From a virus, in the IMG/VR virus record IMGVR_UViG_3300032053_000199, positions 1-39,210 of that record: 39,210 nucleotides of DNA, one strand, 5' to 3'. Below the pieces are notes generated by a model. That model worked only from the letters and a program-made list of their open reading frames with translations, ran no database searches and had not been told where the DNA came from. Both the position numbers and the translations under genes were made by a program. Shown in pieces: positions 1-39,210 of this stretch. Each line of letters begins with the position of its first letter. Within the stretch, counting starts at the first letter, position 1.

Positions 1-5
1 AAGTA

Positions 6-188
6 ATGGCTGGAATTGAAAAGCGCATTAACAACCTAGAAGCCGAGAACAAAAAGCTCTTAGATACTTTGGAGCGGTATAGAGCGGCTTTGCAAATGAT
101 TGCGGCAGAATATCCAGGTGGTCCTGCAATCGGCCCACAGGGTAAAGTGGCAGTATCTTTGGCGCGGGAAGCCCTGGGGGATGAATGA
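6..188 (+). CDS. Small coiled-coil protein, copy 1 (5' end probably cut by window edge)
   Basis: The first ATG in the window gives 60 residues. The intact second copy at 35373-35576 has seven extra N-terminal residues, so this copy probably starts left of the window. Residues 3-30 are rich in Glu, Lys, Asn and Leu with heptad spacing (EKRINNLEAENKKLLDTLER), which predicts a coiled coil. The C-terminal half has no recognised domain. The stop codon overlaps the next start by 4 bp (ATGA). The copies differ by one Gly/Asp change. Function is unknown; position at the end of the early unit is the only context. Confidence 0.7.
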   Translation: MAGIEKRINNLEAENKKLLDTLERYRAALQMIAAEYPGGPAIGPQGKVAVSLAREALGDE

Positions 189-271
189 ATTTCCATGAGG
201 GCCATCTCACAGCCTGTTTCTTTCTTGGGTTCTTTGTTGGCGTAGTGTTTATGGCTATGGCTAAACGGTAA
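185..271 (+). CDS. 28-residue membrane peptide, copy 1
   Basis: This short ORF begins in an ATGA overlap with the coiled-coil gene and ends TAA. It encodes one hydrophobic segment (about residues 10-25, CFFLGFFVGVVFMAMA) with a basic tail (KR), so a single-pass membrane peptide is expected. The second copy at 35573-35659 keeps the frame and differs by one residue (Asn/Thr at position 2) and one silent change. The pair could work as a coiled-coil protein with a membrane partner, but nothing identifies the role. Confidence 0.6.
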   Translation: MNFHEGHLTACFFLGFFVGVVFMAMAKR

Positions 272-272
272 T

Positions 273-289
273 ATACCAATGGTTGGTAT
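273..289. promoter_or_regulatory. 17-bp perfect palindrome, copy 1
   Basis: ATACCAA-TGG-TTGGTAT has seven-base arms and a three-base centre and is followed by TTTTT on the plus strand. It recurs exactly at 35818-35834, although the sequence around it differs between the copies. It could be a weak terminator for the rightward early genes or a protein-binding operator. The stem has only two G-C pairs, so I cannot decide. Confidence 0.5.
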
Positions 290-453
290 TTTTATAATGT
301 ATAGTATTCGTACTAGCACCAAAATGTTCAAATGCTAATAGTCTTGAAAAGAGCTATTACGACGAGCACCTTATATTCAGTTGTATGTATAATTATGCAG
401 ATTGTCGCTTAATACTCTCAATCTACATATTTAATTGTAAAGCTATCTATTAT
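290..453. other. Non-coding convergent junction, copy 1
   Basis: No credible ORF lies between the early peptide and the late terminator. Bases 290-399 are unique to this copy. Bases 400-453 start repeat block C and contain a 6-bp inverted repeat (AGATTG at 400, CAATCT at 420). Confidence 0.6.
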
Positions 454-523
454 AAAAAAGCCCCATCCTATGGGTAAAGCCATAGAATAAGGCCGTTTAT
501 GTATGGGTAAAACCTATTATTAA
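400..523. repeat. Direct repeat block C, copy 1 (terminator block)
   Basis: This 124-bp block matches 35860-35983 with three differences by eye. It runs up to the stop codon region of the last minus-strand gene in each copy and contains the intrinsic terminator. The genes beyond it (534-1205 here, 35980-36597 there) are unrelated, so the block marks the edge of a swapped module. Confidence 0.95.
454..494 (-). terminator. Intrinsic terminator of the late unit
   Basis: Read on the minus strand, GGCCTTATTCTATGG pairs with CCATAGGATGGGGCT around a CTTTAC loop. This makes a roughly 15-bp stem with some G-U pairs, followed by a run of six T. It lies just downstream of the last late gene, so it should end the leftward transcript. 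The same structure occurs at 35914-35954. Confidence 0.85.
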
Positions 524-533
524 CTTCGGATGA

Positions 534-1205
534 TTAGGCTCCGTCTAAGGTAGCGCTTTCCTCTGAGTGATAAATAATTTTTGTGGAAATTCCTATAGTC
601 CCGGCAGTTCTAGTTATCTGCAAAACAATATCCCCAATTCCAGGAATTACCGTTGCCAACCCCAAAGGTGATCCAAGAGCAGTATCATTCTGGAAAAGAG
701 TATTTGCAGTGTCTTTATCGTTTGAAACAATTCTTTGCATAACTCCACCAACCGCGCCACACTTAACCTGTGATGGGGTAAATGGTTCAAATATTGTAAT
801 TTTGTTAGGATCAGCGTTAGCAAAGTTAGAGCTTAAAAACCAAGTAACAGCAGCATCCGTGGCGTTTATGCTCGTCACAACTCCAATTTTTACGTTCCCT
901 GTGGCTGAACTGCTTTTATCAATTTCTAACTTAATAAGAGAAATATCTATTCTTCCAGTAAGGGAATGCTGGAAATGTCCTGTGGACCCATAGCCGCCGC
1001 CGTCCGATAGGTCTATTAAAACATAGCCAGTGTTTGCGACTACTCCCGTTACGTTCATAGCTACAGTAATGTTATTTTCACGCTCGGAATCAGTAACTAC
1101 TAATTCACCGGAAGCACTGACTTTAACTTCATAATAGTCAGTGTCATTCTCCCTAGCCAAAGGCTGTCCTAGAAGTCTACTTGCCTGTCTAATAATCCCT
1201 ACCAT
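534..1205 (-). CDS. Probable virion or tail-associated protein
   Basis: This 223-residue protein is rich in Thr, Ser, Val and Gly and has predicted beta strands throughout. It has no signal peptide or membrane segment. Composition and position, last gene of the late unit directly before the terminator, fit a fibre or virion appendage protein. No domain was recognised. It occupies the place taken in the second junction copy by the unrelated 35980-36597 gene, which suggests a variable terminal module. The start is ATG with a weak ribosome site (AAGG about 12 nt upstream). Confidence 0.6.
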   Translation of the reverse strand: MVGIIRQASRLLGQPLARENDTDYYEVKVSASGELVVTDSERENNITVAMNVTGVVANTGYVLIDLSDGGGYGSTGHFQHSLTGRIDISLIKLEIDKSSSATGNVKIGVVTSINATDAAVTWFLSSNFANADPNKITIFEPFTPSQVKCGAVGGVMQRIVSNDKDTANTLFQNDTALGSPLGLATVIPGIGDIVLQITRTAGTIGISTKIIYHSEESATLDGA

Positions 1206-1220
1206 TTTTTCACTTTACCT

Positions 1221-1481
1221 TCACGAAAAACCCGTGTCTAGTTTTCTAATAAATGGAGGAGGAAGTTCGGCTTCTTCGTCAATATCTATATAAGCCCCAT
1301 CATGATCTTCCATTACGTCTATCCCATAGGCTCCGCAATCAAAGGGTTCCCAATCATGGAAAGAGTCCTCTACGGGAATTAGATCGAGGATAAAGTCCTC
1401 AAACTGCCGTATTATCTCATTTGTTTTTTTGTCAACCGGAAGGACTAACTCGATGCACAGTTTAATAGCTTTCCTTCTCAT
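1221..1481 (-). CDS. Small acidic hypothetical protein
   Basis: This 86-residue protein has a basic N-terminus (MRRKAIK) and a very acidic second half with many Asp and Glu (for example MEDHDGAYIDIDEEAELPPP). No domain was recognised. It lies 15 bp upstream of the terminal virion gene in the same direction, after the inserted plus-strand pair. A clear Shine-Dalgarno is not seen before the ATG. The reading frame seems real because the longer frames around it are not open, but the function is unknown. Confidence 0.5.
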   Translation of the reverse strand: MRRKAIKLCIELVLPVDKKTNEIIRQFEDFILDLIPVEDSFHDWEPFDCGAYGIDVMEDHDGAYIDIDEEAELPPPFIRKLDTGFS

Positions 1482-1609
1482 ATAAACAGTTTAACTAATA
1501 CAAAAACACAATGTAGCTAAAATAAATTAATTACGTCATTAAATTTGCTTATTCTTTAAAAGTCCGTGAAACTTAATCTGCTGGACATCGTTGTCTCTTT
1601 TGGAGGCCA
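1482..1609. promoter_or_regulatory. AT-rich divergent intergenic region
   Basis: This region separates minus-strand 1221-1481 from plus-strand 1610-2559 and must hold the start signal of the plus-strand pair, unless that pair relies on read-through. It is AT-rich, but I see no convincing -35/-10 pair. A good ribosome site (TGGAGG) ends the region. Confidence 0.35.
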
Positions 1610-2287
1610 ATGGGAAAAAAAGAAATAGTCCTCGCAATCCCCGATTTACATGCTCCCTATCATAACGCTCGAGCGATCCCCTTTATTCAGTACTGCATCA
1701 AACAGTTCAACCCTACAAAAATAGTATGCCTGGGAGATGAAGTAGACCAGCACGGCCTATCTACCTTCCCCAAGGAAACTGCCCTTTATAGCCCCGGCCA
1801 CGAATATGAGGCGGCCATGGAGTTTATGCAAAAACTCTATAAAGTCATTCCAGAGGCTCAAGTGTGTGAATCAAACCATACGGCCAGACCCTATCGTATC
1901 GCTAAGGCGGCCGGCCTTCCTTCAGTGTATCTAAAAGCCTATAAAGAAATAATGCAGAGCCCCCCAGGATGGTCCTGGCACGACAGAATCGAAATAGACG
2001 GCGTTGTATATGAACATGGTGAAAATTGTGGCTCTGGGCGTAATGCAGCCTTTACAGCAGCCTTCCAAAATCGGAAAAGTACTGTAATAGGCCATATTCA
2101 CAGTTTTGGCGGGGTCCAATACTCCGCAAACCACTATAACCAGATATTCTGGGCTAATGCAGGGTGTCTTATAGACCCAGAATCCCTGGCTTTTGCTTAT
2201 GGAAATAAATACAGAAATAAAAGCACCTTAGGAGCCGTTGTTGTTGATTCGGGCAGGGGAGCCCATTTTGTGAGGTTAGACTTTTGA
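1610..2287 (+). CDS. Calcineurin-like metallophosphoesterase
   Basis: This 225-residue protein carries the metallophosphoesterase signature in order: DLH at 12-14, GDEVDQHG at 42-49, SNHT at 88-91 (a variant of the usual GNHE) and GHIHS at 161-165. These residues normally bind two metal ions and hydrolyse phosphomonoesters or diesters. The substrate is not predictable. TGGAGG lies at good spacing before the ATG. It forms a two-gene plus-strand unit inside an otherwise minus-strand late region, a moron-like arrangement. The change of Gly and Glu in the third motif could alter activity. Confidence 0.85.
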   Translation: MGKKEIVLAIPDLHAPYHNARAIPFIQYCIKQFNPTKIVCLGDEVDQHGLSTFPKETALYSPGHEYEAAMEFMQKLYKVIPEAQVCESNHTARPYRIAKAAGLPSVYLKAYKEIMQSPPGWSWHDRIEIDGVVYEHGENCGSGRNAAFTAAFQNRKSTVIGHIHSFGGVQYSANHYNQIFWANAGCLIDPESLAFAYGNKYRNKSTLGAVVVDSGRGAHFVRLDF

Positions 2288-2559
2288 GTATAGGCAAACA
2301 CGACGTTAATCGACGGATTGTAATTACCTTTTGGGATCATTGCATAACCAACGACCGTAAACGCAAGAAAAAACCAATCCTTTGTGAAGTCTCTGGACGC
2401 ATCTTAGACGTTACCGGCTTAAAAATAACTATCGCGACTTGGAATATTGTAGGTGAGGATAAACCCACTCAACTTAAAAACGCGGAGCGATTTGAGGTAG
2501 TAAGAAGCTGCATCATTAAATACGGATGGGCCGAAGTGCTGAAATGGAATGACGACTAA
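2284..2559 (+). CDS. Hypothetical protein paired with the phosphoesterase
   Basis: This 91-residue basic protein is translated from a TTG start that overlaps the phosphoesterase stop (TTGA), so the two are probably translationally coupled. It is likely an alpha/beta protein with a conspicuous basic stretch (DRKRKKKP) near residue 25. No known domain was recognised. It ends by overlapping the convergent gene 2556-2756 by 4 bp. Confidence 0.55.
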   Translation: MSIGKHDVNRRIVITFWDHCITNDRKRKKKPILCEVSGRILDVTGLKITIATWNIVGEDKPTQLKNAERFEVVRSCIIKYGWAEVLKWNDD

Positions 2560-2756
2560 TGCGGTTTTTGTTCTTTCTTCCACAGATCAGCATCAGACCT
2601 ATAAATAGGCTTAAGCCTTTCCTCTTTAAAGCTTTTCACTTTTTCAAGTAGCTTTCTCGGTCTTTTAACGGGCGTTCGTTTAAGGGCCTTTAACGACCCA
2701 AACTTATATCCTGCAAAGAAAAAGATGCACCCAGCGAGTAAAATTAAAATTACCAT
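2556..2756 (-). CDS. Small single-pass membrane protein
   Basis: The chosen ATG at 2756 has GGAAGGG at good spacing. A GTG at 2771 is possible but lacks a site. The 66-residue product has one N-terminal membrane helix (MVILILLAGCIFFFAGYKFG) followed by a Lys/Arg-rich cytoplasmic tail. It overlaps the upstream acetyltransferase stop by 7 bp. It might tether sugar enzymes to the membrane, but that is only a guess from position. No family was recognised. Confidence 0.5.
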   Translation of the reverse strand: MVILILLAGCIFFFAGYKFGSLKALKRTPVKRPRKLLEKVKSFKEERLKPIYRSDADLWKKEQKPH

Positions 2757-3277
2757 TTTTGACCCTTCCACTCTTCATAGGTAATAGAAAATAGATGAGC
2801 ATCTACAAATTTTCCATCCTTGAAATAGAATTCTCTACGGGTTCCGTCCTGCTGCATCCCAAGCTTCAGGAATAATCCTATCGCTGGATTGCCATCAAAG
2901 GATTCCCCCCAAATAGAATTAAGGTTTTGATTCATAAAACCATGTGTAAATAGTGTTTTTAGGGCCATTCTGGCAAAGCCATATCGTTGATGGGCCGGTG
3001 CTATGTATAAAGAAAATTCAGCGTGTTGACAGAGCCTATCAATTGAAGTAAAGCCGCAAACCCCAACAATTCCAGCATCTTTATCATGTACGGAATACAT
3101 TTTTATAGTTTGGTCCTGGTCCTGATCTCTGAACCATTTATCTTGCTCCTGGTCGGAAATTAAATCAGACTGCCTGCACCAGCGCATAATAGATGGGTCG
3201 TTACGCCACTGCCTAATCGCTTCTCTGTATTTAGTGTCTAGAGGAAGAAGTCCACAGCCAAAATTATAATCAATCAA
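2750..3277 (-). CDS. GNAT N-acetyltransferase, PseH/RimJ-like
   Basis: The product is about 175 residues from a TTG that overlaps the previous stop. A longer in-frame ORF reaches 3379 but would overlap 3270-3530 by 110 bp. An early WRND motif (24-27), the central VGVCGFTSID strand and the acetyl-CoA loop HQRYGFA (96-102) fit the RimJ/RimL-type GNAT fold. In pseudaminic acid synthesis PseH N-acetylates the 4-amino sugar nucleotide, and this protein resembles PseH in layout. It follows the aminotransferase, cytidylyltransferase and dehydratase genes, so an amino-sugar substrate is likely. The exact substrate is inferred. Confidence 0.75.
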   Translation of the reverse strand: MIDYNFGCGLLPLDTKYREAIRQWRNDPSIMRWCRQSDLISDQEQDKWFRDQDQDQTIKMYSVHDKDAGIVGVCGFTSIDRLCQHAEFSLYIAPAHQRYGFARMALKTLFTHGFMNQNLNSIWGESFDGNPAIGLFLKLGMQQDGTRREFYFKDGKFVDAHLFSITYEEWKGQKW

Positions 3278-3530
3278 AAGCAGCAATCTTTCTAATTGCT
3301 TTGGCAATATCAAAAACAGACGTAGCTTCTCCATCGGCAATGCCAAAGTTTTCTTTTGTGTATGCCTTATAAAGCTCAAGTTTATTTTTTAGGTCAACTT
3401 CAACTTCATGAATAGCCTTTACAGCATCCGATTGTTGTAGATCTTGGCGCAAAGCTTTTAACTTAGCCTCTACTCCAACTATTTCAGCTTGTAACTCAGT
3501 TACCTTTGTTAATACATTTTCAAAACTCAT
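3270..3530 (-). CDS. Small coiled-coil protein in the sugar block
   Basis: This 86-residue protein is mostly helical, with heptad-like Leu/Val spacing over residues 5-55 (for example TELQAEIVGVEAKLKALRQD). It has no Cys, metal motif or membrane segment. It lacks the Asp-Ser-Leu motif of acyl carrier proteins. The start overlaps the aminotransferase stop by 4 bp (ATGA), so it belongs to the same translational chain. The function is unknown; a scaffold or virion-associated role is possible. Confidence 0.55.
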   Translation of the reverse strand: MSFENVLTKVTELQAEIVGVEAKLKALRQDLQQSDAVKAIHEVEVDLKNKLELYKAYTKENFGIADGEATSVFDIAKAIRKIAAFD

Positions 3531-4756
3531 TTTGTACTCCTTATTTGTTGAGCGAATGGACTTTTTGGTAGCTCTCCTTCGAGCTTAATTTTACCTATTT
3601 TTAATATTAAAGAAATATCTTTTAAAGTGTCAAATATTGAGTTCATTTTTTCCATAAGAGGAAATGAATAAAACCACGACGCACCAAACAATAGACCGGC
3701 CTTACATGCTTCTTGCATGAATAGCCCTTTCTTTAAATCATCTCCAACCAGTAATCCCCTGGTTGGATAGCCCACTATCTTTACTCCAAGATCCATTTCG
3801 TTGAATCTTCTCATGAATTCCATGCCTGAATTCCATAGATCTTGTATTTTAAACTTTGTCTGCAAAAGACTAATTGTTTTAGTGGCGGCACAGATACTGA
3901 TACGTTCACCGGCAAAGGAGGAACTAACGAAATATTCTCCGCACTCCATTATTTCTTTGAGTCCACCAACAATAGAAATTGGCATCCCACCACCGAGAGC
4001 CTTGCCCATAATAATTAAATCTGGATTAGTTCCGCACCAACCGGCAACAGAGTAAGATGGAAACCTAAGACCAGTTATAGTTTCATCAAAAATAAGAACC
4101 GTCTTATTGCGAGTACAGGTATCTCTGAGCCTCTTAAGCCACCTTATTCTATCCATTGAATAATCCGTGATGACCGGCTCTATAATTACAGCAGATACCG
4201 TGTCGTCTATATCTTCAATATCTGTAAACGCTCTTATATTAAATGAATTTACAACACCCAGAGCAGGCGGCATTTGGGAAATGAACTCATCGTGCCATCC
4301 AGAATATCCCTGCCTCAGTATTGTTTTCCTTCCATTATAGGCCCTGGCAATCCTTACGGCAGCGGTGCAGCCTTCCGAGCCTGTCTTTAGAAGTTTTATC
4401 CTCTCAACAAACGGAACTATTTCTTTGAATTTTTCAGCCAGAACTATTTCATCGACTGAAGAAAGAGAGAGAGTAGCTCCTTTTTTGTATGCACTATATA
4501 CCGCAGAAGCAATATCTGGATTTCCATAACCAAGAAGATTCGTCCCAAGACCTGCGACAAAATCAAGGTATTTATTTCCAGCAGTATCTAGAAGAGTCGC
4601 CCCATCAGCAGAGAGTAGGTGCGTAGGATAAACTCCTTTTACAAAACTCTCTGGTCTTTTAGAATTAGTCAAAGATCCCATAGCAATTGATTGCCGGGCC
4701 CTTTTATCGGTTTCAAAGTCCATTACTCTAGAAACGGTGCGTAGCTTGGATTCCAC
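3527..4756 (-). CDS. Class III PLP-dependent aminotransferase (glutamate-1-semialdehyde aminotransferase-like)
   Basis: This 409-residue fold-type I enzyme shows the class III motifs: TGSEGCTAA (125-133), GYSGWHDEF (150-158), the cofactor Asp in IFDETITGLRF (D224) and the PLP lysine in GKALGGGMP (K252). The family includes HemL, but the gene overlaps the sugar cytidylyltransferase by 29 bp. Class III aminotransferases next to SpsF-type cytidylyltransferases occur in bacterial surface-sugar clusters. I infer amination of a sugar-related keto group. The usual PseC/LegC enzyme is DegT-type, so this is not a direct substitute by family. Confidence 0.85.
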   Translation of the reverse strand: MESKLRTVSRVMDFETDKRARQSIAMGSLTNSKRPESFVKGVYPTHLLSADGATLLDTAGNKYLDFVAGLGTNLLGYGNPDIASAVYSAYKKGATLSLSSVDEIVLAEKFKEIVPFVERIKLLKTGSEGCTAAVRIARAYNGRKTILRQGYSGWHDEFISQMPPALGVVNSFNIRAFTDIEDIDDTVSAVIIEPVITDYSMDRIRWLKRLRDTCTRNKTVLIFDETITGLRFPSYSVAGWCGTNPDLIIMGKALGGGMPISIVGGLKEIMECGEYFVSSSFAGERISICAATKTISLLQTKFKIQDLWNSGMEFMRRFNEMDLGVKIVGYPTRGLLVGDDLKKGLFMQEACKAGLLFGASWFYSFPLMEKMNSIFDTLKDISLILKIGKIKLEGELPKSPFAQQIRSTK

Positions 4757-5486
4757 TTATTTCCCTCGACAGTCTAAGAGCCTCTAAAACCCTACTTTTT
4801 TGTTTTCTAACATTTTCCAAATCTTCTTCTGTGTCTACTGAAAGCTTCAAAGAAGAAAGATCCAAGTATCCCACAATATGAGCAGAGCTAAAATTCTTTG
4901 GGCAATCCTTAGATCGTACAAAGGTTGTGACATGCTCTCTATCTGAGGATGTCCATGCATGTTCGTTTATGTATTTTAATAACCTTGCACTCATGATTTC
5001 GCAGTCCATGCCATCAAAGGAAAGACGCAATCTTTCATCAACATTTGAAACGTAATCAAATCTATTTATCATAGCTACGTTCAGAGCTTTCGTTATTACA
5101 GGTGCCGGGATAAGTGGACAGTCACCAGTTATTCTAATCACATAATCAGCACCAGAGACATCAAGGAGGCTTTTATATCTTGAGAGTACGTCGAATTCAG
5201 AGCCTTCGATTATTTGGGCTTTTTTATTAAAAGCAGGCTCGTCTTTAATTTTGTCACCAGCAGGAATCAGCAGATAAACATTAGCGTTAATATGCCTAGA
5301 AGTATTAGGCCGAGATATATAACCTGCAGATTCCCTAGCCGCATCAATTACCCACTCTAACATTGGTTTACCACAGATGTCGGCGAAAACCTTATTTGGA
5401 AACCTGACCGATGTAGATCTAGCCTGAATTCCTATTGCTACTTTTGTCAGCTTTTGTAAATTCGTGGACTCGTTGGTGGACTGCAT
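4728..5486 (-). CDS. Cytidylyltransferase, SpsF/NeuA/PseF-like
   Basis: This 252-residue nucleotidyltransferase begins at an ATG with AAAGGAG at ideal spacing. It has the nucleotide-binding loop QARSTSVRFPNK (21-32), the metal-site motif GDCPLI (121-126) and SVDTEEDL (216-223), all typical of the SpsF-type CMP-sugar synthetase group. These enzymes activate a nonulosonic or related acidic sugar with CTP for transfer. It overlaps the oxidoreductase upstream by 68 bp and the aminotransferase downstream by 29 bp. The precise sugar is unknown. Confidence 0.85.
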   Translation of the reverse strand: MQSTNESTNLQKLTKVAIGIQARSTSVRFPNKVFADICGKPMLEWVIDAARESAGYISRPNTSRHINANVYLLIPAGDKIKDEPAFNKKAQIIEGSEFDVLSRYKSLLDVSGADYVIRITGDCPLIPAPVITKALNVAMINRFDYVSNVDERLRLSFDGMDCEIMSARLLKYINEHAWTSSDREHVTTFVRSKDCPKNFSSAHIVGYLDLSSLKLSVDTEEDLENVRKQKSRVLEALRLSREISGIQATHRF

Positions 5487-6060
5487 ACAGCTCCTTTAGG
5501 CTTTGTTTTTCGCCATTTAACCATCTTTGGATATTCCAGACATAAGCCTGATCCATGTCTTTACTGTTAAGGGTCTGTCCATTTATACAGCAGTCCCAAA
5601 CAGGACTTTTATTTTCCAAACGGACGCTTCCCTCGGCCAAGGCTATGATTTGGAGGCAATCCCAATAAAGGCCATCCTTTCCGCTTCTAAAATAGTCATA
5701 CCAGCTAGGGCCAATAGCCTGGTCATTAAGCAGTTCTCGATACTGCATAACCATAGACAGCGGAGTAAAGTTTTCTTTGTATTTTAATAGAACCCTAGCG
5801 AGAGTGTCGAGGTTCTTACAAATAGGCTTTTCACACAAAACAGGTAATTGTAATTCTGCTAGTAGCATTAGGTGTTTTTCGTGAGAGTCTGTCGGAGTAC
5901 AGATTATTATTCCAGAACACTTTTTTGCAGCATTTACAATCGCTGTATTTGTTATGGGTCCATTTAGAGAGTCGAGTCCAAGCCACTCTATTTTAAGAGA
6001 ATCTAGAATTGCACAATATCTAGTTCCCATAGATCCCCTATGGCCCAAGATAAGAATCAT
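5419..6060 (-). CDS. Short Gfo/Idh/MocA-type oxidoreductase
   Basis: The N-terminal half has a Rossmann fold: GHRGSMG (6-12), CTPTDSH (54-60) and the family motif CEKPI (76-80), whose Lys is normally catalytic. At 213 residues it is much shorter than the usual 320-350, so the C-terminal substrate domain is reduced. The last 68 bp are also coding for the cytidylyltransferase in another frame. Oxidoreductases of this type (PtmA-like position) accompany cytidylyltransferases in legionaminic-type clusters. It probably acts on a sugar or sugar nucleotide with NAD(P). Confidence 0.75.
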   Translation of the reverse strand: MILILGHRGSMGTRYCAILDSLKIEWLGLDSLNGPITNTAIVNAAKKCSGIIICTPTDSHEKHLMLLAELQLPVLCEKPICKNLDTLARVLLKYKENFTPLSMVMQYRELLNDQAIGPSWYDYFRSGKDGLYWDCLQIIALAEGSVRLENKSPVWDCCINGQTLNSKDMDQAYVWNIQRWLNGEKQSLKELYAVHQRVHEFTKADKSSNRNSG

Positions 6061-6878
6061 GTGCAGTATGGCCTTAGAATCTCTATAAGTTCTTTACTAG
6101 TAAACTGAGGAGCATTTTTTGAATTTAGATCAGCACTTATTGACTCATGGATCTTCTCACCAGGCCGTAACCATGTCTCCGTTAGAGTGGGGGTTTTATT
6201 GTAAATATTTCCAATGGCACGAATAATGCCAGTTACCTTTGCAGCCTTCATTTCTGGGATATAAACTCTTGAACTAGAAAAGGGGACTGATAGCATAAAT
6301 TCAACAGCATTTTCTATTGTTATCCAAAACCTAGTCATTTGCATATCGGTGATATTTACTGGACGATGATTTTTAATTTGCTCAATAAAGTAATGAAGAG
6401 CAGACCCGCGGCTACCAAGTACATTACCCCAGCGAAAAACAATAAAACCATTATTGAGCATAATCTTTTCAGAAATTCCCTTGCACATTCCATAGACGTT
6501 TATTGGGTTGACCGCTTTATCGGTAGATGAAAATAAAACATTTTTTATACCCAATTCTTTAGCAACAGAGCAGACATTGATAGTACCAAGGATATTGGTC
6601 TTTACGGACTCCTCGGGATTTTGTTCCATTATCTCAATATGCTTTAGTGCTGCAACATGATAAACCAAAAGTACCCCAACAAGCGCAGAGCGCAGAGAGT
6701 CCCTATCTCTTATGTCTCCAATGACACATTTTATACTTGGAAACCTATTGGCCAGCTCTTTTTGCTTTAATTCGCATCTAGAAAATGCGATTATTTCTGC
6801 TTTTGGGTAATTGATTAAAAGTTGTCTTATTAGCTCTGCGCCTAGAGTCCCGGTAGCACCAAGTACGGCAATTTTCAT
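6057..6878 (-). CDS. UDP-sugar 4,6-dehydratase, PseB/CapD-like
   Basis: This 273-residue extended SDR shows GATGTLG (7-13), GDIRD (54-58), AALKH (76-80), SSTDKAVNP (117-125) with the catalytic Asp-Lys pair, Tyr129 and Lys133, GNVLGSRG (151-158), TRFWIT (182-187) and RPGEK (238-242). This is the pattern of PseB-type UDP-GlcNAc 4,6-dehydratases, the first step of pseudaminic-type sugar synthesis. It is shorter than typical PseB (about 330) but keeps all the catalytic motifs. ATGA overlaps join it to both neighbours. Confidence 0.88.
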   Translation of the reverse strand: MKIAVLGATGTLGAELIRQLLINYPKAEIIAFSRCELKQKELANRFPSIKCVIGDIRDRDSLRSALVGVLLVYHVAALKHIEIMEQNPEESVKTNILGTINVCSVAKELGIKNVLFSSTDKAVNPINVYGMCKGISEKIMLNNGFIVFRWGNVLGSRGSALHYFIEQIKNHRPVNITDMQMTRFWITIENAVEFMLSVPFSSSRVYIPEMKAAKVTGIIRAIGNIYNKTPTLTETWLRPGEKIHESISADLNSKNAPQFTSKELIEILRPYCT

Positions 6879-7066
6879 TCTCTAGCCTTGTAAATCATCA
6901 ATCCAGCAGGATCTATAACTGTAATTTTAACAATTGATCCTCCCCTGGTTAAATCATGGAGAAGCTGATTTGCGTCTGTAGAGAGTGATTTTTTGGGCTT
7001 TTTCTTATTGAAATATTGATTAATGTTAAGCGCCAGTGAGAAGGCTAAAAGAAATACTACAATCAT
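6875..7066 (-). CDS. Small single-pass membrane protein
   Basis: This 63-residue protein has an N-terminal hydrophobic segment (about residues 1-16, MIVVFLLAFSLALNIN), a basic patch (NKKKPKKS) and a short soluble tail. It overlaps the dehydratase start by 4 bp, so it leads the sugar block. No family was recognised. Together with 2556-2756 it brackets the sugar genes with small membrane proteins, which might locate the pathway at the inner membrane. That is inference. Confidence 0.5.
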   Translation of the reverse strand: MIVVFLLAFSLALNINQYFNKKKPKKSLSTDANQLLHDLTRGGSIVKITVIDPAGLMIYKARE

Positions 7067-7119
7067 TTAAAAACTCCTAATTTAAGTTAGTGAAATGATA
7101 TTTTAAATATTGCTTTTAA

Positions 7120-7449
7120 TCAAGGCTTAGGTTTTTTTTCTGGCAGCAGAGCGTCCAGAATCTTTTTTAGGTCCTCGTCTTTAAAAGCAATCATTCTAGG
7201 AGAACTCTCATTACAAAAAGATAGGAATTGAAAAGTGCCGTCATCTAGTCTACGGAAAAAACCATAGTCTTTTAGTACTGGCTCTCTATCGCATATTTCA
7301 GCGGGAATTGGGCCATTGTTTAGCCAAGATGCGGCGTCTACTTCTTTGCGCGTGACACAGCCGCTAGCCGCTAACAACAGAGCTAGAAACAACGCCGACA
7401 ATGCTGGAGCGAATCTCTGAGCCCGGTAAATCGACAGGTTTTCCTGCAT
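7120..7449 (-). CDS. Lipoprotein, candidate outer-membrane spanin (Rz1-like)
   Basis: The ATG at 7449 has AAGGAG at good spacing. The 109-residue product has a signal peptide (hydrophobic LSALFLALLLAAS) ending in a lipobox-like LAASGC, so it should be a lipoprotein. The gene begins inside the preceding small membrane protein gene in another frame (86-bp overlap), next to a holin-like gene and an endolysin. That order is the usual context of Rz/Rz1 spanin pairs, which fuse inner and outer membranes at lysis. The soluble part is longer than many Rz1 proteins and was not recognised. Confidence 0.6.
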   Translation of the reverse strand: MQENLSIYRAQRFAPALSALFLALLLAASGCVTRKEVDAASWLNNGPIPAEICDREPVLKDYGFFRRLDDGTFQFLSFCNESSPRMIAFKDEDLKKILDALLPEKKPKP

Positions 7450-7639
7450 GGTCACTCCTTAGGGCTTTTTCAATGTCCCTTTGATCTTTTAATTCAATTG
7501 CTTTTCGAAGTGCTGCAAGATTCTCAGCCTTCATTTCGTCTATTCCAGAATTGAAATAGTAAAGAGCCAATTGCTCGAACCAGCGCGCGACTACTGGAAT
7601 TGCTTTTAACAACGCAGTAATCGCGGCTAGTATCGTCAC
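7364..7639 (-). CDS. Small membrane protein, candidate inner-membrane spanin (Rz-like)
   Basis: A GTG start directly follows the holin-like gene stop (TAAGTG). The 91-residue product has a hydrophobic N-terminus (TILAAITALLKAIPVVARWF) and then a charged helix (MKAENLAALRKAIELKDQRD), the layout of an i-spanin. Its 3' third overlaps the lipoprotein gene in another frame. Identification rests on topology and neighbours, not on sequence similarity. It could instead be an accessory lysis protein. Confidence 0.5.
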   Translation of the reverse strand: MTILAAITALLKAIPVVARWFEQLALYYFNSGIDEMKAENLAALRKAIELKDQRDIEKALRSDHAGKPVDLPGSEIRSSIVGVVSSSVVSG

Positions 7640-7813
7640 TTAAGCTAGCTCTACTTTGCCTTTAGAAATCAAACGCAACAGAACGTTAACCGCAGTAATG
7701 GCATAAACCAAGTACTCGGGGTTCTTCATGCTCTCGGGCAGAAAAGGAACAAGTGCCGCTGCTAGTAAATTGCTCCAAAATGTCTTCGACTTTAAAATGC
7801 TTTTAGCTTCCAT
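7640..7813 (-). CDS. 57-residue holin-like protein
   Basis: This short gene starts at an ATG with GGAGGG six bases upstream and ends one base before the next start. The product has KSKTFWSNLLAAALVPFLPE near the N-terminus and ITAVNVLLRLISKGKVEL at the C-terminus. Small phage holin-like proteins often share this layout (SKTFW...N plus VN..LRL.TK). It predicts two short membrane segments. Its place between endolysin and spanin-like genes supports a lysis role. Confidence 0.65.
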   Translation of the reverse strand: MEAKSILKSKTFWSNLLAAALVPFLPESMKNPEYLVYAITAVNVLLRLISKGKVELA

Positions 7814-7822
7814 AATACCCTC

Positions 7823-8254
7823 CTAAGGTAGAAAAATGATGTTACCAGACTTTGGCGCTCTAATAGTTAGATGCACCCACCTTTTTAGCTTATTTGCCGC
7901 AGCATGTGTTTTTTGAAGCGATTCCATGTATAAACCAAGGTCCTTTAAAGATTCCACATTAGACTGACACCATAGGCCTAACTTCTTGTCAGGATCAGAT
8001 ATATCAATAGCCTGAGCCGTCATGTGTGACGAGTTAGCCGCTCCGCCTATTGCAAAATTATGTGCCTGAGTCCTCCATCCAGATGTAATCTCAAACTCAT
8101 CAATATCGGCCATAGAAAGAACTGTAGAAACTTTTGCTATTAGTTTTTTAGCGTCACTCTCTAGCGTCTTTTCATTAGGTAGTTTATGCCACAAAATCAA
8201 AAACTCAGGATGTTTTTTATCGCTAGTTATATAGCGGGTTAAATCTAGAATCAT
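7823..8254 (-). CDS. Peptidase M15-type endolysin
   Basis: This 143-residue protein has the M15 zinc peptidase pattern: SGWRT (58-62), SSHMTAQAIDI with zinc ligands His77 and Asp84, and WVHL with His128. M15 phage enzymes cleave peptidoglycan stem peptides as D,D-carboxypeptidases or L-Ala-D-Glu endopeptidases. There is no signal peptide, so release through a holin is expected and a holin-like gene follows directly. The start overlaps 8251-8486 by 4 bp. Confidence 0.85.
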   Translation of the reverse strand: MILDLTRYITSDKKHPEFLILWHKLPNEKTLESDAKKLIAKVSTVLSMADIDEFEITSGWRTQAHNFAIGGAANSSHMTAQAIDISDPDKKLGLWCQSNVESLKDLGLYMESLQKTHAAANKLKRWVHLTIRAPKSGNIIFLP

Positions 8255-8486
8255 TCTCTCTCTAGGCCTAATCGCCCCTCAATTCTTGCAAGGGATTCGG
8301 ACAATTCGCCAAGTTTCTCTACAATTTTGCAATCAAGAGCGTCATGTTTTATTTGTAGAGCATCAATTTGTTTTTGACTAATATCTGCCTTTTGATCTAT
8401 GGAATTCACTTTACCCTCCAGCCTGACTAACCAAATTATCAGCCCAACCGTGGCCCCAATTATTGTCATAATCTCGTCAATCGACA
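8251..8486 (-). CDS. Small membrane-anchored coiled-coil protein
   Basis: The ATG at 8486 is preferred over GTG at 8499 because GGCGGT precedes it. The product is about 77 residues with one N-terminal membrane helix (IMTIIGATVGLIIWLV) and a long predicted coiled coil (LEGKVNSIDQKADISQKQID onwards). It resembles lysis-accessory proteins or an XhlA-type protein in general layout only. It lies directly before the endolysin and overlaps the previous gene by 10 bp. Confidence 0.55.
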
Positions 8487-9484
8487 TTTTTACCGCCACT
8501 AGTTAATTGTACCGCGCAATGGGAGTACATTGAATAGACTGCACAATTTTCATCCCACCTAGCTAAGTCAAAATGCTGCGGCCAATTTACATTTTGAGAT
8601 AAAAGCCATTGTAGTGCATTAGCTTTTTCTTTATCCGTTAACACTCCGCAATCGGCAGCCATTCCAGCCACAAAAGGTTGAATCCCTTGCTTTGGTTGGC
8701 AGGTAACGGCGACCCATCGAAGACCGTTTTCCATATTATGGCCACATTTATGGAGTACATATAGGCTCATCTGGCAGGTATGACCAACATAGGGATAAGT
8801 GCGTCCTTTAAACGGAAGCCACGGAAAACGCTCCCAAAACCAACCAAAGGACATGATTCGATAAAAATGGTAACGAAATTTCCACTTCCCGCCTAGTTCT
8901 TTAGCGGCCAGGGCCAGTAGACCAGCAGTCGCGAGATACCCCTGCCCAGCATTAGGCCCGGATACTTTCTTGTTGCCTAAAAAAGCAACACCGCCATTAG
9001 CCGCTCTAGAGCTTAGGTTTCCGAGCTTGTCTCTTAATCCGAATACATTTCCCCAATGATGACTAGCTAGGCTCTCTACAAGATGTTTTTCCTTTAATCC
9101 ACAGACAACATAGAAATATGTCCATGCTGAGATTAAATCCCTAGAAGGTGGGAGTCCAAATCCCCAGGGTACTTTTCTAAACAAAGATCCTTTAGGGGTT
9201 AAAGCTAGAGCGGCCATTTTAGGCGCATCTTTTGGATGAAAGAAACCATGTCCTATCTGGCACATTAGGTTGTGGGTATCTTTTGAGTCTGAGAAAATCT
9301 CAGTCCTTAAATCATCCTTAGGACCTTTTCCGATTAACTCGTTGAAGTTCATTCGAGCTAATGGGATTCGATAGCTACCCCATTTGCGTAAAAATAAATA
9401 ATACCAAGGTAAAAAACCAGCGGCCAATAAAACGACTAGACCGTCAAACAGTCTGGCTATGGTTAAATACCATAACCAGCGCAC
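8477..9484 (-). CDS. Unrecognised 335-residue membrane-associated protein
   Basis: The GTG start follows the fibre gene stop closely (TAAGTG). The N-terminus is hydrophobic (LFDGLVVLLAAGFLPWYYLF), suggesting one or two membrane segments. The rest is rich in Trp, His, Gly and Tyr with many helical stretches (for example GYLATAGLLALAAKELGGKW). I do not recognise a family. Its place between a fibre gene and the lysis cassette suggests a late function at the envelope, possibly related to glycans or membranes, but no catalytic motif is clear. Confidence 0.55.
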   Translation of the reverse strand: MRWLWYLTIARLFDGLVVLLAAGFLPWYYLFLRKWGSYRIPLARMNFNELIGKGPKDDLRTEIFSDSKDTHNLMCQIGHGFFHPKDAPKMAALALTPKGSLFRKVPWGFGLPPSRDLISAWTYFYVVCGLKEKHLVESLASHHWGNVFGLRDKLGNLSSRAANGGVAFLGNKKVSGPNAGQGYLATAGLLALAAKELGGKWKFRYHFYRIMSFGWFWERFPWLPFKGRTYPYVGHTCQMSLYVLHKCGHNMENGLRWVAVTCQPKQGIQPFVAGMAADCGVLTDKEKANALQWLLSQNVNWPQHFDLARWDENCAVYSMYSHCAVQLTSGGKNVD

Positions 9485-10870
9485 TTAGTTCCCAACTTTT
9501 GCAATTGTGAACATACATGTATCGGTCGTTGTCTGCACACTACCAGTTGTGTGCGGTCTAACCACATCTCCGGCTACGAGATTCCCAGTCCAACAACAAA
9601 CTACTTCAATAGTCGCCCCACCAGACCCTGCAATCGACCTTCGTCCGTTAGCATAGGTAACAGTCCCGATATTAGTTGTTAAGGTTCCTGAATTTACCGA
9701 TAGTCCAATAGTAGTTCCGGCATCAGTTCTAACATCAGTATAAGTTATTGCGAAAATACCATTTTCATTAACCGTGAAAACCGAACCTAAAACCGATGTG
9801 TCAGCAGAGGTCGTGTAAGTAATAGCATTTCCAACACTCTTCCTTACGTTTGTAAGTCTTCGGATTTTCGTGCTACCAGAACCGTGACCGTTGCCAGTAT
9901 CAACAATTATTTCGCTTCTCGGCATCGCAGTGCTGAATGGAGCAAGTGAAATTTCATCTGGCGCTTCGTCCCACGTTCCTGCTGTTGTTAGTGTGAATTT
10001 CAAACGTCCAAGTAATCTAGCCGCAACACCAGCACGAGCCGTTGTGGAATATAGAAGAATTCCTGAGTCATCGCCGCCGCCCCCAGCAAGAACAGTAGTT
10101 GTTAAAACAGACGACTCGTCGAAATATGAATTACCAGAAAGAGCCAACTCAATTGTGCTAGCGTTATCAATTGCATAAACATAAACATATTGAGCAAGGC
10201 TTCCACTAGCTAATCCCAAGGTTGAGCCAGAAGAGATCGTTATATTCAACGCTCCTGTTACGGTGCGAGTGTTGTATGTGCCCGTTGCAGCAGTAGAACT
10301 TCTAGTCCCAATAAAGATTGGAGTTGTTGCGGTAGCATCAGCCGCTGCTTTTGTTTTCAGGGCTACCGTTAATGCATTGGCAGATACAGACGCAGATATT
10401 GTTAGATTCTCAAGCTGAGAAGACGAAGATATGCTTCTAAAAATCAAAGTACCTGTTGCATCGTTAGATACTAAAGCATCATGAGCCGCCGAAACAGCAA
10501 GAGGAAGAGTCATTGTGTAACTAGAGCTAGTGACCCCGCCAAGAATTCTTGCAGTGTTTGAGTTAGAAGCATTACCGAAATATACGCTTAGAGGAGCAAG
10601 TGTCGCCGCTCCGATGTTGTAGAGCCCCGTAGTTTTATAGGCGATAGTTGATGCAACACTAGCCGTAATTGTCAAATCATCAGCACTTGCATTTCCTATG
10701 ATAACGTTTCCGTTTAAAGTAGCCGTTCCAGCACAGGTTAGTGCTGAAATGGAAAAGTCCTTGGTTCCGTCGGAAGTTCCGTTAATAATATCTGTAAAGT
10801 TTGTGTTTACTTGTGAAGCATCAGCAGCCGTTCCATTGCTGAATGTATTTGTTACTGTAATGTTAGCCAC
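9485..10870 (-). CDS. Tail fibre or appendage protein
   Basis: The GTG start has GAAGGA upstream. The 461-residue product is rich in Thr, Ser, Ala and Gly with repeated beta-type motifs. Its N-terminus (ITVTNTFSNGTAADASQVNT) matches the opening commonly seen in phage fibre proteins of environmental phages. The middle contains LNGNVIIGNASADDLTITAS-like segments typical of fibre shafts. It follows the ejection-protein genes and precedes lysis genes. The very high Ser/Thr content makes it one candidate target for O-linked sugar. Confidence 0.75.
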   Translation of the reverse strand: MANITVTNTFSNGTAADASQVNTNFTDIINGTSDGTKDFSISALTCAGTATLNGNVIIGNASADDLTITASVASTIAYKTTGLYNIGAATLAPLSVYFGNASNSNTARILGGVTSSSYTMTLPLAVSAAHDALVSNDATGTLIFRSISSSSQLENLTISASVSANALTVALKTKAAADATATTPIFIGTRSSTAATGTYNTRTVTGALNITISSGSTLGLASGSLAQYVYVYAIDNASTIELALSGNSYFDESSVLTTTVLAGGGGDDSGILLYSTTARAGVAARLLGRLKFTLTTAGTWDEAPDEISLAPFSTAMPRSEIIVDTGNGHGSGSTKIRRLTNVRKSVGNAITYTTSADTSVLGSVFTVNENGIFAITYTDVRTDAGTTIGLSVNSGTLTTNIGTVTYANGRRSIAGSGGATIEVVCCWTGNLVAGDVVRPHTTGSVQTTTDTCMFTIAKVGN

Positions 10871-10871
10871 T

Positions 10872-12920
10872 TTATTTATTCCTTCTTTGGTTGTTCATAT
10901 TATTCCCGGCCCGTATCAAATTCAAAAGATTTGCCTTGGGGCGTGATTTAATTGCTTGCTCAACGCGTTGAGCGCCTTCGGATGGCGGAGGCATAAGCAT
11001 TTTACCTTGTTGAATATCGGAAAGGGGTATTCCTTCCGGGCTAACGGCGCGTCTTTTAAGATTATCTAGTAACATTTGCTGCTCTGATCTTTGGGCGGAC
11101 TCAGAAATAAAGTTTTTAGTTCCTTTTAAAACCTCAGTCTGACTCGGGTTTATATGAATAGTCCCATGTGAGATACCTAGCTCAGCCATATCCTTCATTT
11201 TCTGAATTTCCTCAGGGGTGTAAAGTATCTTAAGCTTTCCGGCTATGTTTGGATCGGTGAGTTTTTTAGCAAAGCCTTCAAACGAAATTGTTTTATTGGG
11301 TCCTGACGTATCCCTAATAGCGTTAAAAATGTCCCTAGATAAAAGGGTCTTCATGTTTTGCAATCCTTCTGGATTGTTTTTAGCCATGAAATTTCTGTAT
11401 TTAGTTATTTCTTGAGACCCGCCAGATTTAACAAGTCGTTTAAAGATCTTTTCTGGGTCAGATCCGGACGAAAGAGTATTTGCAAAATCATCTCCTGATT
11501 TATACCATTCATGCCAGAGTTTATTATTTTGCTCTATGTTCTTTGCAATCTCAGGACCAAGAATAGACGCAGTGTTACCGTCGTAAACTTTTGCTAAATC
11601 AAAATAAGCGTCTTTTAAAATTGATTTAATAGCAGGATCGGTTCTTCTCGACTCAAAAGCCATTCGTCCAATTTGTTGCAAGGTTCTATGAACGTCTTCT
11701 GCTTTTTGAGTTTTAGACAACCCTTCATAAGCTCTAGCAATCAATATCGATGCAGTATCGGCCTGTTTAATAACAGCCTCTTCGACATTATAGTTTGGAA
11801 TGTCAGATAATTTTTTTGCGTTTGATTCTAATGCAGACAGAGCCTCAGAATGAGCCGCATCACTCAACAAAAAGTCTGGTTGTTGTTTGTAAACCATTCC
11901 TCTATCGTAATCGATACTCTTTCTTAAAGCGTCTTGGGCTTTTTCAAAGTCAGATGACAGAGTTTGCCCAGCCGATACATAGTCGTTAACATGTGAGACT
12001 CTACCAGCGGAATATTTATTTAGACTTTCATTTATGCCATTAACAATCTTATCTTTTAGAGCGTAGTGAGCGGCCCGGTCTAAATCACCGCCAGGACCTT
12101 CTGCTAAGGATCTTGTTAAACGTCCTACCGTGGTATCACGTCCAAATTTTAAAGTATTTGAAGCGCCAACTTCGTTAGCTGGAATTCCCATTTCTTCCGC
12201 AATTTTTGTCATGCGTTCAAAGTTGCTGGCAATCTTTGGGCTAGTTTTTTCAGCAAGTCCTGTAATGATTCTCCCAGTAGCTCTACCAGCGGAACCAAGT
12301 ACGTTTTCAGATCGAACGCCTTCAAGAGTTTTACCAGCGCCTTTAATTAAAGATCCAAGCCCACCACCAACAACGTCAGTAGCGGCAGAAATCCCCTTAC
12401 CGGCAATTGATGCGGTCGTTCCTGCGATTTTAAAAAGCGAGTCCATTGCCCATAACGGGTCCATTGCAACTTCTGCAAGTCCCCCTGCTACTTGTTGAGC
12501 TCCCTCGCCAGTTCCTGCCAGTGCCTTTAATAATGTAGGATTTTTATCAATCTCACCTTTGTAATTTGGATTAACGCCAACAACTGGCAATTTAATCATG
12601 TCCAATACTTTTTTACCGCTTGTTGCTGGCTTCGATGCATTTTCTTTATATAAATGTGAAGCTTGTTCTCCGACATCGGAAGCAGATATGTCTGGCGATA
12701 AAGCAGCGCCGATAGCAGTCCTAGCTACTCTCGCTGAATAATTAAGAGGCTCTGAAACAGTATTTACTGCCCCACCGATTCTTTCCATTAAACCGCGAGG
12801 CTTTTCTGATTCTTTCAATTTAATGGCAGCGTCTATATCTTCCAACGAATACTCTGGGCTAGACTGAGACTCTTTTAGCTTTATGGCCGCATCAATCTCT
12901 TCCAGTGTGTAATCAGACAT
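10872..12920 (-). CDS. Large internal (ejection) virion protein
   Basis: This 682-residue protein is mostly helical. It begins with two near-identical units, YTLEEIDAAIKLKES at about 3-17 and YSLEDIDAAIKLKES at about 24-38. Such (Y/F)-(T/S)-L-x-(E/D)-IDxA motifs occur at the N-termini of internal virion proteins of podoviruses. A Gly/Ala-rich hydrophobic part follows at about 130-210 and the remainder is long helices. It is the largest of four consecutive ejection-type genes. The start overlaps the previous stop by one base. Confidence 0.65.
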   Translation of the reverse strand: MSDYTLEEIDAAIKLKESQSSPEYSLEDIDAAIKLKESEKPRGLMERIGGAVNTVSEPLNYSARVARTAIGAALSPDISASDVGEQASHLYKENASKPATSGKKVLDMIKLPVVGVNPNYKGEIDKNPTLLKALAGTGEGAQQVAGGLAEVAMDPLWAMDSLFKIAGTTASIAGKGISAATDVVGGGLGSLIKGAGKTLEGVRSENVLGSAGRATGRIITGLAEKTSPKIASNFERMTKIAEEMGIPANEVGASNTLKFGRDTTVGRLTRSLAEGPGGDLDRAAHYALKDKIVNGINESLNKYSAGRVSHVNDYVSAGQTLSSDFEKAQDALRKSIDYDRGMVYKQQPDFLLSDAAHSEALSALESNAKKLSDIPNYNVEEAVIKQADTASILIARAYEGLSKTQKAEDVHRTLQQIGRMAFESRRTDPAIKSILKDAYFDLAKVYDGNTASILGPEIAKNIEQNNKLWHEWYKSGDDFANTLSSGSDPEKIFKRLVKSGGSQEITKYRNFMAKNNPEGLQNMKTLLSRDIFNAIRDTSGPNKTISFEGFAKKLTDPNIAGKLKILYTPEEIQKMKDMAELGISHGTIHINPSQTEVLKGTKNFISESAQRSEQQMLLDNLKRRAVSPEGIPLSDIQQGKMLMPPPSEGAQRVEQAIKSRPKANLLNLIRAGNNMNNQRRNK

Positions 12921-13711
12921 TATCTTCTAGCCTTTACTGCGTTTTCTCTCATGAGCTTTAACTCGTCCATAGATTTTGACTCCGCAATCGTTTTAATTTT
13001 ATCATTAACCTTTGGAGACGGTTTGCTTTGCACCAACTGTTGCAATCCGCCCCCTCTAGTTCTCATCCCAACATTCTTAGAAAAATCTGCATTAGCCCCT
13101 TCTTTCAGGGATTTCATTCTGGCCATAATATCGTCAGCGCCAGCCGTATAGGAATACCCAAGAGGGTTTTCGGGAATGATTCTGTTGATTAATTTTGTAT
13201 CTGAATCAGACAATACACCAAGTTTTGCCATTGATTTATAATCGACCAGAGCCTCAGATGCTAATTGTTTACCTAAAGCCGTATCTGTTGGGCTCCACAT
13301 TGTTCCGCCGCCGTTTTTTTCTCTGAGAGCAATCATGGCGTCCATTTTTCTATCAAAAGAGTTTTTTACTTCTACTGCGTCTTTTAATTTTTTAGCGTCG
13401 TCTGCGTTTCTAGCAGTTCCAATCCCTGGAACGTCGAGAGCCCCGCGATCTTCGGCTAACTTTGCGTCTTGTGCCCTACGGTCCAAGGCTAATTTGCCCC
13501 TCTCGTATTCAGACATTGTATCGCCCTTATTTAGCTTGTTTATCTGGGCTTGTTTAAATTCTTTATCCAATTTTGCTGGATTATTTGAAATATCTTGAAC
13601 ATCACCAATGCCTTTTATAATTCCATTTGCAATTTGAACACCAGCTAGGATTTTATCCATTGCGCTGCTTTTTGGTTGTGCGGAAGTTAGGAACGCTTGC
13701 TGAATAGCCAT
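12920..13711 (-). CDS. Internal virion protein, helical
   Basis: This 263-residue Lys- and Asp-rich protein begins with IQQAFLTSAQPKSSAMDKIL and is mostly predicted helix. AAAGGAG precedes the ATG. There is no known domain. It sits between the Ala/Gly-rich protein and the 682-residue protein, in the position of P22 ejection proteins (gp7, gp20, gp16), which are likewise helical and poorly conserved. The assignment is by position and composition. Confidence 0.55.
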   Translation of the reverse strand: MAIQQAFLTSAQPKSSAMDKILAGVQIANGIIKGIGDVQDISNNPAKLDKEFKQAQINKLNKGDTMSEYERGKLALDRRAQDAKLAEDRGALDVPGIGTARNADDAKKLKDAVEVKNSFDRKMDAMIALREKNGGGTMWSPTDTALGKQLASEALVDYKSMAKLGVLSDSDTKLINRIIPENPLGYSYTAGADDIMARMKSLKEGANADFSKNVGMRTRGGGLQQLVQSKPSPKVNDKIKTIAESKSMDELKLMRENAVKARR

Positions 13712-14472
13712 TACATTCTCCTTTTCATAGCCGAACCGTATTGAGGAGGAGATCCAGCAGGATCATTCCCGCCTTCAGGCTCACCGCCATGCAAAATAGA
13801 AGCAGCAGACATAATAGGTTGAAGATATTGCACACGTTCAGGTTCTGGAAGATCATAAGTAGCCATCGCCGCCTGTTTTAATTGTTCAAGTTTTGAGTCT
13901 CTATCTAAACCTTTAGCGCGTCTAGAAAACGCACTGTCTGGCGTGTCTTGAGAAATACCAGAACTTGCTTCTTTCCCAGGCTTAAGAGTTTCTCCAATTG
14001 ATCCAGCAAGATTAGCCGCCCCAGCGACCTCAGAGATTCCTTGCCCAACAATTTTAGCCTTACCGAGAGTACTAGCAGCGCCAAAGGCAGACTTTCCAAC
14101 TCCAGCAGACCTAGACAGCGCCGCAGCATGACCAGCAAAGGCAGGAGCAACAGATCCAACGCCAAGCCCACCAACAGTCGGAGCAGCTAAAGCTGTGCTA
14201 CCAAATCCAGACGCTCCGAGAGCAGCACTTCCAAAACCACCAGCTCCGCTAACAGCCCCGGCTCCAGTGGCAGCAGCGGGAAGCCCCGCCCCAACAACAC
14301 CTAAGCCGGTAGCCCCGGCAGCGCCACTAGCTGCGGTTCCAGCAGCAATAGGAGCAGCGAGAGTGCCTGCGCTAGCTATTACGCCAGCAACAGCGGCCAC
14401 GGCGCCCAGTATTTTAAATAATTTACCCCAGCCAGACTTCTTTTCTTGTGCTGGCATGTTTACATTAATCAT
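13711..14472 (-). CDS. Ala/Gly-rich ejection-type protein
   Basis: Of its 253 residues, about 20-170 are a low-complexity hydrophobic stretch of Ala, Gly, Ser and Val, able to insert in membranes. A charged tail follows. An internal ATG at 14457 (MPAQEKKSGWGK) is an alternative start. Similar Ala/Gly-rich proteins occur among podovirus DNA-ejection proteins and may form the conduit across the envelope. The start overlaps the upstream stop by 4 bp. Confidence 0.6.
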   Translation of the reverse strand: MINVNMPAQEKKSGWGKLFKILGAVAAVAGVIASAGTLAAPIAAGTAASGAAGATGLGVVGAGLPAAATGAGAVSGAGGFGSAALGASGFGSTALAAPTVGGLGVGSVAPAFAGHAAALSRSAGVGKSAFGAASTLGKAKIVGQGISEVAGAANLAGSIGETLKPGKEASSGISQDTPDSAFSRRAKGLDRDSKLEQLKQAAMATYDLPEPERVQYLQPIMSAASILHGGEPEGGNDPAGSPPQYGSAMKRRM

Positions 14473-15059
14473 GATTGGTAATAACTACTGCCGTAAATAG
14501 CAGAGCCCCCTCTATATTGACCCTTTTTCCCACTAGCATATCTTCCCTTTTCTTTTGGATATTGCATATCCCAAGAATTAGAAAAAGCGTCTTTATTTTT
14601 TAACTGAGAATAAGCTAAAGCAGTATTAAACATAGAGTTCTGTTTACTAAGATCAAATTCGCCTTGGCCAATCTTTTCAGCGAATCCAGCCTGTCTAACT
14701 TGTTCTCCAAAAGTCTTACCAAACTGGTCTTCTTGTTGTTTTCTTTGTAGCGCACTTTCACCAGCTTGGAAGTCGCGACCCTTTTGAGATTGCTCATCTT
14801 GAAATGTTTGCTGTGAAATAATCCCAGCTTCCTGAGCATTAATAGATTGTTGAGCATCTTCACCTTGTCTAGCAATGGCGTTATTAATGTTCTGAGATTG
14901 TTTTATAGCAGCCCCAGAATTAAGATTCCCAAGCTGAGCCTGTCTTCGAGCCAAGGCTTCTTGCTGCCCTTGCCCGCTAGCTCCGATTCTTTGTGCAGTT
15001 TGTTGCCTTTGAATATCGAATTGCGGCAAGGACTTTGGTTTGAAAGGTACTTCAGCCAT
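14469..15059 (-). CDS. Gln-rich ejection or neck protein
   Basis: The ATG at 15059 is chosen because GGGGAG precedes it. The longer frame from 15074 lacks a site. The protein of about 196 residues is Gln-rich (for example QRIGASGQGQQEALARRQAQ) and mostly helical, a composition shared with P22 gp7-like and other ejection proteins. The C-terminus becomes Gly/Tyr/Ser-rich. It follows the DNA stabiliser gene by 24 bp. The role is inferred from composition and order. Confidence 0.6.
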   Translation of the reverse strand: MAEVPFKPKSLPQFDIQRQQTAQRIGASGQGQQEALARRQAQLGNLNSGAAIKQSQNINNAIARQGEDAQQSINAQEAGIISQQTFQDEQSQKGRDFQAGESALQRKQQEDQFGKTFGEQVRQAGFAEKIGQGEFDLSKQNSMFNTALAYSQLKNKDAFSNSWDMQYPKEKGRYASGKKGQYRGGSAIYGSSYYQS

Positions 15060-15083
15060 TTCTATTCTCCCCATTGAATTGTA

Positions 15084-16979
15084 TCATCTAAAACCCCTTA
15101 CATTGAAATAAAATCTAAGCCCTTTGACATTGAACTTTTGTGCAATTGTATTCTGGTTTGAAAATTTAAACTGAATTCTTTCCCCACGAATACCTCCAAG
15201 AAAAACCTTAATATCTTCTTGGCTAGCTCCTCCACCCCAGACATCAGTTCCAAATACCATCGTCCCCCACAGGGAACCCCCAGGATTAAGATCTACCGTG
15301 TAGACATCACCGCTTCCAGAGTCAGAGTCTACTCTAGCGTTTAGATTCATTGAATAATCGCCAGGCTTATCGACAAGGATCTTTAGATACCTAAAGTCCT
15401 TAAATGTATGCTGTGCTGCGTCGCCATCTGCTGAAAACTCTTTAGTCCAAAAATAAGAGTCTATAGCTACCCCATTGTCATTATAAGAGGAAGTTTCATA
15501 TTCGTTAACATAACATGGGCTACTAGACGTAATAAAATATAGCTTTGAATTATATTGTGTAAACTGTGCAGCTTCGACCCCGGTGTCCGGGGACCAAGTT
15601 GTCGTTGCTTTGCCGGTTTCTTTTTCTAACTGAAAATCAAAAACCCATAATTTATTATTCGTTGTTGTAGCGACCCCACTTGTCACTGAAGTATAGGCCC
15701 TGCTTTTAAAAACAATAGAAGATATATTGCCTATATATGTTTCTTGTATATCGTCAATTTCTGGGTCAATAATATTTGAGTTCAATAAACTCTTAATTGA
15801 GTTGATCGTTGTAAAAGTTGTGCTTGGTATAAGTCCCGCTCCAGATAGTGCAGCGAAACCGACAAACTTTTGCCCTTCAGTAACGGGAACCATCGTTTGA
15901 TTGAAAAAATCAAAACATCCATAGGGAGACTTTGACCCATAGGGAGACTGAACCCTTACCACTAACCAGTTTGCCGGATCTGTATCTGGCATATAAATAA
16001 TAAACTGACTCTTCGAGCAATTCACTAAAATATTGTTTTCAAACTTTTCTATTCCAATAACCAGGTCGCTAGTATTATCTCCAATTTTAATAAAATTAAC
16101 ACTGGCTACAGTGTATGGGCTGTCTACTTCCGTATACCAAAGATAATTTGGGTTGGTGGAATCGTTCATGAACAAACGACTCTGGTGGTAGACAATTCGA
16201 TTCCATGCCGGAGGTACTCCGTTATCTTCTGGTGCGTCTACACCAAGAGCAGAGTCTGCTACAGTATCGTCGTAGGTAGTAGTTGTTCCGTCGGAAATTG
16301 TCGCCACTCTTTTATAGGTAGTTCCACCATTTATAGTCCTATATAGACGCCTTGCACTTATTCCGTAGGATACTGCGAATGTTTGTAAAACAACTCTAGC
16401 CGTTGCCGATGCCGCAGTAAAAGTAGCCGTAGCAGGCCCGAGATCAGACTCTACAAGTGCGGTATTTACATTAGTGACTTTCCAATTATATGAGCCAGTT
16501 AAAGACCCGGTAGCGTTTGATGTTACTGTTGGGGTAGCGGTGGGAGGATAAACACCATGTCGAGTAAATGCTCCATTATATTTATATGGGACCGTAGACC
16601 CATTATTTACAAATAAATATTCTTCCTGCTCACAAGCTGCAACCCTTACTCCAGCAGTGAACACAGAGTTAGCACTTGGAACACTCGTAAAAGTGCTTCC
16701 TGTCCAATATTGCATTTTATTCCCACAGAAGACGACCATGGTTTCTTGGCCATCGTTTGTATGTCTTGTGTAAATACCATCTCCAACAAACGTGCCAATA
16801 GTAGAAGAAGTTAGTTTAGTTGTTCCCCCGCGAGTTCTAACTCCACCATTATCGAATCGAACATTTTTACAATCAGGGCTTTGATTATCCTCAATTAATG
16901 GGCGATCAAACTGTGAATTCATACCGCCATCGAAATGAATCCGATCTTTGCCAGGAAAGATTTTCCTAAACTCGCTCAT
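15084..16979 (-). CDS. Packaged-DNA stabilisation protein, P22 gp10-like
   Basis: This 631-residue protein is rich in beta structure and aromatic residues. Its opening (FPGKDRIHFDGGMNSQFDRP, then CKNVRFDNGGVRTRGG) matches the general start of phage stabilisation or stopper proteins of podoviruses, which close the portal channel after packaging. The body likely forms a beta-propeller-like fold. It follows the gp4-like adaptor with a 4-bp overlap, which is the order seen in P22. No enzymatic motif is present. Confidence 0.7.
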   Translation of the reverse strand: MSEFRKIFPGKDRIHFDGGMNSQFDRPLIEDNQSPDCKNVRFDNGGVRTRGGTTKLTSSTIGTFVGDGIYTRHTNDGQETMVVFCGNKMQYWTGSTFTSVPSANSVFTAGVRVAACEQEEYLFVNNGSTVPYKYNGAFTRHGVYPPTATPTVTSNATGSLTGSYNWKVTNVNTALVESDLGPATATFTAASATARVVLQTFAVSYGISARRLYRTINGGTTYKRVATISDGTTTTYDDTVADSALGVDAPEDNGVPPAWNRIVYHQSRLFMNDSTNPNYLWYTEVDSPYTVASVNFIKIGDNTSDLVIGIEKFENNILVNCSKSQFIIYMPDTDPANWLVVRVQSPYGSKSPYGCFDFFNQTMVPVTEGQKFVGFAALSGAGLIPSTTFTTINSIKSLLNSNIIDPEIDDIQETYIGNISSIVFKSRAYTSVTSGVATTTNNKLWVFDFQLEKETGKATTTWSPDTGVEAAQFTQYNSKLYFITSSSPCYVNEYETSSYNDNGVAIDSYFWTKEFSADGDAAQHTFKDFRYLKILVDKPGDYSMNLNARVDSDSGSGDVYTVDLNPGGSLWGTMVFGTDVWGGGASQEDIKVFLGGIRGERIQFKFSNQNTIAQKFNVKGLRFYFNVRGFR

Positions 16980-17623
16980 TTATTACCTAGAGTTGTATAT
17001 GGAAGCGATGATTCTTCTTTTACGATAAGGAAAGAATCTCCGCGCTTTTGTCTTCTAATCGAAGCTTTAATATTAATTTTATCGGCTTCAAATCGTGCGT
17101 TATATCTATCGTACCAAGCAGCATTTAGGTCTTTTGATGCCATTTCTTTAATAACATAATTTACTAGGGCCCCGTGGAATCTTTCTGGAATGTCAACAGT
17201 AGATCCGGCCACCAATGATTGCTCATTGCAAATAGCATATATTTGGATTGTTTCAATGGTTCCTGGTACTGGTCTGATGTGGAAAGTTCTATCCCATACA
17301 AAGTAAAATTGTGGGGTGCCTGAATCAGTAGAGAGTTGATTCTCAAGAGTTATAATATCATCTTGGGCCATTGTAATTTCTTTTAGTTTTCTTCCACCAA
17401 ATGTAATTCTCTTGATAGATGAGGCTTCAGTAGGAAAGGCGTATGTTGCAGTAGCAACAACGCTAGAAGACTGGAATAATTTTTCTATTACAATTCCGCA
17501 GTCTCTAGTAATTTCTAGGGAGGCTTCATATACCAGTTGATTTATTTCAGCAGATGACCAGTTAGTATCGCCGACTGCATTATATCTGCGTCTAGCGTGT
17601 TCTTCGATTTCCAATAGTGTCAT
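16976..17623 (-). CDS. Head-tail adaptor, P22 gp4-like
   Basis: This 215-residue, largely helical protein opens with TLLEIEEHARRRYNAVGDTN followed by WSSAEINQLVYEASLEITRD, the pattern of podovirus head-tail connectors that bind the portal ring. A central beta region includes FHIRPVPGTIETIQIYAI. It sits next to the DNA stabiliser. The start overlaps 17620-17946 by 4 bp. Confidence 0.7.
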   Translation of the reverse strand: MTLLEIEEHARRRYNAVGDTNWSSAEINQLVYEASLEITRDCGIVIEKLFQSSSVVATATYAFPTEASSIKRITFGGRKLKEITMAQDDIITLENQLSTDSGTPQFYFVWDRTFHIRPVPGTIETIQIYAICNEQSLVAGSTVDIPERFHGALVNYVIKEMASKDLNAAWYDRYNARFEADKINIKASIRRQKRGDSFLIVKEESSLPYTTLGNK

Positions 17624-17946
17624 ATTTCACTCCATGTTCCTGCTGCTGTAGTTTGCTCTACCCAGGTAGTTGATGCGGCAGTTGCCTCTGTGTACGCTGC
17701 CGCCGATCTATCATCTAAATCTATTACGTTTGAAGGCTCTACATAATAGTAACCAGCGGACTCTTGTAAAAATTCATCAGTCATTTCAAAAGTGGATGCG
17801 GCGCTATTCTCAAGTAGCTTGTCAAAGCTTAGAGAATAATCATCTGTCGTGGTAATAGTTTCTGCTTGAGCCTTTTCAAGCTCCCATATAGTACCCTGAA
17901 CACCATATCCCCAGTAACCAGTTCCCCAGTTAAATTCATTCCACAT
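17620..17946 (-). CDS. Small Trp/Tyr-rich structural protein
   Basis: This 108-residue acidic protein begins with WNEFNWGTGYWGYGVQGTIW, an unusual aromatic start, and is rich in Thr, Ala and Glu. Small proteins with this opening occur among phage structural genes, but I do not recognise a domain. It sits just before the adaptor gene with a 4-bp overlap. It may be a minor virion protein. Confidence 0.5.
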   Translation of the reverse strand: MWNEFNWGTGYWGYGVQGTIWELEKAQAETITTTDDYSLSFDKLLENSAASTFEMTDEFLQESAGYYYVEPSNVIDLDDRSAAAYTEATAASTTWVEQTTAAGTWSEI

Positions 17947-18022
17947 TGTGGCCCGTTCAATGCCAAAAAGATTTATGGAGTTAGAAACTGTTCGTGTAAA
18001 ATCAGCAATAACTCCCCCTTTT

Positions 18023-18472
18023 TTAACTCAATGTAAACTGTGCTGTGATAGTCAAAGTATCTAGAGCGCCTTTATTAATTACGGATTCAGTATCACGAGC
18101 CAACATGGTTCCCGCCGCAGAACTCGAAAAAAGTCCATACTCAACAATAGCGCCAGTGCCTAAACCTGCTGCAAACGTAGCCTTTACTTGGTAGATTTGA
18201 TTTGAGACATAGGAAACAGTTCCGGTATGTCTAGCTAATTCAGTTCCAAGAATGGTATTTGCAGCAAGTTCGGCAGTGGCGTCTGTGCCGATCCCAACAT
18301 ATTTCATGGTAAAGGTAGCGGCAGCAAGCGCAGAGGACATTAGGAAATTAGCTAAAAACTCTTTTCCATTTGTGCAAACGACATTGCTTCCAGCCTTACG
18401 ATCCTTTTCTAGTCCATCAGGACCAGTTAGAACCATTTCCCATCTTCCAGAAAGACTGTAAATCGGCTTCAT
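18023..18472 (-). CDS. Phage structural protein, beta-rich
   Basis: This 149-residue protein contains YVGIGTDATAELAANTILGT followed by ELAR, a motif common in small phage virion proteins of unknown detail (the GxGT...LG.E..R type). It has no membrane segment. It lies between 18473-18697 and 17620-17946 in the structural cluster. A 76-bp gap follows, in which I see no gene or clear hairpin. A head, neck or tail-associated role is likely. Confidence 0.55.
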   Translation of the reverse strand: MKPIYSLSGRWEMVLTGPDGLEKDRKAGSNVVCTNGKEFLANFLMSSALAAATFTMKYVGIGTDATAELAANTILGTELARHTGTVSYVSNQIYQVKATFAAGLGTGAIVEYGLFSSSAAGTMLARDTESVINKGALDTLTITAQFTLS

Positions 18473-18697
18473 TTATACTACCTTTTTTTCTACAGGGTCT
18501 TCGCGTCTAAGCCTTTTAAGCCCAGCAGGATCGGGAGCGCCGTCAGCCGTTCGTTTAATGGAATTGGCTAATCCCATAAACATAATGGCGTCTTCTCTTT
18601 CCATTTCAACAAATTTCTTTGCTGGAATAGTTAACAACTCTCCTCGATATTTCTGTGAAAATTCATGTACATTATCGTTCCAAACTTTTACTTTCAT
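18473..18697 (-). CDS. Small basic hypothetical protein
   Basis: The ATG at 18697 is preceded by AGGAAAGGG. The TTG at 18715 has no site and would overlap the upstream gene. The 74-residue product (start MKVKVWNDNVHEFSQKYRG) is charged and without a membrane segment. It is in a run of small structural genes. A minor virion protein is possible; no family was recognised. Confidence 0.5.
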   Translation of the reverse strand: MKVKVWNDNVHEFSQKYRGELLTIPAKKFVEMEREDAIMFMGLANSIKRTADGAPDPAGLKRLRREDPVEKKVV

Positions 18698-18711
18698 GGG
18701 GTTCCCTTTCC

Positions 18712-19059
18712 TCAAACGTCAGAACAAATCAATTTCAAAGTAACGCCGTTAGTAAACGTGTTATCAGTGACAACTTTAATAAATCGGTATCCAGCCAAAG
18801 CAGTCACTTCGACAGCAGAGCCAGAAACCGCACTACCAACAGTAACGGTTTGAGGAGCCGATAGACCCGAGACAACTTGATATTTCAGAGCGCTATAGGT
18901 TCCCGTCAGTGTCGGAGAAACCTGAAACATGACTGACCCAGAGGCCGCCGTAGGTATAAAAACTACTTTTGAAAAACCACGTCCCAGGTCGATAGCCGCG
19001 CTGGAAGAAGTCCCAGAAACAATTATGGCATCATAGCTATGTGCGCCTCCGATAGCCAT
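18712..19059 (-). CDS. Small beta-rich structural protein
   Basis: This 115-residue Ser/Thr/Val/Ala-rich protein has alternating beta pattern (SGTSSSAAIDLGRGFSKVVF). The layout is like small virion or head proteins with a jelly-roll-type fold. It follows 19061-19330 with one base between. High Ser/Thr makes it a possible glycan acceptor. No specific homologue was recognised. Confidence 0.5.
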   Translation of the reverse strand: MAIGGAHSYDAIIVSGTSSSAAIDLGRGFSKVVFIPTAASGSVMFQVSPTLTGTYSALKYQVVSGLSAPQTVTVGSAVSGSAVEVTALAGYRFIKVVTDNTFTNGVTLKLICSDV

Positions 19060-19060
19060 C

Positions 19061-19330
19061 TTAGACTCCGTACACTACTAAATGGAATACGTCGCCAGAT
19101 ACTGCGCTGTTAATGTTCATAATGCCGGCACGAGCAGTAGAATTTGATCCAATATTCTTTTTGAAAGTGAGACCGGCAGTAGTCATTGAAACACAGCCAA
19201 GTGAATGACCATGAATAACTTTAAGTCCTGTGTCGATGTTTGCAGAAGCGGCGTCGATTGACATGGATATGATGTGTACTCGTTTGTTTCCGAATACTGA
19301 TTTGTGAATGATTTCGTATGCTGTTGCCAT
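19061..19330 (-). CDS. Small structural protein downstream of the Maf-like gene
   Basis: This 89-residue protein of mixed beta composition (for example HIISMSIDAASANIDTGLKV) has no motif that I recognise. It is 14 bp downstream of the Maf-like glycosyltransferase, in the same direction. Size and position suggest a minor virion protein. The spacing contains AAAAGGGGA, a good ribosome site. Confidence 0.5.
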   Translation of the reverse strand: MATAYEIIHKSVFGNKRVHIISMSIDAASANIDTGLKVIHGHSLGCVSMTTAGLTFKKNIGSNSTARAGIMNINSAVSGDVFHLVVYGV

Positions 19331-19344
19331 TTTATTTTCCCCTT

Positions 19345-20409
19345 TTAAAAAAGTATCGTAGTTTGTTCAGTTTCCGGCCTTAAACACTGATCCTCTAGGT
19401 GCCTAGACATCGTGTATTGATCGAAAAGATTAACCAGTTTCATTTGTTTAATTCCAATTATGTTCCCCTCGGGGAAAGCACCTAAAGTGCCCCCCTCACT
19501 ACAGTTTATCCAAATTCCAGGAACACTCAAGGTCACTTGGTCAAACCATGCTTTAAAATTTGCGTAGCTCTGCCACGATAGAACCTTGTTCCCGTAGACA
19601 TCGGTCATTTTCACAACATTACCTAGCTTCGCGTCATATTTAGAGTCCCATGCGTGAAATTTATGCATATATGAAAAACAAAAATCTGCCCCGACAAAAA
19701 CGATTGGATTTGCTCCCATTATCCCTTTTGCAGCATATAAACACGCACCTAAAACATTCCCACCAGTGGAAAGATTGCAGTTAAATTTCTCAATCTTGAA
19801 GACTTCATCGTTAAACTTCTTAGACGGAATAGAGGCACTAAAGAAATAAATCTCACCCTGCCATTTTTCCAACAATCTTGGGGATGTTCCAATGAAAGCA
19901 AGTAGCTTTTTAGTCTTAGTTCTTTCCCAGTAAAATTCGGGAGTATTCTTCCCGCCCTCGCTAACCTCTTCAGAAGTAACCTCTCCTGCGTCTAGAGTTA
20001 CATAAAAATCAACATCAACGCTGTTGTCTTCCATGAAGTGGAAATTATGAAGACATGAAATCAGACCAATTCCGCCCCGGTCTTTTAACAGATGACCATT
20101 TCTCTTAAGACTCGGACCAGCACCGGCAACAATACATGGCTTATACTGAAAGTGATTGTAGAATTTTCCAATACTATGAGCGGCAAAAGACCCAAACTTT
20201 TCTTTGTTGGCTTTGATGTTGGCAAGCCAAATATCATTCCAATATTCCATTGTGGCCACGTCCCCAGAACTAGCCTGAGCAAACATTTCCTTTGGAGTTA
20301 TTGGAGGGTTGTCTATGTTGTTTTGAAACTCTAGCTTCATCTCAACTAAATGCCCAGCATCTCGGAGTTTCTTTAATTCTTGGAGTTCTTGTAATTCTTT
20401 TTCTTCCAT
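19345..20409 (-). CDS. Maf/DUF115-like glycosyltransferase
   Basis: This 354-residue protein has the MAF_flag10/DUF115 pattern: VAGAGPSL (94-101), a VTLDAGE acidic motif (137-143), STGGNVLGACLYAA (214-227), GANPIVFVGADFCF (232-245) and NCSEGGTLG (312-320). Flagellin Maf enzymes transfer pseudaminic or legionaminic acid from CMP-sugars to Ser/Thr, and the same domain occurs in MptE pterin enzymes. The N-terminal 20 residues form a Glu/Lys/Leu helix. It lies between the decoration protein and small structural genes, preceded by a strong hairpin. In a window that also encodes NeuB- and SpsF-type enzymes, sugar transfer to virion proteins is the favoured inference. Confidence 0.82.
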   Translation of the reverse strand: MEEKELQELQELKKLRDAGHLVEMKLEFQNNIDNPPITPKEMFAQASSGDVATMEYWNDIWLANIKANKEKFGSFAAHSIGKFYNHFQYKPCIVAGAGPSLKRNGHLLKDRGGIGLISCLHNFHFMEDNSVDVDFYVTLDAGEVTSEEVSEGGKNTPEFYWERTKTKKLLAFIGTSPRLLEKWQGEIYFFSASIPSKKFNDEVFKIEKFNCNLSTGGNVLGACLYAAKGIMGANPIVFVGADFCFSYMHKFHAWDSKYDAKLGNVVKMTDVYGNKVLSWQSYANFKAWFDQVTLSVPGIWINCSEGGTLGAFPEGNIIGIKQMKLVNLFDQYTMSRHLEDQCLRPETEQTTILF

Positions 20410-20424
20410 TTAAACCTCTGAAGC

Positions 20425-20463
20425 GACACTACTAGAACGAAACCCCCCCGCTCTAGTAGTGTC
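20425..20463 (-). terminator. Strong hairpin before the Maf-like gene (attenuator or RNA-processing site)
   Basis: GACACTACTAGA (20425-20436) and TCTAGTAGTGTC (20452-20463) form a perfect 12-bp stem that extends inward by two pairs, with a G-rich loop on the minus strand. No T-run follows, so it is not a classical terminator. It sits between the coat/decoration genes and the glycosyltransferase, where it could lower expression of the enzyme or protect the 3' end of the capsid message. Confidence 0.65.
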
Positions 20464-20476
20464 CAGATTTTATTAT

Positions 20477-20944
20477 TTACAGATTAACGTAAAGCGATCC
20501 TGCATTACCGGAGACTACGATTGTGGTGAAGTGCCCAACGGGGACTCCTCCAGCAACCAAAGTCAAAACGGTTCCATCAATACCCATCTGCATAGGTGCG
20601 GCAGACTTGCTTGATGCGCTAGAAGCGATAGTTACGTTTACGAGCCCTCGTTTTAGAGCCCATCCGTATTCAGCGGGCGGAATGGTAACGTGTTTAACGA
20701 AACCAATTGCCATATCGCCAACCAAGCTAGAGGCCGTACAAGAATACAGTCCAGCAGAACTACTCGCGACACGGACCAGGCCTACGCCCACTCCAGTTGC
20801 AGCAATTCCATTGTTACAAACATAGATGTATTTCTCTACGTTTGAGCCGATAGATTCATCTCGCAATGTTCCAAGCGCAGCCTGGGGAACGGCGGTTACT
20901 AAGCTAATACTACTAAAAAAAATCGGTGCAATTTGATCTGACAT
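20477..20944 (-). CDS. Capsid decoration or head-associated protein
   Basis: This 155-residue protein is rich in Ser, Ala, Val and Gly with beta pattern (GLVRVASSSAGLYSCTASSL). It lies directly downstream of the coat gene. Small beta-rich proteins in this position are usually head decoration proteins. It has many Ser/Thr residues and is followed by the Maf-like gene, which makes it a prime candidate acceptor for glycosylation. The family was not identified by a specific motif. Confidence 0.6.
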   Translation of the reverse strand: MSDQIAPIFFSSISLVTAVPQAALGTLRDESIGSNVEKYIYVCNNGIAATGVGVGLVRVASSSAGLYSCTASSLVGDMAIGFVKHVTIPPAEYGWALKRGLVNVTIASSASSKSAAPMQMGIDGTVLTLVAGGVPVGHFTTIVVSGNAGSLYVNL

Positions 20945-20960
20945 ATTAAATCCTTTCCTA

Positions 20961-21884
20961 TCACGAAGTTAAAGCGGTGTTAGCAGACAAAAGACGCAAG
21001 TTGCTGTAGCACAATGCTCCAGCCCACAAGATCTTAGCCACTTCAACATCTTGGTTAATGGGTCGTACAAACGGGACGAACTTCATATCGACATTGCTAT
21101 GTGCAACAAGGAAGAAATGTTCCATGTTCAACATAAACAAGTGTGAAGCAGGACATTTAGAATCAGCTACCATGGGAACGCCCATGAACAATAGATTCTC
21201 AAAGCCAGCCGATGCTTTTTTGCTGTCTTGGAAGCGTTGTTGCGGTTGCAACAGATTCCAGTAAGCATTATGCAAAGCACGAGTCGTGGTAATCAGATTA
21301 GGCTTCTCTTGATCGACACTAGCCGCTTCAAATTGGGTCTTTAGGACCGCCAAACTTAAAGTAGTACTTGAAGTATCGAGCTGCGGGCGCCACCACGAGA
21401 AGTCAGTCTGGCTGATGCCACCAACGGTGTTTGAAGCCGATGCTGCAACGCGCAAGCCAACCAATTGATCTGTGTCAGTGCCGGAAGAATAGAGGCCATC
21501 TCCCAAGTTCTGAGCCAATGAGCGTTCAGCATTTTTAACCTTGGATTTAACCAGGTCAATTACAGCAGAATCGCCAGAATTCTTAAGCTTATCAATGCCT
21601 TGGATAGAAATGTTCGCGTAGTGCTGCTTCCAAACGAATTCGGCAGCCGTGAAACTTTCTGCATCAGTAGTGCTGAGGAGTTCAGCTCCGCTGTAGGCTC
21701 CAGAAGCCGCATCTTGCGCGTATTCTAGGGGAACCATGATACGCTCTCCGCCGTTAATCTTGCGGTAGCCATTGCCCTTTTTCATTTCAGACAAGAGGAC
21801 GTTCGAGTCGAAAATATTGTCATAAAGTTTCGGTAAAAATTTCTTTTCCGTGATCGCTGAGATTTGATTGTATGTCAAAGCCAT
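20961..21884 (-). CDS. Major capsid protein
   Basis: This 307-residue protein follows the scaffold gene. It starts with ALTYNQISAITEKKFLPKLY and has helix NAERSLAQNLGDGLYSSG and a C-terminal strand region MKFVPFVRPINQDVEVAKIL, typical of HK97-fold coat proteins in this phage group. AAAGGAG precedes the ATG. It should form the procapsid shell on the scaffold, with the portal at one vertex. No propeptide is obvious. Confidence 0.85.
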   Translation of the reverse strand: MALTYNQISAITEKKFLPKLYDNIFDSNVLLSEMKKGNGYRKINGGERIMVPLEYAQDAASGAYSGAELLSTTDAESFTAAEFVWKQHYANISIQGIDKLKNSGDSAVIDLVKSKVKNAERSLAQNLGDGLYSSGTDTDQLVGLRVAASASNTVGGISQTDFSWWRPQLDTSSTTLSLAVLKTQFEAASVDQEKPNLITTTRALHNAYWNLLQPQQRFQDSKKASAGFENLLFMGVPMVADSKCPASHLFMLNMEHFFLVAHSNVDMKFVPFVRPINQDVEVAKILWAGALCYSNLRLLSANTALTS

Positions 21885-21899
21885 TTAAGGCTCCTTTCG

Positions 21900-22715
21900 T
21901 TATAATCCTAGGTCCGCTAGGTTTGATAGTATTGATTCGGTTGATTCGTAGTGCTTTCCAGTGCTTTTGGAGACTTGTGTTGGTGCTTTCTTGGTAGAAA
22001 GTAGACCTGTCTTCAATTGTCGCTGTTTATCGGCAACTACTTGTTCTTTTCCTCGCGCTTCGGCTGCTTTTAAAAGGTCGTCATGGTAAAGATCCAGGAA
22101 AGCCGCTTTAAATGTCGTTAAACCAGATTTGTTTGCATGGTTTACAACAAGTTGCTCCCTAGTTCTGCCATCGGCATCAGCAGTTGCCCAATCTAGATCC
22201 TTGAATCGCTCACGGATGGATTGGATCTCTGCGTCTAACGCCTGGTCGTCCCTTTTATTCTTTTCAGCTTCACGCTCAGATTTAATTTCATTAGCAAAGG
22301 ATTCAAATTGATTGATCTTTTGCAATAATGGATGGTCACTAGGAAGATCGCTATAGCCTTCCTTTTTTGCATGAATAAGACTCTGTAGTTCTTCAAATCT
22401 ATCGGGATTAGCTTTAACCCAATCATCAATAGGCTTGTATGAAGACTCTAGGTTTGATGCCAGCTCACGCTGACGGTTAATTTCCGCCATCTTTTGAGGA
22501 TAGTCATAACCCTGTTGTGCCCACTTCTTTAATTGGTCAATCGAGGCCCGAATTTGTTTCCCGTTATGGACAAACTCATGCTCTATAGGAGCTTCTACCG
22601 GAGCGGAAACCACTTGAGCTTCTACCTCTACCGGAGTTTCTACGCCCTCACTCTCAATTCCCTCTAATAGAGAATCAACATCAACCTCTTCATTCACGCC
22701 TTCATTTTCAAACAT
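21900..22715 (-). CDS. Scaffolding protein
   Basis: This 271-residue acidic protein is helical and rich in Glu, Lys and Gln. It starts with an acidic stretch (FENEGVNEEVDVDSLLEGIE), has a central coiled-coil part (about 75-200) and ends with a basic segment (KQRQLKTGLLSTKKAPTQVS). Such composition just upstream of the coat gene is typical of internal scaffolds, which leave or are degraded during maturation. The start overlaps the previous stop by one base. Confidence 0.75.
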   Translation of the reverse strand: MFENEGVNEEVDVDSLLEGIESEGVETPVEVEAQVVSAPVEAPIEHEFVHNGKQIRASIDQLKKWAQQGYDYPQKMAEINRQRELASNLESSYKPIDDWVKANPDRFEELQSLIHAKKEGYSDLPSDHPLLQKINQFESFANEIKSEREAEKNKRDDQALDAEIQSIRERFKDLDWATADADGRTREQLVVNHANKSGLTTFKAAFLDLYHDDLLKAAEARGKEQVVADKQRQLKTGLLSTKKAPTQVSKSTGKHYESTESILSNLADLGL

Positions 22716-22954
22716 TAAGCACCACGCACAGGTGAGCCATTGGCTCCAGCTTCTGGGGCACTAGGAGCTGCTTGTTCTTGTCCACCACTCAACAGTTGTT
22801 GAATGTGTTCTAGAAGTGACTTTTGGCCTTCAGGAGATAGTTGTCCGATCAAATCAGCAATCTGATTCATTATCTGGTCATCAGAACCTTGCCCTTCTTG
22901 GCTTTCTTCACCAGGTTGAGCGGCTTGTGCATTTGGATCAGTAGGTTGTTGCAT
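22715..22954 (-). CDS. Small Gln/Gly-rich protein next to the scaffold
   Basis: The ATG at 22954 has AAAGGAG before it, whereas the longer frame from 22984 has no site. The product is about 79 residues, rich in Gln, Pro, Gly and Ala, with a helix (QIMNQIADLIGQLSPEGQKS) in the middle. It lies between portal and scaffold and may be a scaffold-associated protein or minor head component. No family was recognised. Confidence 0.5.
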   Translation of the reverse strand: MQQPTDPNAQAAQPGEESQEGQGSDDQIMNQIADLIGQLSPEGQKSLLEHIQQLLSGGQEQAAPSAPEAGANGSPVRGA

Positions 22955-23017
22955 AAATTCTCCTTTTCTAGGGGTATATTTCAAACAGAAAAAAAGAAGA
23001 ATTTAAGTTACTACAAA

Positions 23018-24976
23018 TTATACTGGGATATTAGCTCGTTGAATAGCCCCCTGTTGCTTTTGTTCTTCAACCGCTTGTTTCCCATCATTAGAGAGACTTT
23101 GTTGATTCAATTGATGCTCTCTGTCAGCCTGTGCCGATTGTCCGTCTGCTGCCATCTGCTGTTGTTGCTGCTGTTGTTGCATTTGGGCATCTTGCTGCGC
23201 CTTACCAGTCATTCGTTCAATAATTATGTCTGCATTTGGCAAATCAGCCAGCTTTAACATCTCTACTTGGTCGATAATCTGACGATCAAACAACTCTAAA
23301 CCTTGACGGTATTGTTTAGCTCTCATGAATGGCATTGCAGAACCAGTAGACACTTTTAGGTCGAGATTCCCCTTAATAGGGATTTCTTGCTGTCCCATGT
23401 AACCACCAGTAGGCCCCATTCTCTGAACTACGGCAACCTTTTGTAGTGATCCATCTTCGTTGTACTGTGGTTCACCGTTGTTCATGACTGTTTTAACGTG
23501 GAACTTAAAATACTTGGATGCATTAAGATTATTCGTAACTCGGACAACAGTAGGTACATCTCTGAATTGTACAACTCTTGAGACATACATCTGTCCCAGA
23601 TCTTGCAAATACGCATCTAAATATCGGCTCTTTAAACGGCTACGAGTGTTCGCAGCCTCTTGAATATCTTGAATAGCGGCAGCGGCAGTTACTCCAGGAG
23701 GAGGAGTAGTTTCTACAGTACCGGAAATATCGGTGAACCATTCTTTCATTCGATCAATCATTTGCAATACGAAAGGCTGTAACTGAACGCCCTCTTCTCG
23801 ACGAACTTCGCTCCCTTTGTTCTTTTCAACAATTAAACCGGGACTATTTACAAGATTTTCAGTGTCTATGCCACTTTCGTGGTCCACCACCCAAATCGGA
23901 TTACCCATTAGAGTTAGTACGTCTAAACTAAATGAAACTAGTTTATTAAAGATCTTTTGAGGGTGTTCTAACTGCTCGATCTCAGAAATACCCCAGAATT
24001 CACGAGGCAACATATAGTTTACTAAACGAGAATAGGGAAATTTTCCATCTTCATATGGATTTGGCCCATCTTCCAAAAGAACACCACCAGCGGAAACTAA
24101 TTTCCTGCCATTTGGGTACTTCAATCGGACATTTGAGCCGACTTGTACCCCATTTTCCATAATGGGATCTTCTATCTGCTCATCAGAAGAACAATACATG
24201 ATTTTCTTTAAACATTTATTGTCTAAAAGATTCTCAGTGTTGCCACTCGAACTTTGCATTGATTTCGTATCATCAATCGGAAGGCGTAATTGAAAGACCG
24301 GATCTAAATCTGTTTTTTCATTGCGTATAGCATCGCTCATGTCAGACTTAACGTACTTACCAAGCTCAGGGTAGTCCCTCTTGATAACGGCAATGTCTGT
24401 GGGTTCAGCTTTAATGAAAGAACACGAGTGTTTGTTAACATCTCTAGAATTTGGATCAGGATATGCCGCATATGGATCACACGATTCAAATTCAATATCG
24501 CCATCCATAGCTTTTTTATTGGGATTGTAAACTAAACTAGATAGTCCAGTTCCGTAAAGATGGGCATCGTACACGGATTCAGTAAGGGCCATCAACCAGT
24601 TATTTTTTACCCAATCAACTTCAGCAATCTCATTCATCAAATCAGCAAACTCCCGATCGGAGGGCTCTTGGGCTTGATATTCCCACTTAGGCCTAACGTC
24701 TGTAATGATAGGAACTGAGCTTTGAATTGCTTTGAAGATTAAATTAATTACTTCACTGTGGCGGTACGATGGGCGTTGCTCATTCCATTGTTGCCCACGG
24801 AACATCTTATAATTATTCATCCACTTAGAGTCGTAATTACCGCGCCATTTCTTATTTTTATTAAAGGTTTTCTCGATAAACTTAAGCGTCTTTCGTTCTT
24901 CATCCGTAGGGTTGTACTGCTCGCCAGAATCATTTTCTTTTTCAAGCTCAGGCGATTGTTCGTGTTCTGAAATCAT
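23018..24976 (-). CDS. Portal protein, P22-like
   Basis: This 652-residue protein starts (after an acidic leader) with TDEERKTLKFIEKTFNKNKK and has the wing and stem composition of P22-type portals, including the segment GTVETTPPPGVTAAAAIQDI. The last 60 residues are Gln-rich with eight consecutive Gln, a possible barrel-like tail. It forms the dodecameric DNA channel and docks terminase and the gp4-like adaptor. It starts with a 4-bp overlap with the FmdB-like gene. Confidence 0.85.
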   Translation of the reverse strand: MISEHEQSPELEKENDSGEQYNPTDEERKTLKFIEKTFNKNKKWRGNYDSKWMNNYKMFRGQQWNEQRPSYRHSEVINLIFKAIQSSVPIITDVRPKWEYQAQEPSDREFADLMNEIAEVDWVKNNWLMALTESVYDAHLYGTGLSSLVYNPNKKAMDGDIEFESCDPYAAYPDPNSRDVNKHSCSFIKAEPTDIAVIKRDYPELGKYVKSDMSDAIRNEKTDLDPVFQLRLPIDDTKSMQSSSGNTENLLDNKCLKKIMYCSSDEQIEDPIMENGVQVGSNVRLKYPNGRKLVSAGGVLLEDGPNPYEDGKFPYSRLVNYMLPREFWGISEIEQLEHPQKIFNKLVSFSLDVLTLMGNPIWVVDHESGIDTENLVNSPGLIVEKNKGSEVRREEGVQLQPFVLQMIDRMKEWFTDISGTVETTPPPGVTAAAAIQDIQEAANTRSRLKSRYLDAYLQDLGQMYVSRVVQFRDVPTVVRVTNNLNASKYFKFHVKTVMNNGEPQYNEDGSLQKVAVVQRMGPTGGYMGQQEIPIKGNLDLKVSTGSAMPFMRAKQYRQGLELFDRQIIDQVEMLKLADLPNADIIIERMTGKAQQDAQMQQQQQQQQMAADGQSAQADREHQLNQQSLSNDGKQAVEEQKQQGAIQRANIPV

Positions 24977-25299
24977 AAATTATCCCATTCCTTTTCGCGT
25001 TCTTTAGCTCTCTTAACTACAGTCTCACGATGAAGAGTGTCGGCACTCTCATTGCCAACCTCAATTAAACCTTTTCGATCCGCTAACTCTTTACGATGTC
25101 TAGCGTTTCTGACAACACAGCCTAGCCCTGGATTAAATTCCGCATCCTGCACTTTGGCCCCCATTATCTGGAAACTAGTATAAACCCTGTCTAAGACTAT
25201 ACCGCATCCACAGATCTCTTCCCTTGTAGCGTTATGCATGGTTTTAACGATCTCTTGTTTTGTGCCACAGGCAACGCATTTATAAACATAGGTCGGCAT
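24973..25299 (-). CDS. FmdB-like zinc-ribbon protein
   Basis: The ATG at 25299 gives MPTYVYKCVACGTKQEIVKT, the classic FmdB-family start with a first CxxC. CGCG near residue 34 gives the second metal pair. A GTG at 25338 would extend it into the large terminase gene, so I prefer the later start. It lacks a strong Shine-Dalgarno. FmdB proteins are small zinc ribbons of unclear regulatory role and are often found in phages between terminase and portal. The C-terminal half is charged. Confidence 0.75.
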   Translation of the reverse strand: MPTYVYKCVACGTKQEIVKTMHNATREEICGCGIVLDRVYTSFQIMGAKVQDAEFNPGLGCVVRNARHRKELADRKGLIEVGNESADTLHRETVVKRAKEREKEWDNL

Positions 25300-25312
25300 T
25301 AGATTGATAATA

Positions 25313-26614
25313 TCACTTTGACCAAGTTTCAGCACCACCGGCTCTTTTTTTCTTCATCAACTCAACAAAAGGGTTCGTACTCTTCGGGGCCCTTACCTTT
25401 ACTTCTTTTATTAAATGTCTAGTACCTAGCGTTATATATCTATCACAATCCATCGCATGATCGTTTGCCGCGACTGGGTTCATATCCTCTGTCTCATCAT
25501 CCGGGCCCACGTCATCAGCTTCAGGATAGTGGTAAGTCTCCCTCTCATCAGAAGAATAGGGACATGCCCCAGCAAACTCTTTATACTTCCTAGTCTTTAC
25601 CAGGTCGTAATGCATATCAATCCCAAGCCTTATTGATCCAGGTCCAGTTGATGCCCCTTCTGCTGGTATATAATTACGATTAAAGTCTTCGATATATCCT
25701 GGTTGGTCAGTTCCGCAAAAGATTCTCTCAACCGGCCATATCTTCAAGGTTCTTTGCACTATCTCCCTTTGTTCCTTTAAGATCAGACCACTCCGATAAA
25801 CCTCGCTTATCCCATATTCCATGCCGTCTGGTGTTATAGCTCTGACTTTAAAAACAAAAGGATCAGTGAATCCCCAGTCAATCCCGCCGAAGTACCTTGT
25901 ACCTACTGGAAGAGCAAAGGGAGTTATTAGATTGTCATCATCGGACCAACAATTATATACAAGCCCTTCCATTTTCTGCCAGTCACCACCAAACAACATC
26001 TGGAATCTTCTCGGGTCCATATTCTGCTTCCGTTGTTCACGAATAACCGGGTCATGTAACGAGTTATGCGGATTATCCCAGCTTGCCGCTTGTATTAATG
26101 TTATGTCTGGACGCAAACCTTTTTGCTTTGGCTTAATTATCTCTTTGTAAATCCAATTCAAAGTATATGGTGACGTCGTTAGCAATATAGGGCAGTTTAG
26201 AGTTGATTGACGCCCTTGGATGTTTTCCCAGAAGTACAACGAGTATTTACCGGCCTCATCTCCCCATATAGCCCTAACATCAGGAATACCTACAATTGAA
26301 TCCGGATCGGTAGCAGTTCTACAATAAACAGTAGCTCCACTATGCATCTTGAAGATTGCCTCGCCATCCTTGTATGTTCCATAACCGCCCATAACCCGTA
26401 AGAAATGAGGAAGTGTTGATTGCTTTAGTATCTTATAAGTCGGAGCAGTTATCAGGAAGTTATCCGTTGGGAGTATGTTCGTATGCAATTGTCTTTTCAT
26501 CCAGATAGCACCAGATAGGGTCTTGCCATACTGAACCCCGGTACCAAGCACAGTCAGTTGAGCATTTGACATTATAGCGTCATACTGTTTTTGGCTGTGA
26601 CTTTGGAAGTTCAT
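25313..26614 (-). CDS. Terminase large subunit
   Basis: This 433-residue motor has a Walker A-like GTGVQYGKT (24-32), Walker B WGDE (117-120), coupling motif LLTTSPY (134-140) and the RNase H-like nuclease start GGIDWGFTDPF with Asp236. It packages DNA into the procapsid and cuts it. The start overlaps the NeuB-like gene stop by 4 bp (ATGA), so synthesis may be coupled to that of the sugar enzyme. Headful cutting would fit the circular-permutation idea, but packaging type is not proven. Confidence 0.9.
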   Translation of the reverse strand: MNFQSHSQKQYDAIMSNAQLTVLGTGVQYGKTLSGAIWMKRQLHTNILPTDNFLITAPTYKILKQSTLPHFLRVMGGYGTYKDGEAIFKMHSGATVYCRTATDPDSIVGIPDVRAIWGDEAGKYSLYFWENIQGRQSTLNCPILLTTSPYTLNWIYKEIIKPKQKGLRPDITLIQAASWDNPHNSLHDPVIREQRKQNMDPRRFQMLFGGDWQKMEGLVYNCWSDDDNLITPFALPVGTRYFGGIDWGFTDPFVFKVRAITPDGMEYGISEVYRSGLILKEQREIVQRTLKIWPVERIFCGTDQPGYIEDFNRNYIPAEGASTGPGSIRLGIDMHYDLVKTRKYKEFAGACPYSSDERETYHYPEADDVGPDDETEDMNPVAANDHAMDCDRYITLGTRHLIKEVKVRAPKSTNPFVELMKKKRAGGAETWSK

Positions 26615-27528
26615 TGCTTTGGCTCTATAGCATCCCCTACGTTATAGTCGTGTCTCGAGACTTGATTGTCTATCATTGATACTGGATGGGCGCCTTTTAG
26701 GTCCGACTTCAAAGAGCGGTAGATACCATAGTTGTCATCCTTCCTAAGAGTGTCACCTACCTTGATAACTCTAGTCGCTATCATCCTTCTGTTGTGTCTT
26801 AAGATCATTGCTAGTTCTTCTTTAGATGGACACACCACCGGAAGCTTAGTCGTGTTGATGTTCTTGGTCATGGCTAGGAAGTCTTCACTTGATAGAGAGT
26901 GTCCAGCGTCAGGGGTATCGGTATAGTTAAAAGGGTTATAGTGCTTCTCTAGTAAGTCGGCACCATACTCAAAAGCCATTAATGGAATGTTGAATACGTC
27001 GAGACTATGATCGGATAGACCGGCCGGCCTTCCTGTCAATTCTCGAAGCCTAAGTATCTTCCTAAGGTTAGAGTGGTTAGACGGATAGGACGCTTCACAG
27101 TGTAAGAAGACTACAAAAGCATTCTCTAGCATGTTGTTTACTATCTGGATGTCTGTCTCAGTATGGCCACCCGTTGACACAATGATCTCCTTACCGCAAG
27201 TCTCAAGGAATCGGATCATATCAACATGGTTCATTTCACTTGAGGCCAGCTTGTGGGTTTCAACATAGGGGTCGGTTATCTTAAGACCCTCAACGCTGAA
27301 GGCTGTGCACATAAACTCAATTCCCACGGCTTGGCACTTACTGGCCAGTAAAGGTATCCAATCCCTAGGCATCTCAGCCGATATTCTCCCACTATGCCCG
27401 AATAGCTCTTGGTGAGAGTATAGTTGAAACTTGATAGCGTCGGCACCGCATTTCTTAGCTATAGAGCAGGCATCCTTACAGTCTTCAAAGGTTTTCCAGT
27501 TTGATCCGAGTTCGGCAATAATCTTCAT
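26611..27528 (-). CDS. Nonulosonic acid synthase, NeuB/SpsE-like
   Basis: This 305-residue protein has the NeuB set in order: IAELGSN (4-10), KFQ (33-35), KLASSE (93-98), VSTG (117-120), LHCEASYP (142-149), GLSDHS (170-175), EKHY (194-197) and PDAGHSLSSEDF (206-217). A SAF-type C-terminal domain starts near NRRMIATRVIKVGDT (246 on). Such enzymes condense phosphoenolpyruvate with a hexose derivative to make a nonulosonic acid. The gene lies between terminase subunits with 4-bp overlaps on both sides, a very unusual place for a sugar enzyme. The exact hexose is unknown. Confidence 0.92.
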   Translation of the reverse strand: MKIIAELGSNWKTFEDCKDACSIAKKCGADAIKFQLYSHQELFGHSGRISAEMPRDWIPLLASKCQAVGIEFMCTAFSVEGLKITDPYVETHKLASSEMNHVDMIRFLETCGKEIIVSTGGHTETDIQIVNNMLENAFVVFLHCEASYPSNHSNLRKILRLRELTGRPAGLSDHSLDVFNIPLMAFEYGADLLEKHYNPFNYTDTPDAGHSLSSEDFLAMTKNINTTKLPVVCPSKEELAMILRHNRRMIATRVIKVGDTLRKDDNYGIYRSLKSDLKGAHPVSMIDNQVSRHDYNVGDAIEPKQ

Positions 27529-27956
27529 TCTATTCCTTCCTTTTTTATGTCTTCAGTCGTTCCCAGGACTAGGATGGGTTCACTAGACCCAGGCGGCGGG
27601 AGTATTACCATCGGCTTCGGGAAATTGTGATTCATATCTACTTGTTCTTTAAGTAAGCCATAGTTCTTCAGTACCGCAGTCGCAGCCTTCTGAGCGTTTG
27701 TCATATCCTTTTTAGAGTTAGCAAGTGATTCAGCATAAACATCGACGGAAGCCTCTACAAGGTTCTTAAGTCTCTGTTGAGCAGCGGCCAGAATATCTTT
27801 AACTTCTCTGGAGGCCATCCAAGTCGTAACAGTGTTCCGATTAACATTAAGCTCCTCACCTATTTGAAGATATGTTCTTCCCTGGGTTCTTAACGCAATG
27901 GCCCGAGCTTTCATTAACCTGTTGGATACGTTTTTACGTTTATCTTCCGTAGACAT
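27525..27956 (-). CDS. Small terminase-like HTH protein
   Basis: This 143-residue protein has an N-terminal helix-turn-helix (RTYLQIGEELNVNRNTVTTW, about 28-47), then a helical oligomerisation part and a Pro-rich tail. Such proteins at the start of the packaging cluster are small terminase subunits that bind the packaging site. Large terminase lies downstream, separated only by the NeuB-like gene. It overlaps the preceding RHH-like gene by 17 bp. Confidence 0.75.
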   Translation of the reverse strand: MSTEDKRKNVSNRLMKARAIALRTQGRTYLQIGEELNVNRNTVTTWMASREVKDILAAAQQRLKNLVEASVDVYAESLANSKKDMTNAQKAATAVLKNYGLLKEQVDMNHNFPKPMVILPPPGSSEPILVLGTTEDIKKEGIE

Positions 27957-28122
27957 ATTTTAACAAAGCTTCCATCATTAAATGACTTACAGGTCTTCGT
28001 ATTCTTGACATTACACTTAAAGTCTTGAGTTCATTGAGCATTGATGTTGGAATAACCAGGGTAAATCTATGCATTGGCTCTAGATGTTCCTTGGGTCTTC
28101 CGCGCTTTCTTTTAGCAGGCAT
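27940..28122 (-). CDS. Small basic DNA-binding protein, RHH-like
   Basis: This 60-residue protein begins with an AT-hook-like basic segment (KRKRGRPKE) and then FTLVIPTSMLNELKTLSVMS with a helix, the usual strand-helix layout of ribbon-helix-helix regulators. A candidate promoter ends just 7 bp before the ATG, so the message may be leaderless or the true start may be internal (Met17). As first gene of the late unit it may regulate the divergent promoters. Confidence 0.6.
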   Translation of the reverse strand: MPAKRKRGRPKEHLEPMHRFTLVIPTSMLNELKTLSVMSRIRRPVSHLMMEALLKYVYGR

Positions 28123-28128
28123 ATTTTA

Positions 28129-28157
28129 TTCATATATTAACGCAGTAATTCAGTCAA
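28129..28157 (-). promoter_or_regulatory. Candidate leftward (late) sigma70-like promoter
   Basis: On the minus strand TTGACT (28157-28152) is separated by 17 bp from TATGAA (28134-28129). The pair is close to consensus. It lies directly upstream of the first leftward gene and would start the transcript near its ATG. Confidence 0.4.
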
Positions 28158-28214
28158 CTGATATGGGATAATAAGCATACTTTAATTTAATTCATATTTA
28201 TGTGAAGACAATAC

Positions 28215-28243
28215 TTGACACTCTATTCTGCTTGATCCATAAC
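28215..28243 (+). promoter_or_regulatory. Rightward (early) sigma70-like promoter
   Basis: A perfect -35 TTGACA (28215-28220) is followed after 17 bp by CATAAC (28238-28243), a four-of-six -10. The first early gene begins 24 bp later, after AAGAAGGA. This should fire with host RNA polymerase early in infection. Confidence 0.65.
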
Positions 28244-28266
28244 TCTCTTAAGAAGGAAGCAATAAG

Positions 28267-28488
28267 ATGAAATACAAAGAACAAAAAGACGCAGTAGACG
28301 CAATATTAACCACTAACAAATGGGCTTTTCAATCTTCTCCCACGGCCGTTAATCTCGGCAAGCTACATAGTGCCATGCTGGCAGTGCAAGCCGTGTTTAA
28401 TGCCCAAACATCCTGTGAACTAGCCCAAGAGCAACAATTCCTAGCTGAGTCATCAAAGCATATCATCCATGCGATGGGACTTGTATGA
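28267..28488 (+). CDS. Early hypothetical protein
   Basis: First gene behind the early promoter, with AAGGA before the ATG. The 73-residue helical protein (for example VNLGKLHSAMLAVQAVFNAQ) has no recognised domain. The stop overlaps the next start by 4 bp. Small early proteins like this often act on the host, but no motif shows it here. Confidence 0.6.
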   Translation: MKYKEQKDAVDAILTTNKWAFQSSPTAVNLGKLHSAMLAVQAVFNAQTSCELAQEQQFLAESSKHIIHAMGLV

Positions 28489-28727
28489 AGAAAGTTAGCA
28501 ACAAAATGGCTGAGCGCAAGGCTGAAAGGGTCTTTGCGCTTCAGTGCAGTTTACATAAAGACGCCGAAAGACTTATCGAAGAGATCACGCTTTCTAATGC
28601 AATTCAAAAAGGTAAGGCTTTAAGGGATCTAATGGATAAAATGGATAGTGATGAAGCTGAAGAGTATTATACCAAGGCGGCAAAATTCCAGCTTTTTTCT
28701 ATCTTTAAAAGCAATGGTGTTCTGTGA
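28485..28727 (+). CDS. Early helical hypothetical protein
   Basis: This 80-residue Lys/Glu-rich protein is mostly helical (AERKAERVFALQCSLHKDAE). It is coupled to its neighbours by ATGA upstream and a GTGA overlap downstream with a micro-ORF. No known domain was recognised. Confidence 0.55.
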   Translation: MKKVSNKMAERKAERVFALQCSLHKDAERLIEEITLSNAIQKGKALRDLMDKMDSDEAEEYYTKAAKFQLFSIFKSNGVL

Positions 28728-28783
28728 CTGAAATTTTTATTTGCGTCTTCATCTTATTAACTCTCTTTTGGATTAACGATTAG
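28724..28783 (+). CDS. 19-residue membrane micro-ORF
   Basis: A GTG start overlaps the upstream stop (GTGA). The product MTEIFICVFILLTLFWIND is one hydrophobic helix. It could be a real membrane micropeptide or a coupling device. Because it is very short, evidence is limited to the overlap and hydrophobicity. Confidence 0.35.
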   Translation: MTEIFICVFILLTLFWIND

Positions 28784-28790
28784 GAGATTT

Positions 28791-28859
28791 ATGGCTATTT
28801 TAGTTTGTCCCTATTGTGGTGAATCCTACAATCACTTCGAAGAAAGGCTGACAGCATGA
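28791..28859 (+). CDS. 22-residue zinc-knuckle micropeptide
   Basis: AGGAG lies at ideal spacing before this ATG, and the stop overlaps the next start (ATGA). The product is MAILVCPYCGESYNHFEERL plus Thr-Ala, with a CxxC and one His that could hold a metal. The good ribosome site and coupling support translation. The function is unknown. Confidence 0.5.
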   Translation: MAILVCPYCGESYNHFEERLTA

Positions 28860-29176
28860 ACTCTTATAAACAGTCAGATTTAATCTTAAATCCTGTCTTT
28901 CAACTAGCTAAAGAGAAAGCAAAATCTCTTTGGTATAGGAAGTCTGCCCTTGAATTCAAGCTGAATGGGGATAGAGGGTGCTGCACTTTAGGCGGTGGAT
29001 TGTACGCCTATCTAATCCCTAAAGGCTGTAGAAAGCCTAGAAGAATATTAGTATTACGACCCCCATTCCCGGTGCAAGGGGAAGTGCCTCTCTATGCCGG
29101 GATGATAGAGGCTAGAGATTTAATCAAAGCACTATCAGGAGTCGAAACCGAAGCTGATTATGGAAGGATGGATTGA
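28856..29176 (+). CDS. Early hypothetical protein
   Basis: This 106-residue protein is basic in its middle part and mixed alpha/beta (for example CCTLGGGLYAYLIPKGCRKP). Two adjacent Cys and a later Cys are present but no clear zinc motif. It is coupled to the micropeptide upstream by an ATGA overlap. No family was recognised. Confidence 0.5.
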   Translation: MNSYKQSDLILNPVFQLAKEKAKSLWYRKSALEFKLNGDRGCCTLGGGLYAYLIPKGCRKPRRILVLRPPFPVQGEVPLYAGMIEARDLIKALSGVETEADYGRMD

Positions 29177-29177
29177 T

Positions 29178-29375
29178 ATGAGAGATATCTTAATATGCCC
29201 TCTTTGTGGATATGAGAAAAAAGGCGATGATAAGTTTCAATCTTGTTGTGGAGAGCCACCTACTAATTTTGAATTAGTGGAAGAGGAAGCACAATTTACC
29301 ATTGAAACTATGGATGACGGTCCTGGGTATCCCATCGGATACTCTGAAGCGATAATGAGAGAGAGCGGTCACTAA
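29178..29375 (+). CDS. Small zinc-ribbon-like protein
   Basis: The ATG at 29178 is preferred because GAAGGA precedes it and it follows the previous stop by one base. The 65-residue product starts MRDILICPLCGYEKKGDDKF and then QSCCGE, giving two Cys pairs for one zinc. The rest is acidic. It is probably a nucleic-acid or protein-binding ribbon; the role is unknown. Confidence 0.55.
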   Translation: MRDILICPLCGYEKKGDDKFQSCCGEPPTNFELVEEEAQFTIETMDDGPGYPIGYSEAIMRESGH

Positions 29376-29376
29376 T

Positions 29377-29673
29377 ATGTCTAGTCGTCAAAAGTGGACG
29401 GACAAATGCGGCCAGTGTGTTAGTTGTGGGGAGTGGACATCGTGCCTTAGCCCATGCTGTAGCACTTCAGTGCATTACGAGGGTGGAACCGTTAATTGGG
29501 AAGATCTTCTTGCTGATATTCAAGAGGAGGAGTCTAATGAGTTGATTGACTCTAGATGTGATTTAATTCTTGAAGTCGAAAAGTTTCTATCTCCTAGATA
29601 CAAGAATCCTAAGTTTCTATCAGTAGCGGTTAAGTCTGTTGCCGATGCGCTGATTCAAGCACTTGAAGATTAA
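29377..29673 (+). CDS. Cys-rich early protein
   Basis: The 98-residue protein has Cys pairs CGQCVSCGEW and CLSPCC in its first 35 residues, suggesting one or two zinc sites, followed by an acidic helical tail. It is the last gene of the first rightward early block and overlaps the convergent 29670-29867 gene by 4 bp. No family was recognised. Confidence 0.55.
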   Translation: MSSRQKWTDKCGQCVSCGEWTSCLSPCCSTSVHYEGGTVNWEDLLADIQEEESNELIDSRCDLILEVEKFLSPRYKNPKFLSVAVKSVADALIQALED

Positions 29674-29867
29674 AACACCTGGTCGCAAGTGTTTGGTCCA
29701 ACAATCCATATTTGTCCTAACGGGTCTTTTTGAAGGTAATATCCGTTAGGTGCTCCGATTCCGGCAGTTTGCTCTAGGAATTCCATTCTTTTCTCTTTAA
29801 ATTCATCATGTTTATAACCAAAAACATTGCCTATAATTAGACCGGCCATAAATATAAATACTTGCAT
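29670..29867 (-). CDS. Small membrane protein
   Basis: The 65-residue product has an N-terminal hydrophobic helix (MQVFIFMAGLIIGNVFG) and a mixed soluble tail. It lies at the 3' end of the leftward nuclease cluster. No family was recognised and the role is unknown. Confidence 0.45.
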   Translation of the reverse strand: MQVFIFMAGLIIGNVFGYKHDEFKEKRMEFLEQTAGIGAPNGYYLQKDPLGQIWIVGPNTCDQVF

Positions 29868-29873
29868 CTAACA

Positions 29874-30107
29874 TTAGGATATGTGAAGCCATCGGAAAAG
29901 TATCGGATCAAAATCCCAGTTATTCTTTTTTAGCCATCGCCTTATTGACGGATGCTTATCAGTAAAGCGCCTTAATCCTATATGGTGAATTTCTTGATGA
30001 TGGGGTCTACAAAGCGGAAGTAAATTAAAATCATCGTCAGTCCCGCCAGAGCCACGAGTTTTGACATGATGGTTCTCCGCATCTTTGCCACAAACTTCAC
30101 AAGTCAT
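29874..30107 (-). CDS. HNH endonuclease
   Basis: The 77-residue protein holds the HNH pattern: CEVC (3-6), HH (13-14), Asn28 and CRPHHQEIHH (33-42). It is the minimal HNH fold with a zinc site. Phage HNH enzymes of this size often assist terminase or act as nicking or homing nucleases. Here it is beside RusA rather than terminase, so a role in recombination or defence is also possible. Confidence 0.8.
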   Translation of the reverse strand: MTCEVCGKDAENHHVKTRGSGGTDDDFNLLPLCRPHHQEIHHIGLRRFTDKHPSIRRWLKKNNWDFDPILFRWLHIS

Positions 30108-30486
30108 CTATGTCGAAGATCCAGACGCAAGTATGGTTGGTCGGATATTTCTCATCAAAAGGTTTTTTATTTAATTTAATAGAAAAAATTTGCGAGTCAT
30201 CTAGGTTTAGAAGTGGGAACATGCAATCAATTAGGCTTTTCTCATAATTGGCTATGTCTACTTTTCTGATAGTTCCTTTTTTTGTTTCCCAGTCTGAATA
30301 AAAGTCAACCTCGACTCCGATTCTATTTCCATAACCAAAAAGATTCTCAGGCTCTATTACTCCCCGACAATAAGATTCAAACTCTTTATATTCTTTTGTT
30401 TTAAATCGGCGCTTGGTTTTAAAATCAGTAGCAAAGCAAGCGTTAACAGATACCGGAAGTCTTTCTAGAATTAATGGGAATTTCAT
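30097..30486 (-). CDS. RusA-type Holliday junction resolvase
   Basis: The 129-residue protein shows the RusA pattern KVDIANYEKSLID (75-87) followed by LDDSQI (95-100), which supplies the metal-binding Asp residues. RusA cuts four-way junctions and so resolves recombination or replication structures before packaging. The start overlaps the upstream stop by 4 bp. It is the only clear DNA-recombination enzyme in the window. Confidence 0.85.
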   Translation of the reverse strand: MKFPLILERLPVSVNACFATDFKTKRRFKTKEYKEFESYCRGVIEPENLFGYGNRIGVEVDFYSDWETKKGTIRKVDIANYEKSLIDCMFPLLNLDDSQIFSIKLNKKPFDEKYPTNHTCVWIFDIDDL

Positions 30487-30770
30487 TTTGTTCCAACCCA
30501 GATTTTAACATCGTCAAGCTTCATATTTACACAAAGTTCTGCAATATTAGTTATTCTATTCATGGGCCATGCTTTAGAAACAGGATTGCTCTTTAAATCA
30601 GATATAAATCTAGCTAGTTTATCTGAACAATCTTTCTTTTCTTGAAGTTCCTTGGCTCTATCTTCTTTTTTAATTATTATGATTTTATTCTTCCGATAGC
30701 CGCATTCAATGCAACTTATGGCTCCATAATATCCGTCGTCATTACAAACAGGACAATATTTATTTTCCAT
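30483..30770 (-). CDS. Small zinc-binding protein
   Basis: The 95-residue protein begins with MENKYCPVCNDDGYYGAISC followed by IECG, giving two CxxC-type pairs for a DnaJ-like or ribbon zinc site. A Lys-rich helical part follows. It overlaps RusA by 4 bp and may help bind DNA. No specific family was recognised. Confidence 0.55.
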   Translation of the reverse strand: MENKYCPVCNDDGYYGAISCIECGYRKNKIIIIKKEDRAKELQEKKDCSDKLARFISDLKSNPVSKAWPMNRITNIAELCVNMKLDDVKIWVGTK

Positions 30771-30960
30771 TTAGATCTATCGAGGGTTCCATATTTTTAA
30801 TAACACCGTTTGCCATGTCTATTCTTCCAGCAAGATAAGACATAGATAGTAGTAATTTTAGTGCCTTTAAACTTAATCCGTTGTCAATTGCTTCGCGGTG
30901 TTCTTTCATCAACAATTCTACATATTCTGAAACATGAGTTCTTACATCAATCGGTGTCAT
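30760..30960 (-). CDS. Small hypothetical protein
   Basis: This 66-residue helical protein (ALKLLLSMSYLAGRIDMANG) has no recognised motif. It overlaps the zinc protein by 11 bp. It is probably part of the leftward early unit. Confidence 0.45.
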   Translation of the reverse strand: MTPIDVRTHVSEYVELLMKEHREAIDNGLSLKALKLLLSMSYLAGRIDMANGVIKNMEPSIDLNGK

Positions 30961-30986
30961 CTTTTAAATTCCTTCTGAAATAATAC

Positions 30987-31160
30987 TTACTCTTGTTTTT
31001 CTTTAACTTGAACAACTAAAAATAAATTCTCGTGTTTTAATTTAGCCAGTGCAGCAATGAATTCGGTGTCAAGTTCTGATAAATCAAAGGTAATTCTCCA
31101 TCCACCGTCAATTGTAGTTCTAGCCGACTGAAAGATTGCCTCTGTTATTAATTTAGTCAT
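30987..31160 (-). CDS. 57-residue hypothetical protein
   Basis: This short ORF has an ATG with GGAGAG before it and fills an otherwise empty gap between 30960 and 31191. The product begins MTKLITEAIFQSARTTIDGG, then WRITFDLSELDTEFIAALAK, with alpha/beta pattern. No motif was recognised. Ribosome site and same-strand context support it. Confidence 0.5.
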   Translation of the reverse strand: MTKLITEAIFQSARTTIDGGWRITFDLSELDTEFIAALAKLKHENLFLVVQVKEKQE

Positions 31161-31190
31161 TTAGCTCTCCATCCAATAAAATTCATATCT

Positions 31191-31811
31191 TTATTTAAAA
31201 CACCTTTTCGCTGCTTTTCGTTTAGCACTAAATATATTTTTAAATTGTTCTTTTCGACGCGCTAAATCTAAAAGCTGACTAGCAAAACGGTTGTTTTGTG
31301 GATTTTTTACATTTATATTTTGTCGTTTTAATTTTCGCTGCAATTTCTTGGCATGCTTTCTGGCATCAGAATATAGTCGCAGGACTTGTATATATTTCGA
31401 CGAGAAACTCAAAAGCTCATTATTAATAAAAGGATACTTCAATCTAACAACTACCCATCCGTCAGCTTGAATCTTTGAGTCTCTCCATAAGTCATAAGAC
31501 TCTTTTCCGTCATGAGAAGAGCCGTCTATCTCAATCACAAGCTTTTGCTTTATCCAAACAAAGTCACCAAAAAAACTGTTTATCAAAGGCCAGTTTCTCT
31601 CGTATCCATTTAAGACACCTTGACTTACTAACCACTTTTCAAAGGCAGTCTCGCTCTTGTAATTTTTAGCATTTAAACTCTTACGATATCTCTTTCGCTT
31701 CTTCTTAGCTAACAAGCCATATCTCCAATCCAGATTCGGTTCAGGGTTGCTGAGCGCAGAGTCCCCCAAACCCCCTAAGGAGTTTTGAAGGACTGTGTGC
31801 GTGTCTCTCAC
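31191..31811 (-). CDS. DUF559/Vsr-like PD-(D/E)XK nuclease
   Basis: The core (residues about 55-125) has SETAFEKWL, FFGDFVWIKQKLVIEIDGSS and D.WRDSKIQADGWVVVRLKY, the DUF559/Vsr-type endonuclease pattern. A Lys/Arg-rich C-terminus should bind DNA. The GTG at 31811 is the longest start, but a TTG at 31715 with GGAGA upstream gives a start right before the basic KKKRKRYRK segment and may be correct. The first 32 residues lie in a GC-rich, low-coding-looking stretch. This type is often a homing-like free-standing nuclease. Confidence 0.75.
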   Translation of the reverse strand: MRDTHTVLQNSLGGLGDSALSNPEPNLDWRYGLLAKKKRKRYRKSLNAKNYKSETAFEKWLVSQGVLNGYERNWPLINSFFGDFVWIKQKLVIEIDGSSHDGKESYDLWRDSKIQADGWVVVRLKYPFINNELLSFSSKYIQVLRLYSDARKHAKKLQRKLKRQNINVKNPQNNRFASQLLDLARRKEQFKNIFSAKRKAAKRCFK

Positions 31812-32087
31812 TTATCCATCTTCGGACGAGGGAGCTATCACGGCTTTGCTAGTTCCTAGCTGTTATCGATCTTATTTAGAGACGCTCGTTAGGCCAAAAG
31901 CATGGCCGATCCCAGGGCGGCTTGGCGTTTTCCAATCACAGGCCCCATTTTGCCTACGTCTTGCTTTACAAGTTCTAATAAAAGCTTTATGCTCTCATTA
32001 GAACTTTATCTACAAATACGGTTTTAAGGGAGTACGCGGCTTTCCACAAGGCCCTACTCCCTAATTATTTTCAGAAGGATTAAAAAG
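31812..32087. other. Divergent non-coding region with paired inverted repeats
   Basis: No credible gene is seen. AAGTTCTAAT (31970-31979) and ATTAGAACTT (31997-32006) form a perfect 10-bp stem with a 17-nt loop. GGGAGTA (32028-32034) and TACTCCC (32055-32061) form a second stem with an inner GGC/GCC pairing. The second hairpin precedes gene 32088 in its leader. The region must hold divergent start signals, but I could not pick a clear promoter. Confidence 0.55.
32028..32061 (+). promoter_or_regulatory. Leader hairpin before 32088 gene
   Basis: GGGAGTA and TACTCCC pair (8 bp with the flanking A-T) and an inner GGC/GCC closes further. The hairpin ends 26 bp before the ATG at 32088 and does not have a good T-run, so it may regulate translation, RNA stability or termination. 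A similar placement occurs before the 32649 gene. Confidence 0.5.
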
Positions 32088-32420
32088 ATGAGCAAACATT
32101 TACGCAGTGAATTGGAATTAAAGGCCAAAGAGTTTAAGTTCGAGCCAGACTTAACTAAGAAGAAAGGTCGAGAAATGTATAGGATTGCGATTAAGGCTAT
32201 GGATAAGATCGACTACCTACAAAAAGAAATAGAAGCCTATAAATCCCCGCACTTGTTTGTAAAAGATAATGTAGAGAAGAAAGTATTCTTGTCGAAGAAA
32301 GAGCAGGTTGCTGCTTTTATTGACAGGTATGGAGAAAACTCTCCGGAGACAAAAAGATATTTGACATGGAATAAATTGTCACTTGAAGAAGCAAAGAAAC
32401 TTCTTGCCTCACCAATTTAA
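32088..32420 (+). CDS. Lys/Glu-rich early protein
   Basis: The 110-residue protein is highly charged and helical (SKHLRSELELKAKEFKFEPD at the start). AGAAGGA precedes the ATG. It is a single-gene unit ending in an intrinsic terminator and preceded by a hairpin-rich leader, so it may be independently regulated. No domain was recognised. Confidence 0.6.
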   Translation: MSKHLRSELELKAKEFKFEPDLTKKKGREMYRIAIKAMDKIDYLQKEIEAYKSPHLFVKDNVEKKVFLSKKEQVAAFIDRYGENSPETKRYLTWNKLSLEEAKKLLASPI

Positions 32421-32474
32421 ATCTATTATTTAATAGCTGTGTTGTTTCTCACTTGTGAGAGATTGCGCTCCTTC

Positions 32475-32513
32475 GGGCTCCGGGTTTCATCTCCCGAGAG
32501 CCCATTTTTATTT
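32475..32513 (+). terminator. Intrinsic terminator after 32088-32420
   Basis: GGGCTC-CGGG pairs with CCCG-(A)-GAGCCC around a TTTCATCT loop (one bulged A) and is followed by ATTTTTATTT. It closes the single-gene unit 32088-32420. A small upstream hairpin TCTCAC-TT-GTGAGA is at 32447-32460. Confidence 0.8.
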
Positions 32514-32524
32514 ACACTTTTTAT

Positions 32525-32551
32525 TTGACTTCATATTAATATGGATATAAT
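32525..32551 (+). promoter_or_regulatory. Promoter with overlapping palindrome, for the 32649 unit
   Basis: TTGACT (32525-32530) and a perfect TATAAT (32546-32551) are 15 bp apart, somewhat short. A perfect 12-bp palindrome CATATTAATATG (32532-32543) fills most of the spacer and could bind a dimeric regulator. It drives the ATPase and the downstream early genes. Confidence 0.5.
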
Positions 32552-32598
32552 CCTACTTAAGACAAAGAATTACAAATCATAGTAACCCCCCTGTTGTC

Positions 32599-32630
32599 TA
32601 CTCCGGTCAAACCCTAAAAAGGCCGGAGTA
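32599..32630 (+). promoter_or_regulatory. Leader hairpin before the ATPase gene
   Basis: TACTCCGG (32599-32606) and CCGGAGTA (32623-32630) form a perfect 8-bp stem with a 16-nt loop, ending a few bases before AAAAGGAG. There is no T-run. It probably controls translation or RNA stability. Confidence 0.5.
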
Positions 32631-32648
32631 TCTTAAAAGGAGAAAAAG

Positions 32649-33344
32649 ATGGAATCACTATTTAAAAAAGCAGAGAAAACACAATTAAAGTTACGCATGG
32701 CCGTAATAGGCCCCAGTGGCTCAGGAAAGACGTATTCATCACTACTGATTGCCAGGGGTCTTGTGGGTCCAAAGGGAAAGATTGCAGTAGTAGACACAGA
32801 GAATGGAACTGCTGCCCTATATGTTAATCGTCCAGGAATCGGAGAATTTGACATAGCAAAGATGTCCTCCCCTTTTACGATTGATAAATATATTAAATCT
32901 ATAAACGCATGTGATGGATACGACTGTCTAGTTATTGACTCTTTAAGTCATGCATGGTCTGGAGAGGGTGGAATTCTACAAAAGAAAGAAGCTCTGGATG
33001 CTCGTGGCGGAAATTCCTTTACAAACTGGAGCCAGCTAACGCCAGAACAGAATTCACTTGTTAATGCTGTTCTGCATACAAAAATACATTTGATTACAAC
33101 CATGCGATCAAAAACTGAATATGTTATTCAACAAAATTCAGCAGGAAAATCTGCACCAAAGAAAATAGGAATGGCGCCGATTCAGCGCGAAGGTTTTGAG
33201 TATGAATTCGATCTATGCATTGAAATGTCAATGAATAACACTGCTTCATCAACAAAGGATCGCTCTAGCTTATTCCCATCAGATAGAATATTTAAACCAA
33301 CAAACGAAATTGGGTTAGAACTAAAAACCTGGCTTAGTCTATGA
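32649..33344 (+). CDS. AAA/RecA-like phage ATPase
   Basis: The 231-residue protein has Walker A GPSGSGKT (21-28), an acidic IAVVDTENGTA strand (45-55) and Walker B LVIDSLS (94-100), the layout of phage AAA_24/Sak4-like ATPases. These may act in recombination or replication. It follows its own promoter and a leader hairpin, with AAAAGGAG before the ATG. Whether it is a recombinase accessory or another NTPase cannot be said from motifs alone. Confidence 0.8.
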   Translation: MESLFKKAEKTQLKLRMAVIGPSGSGKTYSSLLIARGLVGPKGKIAVVDTENGTAALYVNRPGIGEFDIAKMSSPFTIDKYIKSINACDGYDCLVIDSLSHAWSGEGGILQKKEALDARGGNSFTNWSQLTPEQNSLVNAVLHTKIHLITTMRSKTEYVIQQNSAGKSAPKKIGMAPIQREGFEYEFDLCIEMSMNNTASSTKDRSSLFPSDRIFKPTNEIGLELKTWLSL

Positions 33345-33424
33345 TCCTGCTCATCGGCCTTATAACCACACTAGTTTTTATTATCACCACATGGATTGTG
33401 GCATGGATGCTGAGGTGTAAATGA
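33341..33424 (+). CDS. 27-residue membrane micropeptide
   Basis: The ATG overlaps the ATPase stop (ATGA) and the stop overlaps the next start (ATGA). The product MILLIGLITTLVFIITTWIV plus AWMLRCK is one strong membrane helix. Overlap at both ends supports expression. The function is unknown. Confidence 0.5.
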   Translation: MILLIGLITTLVFIITTWIVAWMLRCK

Positions 33425-33879
33425 ACCCATTACTATTATTTATTCTGAGTCTTTGTTGGGACCCTTCACCAAGTCCAGAGGTCACTAGCTACCGCGTCTA
33501 CATTGATGGCATTTACCGCGACGCCGTTACGACAACAAGGGCAACGGTTGGTGGGTTAGAACCCGGCAGAGTTTATGGGTTCACGGTAACAGCGGCGACA
33601 GTGGACGGGATAGAATCAGAGCCGAGTAACGAGCTTCGCTATGTGATGCCAGTAATGAGCATTCGTGCTGATACAAGAATGATTTATTTTCAAGTACCGC
33701 GACAGGCTAATTGGGCGAACACAGAATATTTCCTTGAATCGACTTCGGATTTCCAGACCTGGCGAAATGAAGTTTATTTGATTGATAACGAAACAGGTTC
33801 GACATCATTTGCGCACGAGCCGTATCGATTCTATAGAGTTCGGATAAATGTAAAACCAGAAGGATGCGCAGGAACATGA
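33421..33879 (+). CDS. Fibronectin type III-domain protein
   Basis: The 152-residue product starts with a short hydrophobic N-terminus (NPLLLFILSLCW) and then a FN3-type domain: WDPSPSPEVTSYRVYIDGIY, then GLEPGRVYGFTVTA and GIESEPSNELRY. A second beta-rich part follows. FN3 domains are usually in virion or extracellular proteins, so finding one in an early unit is unexpected. It may be exported and act at the surface. Confidence 0.7.
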   Translation: MNPLLLFILSLCWDPSPSPEVTSYRVYIDGIYRDAVTTTRATVGGLEPGRVYGFTVTAATVDGIESEPSNELRYVMPVMSIRADTRMIYFQVPRQANWANTEYFLESTSDFQTWRNEVYLIDNETGSTSFAHEPYRFYRVRINVKPEGCAGT

Positions 33880-34091
33880 CCAAAGATGAAGCCCAGCAAA
33901 AGGCACGAGAGGGGAGTGAATGGCCGGACAGAGTTGACGTCCTTCATGCGCGAAATAGGCAAGGCGAAAAACCAAGGCCCGATCATCCCGAATTAAATTG
34001 GCGCACTTTGGGTTGGGACAATGGATTCATGTGCTGTTACGACTGGCTTTCGGAACTCGCCCAGCCCCAAAGCAACAAGGCGGATGGATGA
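33876..34091 (+). CDS. Small hypothetical protein
   Basis: The ATG at 33876 overlaps the FN3 stop by 4 bp and is preferred over 33864. The product (about 71 residues) has DEAQQKAREGSEWPDRVDVL near the start and aromatic-rich LGWDNGFMCCYDWLSELAQP near the end. No domain was recognised. Confidence 0.5.
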   Translation: MTKDEAQQKAREGSEWPDRVDVLHARNRQGEKPRPDHPELNWRTLGWDNGFMCCYDWLSELAQPQSNKADG

Positions 34092-34696
34092 GTAAAAAGA
34101 TTTTAGATTTATCCGCTGGCAATCGAGCTATTTGGTTTAAAAAAGATCACCAGGGCGCAATGTTTTTAGACAAACGTGCCGAAGTAAATCCGACAATCGT
34201 TTGTGATACTCGCTCAATCCCCGAAGCTGCCGGATCCGGATTTGATTTAATCGTTTGGGATCCACCGCACATGAACTGTGGGCCAAACTCGAACATGAGC
34301 AAGGTCTACGGTTATCACACGACCGCCGAAATTCTCGACACGATTGAAAAGACCGCTATTGAAGCCCATCGAGTTTCAGTGCCCAACGCACTTATGGCTT
34401 TAAAGTGGAATAACCACGACATAAGACTGCAACGAGTTTTTGATTTAATGCCGCAATGGGAACCGCTGTTTGGCCATTTGACGAAAGACGGTCCCGGATC
34501 CCAAACTTATTGGACGATGCTTCGTAGGATTGGTCCCACGCCCCCCGATTCACGGCTCGATAAAGTCAGGGAGGCGCTTAATAGAGGCGTCGTAAAACTC
34601 GGTGCGTACCGTGGGGTTTACAAAGACGACAAAGAATTGCCTCATGTTTTGGATTTGATGAATGAGGCGCTACTGGATTCTAAGGAGGGGTTATGA
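34088..34696 (+). CDS. DNA methyltransferase-like protein
   Basis: The ATG at 34088 (ATGA overlap with the previous stop) gives about 202 residues starting SKKILDLSAGNRAIWF, a motif I-like sequence, then DLIVWDPPH, a DPPY-like motif IV with His in place of Tyr/Phe. This is the pattern of phage adenine-methyltransferase-like proteins. The DPPH change may alter target or activity. It has no restriction partner nearby, so self-protection is plausible. Confidence 0.7.
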   Translation: MSKKILDLSAGNRAIWFKKDHQGAMFLDKRAEVNPTIVCDTRSIPEAAGSGFDLIVWDPPHMNCGPNSNMSKVYGYHTTAEILDTIEKTAIEAHRVSVPNALMALKWNNHDIRLQRVFDLMPQWEPLFGHLTKDGPGSQTYWTMLRRIGPTPPDSRLDKVREALNRGVVKLGAYRGVYKDDKELPHVLDLMNEALLDSKEGL

Positions 34697-35127
34697 GCCG
34701 AAGTAATTATTCAGATGATTGTGAAAATAACTGGGAGTTAATTATGTGGCGAGGAAGAGTCGCGTCCTCAATACGAGGAAAGCGTGGGCAAACAATGTTG
34801 CGTGATCTTATAAAAGCTTTAGATGAAATGCCTGAAAAAAAGTTAATCACCAACGCGTTAAAAACAGAGGCTGGGTTTTGTGCCCTTGGCGTGTTGGGTA
34901 ATAAACGCGGCGTTGAAATGGATAAAATAGATCCTGAGGATTACATTTCTGTTGCTGAAACTTTCAACATAGCTCCATGTTTGGCGCAGGAAATTGTCTA
35001 CAAGAACGACGAGCAATATTACTATTTAACTCCTGAGGAGCGCTGGAATAAAATGCGATTGTGGGTTCAAGAGAAACTGATAAATAACCCACCCACCACT
35101 GAAGATAAGAGCGGGGGGAGTGTATGA
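34693..35127 (+). CDS. Conserved phage hypothetical protein
   Basis: The 144-residue protein starts SRSNYSDDCENNWELIMWRG and then RVASSIRGKRGQTMLRDLIK, a pattern I recall from small conserved proteins of unknown function in many proteobacterial phages. It also has ALGVLGNKRGVEMDKIDPED. GGAGGGG precedes the start and it is coupled to its neighbours by ATGA overlaps. No function is known. Confidence 0.65.
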   Translation: MSRSNYSDDCENNWELIMWRGRVASSIRGKRGQTMLRDLIKALDEMPEKKLITNALKTEAGFCALGVLGNKRGVEMDKIDPEDYISVAETFNIAPCLAQEIVYKNDEQYYYLTPEERWNKMRLWVQEKLINNPPTTEDKSGGSV

Positions 35128-35327
35128 CCGAATCACAATTAAATAGGGCAAACGAAATTGTTAAACTGCAAAAAGAGGCTTTTAATGTTTTGTCTCAATT
35201 CATAGAAAACAACTGGACGGTTTCAATTTCAAAAGCAGTATTAGAAGATATGTACCCAAAGAAAGGCTTCAAAGAATTAGTCGAGGGATATATTGACGAT
35301 TTGGATGAAGAGTTTAAAAAGTTATGA
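35124..35327 (+). CDS. Small helical hypothetical protein
   Basis: The 67-residue protein (TESQLNRANEIVKLQKEAFN) is helical and acidic at its C-terminus. It starts in an ATGA overlap with the upstream gene and ends in one with a micro-ORF. No motif was recognised. Confidence 0.5.
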   Translation: MTESQLNRANEIVKLQKEAFNVLSQFIENNWTVSISKAVLEDMYPKKGFKELVEGYIDDLDEEFKKL

Positions 35328-35380
35328 CCTCCTCCGAAATCACAAATCTAAGGCGCTTGGCTGAGGCGGAGGATGAATAA
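35324..35380 (+). CDS. 18-residue micro-ORF in the coupling chain
   Basis: ATG overlaps the upstream stop (ATGA) and the ORF ends inside the next start region. The product is MTSSEITNLRRLAEAEDE, charged and helical. It may only carry ribosomes to the next gene. Evidence is limited to position. Confidence 0.35.
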   Translation: MTSSEITNLRRLAEAEDE

Positions 35381-35576
35381 ACACCAAAAAGTAATGGCTG
35401 GAATTGAAAAGCGCATTAACAACCTAGAAGCCGAGAACAAAAAGCTCTTAGATACTTTGGAGCGGTATAGAGCGGCTTTGCAAATGATTGCGGCAGAATA
35501 TCCAGGTGATCCTGCAATCGGCCCACAGGGTAAAGTGGCAGTATCTTTGGCGCGGGAAGCCCTGGGGGATGAATGA
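35373..35576 (+). CDS. Small coiled-coil protein, copy 2 (complete)
   Basis: This 67-residue protein is the intact counterpart of 6-188, with the same coiled-coil segment EKRINNLEAENKKLLDTLER. It starts inside the micro-ORF at a GGAGGATGA context and ends in an ATGA overlap with the membrane peptide. Copies differ at one residue (Gly/Asp). Duplication and retained frame suggest it is useful, but the role is unknown. Confidence 0.65.
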   Translation: MNKHQKVMAGIEKRINNLEAENKKLLDTLERYRAALQMIAAEYPGDPAIGPQGKVAVSLAREALGDE

Positions 35577-35660
35577 CTTTCCATGAGGGCCATCTCACAG
35601 CCTGTTTCTTTCTTGGTTTCTTTGTTGGCGTAGTGTTTATGGCTATGGCTAAACGGTAAT
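35389..35660. repeat. Direct repeat block A, copy 2
   Basis: Matches 1-272 with three base differences. It contains most of the coiled-coil gene and the 28-residue peptide. After it, this copy carries about 155 bp absent from copy 1, including 10-bp tandem repeats, before the shared palindrome. Confidence 0.95.
35573..35659 (+). CDS. 28-residue membrane peptide, copy 2
   Basis: Same as 185-271 with Thr at position 2 and one silent change. The ATGA overlap with the coiled-coil gene is kept. It has a single membrane helix (CFFLGFFVGVVFMAMA) and basic KR tail. Conservation of frame between diverged copies supports a real peptide. No function is known. Confidence 0.6.
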   Translation: MTFHEGHLTACFFLGFFVGVVFMAMAKR

Positions 35661-35773
35661 TATCGGGACTGAATAACAACCTAGAGTTGTGTTTCCATAA
35701 CAGGTTTAATGGAAGCTTTTAAGTGACCAAACAGACTTAATAGGTTCATTTCCGGCTATTAATGCAACCAACT

Positions 35774-35810
35774 TTACATCTGTTTACATCTGTTTACATC
35801 TGTTTACATA
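35774..35810. repeat. Tandem 10-bp repeat (TGTTTACATC)
   Basis: TTTACATC is followed by TGTTTACATC twice and TGTTTACATA, so a 10-bp unit is repeated about three and a half times with one final change. It is only in the second junction copy. Spacing of about one helical turn could suit cooperative protein binding. Confidence 0.75.
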
Positions 35811-35817
35811 GTGGAAT

Positions 35818-35834
35818 ATACCAATGGTTGGTAT
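35818..35834. promoter_or_regulatory. 17-bp perfect palindrome, copy 2
   Basis: ATACCAATGGTTGGTAT is identical to 273-289, but the flanks differ (TTTTG follows). Conservation of the palindrome alone suggests function as operator or terminator. Confidence 0.5.
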
Positions 35835-35859
35835 TTTGTATCGAATACTATGCAATATA

Positions 35860-35983
35860 GATTGTCGCTTAATACTCTCAATCTACATATTTAATTGTAA
35901 AGCTATCTATTATAAAAAGGCCCCATCCTATGGGTAAAGCCATAGAATAAGGCCGTTTATGTATGGGTATTACCTATTATTAA
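35860..35983. repeat. Direct repeat block C, copy 2 (terminator block)
   Basis: Matches 400-523 with three differences. One change improves the outer stem pair of the terminator. Beyond it a different last gene follows. Confidence 0.95.
35914..35954 (-). terminator. Intrinsic terminator of the second leftward unit
   Basis: Same stem as 454-494, with the outermost G-T pair changed to G-C, and a run of five T. It ends the leftward fibre-like unit 39155-35980. Confidence 0.85.
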
Positions 35984-36597
35984 ACAGGTTCGCCAGCAGA
36001 GATGCTCAACACTTCAGCATCACCAGCTAACAACTCAACATCCAATTCTCCAAGGATGGACTTCACACCCTCGCCAAGATCCGCATCAGCCGATACTTGA
36101 ACCTTGAACGCGCCAACAGCACCAGCAGGAGCCAATGATGCAGACAGGCCATCAGCCGCTACAGTCAAAGCACCAAGCGACGGATCGCTCAGGGCCCAAC
36201 TCGGAGCGCCGTCTACTTTGGCGTCGTTACCGAACTTGTCCTTGATGGAAATGGATAGGGGTAGGGTTTGGTTTACTTTTAGAAACATATTTTTGATCTC
36301 CTCGTTATTTTCATTATAAAACAAGATGCCAACAGCATTGGTGCCGACATCAAACTTTTTTTTTAGTTCCTCAAGGTCTGTGATAACACTGTCTAGTATT
36401 TCTTTCTTGAGTAAGAATTCATTTTTCAAAGCATTCAAAGCGTCAACAATGAACTGGAAGAAACCACCAAGTCCTGTGTATTTTAAAATATCAATTTCAA
36501 GCTCTGCTATTGCGTCTAAAAGATTAGATCTCTTAGTCTTGAACTTGAGTATTTCTACGTCAATTTGCTGAACAAAATATTGTGCAAATAAATCCAT
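35980..36597 (-). CDS. Virion protein with C-terminal Ig-like domain
   Basis: The first 110 residues of this 205-residue protein are helical (KTKRSNLLDAIAELEIDILK). The C-terminal part (about 112-205) is an Ig-like beta domain (LPLSISIKDKFGNDAKVDGA) of the kind seen in phage surface proteins. It is the last gene of the second leftward unit, directly before the terminator, the same place as the unrelated 534-1205. It may be a surface or appendage protein. Confidence 0.65.
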   Translation of the reverse strand: MDLFAQYFVQQIDVEILKFKTKRSNLLDAIAELEIDILKYTGLGGFFQFIVDALNALKNEFLLKKEILDSVITDLEELKKKFDVGTNAVGILFYNENNEEIKNMFLKVNQTLPLSISIKDKFGNDAKVDGAPSWALSDPSLGALTVAADGLSASLAPAGAVGAFKVQVSADADLGEGVKSILGELDVELLAGDAEVLSISAGEPV

Positions 36598-36640
36598 GTG
36601 TATTACCTACTTCTATTTAACTTAAATAAGAATAGATTGT

Positions 36641-36982
36641 TTAAATATCATAAGCCACAAGCCAGAAAGGACAACGCTTTGCGGTAGCAGACGGGTTCTG
36701 TCTGGTTATCCTTATAAATTTAACCCCATCACCTATGAATTGCTTTCCAATAGGCAGTAGGACAGTGTTTCCCGTTACCGATATAGCTCTAATATCTTCG
36801 AAAGTTCCAACCACTCCCCATTGCAGCAGATACAGGGAACTCTTGTTATCTGTATCGACTGCCCCTGAGGCTCCGAACTCTTTTATGATAAACCGTTTCC
36901 CAACAGCAATCGGTCCTATATCTGTCGTATCCGTAGCTCCAGCAGCTAAAATTGATAATTTAATTACTGTTCTATCAGCCAT
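36641..36982 (-). CDS. Small beta-rich virion-type protein
   Basis: This 113-residue protein (DRTVIKLSILAAGATDTTDI) has beta pattern and a compact domain. It resembles 36982-37314 in size and general pattern and both may be small appendage proteins. The stop of 36982-37314 is adjacent. No named family. Confidence 0.5.
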   Translation of the reverse strand: MADRTVIKLSILAAGATDTTDIGPIAVGKRFIIKEFGASGAVDTDNKSSLYLLQWGVVGTFEDIRAISVTGNTVLLPIGKQFIGDGVKFIRITRQNPSATAKRCPFWLVAYDI

Positions 36983-37314
36983 TAGAAAAGACCTCCAACA
37001 AAGTACGCGCCGAGAAACTTAGCTGTTAGATCTGTATTCACTAATTTAATCCGCATGACCTTTGTGCCATTGCCAGTGAATTGTTGAAGTGTCATTTGTA
37101 CTGCATCTGAATAAGTGGCTATCAAAAGTTTATTGGTTCCAGCGGGGTCCCAGATTATTTCGATATGAGTGTCAAGAGCCGGAGGGGAAGCGCTTCCACC
37201 AATTTCCATAAGAGTCATTACAGACCCATTTGGAACTACATAGTCCTGAGTAACAGTAGTTGATGCTGCTACCTCTTGATATAATCTTTGATCTACTACT
37301 ACTTGATCGGCCAT
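36982..37314 (-). CDS. Small beta-rich virion-type protein
   Basis: The ATG at 37314 has AGAGGA before it and lies one base after the upstream stop. The longer frame from 37350 would overlap. About 110 residues, start ADQVVVDQRLYQEVAASTTV, beta-rich with APGT-like loops. Probably a tail or fibre component. No domain was recognised. Confidence 0.5.
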   Translation of the reverse strand: MADQVVVDQRLYQEVAASTTVTQDYVVPNGSVMTLMEIGGSASPPALDTHIEIIWDPAGTNKLLIATYSDAVQMTLQQFTGNGTKVMRIKLVNTDLTAKFLGAYFVGGLF

Positions 37315-37315
37315 A

Positions 37316-38065
37316 TTAATCCTCTGTCCATGACGTACTACAACTAACAATAGGTCCTGTGATTGTTACACCACCAAAGTTTATTGAGACTTGCTCAGCC
37401 ACTCCGCGAAGTACGATTGCTTGACCATTTAGTCCGCCGAATTTCCAGCTAGCATAACCTTGAGGAGATCCAGCAGCAGAAGCATTAGTAGCAGTAAATC
37501 GTGTGGATTGTACAGCGCCAACAGTTGTCCCAAGTGTTGGGTTTGCCGTGTAGTGATTGACAGTAGCTGTAGCGGCAGCACTTGTTGAATCATGAGGAAC
37601 TAATGTTGATGCGACTTCGGTTCCACCAGTATTTGCTGTGGATCTTTTAATCACTGTACAGTTTACAGAGAATCCTGACCCAGCAGTTGTCGTTGCTGTT
37701 ACTTCAATTGCAATAATTCGAATTGTTTTAGTAGCACTTCCAACAAGTCTGAAAATATCAGTGGCAGCCGCAGCGCATGTAAACCCTGTAGCAGTAGCAG
37801 AATATGTAGTTCCGCCTATTATTCCACCACCAATTTGATTTATTGAAATAGGAAGCGTTGGTTGGTCAGTTGCAATTACCGTTCTTAGTGTCTGAGCAGA
37901 ATAATTTCCAGAATTGAAGTCAGCCGCTGCAGTAGCATTACCTATCTGGGCCGCTGTTCTAATACCAGCTCCAGCTGCTCCAAAATTATTACCAATAAGA
38001 GATTCATCCGTATCACCACGAAGTTTTATTACACCTTGTATTACTTTTAAAATAGATTCAATCAT
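37316..38065 (-). CDS. Fibre-like protein, Ser/Thr/Ala-rich
   Basis: The 249-residue protein begins with a short helix (IESILKVIQGVIKLRGDTDE) and then a long beta-rich, Thr/Ala/Gly-rich part (for example ATAAADFNSGNYSAQTLRTV). The composition is typical of phage fibre or appendage proteins. It overlaps the upstream ORF by 4 bp. Confidence 0.6.
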   Translation of the reverse strand: MIESILKVIQGVIKLRGDTDESLIGNNFGAAGAGIRTAAQIGNATAAADFNSGNYSAQTLRTVIATDQPTLPISINQIGGGIIGGTTYSATATGFTCAAAATDIFRLVGSATKTIRIIAIEVTATTTAGSGFSVNCTVIKRSTANTGGTEVASTLVPHDSTSAAATATVNHYTANPTLGTTVGAVQSTRFTATNASAAGSPQGYASWKFGGLNGQAIVLRGVAEQVSINFGGVTITGPIVSCSTSWTED

Positions 38066-38490
38066 GTAATTACCTGTGCGCTAGAAGTAAGATTAGATCC
38101 TGTGTAAGTGTATGTCCATGTGTGTGTACGTAAAACGGTAGTACCATTAGTGTCGTAAATAACCAATACTTCTGTAGTTACATTGCTTCCTGTGTAAGTG
38201 AGATCACGTCTAGCAATTCTGTTGGCAGTGATAAACGTAGCTGAATTAAAATATTCTACAACGCTTACTTTTCCAGAAGAATACGTTACGTTCTCATAAA
38301 GATTTGGGAACAATTCAACAAGTGATCTTCCAAGTTTTTCAGTTCTAAAAGTATCAAGGCCCTCAAATGCTACACCCTTACCTGATAGATAATCTTCAGA
38401 AGGATCCGACTCTGTTGGGAATGGATCTGTTTCCGTTCCACCAAGTGAAGGGTTTTCAAGTTTAAGGGGCTTTACTTTATCAACGATAAA
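38062..38490 (-). CDS. Tail-type protein without a normal start codon
   Basis: The frame is open from just after a TGA (38491-38493) to 38062, about 142 codons. The first residues include KVKPLKLENPSLGGTETDPF, then EDYLSGKGVAFEGLD, an opening I recall from small phage tail-region proteins. No ATG, GTG or TTG exists before the TTG at 38313, which would remove this conserved-looking part. A non-standard start (ATC at 38487) or a lost start are possible. The start region lies in a small palindrome (TTTATC-GTT-GATAAA) inside a longer GGGGC/GCCCC hairpin. Confidence 0.6.
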   Translation of the reverse strand, partial: FIVDKVKPLKLENPSLGGTETDPFPTESDPSEDYLSGKGVAFEGLDTFRTEKLGRSLVELFPNLYENVTYSSGKVSVVEYFNSATFITANRIARRDLTYTGSNVTTEVLVIYDTNGTTVLRTHTWTYTYTGSNLTSSAQVIT

Positions 38491-38503
38491 TCACCGCCCC
38501 TTT
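38464..38503 (-). promoter_or_regulatory. Nested hairpin between fibre gene and next ORF
   Basis: On the minus strand AAGGGGC and GCCCCTT form a 7-bp stem, with TTTATC-GTT-GATAAA nested inside. It lies 14 bp after the stop of 38517-39155 and covers the apparent start of the next ORF. No T-run follows. It could be an attenuator or a translation control element. Confidence 0.5.
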
Positions 38504-38516
38504 ATACTTAAACTAA

Positions 38517-39155
38517 TTATGCCCGACGGCCAAGTTGCTCGATATGAATATGAAGATCAGTAGCATTCTTCATATAGCCAGCTTGAACAATGGAATTTCC
38601 GGTGCCAACAGGAATGGTAGCCGTAATAGCTCCAGACGTAGCACTTAAATACATTCTATCCCCAGCTGTTCCAGAGAAACCACTCAATACACCTTCAGAA
38701 ACAACGGTAACGGGAGCTGTATCAGCTGCAGAGGCTTGAGCAAAACCCATCAATCTAGAAGCTGCTCCTCCGCCTGTTGCAGAAGCTTTAGAAACGTTAT
38801 CAGCCGCAGAAATGTAAAGAGCATCAGCAGCGGCCAATGCTTCATCTGCAGTATAAATGTTTTGTACTAAAGCAGAGAATGCAGTGGCCCAAGAAGTCTG
38901 ACCTGCTCCGTTTGTCTTCAAGATTTGGTTGGCTGTTCCATCAGCCTGTGGCCAGTTCACGCCATCAAGTACAAGGTTTCCAGTTCCGTTAGGAGTCAGG
39001 GCCAAGTTACCGTTAGTATCTTCAGACGTAATAGCATTTGCTTGTGCCTTTACGTTCCCGAACTGACCAGATAGAAAATTAATTTCGTCAGAAGCAGCCG
39101 TATGCTCTAAAGGAACTCCATCACTAGCAATTTTTAAAACTTTAACTAAAGCCAA
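38517..39155 (-). CDS. Tail fibre-like protein
   Basis: A TTG start with GGGGG-type site upstream gives 212 residues. The N-terminal part has NGNLALTPNGTGNLVLDGVN and a QILKTNGAGQTSWA segment, typical of environmental phage fibre proteins, followed by an Ala/Gly/Ser-rich part. It is the first gene of the second leftward fibre-like unit. Confidence 0.65.
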   Translation of the reverse strand: MALVKVLKIASDGVPLEHTAASDEINFLSGQFGNVKAQANAITSEDTNGNLALTPNGTGNLVLDGVNWPQADGTANQILKTNGAGQTSWATAFSALVQNIYTADEALAAADALYISAADNVSKASATGGGAASRLMGFAQASAADTAPVTVVSEGVLSGFSGTAGDRMYLSATSGAITATIPVGTGNSIVQAGYMKNATDLHIHIEQLGRRA

Positions 39156-39177
39156 ATTACACCCCCATACTCCCTAT

Positions 39178-39205
39178 ATTGTGACACTTTTATTTGTTTT
39201 ATCAA
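39178..39205 (-). promoter_or_regulatory. Candidate leftward promoter for the second fibre-like unit
   Basis: On the minus strand TTGATA (39205-39200) is followed after 16 bp by CACAAT (39183-39178), weakly sigma70-like. It lies 22 bp before the TTG start of 38517-39155. Only a fragment of upstream sequence is visible. Confidence 0.3.
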
Positions 39206-39210
39206 GAGAC

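Follow-up and report, generated by a model that had tools for sequence, protein, structure and literature searches.

The 39,210 nucleotides analysed here (IMG/VR virus record IMGVR_UViG_3300032053_000199, hereafter the window) are best explained, with a probability of roughly 85%, as a circularly permuted podovirus genome read once round, followed by an overrun, from 35389 to 39210, into a different version of the late-operon end. The version at the left end of the window is termed version A and that at the right end version B. The repeated ends of the record would thus be mostly an effect of assembly, one that exposes a strain-to-strain swap of virion-surface genes, and the phenomenon itself is already known and ordinary. 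The features on which this reading depends are the putative genome, the common blocks at its two ends and the genes that border them in version A:

1-35388, no strand assigned: putative single turn of the circularly permuted podovirus genome, with the late block on the minus strand and the early block mainly on the plus strand
1-272, plus strand: block A, left copy, comprising the 3'-terminal part of the final early ORF (6-188) and a 28-codon ORF (185-271)
35389-35660, plus strand: block A, right copy, a repeat of 1-272
35373-35576, plus strand: final early ORF (67 aa), intact in the right copy and crossing the junction at 35389
270-292, plus strand: palindrome ATACCAATGGTTGGTAT followed by a T-run, left copy, common with 35815-35837
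35815-35837, plus strand: palindrome, right copy, common with 270-292
399-523, minus strand: block C, left copy, with a predicted intrinsic terminator of 15-bp stem (494-459) at the late-operon end
35859-35983, minus strand: block C, right copy, with the predicted late-operon terminator (35954-35919), its end coinciding with the stop codon of the gene that follows
534-1205, minus strand: final late gene of version A, encoding 223 aa, without known family or relative
1221-1481, minus strand: penultimate late ORF of version A, 86 aa, for which no relative could be found

Comparison of the window with itself (1-39,210) identified blocks A and C as its only long repeats. The first-pass annotation had reported that both recur about 35.4 kb downstream at 98-99% identity, with different unique segments between them and different genes after them, and each of these statements holds. 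The copies of block A are direct and 98.9% identical, with mismatches at 121, 189 and 229 and a spacing of 35388, while those of block C are 97.6% identical, with mismatches at 459, 510 and 511 and a spacing of 35460; chance is ruled out because the E-values are 3e-135 and 2e-55 respectively. That annotation listed A and C correctly and missed a third common block, the 23-bp palindrome, which lies between A and C at both ends of the window, such that the order block A, palindrome, block C is kept in the left and right copies. The segments between the blocks are unlike in both sequence and length owing to indels; the left boundary is 523 bp long in all, the right one 595 bp. A short tandem repeat (tttacatctg, about four copies, 35766-35810) can be read directly in the unique stretch of the right copy, to which it is confined. 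Past the boundary the genes are wholly different, 534-1481 on the left and six ORFs at 35980-39155 on the right having no blastp similarity, and a test for hidden homology between the end genes of the two versions found none.

Given that block A is coding and block C carries a terminator at the late-operon end, the common DNA is where the two operons converge, the early one ending on the plus strand and the late one at its terminator on the minus strand. In the left copy the contig edge removes the start of the early ORF, which is overlapped by the 28-codon ORF ending at 271. As read from the sequence, two of the block A mismatches are missense, with G/D in the first ORF and N/T in the second, and the third is silent. 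In both copies of block C a hairpin of 15 pairs and a T-run are predicted on the minus strand, and the palindrome at 270-292 is a possible weak terminator of the early operon. Immediately past block C, beside the terminator, the copies diverge where the last late gene has its stop codon. No relatives were found for the proteins encoded at 534-1205 and 34693-35127, the structure model of the former is uninformative (pLDDT 32), and an exact 27-mer of block A recovered no near relatives of the boundary from viral_contigs.

Given that near-identical blocks border different genes, it might be supposed that blocks A and C serve as recombination sites at which the late-operon end is switched, whether by phase variation or by a recombinase. 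However, such programmed variation is barely credible: the copies are direct and the window has no long inverted repeats by self-comparison, the proteins searched, which exclude several small early ORFs, include no recognisable recombinase, invertase or reverse transcriptase, and both blocks are already accounted for as coding sequence and terminator. A diversity-generating retroelement and an invertible tail-gene cassette were rejected on the same grounds, no such gene being among the proteins searched, and the former is further counted against by block mismatches that are not restricted to A positions.

To judge from its gene products, the window belongs to an uncultured podovirus, as it encodes a predicted portal, terminase, SU10-type adaptor and podovirus-type major capsid protein, the last matched at an E-value of 7e-76. 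Its family was found with two queries:

25313-26614, minus strand: terminase large subunit
23018-24976, minus strand: portal protein

The portal profile identified 133 relatives in IMG/VR, 80 of which were kept, and no prophage relatives in genome_contigs. Among annotated phages the portal matches only 3 records, at about 22% identity, and the DNA of 35373-39210 has no match. The long relatives were read whole and the gene content of the family was counted over 20 contigs. The span between the copies in the window contains one terminase, one portal and one major capsid gene, and a single early block on the plus strand and a single late block on the minus strand, precisely as first described; the circles of the relatives likewise contain one late and one early block each, in a mostly similar arrangement. 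Relatives with end overlaps are 32.4-40.0 kb once trimmed and the span in the window is 35,388 bp. Six of them overlap exactly at their ends, by 114-127 bp (G005 127, G019 126 from base 4, G020 127, G022 123, G024 114 and G026 123 bp), and three overlap imperfectly (G002, 164 bp with 1 mismatch; G003, 197 bp with 12; G006, 135 bp with 2), each of these three having one contig edge 126 bp from the nearest mismatch. The break points of the relatives fall at various distances upstream of terL, roughly 6 to 31 kb, and therefore there is no fixed terminus. A fixed direct terminal repeat of the T7 type was rejected, as the overlaps of the relatives are assembler-sized and lie at varying map positions. 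Recurrence of the start, single-copy modules, a length like that of the relatives and varying ends, features expected of a circularly permuted genome with terminal overlap, are present.

The differing copies had initially been taken to mean that this is not a simple terminal redundancy. The copies do differ, but imperfect overlap is not unusual, being seen in the three relatives above and in an unrelated phage, G040, whose 562-bp overlap at 90.6% identity is exact for 127 bp from one edge and for 125 bp from the other and looks like a de Bruijn graph bubble passed twice on a circle. G040 (L167/L168; 1-562 and 33862-34424) is itself probably another complete circle with ends that differ by strain variation. 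In a further relative, G023 (L125/L126), an inverted repeat (1-246 and 3927-4172, 98%) lies at the contig start among reordered family genes and is probably a misassembly in that record.

The first-pass annotation had proposed either a genome of about 35.4 kb, circular or circularly permuted, whose right end shows an alternative allele, or a duplicated cassette. A real duplication would require the genome to be linear, to measure 39.2 kb or more and to have two early/late boundaries with separate last late genes after each, and the assembled contig does have both copies, differing as an old duplication might. Nevertheless, this is improbable for three reasons: first, no relative with both ends read has two internal copies of the boundary; second, the relatives form circles of about 32-40 kb that contain the boundary once; and third, the start of the duplication would have to coincide exactly with the left edge of the contig, in the middle of an ORF. 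The circle with an alternative allele is thus favoured over duplication, is well supported by the relatives and by the position of the left edge, and nothing points to a duplicated cassette.

The left edge bears on how such a circle would have been assembled. From this edge to the first mismatch the copies are identical for 120 bp, and in k-mer graphs made from the circle 1-35388 and the path 30001-39210 the version A branch starts exactly at position 1 for k = 121. The 120-bp edge therefore fits a de Bruijn break at k = 121, which is consistent evidence and not proof; the 123-127 bp mostly shown by the relatives, against 120 bp in the window, count against the same explanation. End repeats with lengths that match assembler k-mers have been reported with CheckV, often arising from short-read assembly of circular or concatemeric genomes (PMC8116208), and de Bruijn assemblers are described as unable to phase strains across stretches longer than k, with mismatches and indels in such assemblies put down to inter-strain chimeric contigs (PMC11443906, the PenguiN paper). 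It is suggested that a podovirus genome packaged by the headful or from a concatemer was present as a mixed population, in which versions A and B would have a common early/late junction at about 98-99% identity and different last late genes. The assembler may have begun where version A leaves version B, 120 bp ahead of the first mismatch, run round the circle once, reached the common junction again and continued into version B (35389-39210) before stopping. Reads would, on this account, join 35388 to 1. Version B would then be a sister strain in which the late-operon end was swapped beside the terminator, presumably by homologous recombination over the boundary.

Whether version B does belong to a sister strain is close to an even call, and is best considered from the genes that it carries:

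35980-36597, minus strand: last late gene of version B, 205 aa, with a C-terminal half found in many unrelated phages
36641-36982, minus strand: 113 aa, weakly similar to 36982-37350, with a relative in L136
36982-37350, minus strand: 122 aa, with a relative in L136
37316-38065, minus strand: 249 aa, with relatives at 44-50% in L015-L019
38062-38313, minus strand: 83 aa, with relatives in L138, L139 and L141
38517-39155, minus strand: 212 aa, with relatives at 59-74% in L133-L137, phages without the portal of the window

The C-terminal half of the first of these proteins was found in at least 80 loci. The right end had previously been labelled a tail module and this label could not be upheld: the structure model for 38517-39155 (with a mean pLDDT of 76.6, and mostly above 85 over residues 101-210) best matches capsid decoration or head-fibre base proteins. 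It matches the capsid-interface chain of Haloferax virus HFTV1 and a chain of phage Adjutor and, more weakly, the head fibre base of phi29 and other capsid decoration proteins; fibre-like proteins among predicted viral structures are matched as well. The predicted C-terminal domain thus resembles capsid decoration proteins and head-fibre bases, and "virion-surface module" appears a fair name for 35980-39210 on the strength of this model. No known family was found for the other version B proteins.

Given that version B does not rejoin the backbone within 3.2 kb, up to the contig end at 39210, and that its genes occur in 0 of the 20 family contigs searched, it may come from another phage. The contig would then be a chimera in which phages are joined across at least 120 identical bases, 35389-39210 deriving from an unrelated phage that has only block A, the palindrome and block C in common with the window; this concerns the origin of the right end and leaves circle A unchanged. 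The relatives of 38517-39155, 37316-38065 and 35980-36597 do sit in phages without the portal of the window, and these carriers include a complete circle of another kind, G037, which has a tape-measure gene and is by that gene siphovirus-like, and in which the homologue of 38517-39155 is flanked by the tape-measure gene and the major head protein. On the other hand, DNA that is 98% identical exactly over the operon boundary implies recent recombination between both phages anyway, the tetranucleotide composition of 35980-39210 (0.0197) is inside the late-region range of the window (0.0136-0.0221) and fails to separate the module from the backbone, and host-recognition genes are known to be common to morphologically distinct phages (PMC10579305). 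A chimera of this kind is accordingly a tentative reading of the right end, to be kept in view and not preferred. It is a far more speculative suggestion that podoviruses and siphovirus-like phages swap head-decoration or surface genes through a conserved boundary of last early gene and late terminator that acts as a recurrent docking site.

With 1-35388 read as one turn of a circle and the remainder as an overrun, the window can be compared with known cases. Like the "DTR" contigs of CheckV (PMC8116208), it has a start that recurs near its end, a circular or concatemeric template and a k-mer-sized overlap before the first mismatch; unlike them, its overlap is imperfect, reflecting strain variants, and the contig runs 3.8 kb past its start, and therefore a search for exact end repeats misses it. 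As in inter-strain chimeric contigs (PMC11443906), a common stretch of at least k joins variant-specific stretches, maybe of different molecules, but here the chimera closes round a circle and both versions are visible in one contig. Metaviromic islands and the exchange of host-recognition modules (PMC3909814, PMC10579305) provide a third parallel, as in these too near-identical phage DNA has putative virion-surface genes swapped for unrelated ones; in the window a near-identical flank (98-99%) is present on one side and the module genes have no similarity. The module of the window differs in lying at the late-operon end, bounded by a terminator, and in that one of its proteins has a predicted likeness to capsid decoration instead, any part of the module in host recognition being putative. 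Where strains are mixed, a k-mer-sized edge on an imperfect end repeat is the mark of a phage genome that is circular and complete. "Linear" records of this kind can be identified as complete and cut back, in this case to 35,388 bp, the overrun being the allele of the second version, and they should not be reported as longer genomes or as duplications.

Several further observations concern the gene content of the window. A pathway resembling that of nonulosonic acid sugars is encoded on the minus strand within the late operon, with NeuB adjoining the terminase genes, and each of its genes is present in 15-17 of the 20 family contigs:

26611-27528, minus strand: NeuB
6057-6878, minus strand: PseB-like dehydratase
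5419-6060, minus strand: MocA oxidoreductase
4728-5486, minus strand: CMP-sugar cytidylyltransferase
3527-4756, minus strand: class-III aminotransferase
2750-3379, minus strand: PseH-like acetyltransferase

Between the capsid and adaptor genes, 19345-20409 (minus strand) encodes a protein of the MptE-like/DUF115 family, to which the Maf flagellin glycosyltransferases belong; it is present in all 20 family contigs and has no match in the annotated phage collection. Together with the sugar cassette, this protein suggests that these phages may glycosylate their own virion or a host surface protein. The product of 9485-10870 (minus strand) resembles a fibre or adhesin in which the anchor is conserved and the tip variable: across 18 family contigs its first 70-145 or so residues show 32-61% identity, and the remainder is usually variable. 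In the relatives, the late-operon end carries short ORFs that are mostly not shared, which fits, as expected, a spot where cargo genes come and go. Near this end of the late block in the window, two ORFs lie on the opposite strand (1610-2559, plus strand), one of them a metallophosphoesterase with relatives at other places in 3 family contigs.

Follow-up and report, generated by a model that had tools for sequence, protein, structure and literature searches.

In this study, we show that the core genome of a large family of uncultured phages contains, as judged from sequence, nearly all of the genes predicted to build a sialic-acid-like sugar together with a Maf-type enzyme, and the positions of these genes suggest that the virus may use them to coat its own capsid. 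Nonulosonic acids are sialic-acid-like nine-carbon sugars, and phage virion glycosylation is known from few cases. The window analyzed is the complete 39,210 bp IMG/VR virus record IMGVR_UViG_3300032053_000199, whose relevant features are collected in Table 1. The gene families, their conserved synteny, their core-gene status, and the folds of the Maf-like and decoration proteins were all observed, and on this basis we consider it probable that these phages make a CMP-nonulosonic acid and attach the sugar to their own head proteins. We also lean, somewhat less firmly, toward the broader reading that a whole family of small podovirus-like phages has a new, shortened sugar route and coats its capsid by means of a stripped-down Maf, so that glycosylating the capsid would be part of core virion function and not an accessory trait.

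Table 1. Predicted sugar-pathway and virion genes of the window
Feature	Coordinates	Strand	Evidence
PseH-like GNAT acetyltransferase	2750..3277 (ORF can start at 3379)	-	PF13302 2.5e-16
Small protein between aminotransferase and GNAT	3270..3530	-	weak homologue at the same place in G011
Class III PLP aminotransferase (GSA-aminotransferase-like)	3527..4756	-	PF00202 1.5e-34
SpsF-like cytidylyltransferase (predicted CMP activation)	4728..5486	-	PF02348 6e-15; PDB 6oew cytidylyltransferase 1.6e-14
Short Gfo/Idh/MocA-type oxidoreductase, 213 aa, C-terminal domain absent	5419..6060	-	PF01408 7e-8
PseB-like UDP-GlcNAc 4,6-dehydratase	6057..6878	-	PF02719 5.6e-67; PDB 2gn4
Small conserved protein	19061..19330	-	directly after Maf in 98/98 contigs covering it
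Maf-type nonulosonic-acid glycosyltransferase, minimal form (catalytic core only), predicted	19345..20409	-	PF01973 6.3e-22; fold match 5mu5
Head decoration/cement protein	20477..20944	-	AlphaFold pLDDT 77; fold matches
Major capsid protein (MCP)	20961..21884	-	phrog_9953 8.8e-61
Scaffold-like protein	21900..22715	-	between portal and MCP; conserved in 16/16 near-complete genomes
P22-type portal	23018..24976	-	PF16510 9.7e-29; phrog_156 1.8e-49
Terminase large subunit (TerL)	25313..26614	-	phrog_2 1.1e-39
NeuB/SpsE-type nonulosonate synthase	26611..27528	-	PF03102 8.5e-42; PDB matches PseI, NeuB, SpsE
Terminase small subunit-like (TerS, HTH)	27525..27956	-	PF13384 9.9e-6; position before TerL

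The seven sugar genes all lie on the minus strand, and Pfam places each product in the family, and at the coordinates, that the initial annotation had proposed; the NeuB (PF03102), Maf (PF01973), SpsF-like (PF02348), dehydratase, and aminotransferase profiles all matched. The NeuB protein scores 143.7 bits against the PF03102 cut-off of 22.1, and lies below the equivalog cut-offs for NeuB (122 vs. 399.65 bits) and PseI (118 vs. 340.25 bits). Its residues K33, Q35, H174, E194, H196, and R271 are invariant in 26 phage homologues, and we take the conserved H174, H196, E194, and K33 in the barrel and R271 in the SAF-like region to serve their known roles. The SAF Pfam profile gave no match to the window NeuB protein, whose SAF-like C-terminal tail keeps N266 as well as R271 invariant. 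The PseB-like protein matches TIGR03589 (4.7e-62, under its equivalog cut-off) and retains the T-x9-Y-x3-K catalytic triad across the phage family, and its gene overlaps the Gfo/Idh gene by 4 bp. The Gfo/Idh protein is mostly 197-249 aa long in phage members compared with 341 aa in the bacterial counterpart. The PLP lysine of the class III aminotransferase lies within GKALGGG, every phage member but G040 retains the PLP-lysine motif, and the GNAT scores 70.2 bits (2e-19) against the PseH model TIGR03585, whose cut-off is 93.1.

Across 17 near-complete genomes, the core that was detected consists almost entirely of the virion genes plus the seven sugar genes, and the PseB, short Gfo/Idh, SpsF, class III aminotransferase, and GNAT genes are mostly clustered behind the fibre gene. 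G044 and G046 have PseB at another location, and G057 has an inverted cluster, yet all three keep the gene set. The set is not a chance assembly, since dozens of diverged contigs have the same genes in the same order. A single-sequence scan of virus contigs for the aminotransferase found none, which we attribute to a peptide-pattern limit since full contigs do show the gene. SpsF, Gfo/Idh, and the same type of aminotransferase are also adjacent in one bacterial genome, with NeuB nearby. The distances of Maf, NeuB, and SpsF grow in step with those of TerL (r about 0.64), and those of the aminotransferase, Gfo/Idh, and PseB track the phage weakly.

The NeuB gene sits between TerS and TerL and overlaps each by 4 bp, TerS being upstream and TerL downstream. 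NeuB lies just upstream of TerL in 46 of 48 family contigs (L044, an out-group, left out of the count). TerL also lies just downstream in each of ten contigs found with NeuB alone, and those of sufficient length have Maf as well. Where relatives have additional genes beside NeuB and TerL, these mostly encode DNA methyltransferases or other unrelated products rather than sugar enzymes. The Maf gene directly follows the capsid and head-decoration genes in 86/86 contigs covering the spot. Maf-like relatives are encoded in 164 virus contigs (44-66% identity among 24 aligned); counts of Maf presence are partly biased because many contigs were gathered via Maf, the NeuB and MCP scans being the unbiased ones. 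Neither NeuB nor Maf was found in the examined regions of out-group phages that share the capsid family. Purifying selection acts on both Maf and NeuB (median dN/dS 0.044 and 0.066; MCP 0.036). The proposed association of sugar and capsid genes is borne out by conserved synteny and out-group controls. The same arrangement bears on the idea that the sugar is attached to phage DNA instead of protein, given that phage glycosyltransferases are known to hypermodify DNA (Pyle 2024, as cited in PMC12619734) and that these phages have DNA methyltransferase genes; we regard it as extremely improbable, since base-modifying genes fall outside the core set and Maf accompanies capsid genes, not replication genes.

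The Maf-like protein scores 78.6 bits against the PF01973 (Maf/MptE-like) cut-off of 34.6, and 48 columns are invariant in 24 phage homologues. The best fold match of its AlphaFold model (pLDDT 92) is the Magnetospirillum Maf 5mu5 (Z 22.1, rmsd 2.9, 241 residues aligned), followed by weaker matches to the archaeal HPPK 8sd5 (Z 14.2, second-best) and to CMP-sialyltransferases (Z about 9). The shared Pfam family name and the HPPK match could point to a pterin or other diphosphokinase of the MptE/HPPK type, unrelated to NeuB and not a glycosyltransferase. However, Maf is clearly the better fold match, CMP-sialyltransferases match too, the PF01973 protein is linked to NeuB in the 46 of 48 contigs mentioned above, and the window showed no pterin genes; we therefore rejected the pterin kinase reading, on structure and context, as very unlikely. 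The assignment to a Maf-type transferase withstood scrutiny by profile, model, synteny, and out-groups.

Whether such a transferase would act on the virion or on the host is a separate matter. Mafs are known to transfer nonulosonic acids onto flagellin (PMC13317340), the prophage enzymes EpaA/EpaB, which modify nonulosonic acid, alter the host capsule in Acinetobacter (PMC12053666), and a tyrosine recombinase is present in 7/19 contigs tested, which would allow for a role in a host lysogen. In this view, the target of the phage Maf would be flagellin or some other protein on the host surface, glycosylated during lysogeny or infection so as to block superinfection or alter the surface. We consider host-surface modification less likely, and unlikely in its own right. 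The sugar genes are located within the block of virion genes, with NeuB overlapping both terminase genes; Maf is as conserved as the capsid gene in recombinase-positive and recombinase-negative members alike; and the alignment of the phage protein is confined to residues 238-514 of the 632-residue Maf chain, the flanking parts, including the C-terminal flagellin-binding region, being absent. In Maf-1, flagellin specificity is conferred by the C-terminal TPR domain (PMC13317340).

The enzyme identities and the nonulosonic-acid type of pathway are upheld by profiles, conserved synteny, and out-group controls, but the pathway is not the textbook one. The CMP-Pse/CMP-Leg route is not matched in the 17-19 contigs searched: no PseC-type DegT aminotransferase (PF01041) was found in 19 contigs, the phages having a class III aminotransferase instead, and neither a PseG/SpsG-type hydrolase (PF04101) nor a NeuC/LegG-type hydrolysing epimerase (PF02350) was found in 17. 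The pathway is therefore non-canonical, and the encoded steps leading to the NeuB substrate are, on paper, incomplete. No enzyme-sized core gene of unassigned function is available in the near-complete genomes as a substitute for the missing hydrolase. Removal of UDP before NeuB is encoded by none of the enzyme families tested, and is perhaps performed by a host enzyme. These gaps, and the intact Maf without NeuB in G040 and G061, would fit a virion sugar that is mostly host-made, the phage enzymes altering or boosting a host CMP-nonulosonic acid pool from which Maf transfers, which overlaps with our preferred explanation on the target. We find this rather unlikely, as the phages keep PseB, NeuB, and SpsF, for the first, condensation, and activation steps, as core genes that would be redundant in a sugar-making host. 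The two members with Maf and no NeuB indicate either that the phage pathway is dispensable in some members or that the host supplies the sugar. G040 has lost NeuB, PseB, Gfo/Idh, and SpsF, and its aminotransferase lacks the PLP lysine, which indicates that the sugar set decays together.

In the phage-made route that we favor, the sugar would be produced late in infection. We infer an order of reactions in which PseB would act first, on a UDP-HexNAc that it dehydrates; amino and acyl groups would be installed or tailored by GNAT, the short Gfo/Idh, and the class III aminotransferase; NeuB would condense the sugar with PEP; SpsF would load the nonulosonic acid onto CMP; and the minimal Maf would transfer the sugar to Ser/Thr residues on a capsid protein. 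The two products encoded on either side of Maf, the decoration protein and the small protein, are the most promising acceptor candidates. The decoration-protein gene sits 5' of Maf and was found in 16/16 other near-complete genomes; the top fold matches of its model are capsid decoration proteins and the phi29 head-fibre base, which makes it the leading candidate acceptor. The small protein, with no homologue in the out-group loci examined, is a second candidate acceptor or partner. Because the trait belongs to the core of a broad uncultured family (164 contigs), it must be of importance to the particle, for example in charge, stability, or attachment.

A tblastn search for cultured relatives, with Maf and SpsF as queries and 50,697 phage records as the database, gave no match. 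The sole NeuB match among these records was a Moritella capsule locus filed there, and matches to the aminotransferase and PseB were mainly unannotated records with generic phage names, bacterial-looking contigs, or cyanophage epimerases. Genome contigs from 84,980 species gave one Maf match, on a 3.5 kb scaffold assigned to an Actinomycetota MAG, which is too weak to name a host. The open-access literature yielded nothing on point for phage nonulosonic acid synthesis, phage Maf, or DUF115, and no report of a phage making nonulosonic acid for its own particle. If our reading is true, a minimal Maf that lacks the flagellin-binding parts and a short CMP-nonulosonic acid route would both be useful tools, and the question would be raised of why a capsid receives an acidic sugar coat.

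According to Freeman (2023), as cited in PMC12619734 and PMC11652166, virion glycosylation in mycobacteriophages is also phage-encoded and on capsid proteins, with the glycans on C-termini of capsid and tail-tube proteins; here, in contrast, there is a dedicated predicted nonulosonic acid route with a Maf-type transferase. The Acinetobacter prophage enzymes EpaA/EpaB are likewise phage-borne nonulosonic acid enzymes, including a CTP_transf_3 domain, but they convert host pseudaminic acid bound for the bacterial capsule, and no NeuB or Maf was described with them (PMC12053666). With the CMP-pseudaminic and CMP-legionaminic pathways (C. jejuni Pse/Leg, B. subtilis sps; PMC7439481) the phage shares PseB-like, GNAT, NeuB/SpsE, and SpsF homologues, and differs from them in its class III instead of DegT aminotransferase, its short Gfo/Idh, and the lack of a detected PseG/SpsG- or NeuC/LegG-type family. 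MptE-like proteins of other uncultured phages (BFVD A0A0F7L3H2, A0A6J5PG89, and others) have the same fold at about 11-16% identity to the window Maf. The Maf flagellin glycosyltransferases (PF01973; Magnetospirillum 5mu5) have the same catalytic fold and are also linked to NeuB and CMP-sugar synthesis genes. However, the phage protein is a core of about 340 aa compared with the full-length Magnetospirillum chain, forms a phage-specific sequence clade, and adjoins capsid decoration genes, not flagellin.

The window, which spans an entire IMG/VR virus record (39,210 bp), encodes a podovirus-like phage whose TerL, P22-type portal, capsid and other head genes are oriented leftwards. Pfam placed all seven sugar proteins in the families named by the initial annotation, and the enzyme set is confirmed: NeuB, a Maf-like protein, PseB-like, a short Gfo/Idh protein, SpsF-like, a class III aminotransferase and a PseH-like GNAT. 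The exact substrates are not fixed by the NeuB, PseI, PseB, PseF and PseH equivalog models because the scores of the window proteins all fall under cut-off. The 26 phage NeuB proteins show no variation at K33, Q35, H174, E194 and H196, nor at N266 and R271 in the tail. The phage PseB has the T-x9-Y-x3-K triad described for PseB-type dehydratases (PMC7439481), the PLP lysine of the aminotransferase is present in every phage member except one, and 48 alignment columns do not vary among the Maf-like proteins, with parts of GxGPSL, SCLHN, the GGN region and GAD among them. This conservation in NeuB, PseB, aminotransferase and Maf points to functional enzymes.

A NeuB scan of virus contigs gave 10 relatives, all with NeuB directly upstream of TerL, and a Maf scan with an alignment as query gave 164; relatives from a capsid scan also encode Maf, with the exception of one remote contig (L044). 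In the approximately 42 contigs mapped, the majority in full, the order is NeuB - TerL - Zn ribbon - portal - scaffold - MCP - decoration - Maf - p19061 and, after further genes, fibre - PseB - Gfo/Idh - SpsF - aminotransferase - GNAT. Maf lies ≤1.5 kb after MCP (86/86 contigs), the small protein p19061 directly 3' of Maf (98/98), and NeuB 5' of TerL in 46 of the 48 family members with sufficient sequence. The genes common to 17 near-complete genomes are the virion genes and the seven sugar enzymes; none of the early genes of the window is as widely shared among them. Neither NeuB nor Maf was found in the capsid and packaging region, the part compared, of out-group phages that share the capsid family, namely two Manatee Spring phages, Stenotrophomonas phage BUCT555 and Myxococcus phage Mx9. 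The sugar enzymes are a trait of the phage family, not of a single odd genome, and we hold the enzyme module and its linkage to virion genes with high confidence. Several relatives have DNA methyltransferases of differing types around NeuB/TerL, a swap site.

Features located in the window and in related contigs
Feature	Contig	Position	Remark
Metallophosphoesterase	window	1610-2287 (+)	phrog_221, 2.2e-51; opposite strand, adjoins sugar cluster; one in G040 too
Peptidase M15-type endolysin	window	7823-8254	PF08291, 3.5e-12; between fibre and sugar genes
Small membrane-type ORF	window	8251-8499	precedes endolysin
p19061	window	19061-19330	
155 aa beta protein (decoration)	window	20477-20944	directly before Maf
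Small zinc-ribbon-like protein	window	24973-25338	between TerL and portal; kept in 16/16 near-complete relatives
Small protein, fibronectin type III domain	window	33421-33879	PF00041, 5e-8; early region
DNA methyltransferase	L045	3886-4848	beside NeuB/TerL or upstream
DNA methyltransferase	L059	18355-19119	beside NeuB/TerL or upstream
DNA methyltransferase	L162	14589-15392	beside NeuB/TerL or upstream
Tet/JBP-like oxygenase and FkbM methyltransferase	G040 (L128)	9682-10509, 9041-9727	upstream of TerL
Tyrosine recombinase	G011, G036, G038, G043, G047, G052, G061		

The sugar genes are functionally linked, beyond hitch-hiking. The set is still complete where PseB is relocated near NeuB (G044, G046) and where the entire cluster is inverted (G057). 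Of the two relatives without NeuB, G040 and G061, the former has also lost PseB, Gfo/Idh and SpsF, and its aminotransferase lacks the PLP lysine (GKA to GAA). Both retain an intact Maf, which makes Maf the most indispensable component; its sugar could perhaps come from the host. The oxygenase and FkbM methyltransferase of G040 are perhaps a different modification. Distances of Maf, NeuB and SpsF follow those of TerL (r 0.64-0.65), and those of PseB, aminotransferase and Gfo/Idh do so weakly; exchange of these last three between phages may therefore have occurred. The dN/dS values of Maf (0.044) and NeuB (0.066) are low and similar to that of MCP (0.036).

Glycosylation of the virion by the phage sugar module is the best explanation, and we predict it as probable. 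That the sugar goes onto the host surface instead seems unlikely: other phages do modify the host surface (EpaA/EpaB; PMC12053666), and a tyrosine recombinase in 7 of 19 contigs tested makes lysogeny possible (PF00589 has no match in the window), whereas the location of the genes in the virion block and a conservation similar to that of the capsid gene speak for a role in the virion. One Actinomycetota MAG includes a 3.5 kb scaffold on which the end of a Maf from this phage family is encoded, possibly a host hint or mis-binning. In the open-access library searched for phage NulO synthesis, phage Maf and DUF115, no earlier description of such a phage system turned up.

The phage route is similar to CMP-Pse/Leg synthesis and differs in its class III aminotransferase and short Gfo/Idh enzyme; no DegT aminotransferase was found in 19 family contigs, and no PF04101 hydrolase or PF02350 epimerase in 17. 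In a genome of the phylum of the Actinomycetota MAG, a bacterial locus (L170) has adjacent genes for SpsF, full-length Gfo/Idh, aminotransferase and a B12-type radical SAM enzyme; NeuB, a NeuC-type epimerase and a PglD-type acetyltransferase are encoded nearby, and the phage set therefore mirrors a cellular nonulosonic acid module. The aminotransferase of this bacterial locus is of the phage type (E 6.7e-85); the second match in that genome (1.4e-53) is probably a housekeeping enzyme. An undescribed nonulosonic acid may originate from this locus.

The best structural match of the Maf AlphaFold model (pLDDT 92) is Magnetospirillum Maf 5mu5 (Foldseek E 2e-10; Z 22.1, 241 residues), of which the phage protein represents the central part only, followed by archaeal HPPK (Z 14.2) and the CMP-sialyltransferases ST8SiaIII and CstII (Z ~9). 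In Maf-1, flagellin acceptor specificity is set by a C-terminal TPR domain (PMC13317340), for which the phage protein has no space. MptE-like proteins of the same fold also occur in other uncultured phages. The model of the 155 aa protein (pLDDT 77, moderate) matches the phi29 head-fibre base and capsid proteins of Pam3, TW1 (capsid stabilising protein), T1, Sf11 and HFTV1. Bacterial maf genes are located near flagellin genes, whereas the phage Maf has this capsid protein as its neighbour, which, by association alone, may be a candidate acceptor.
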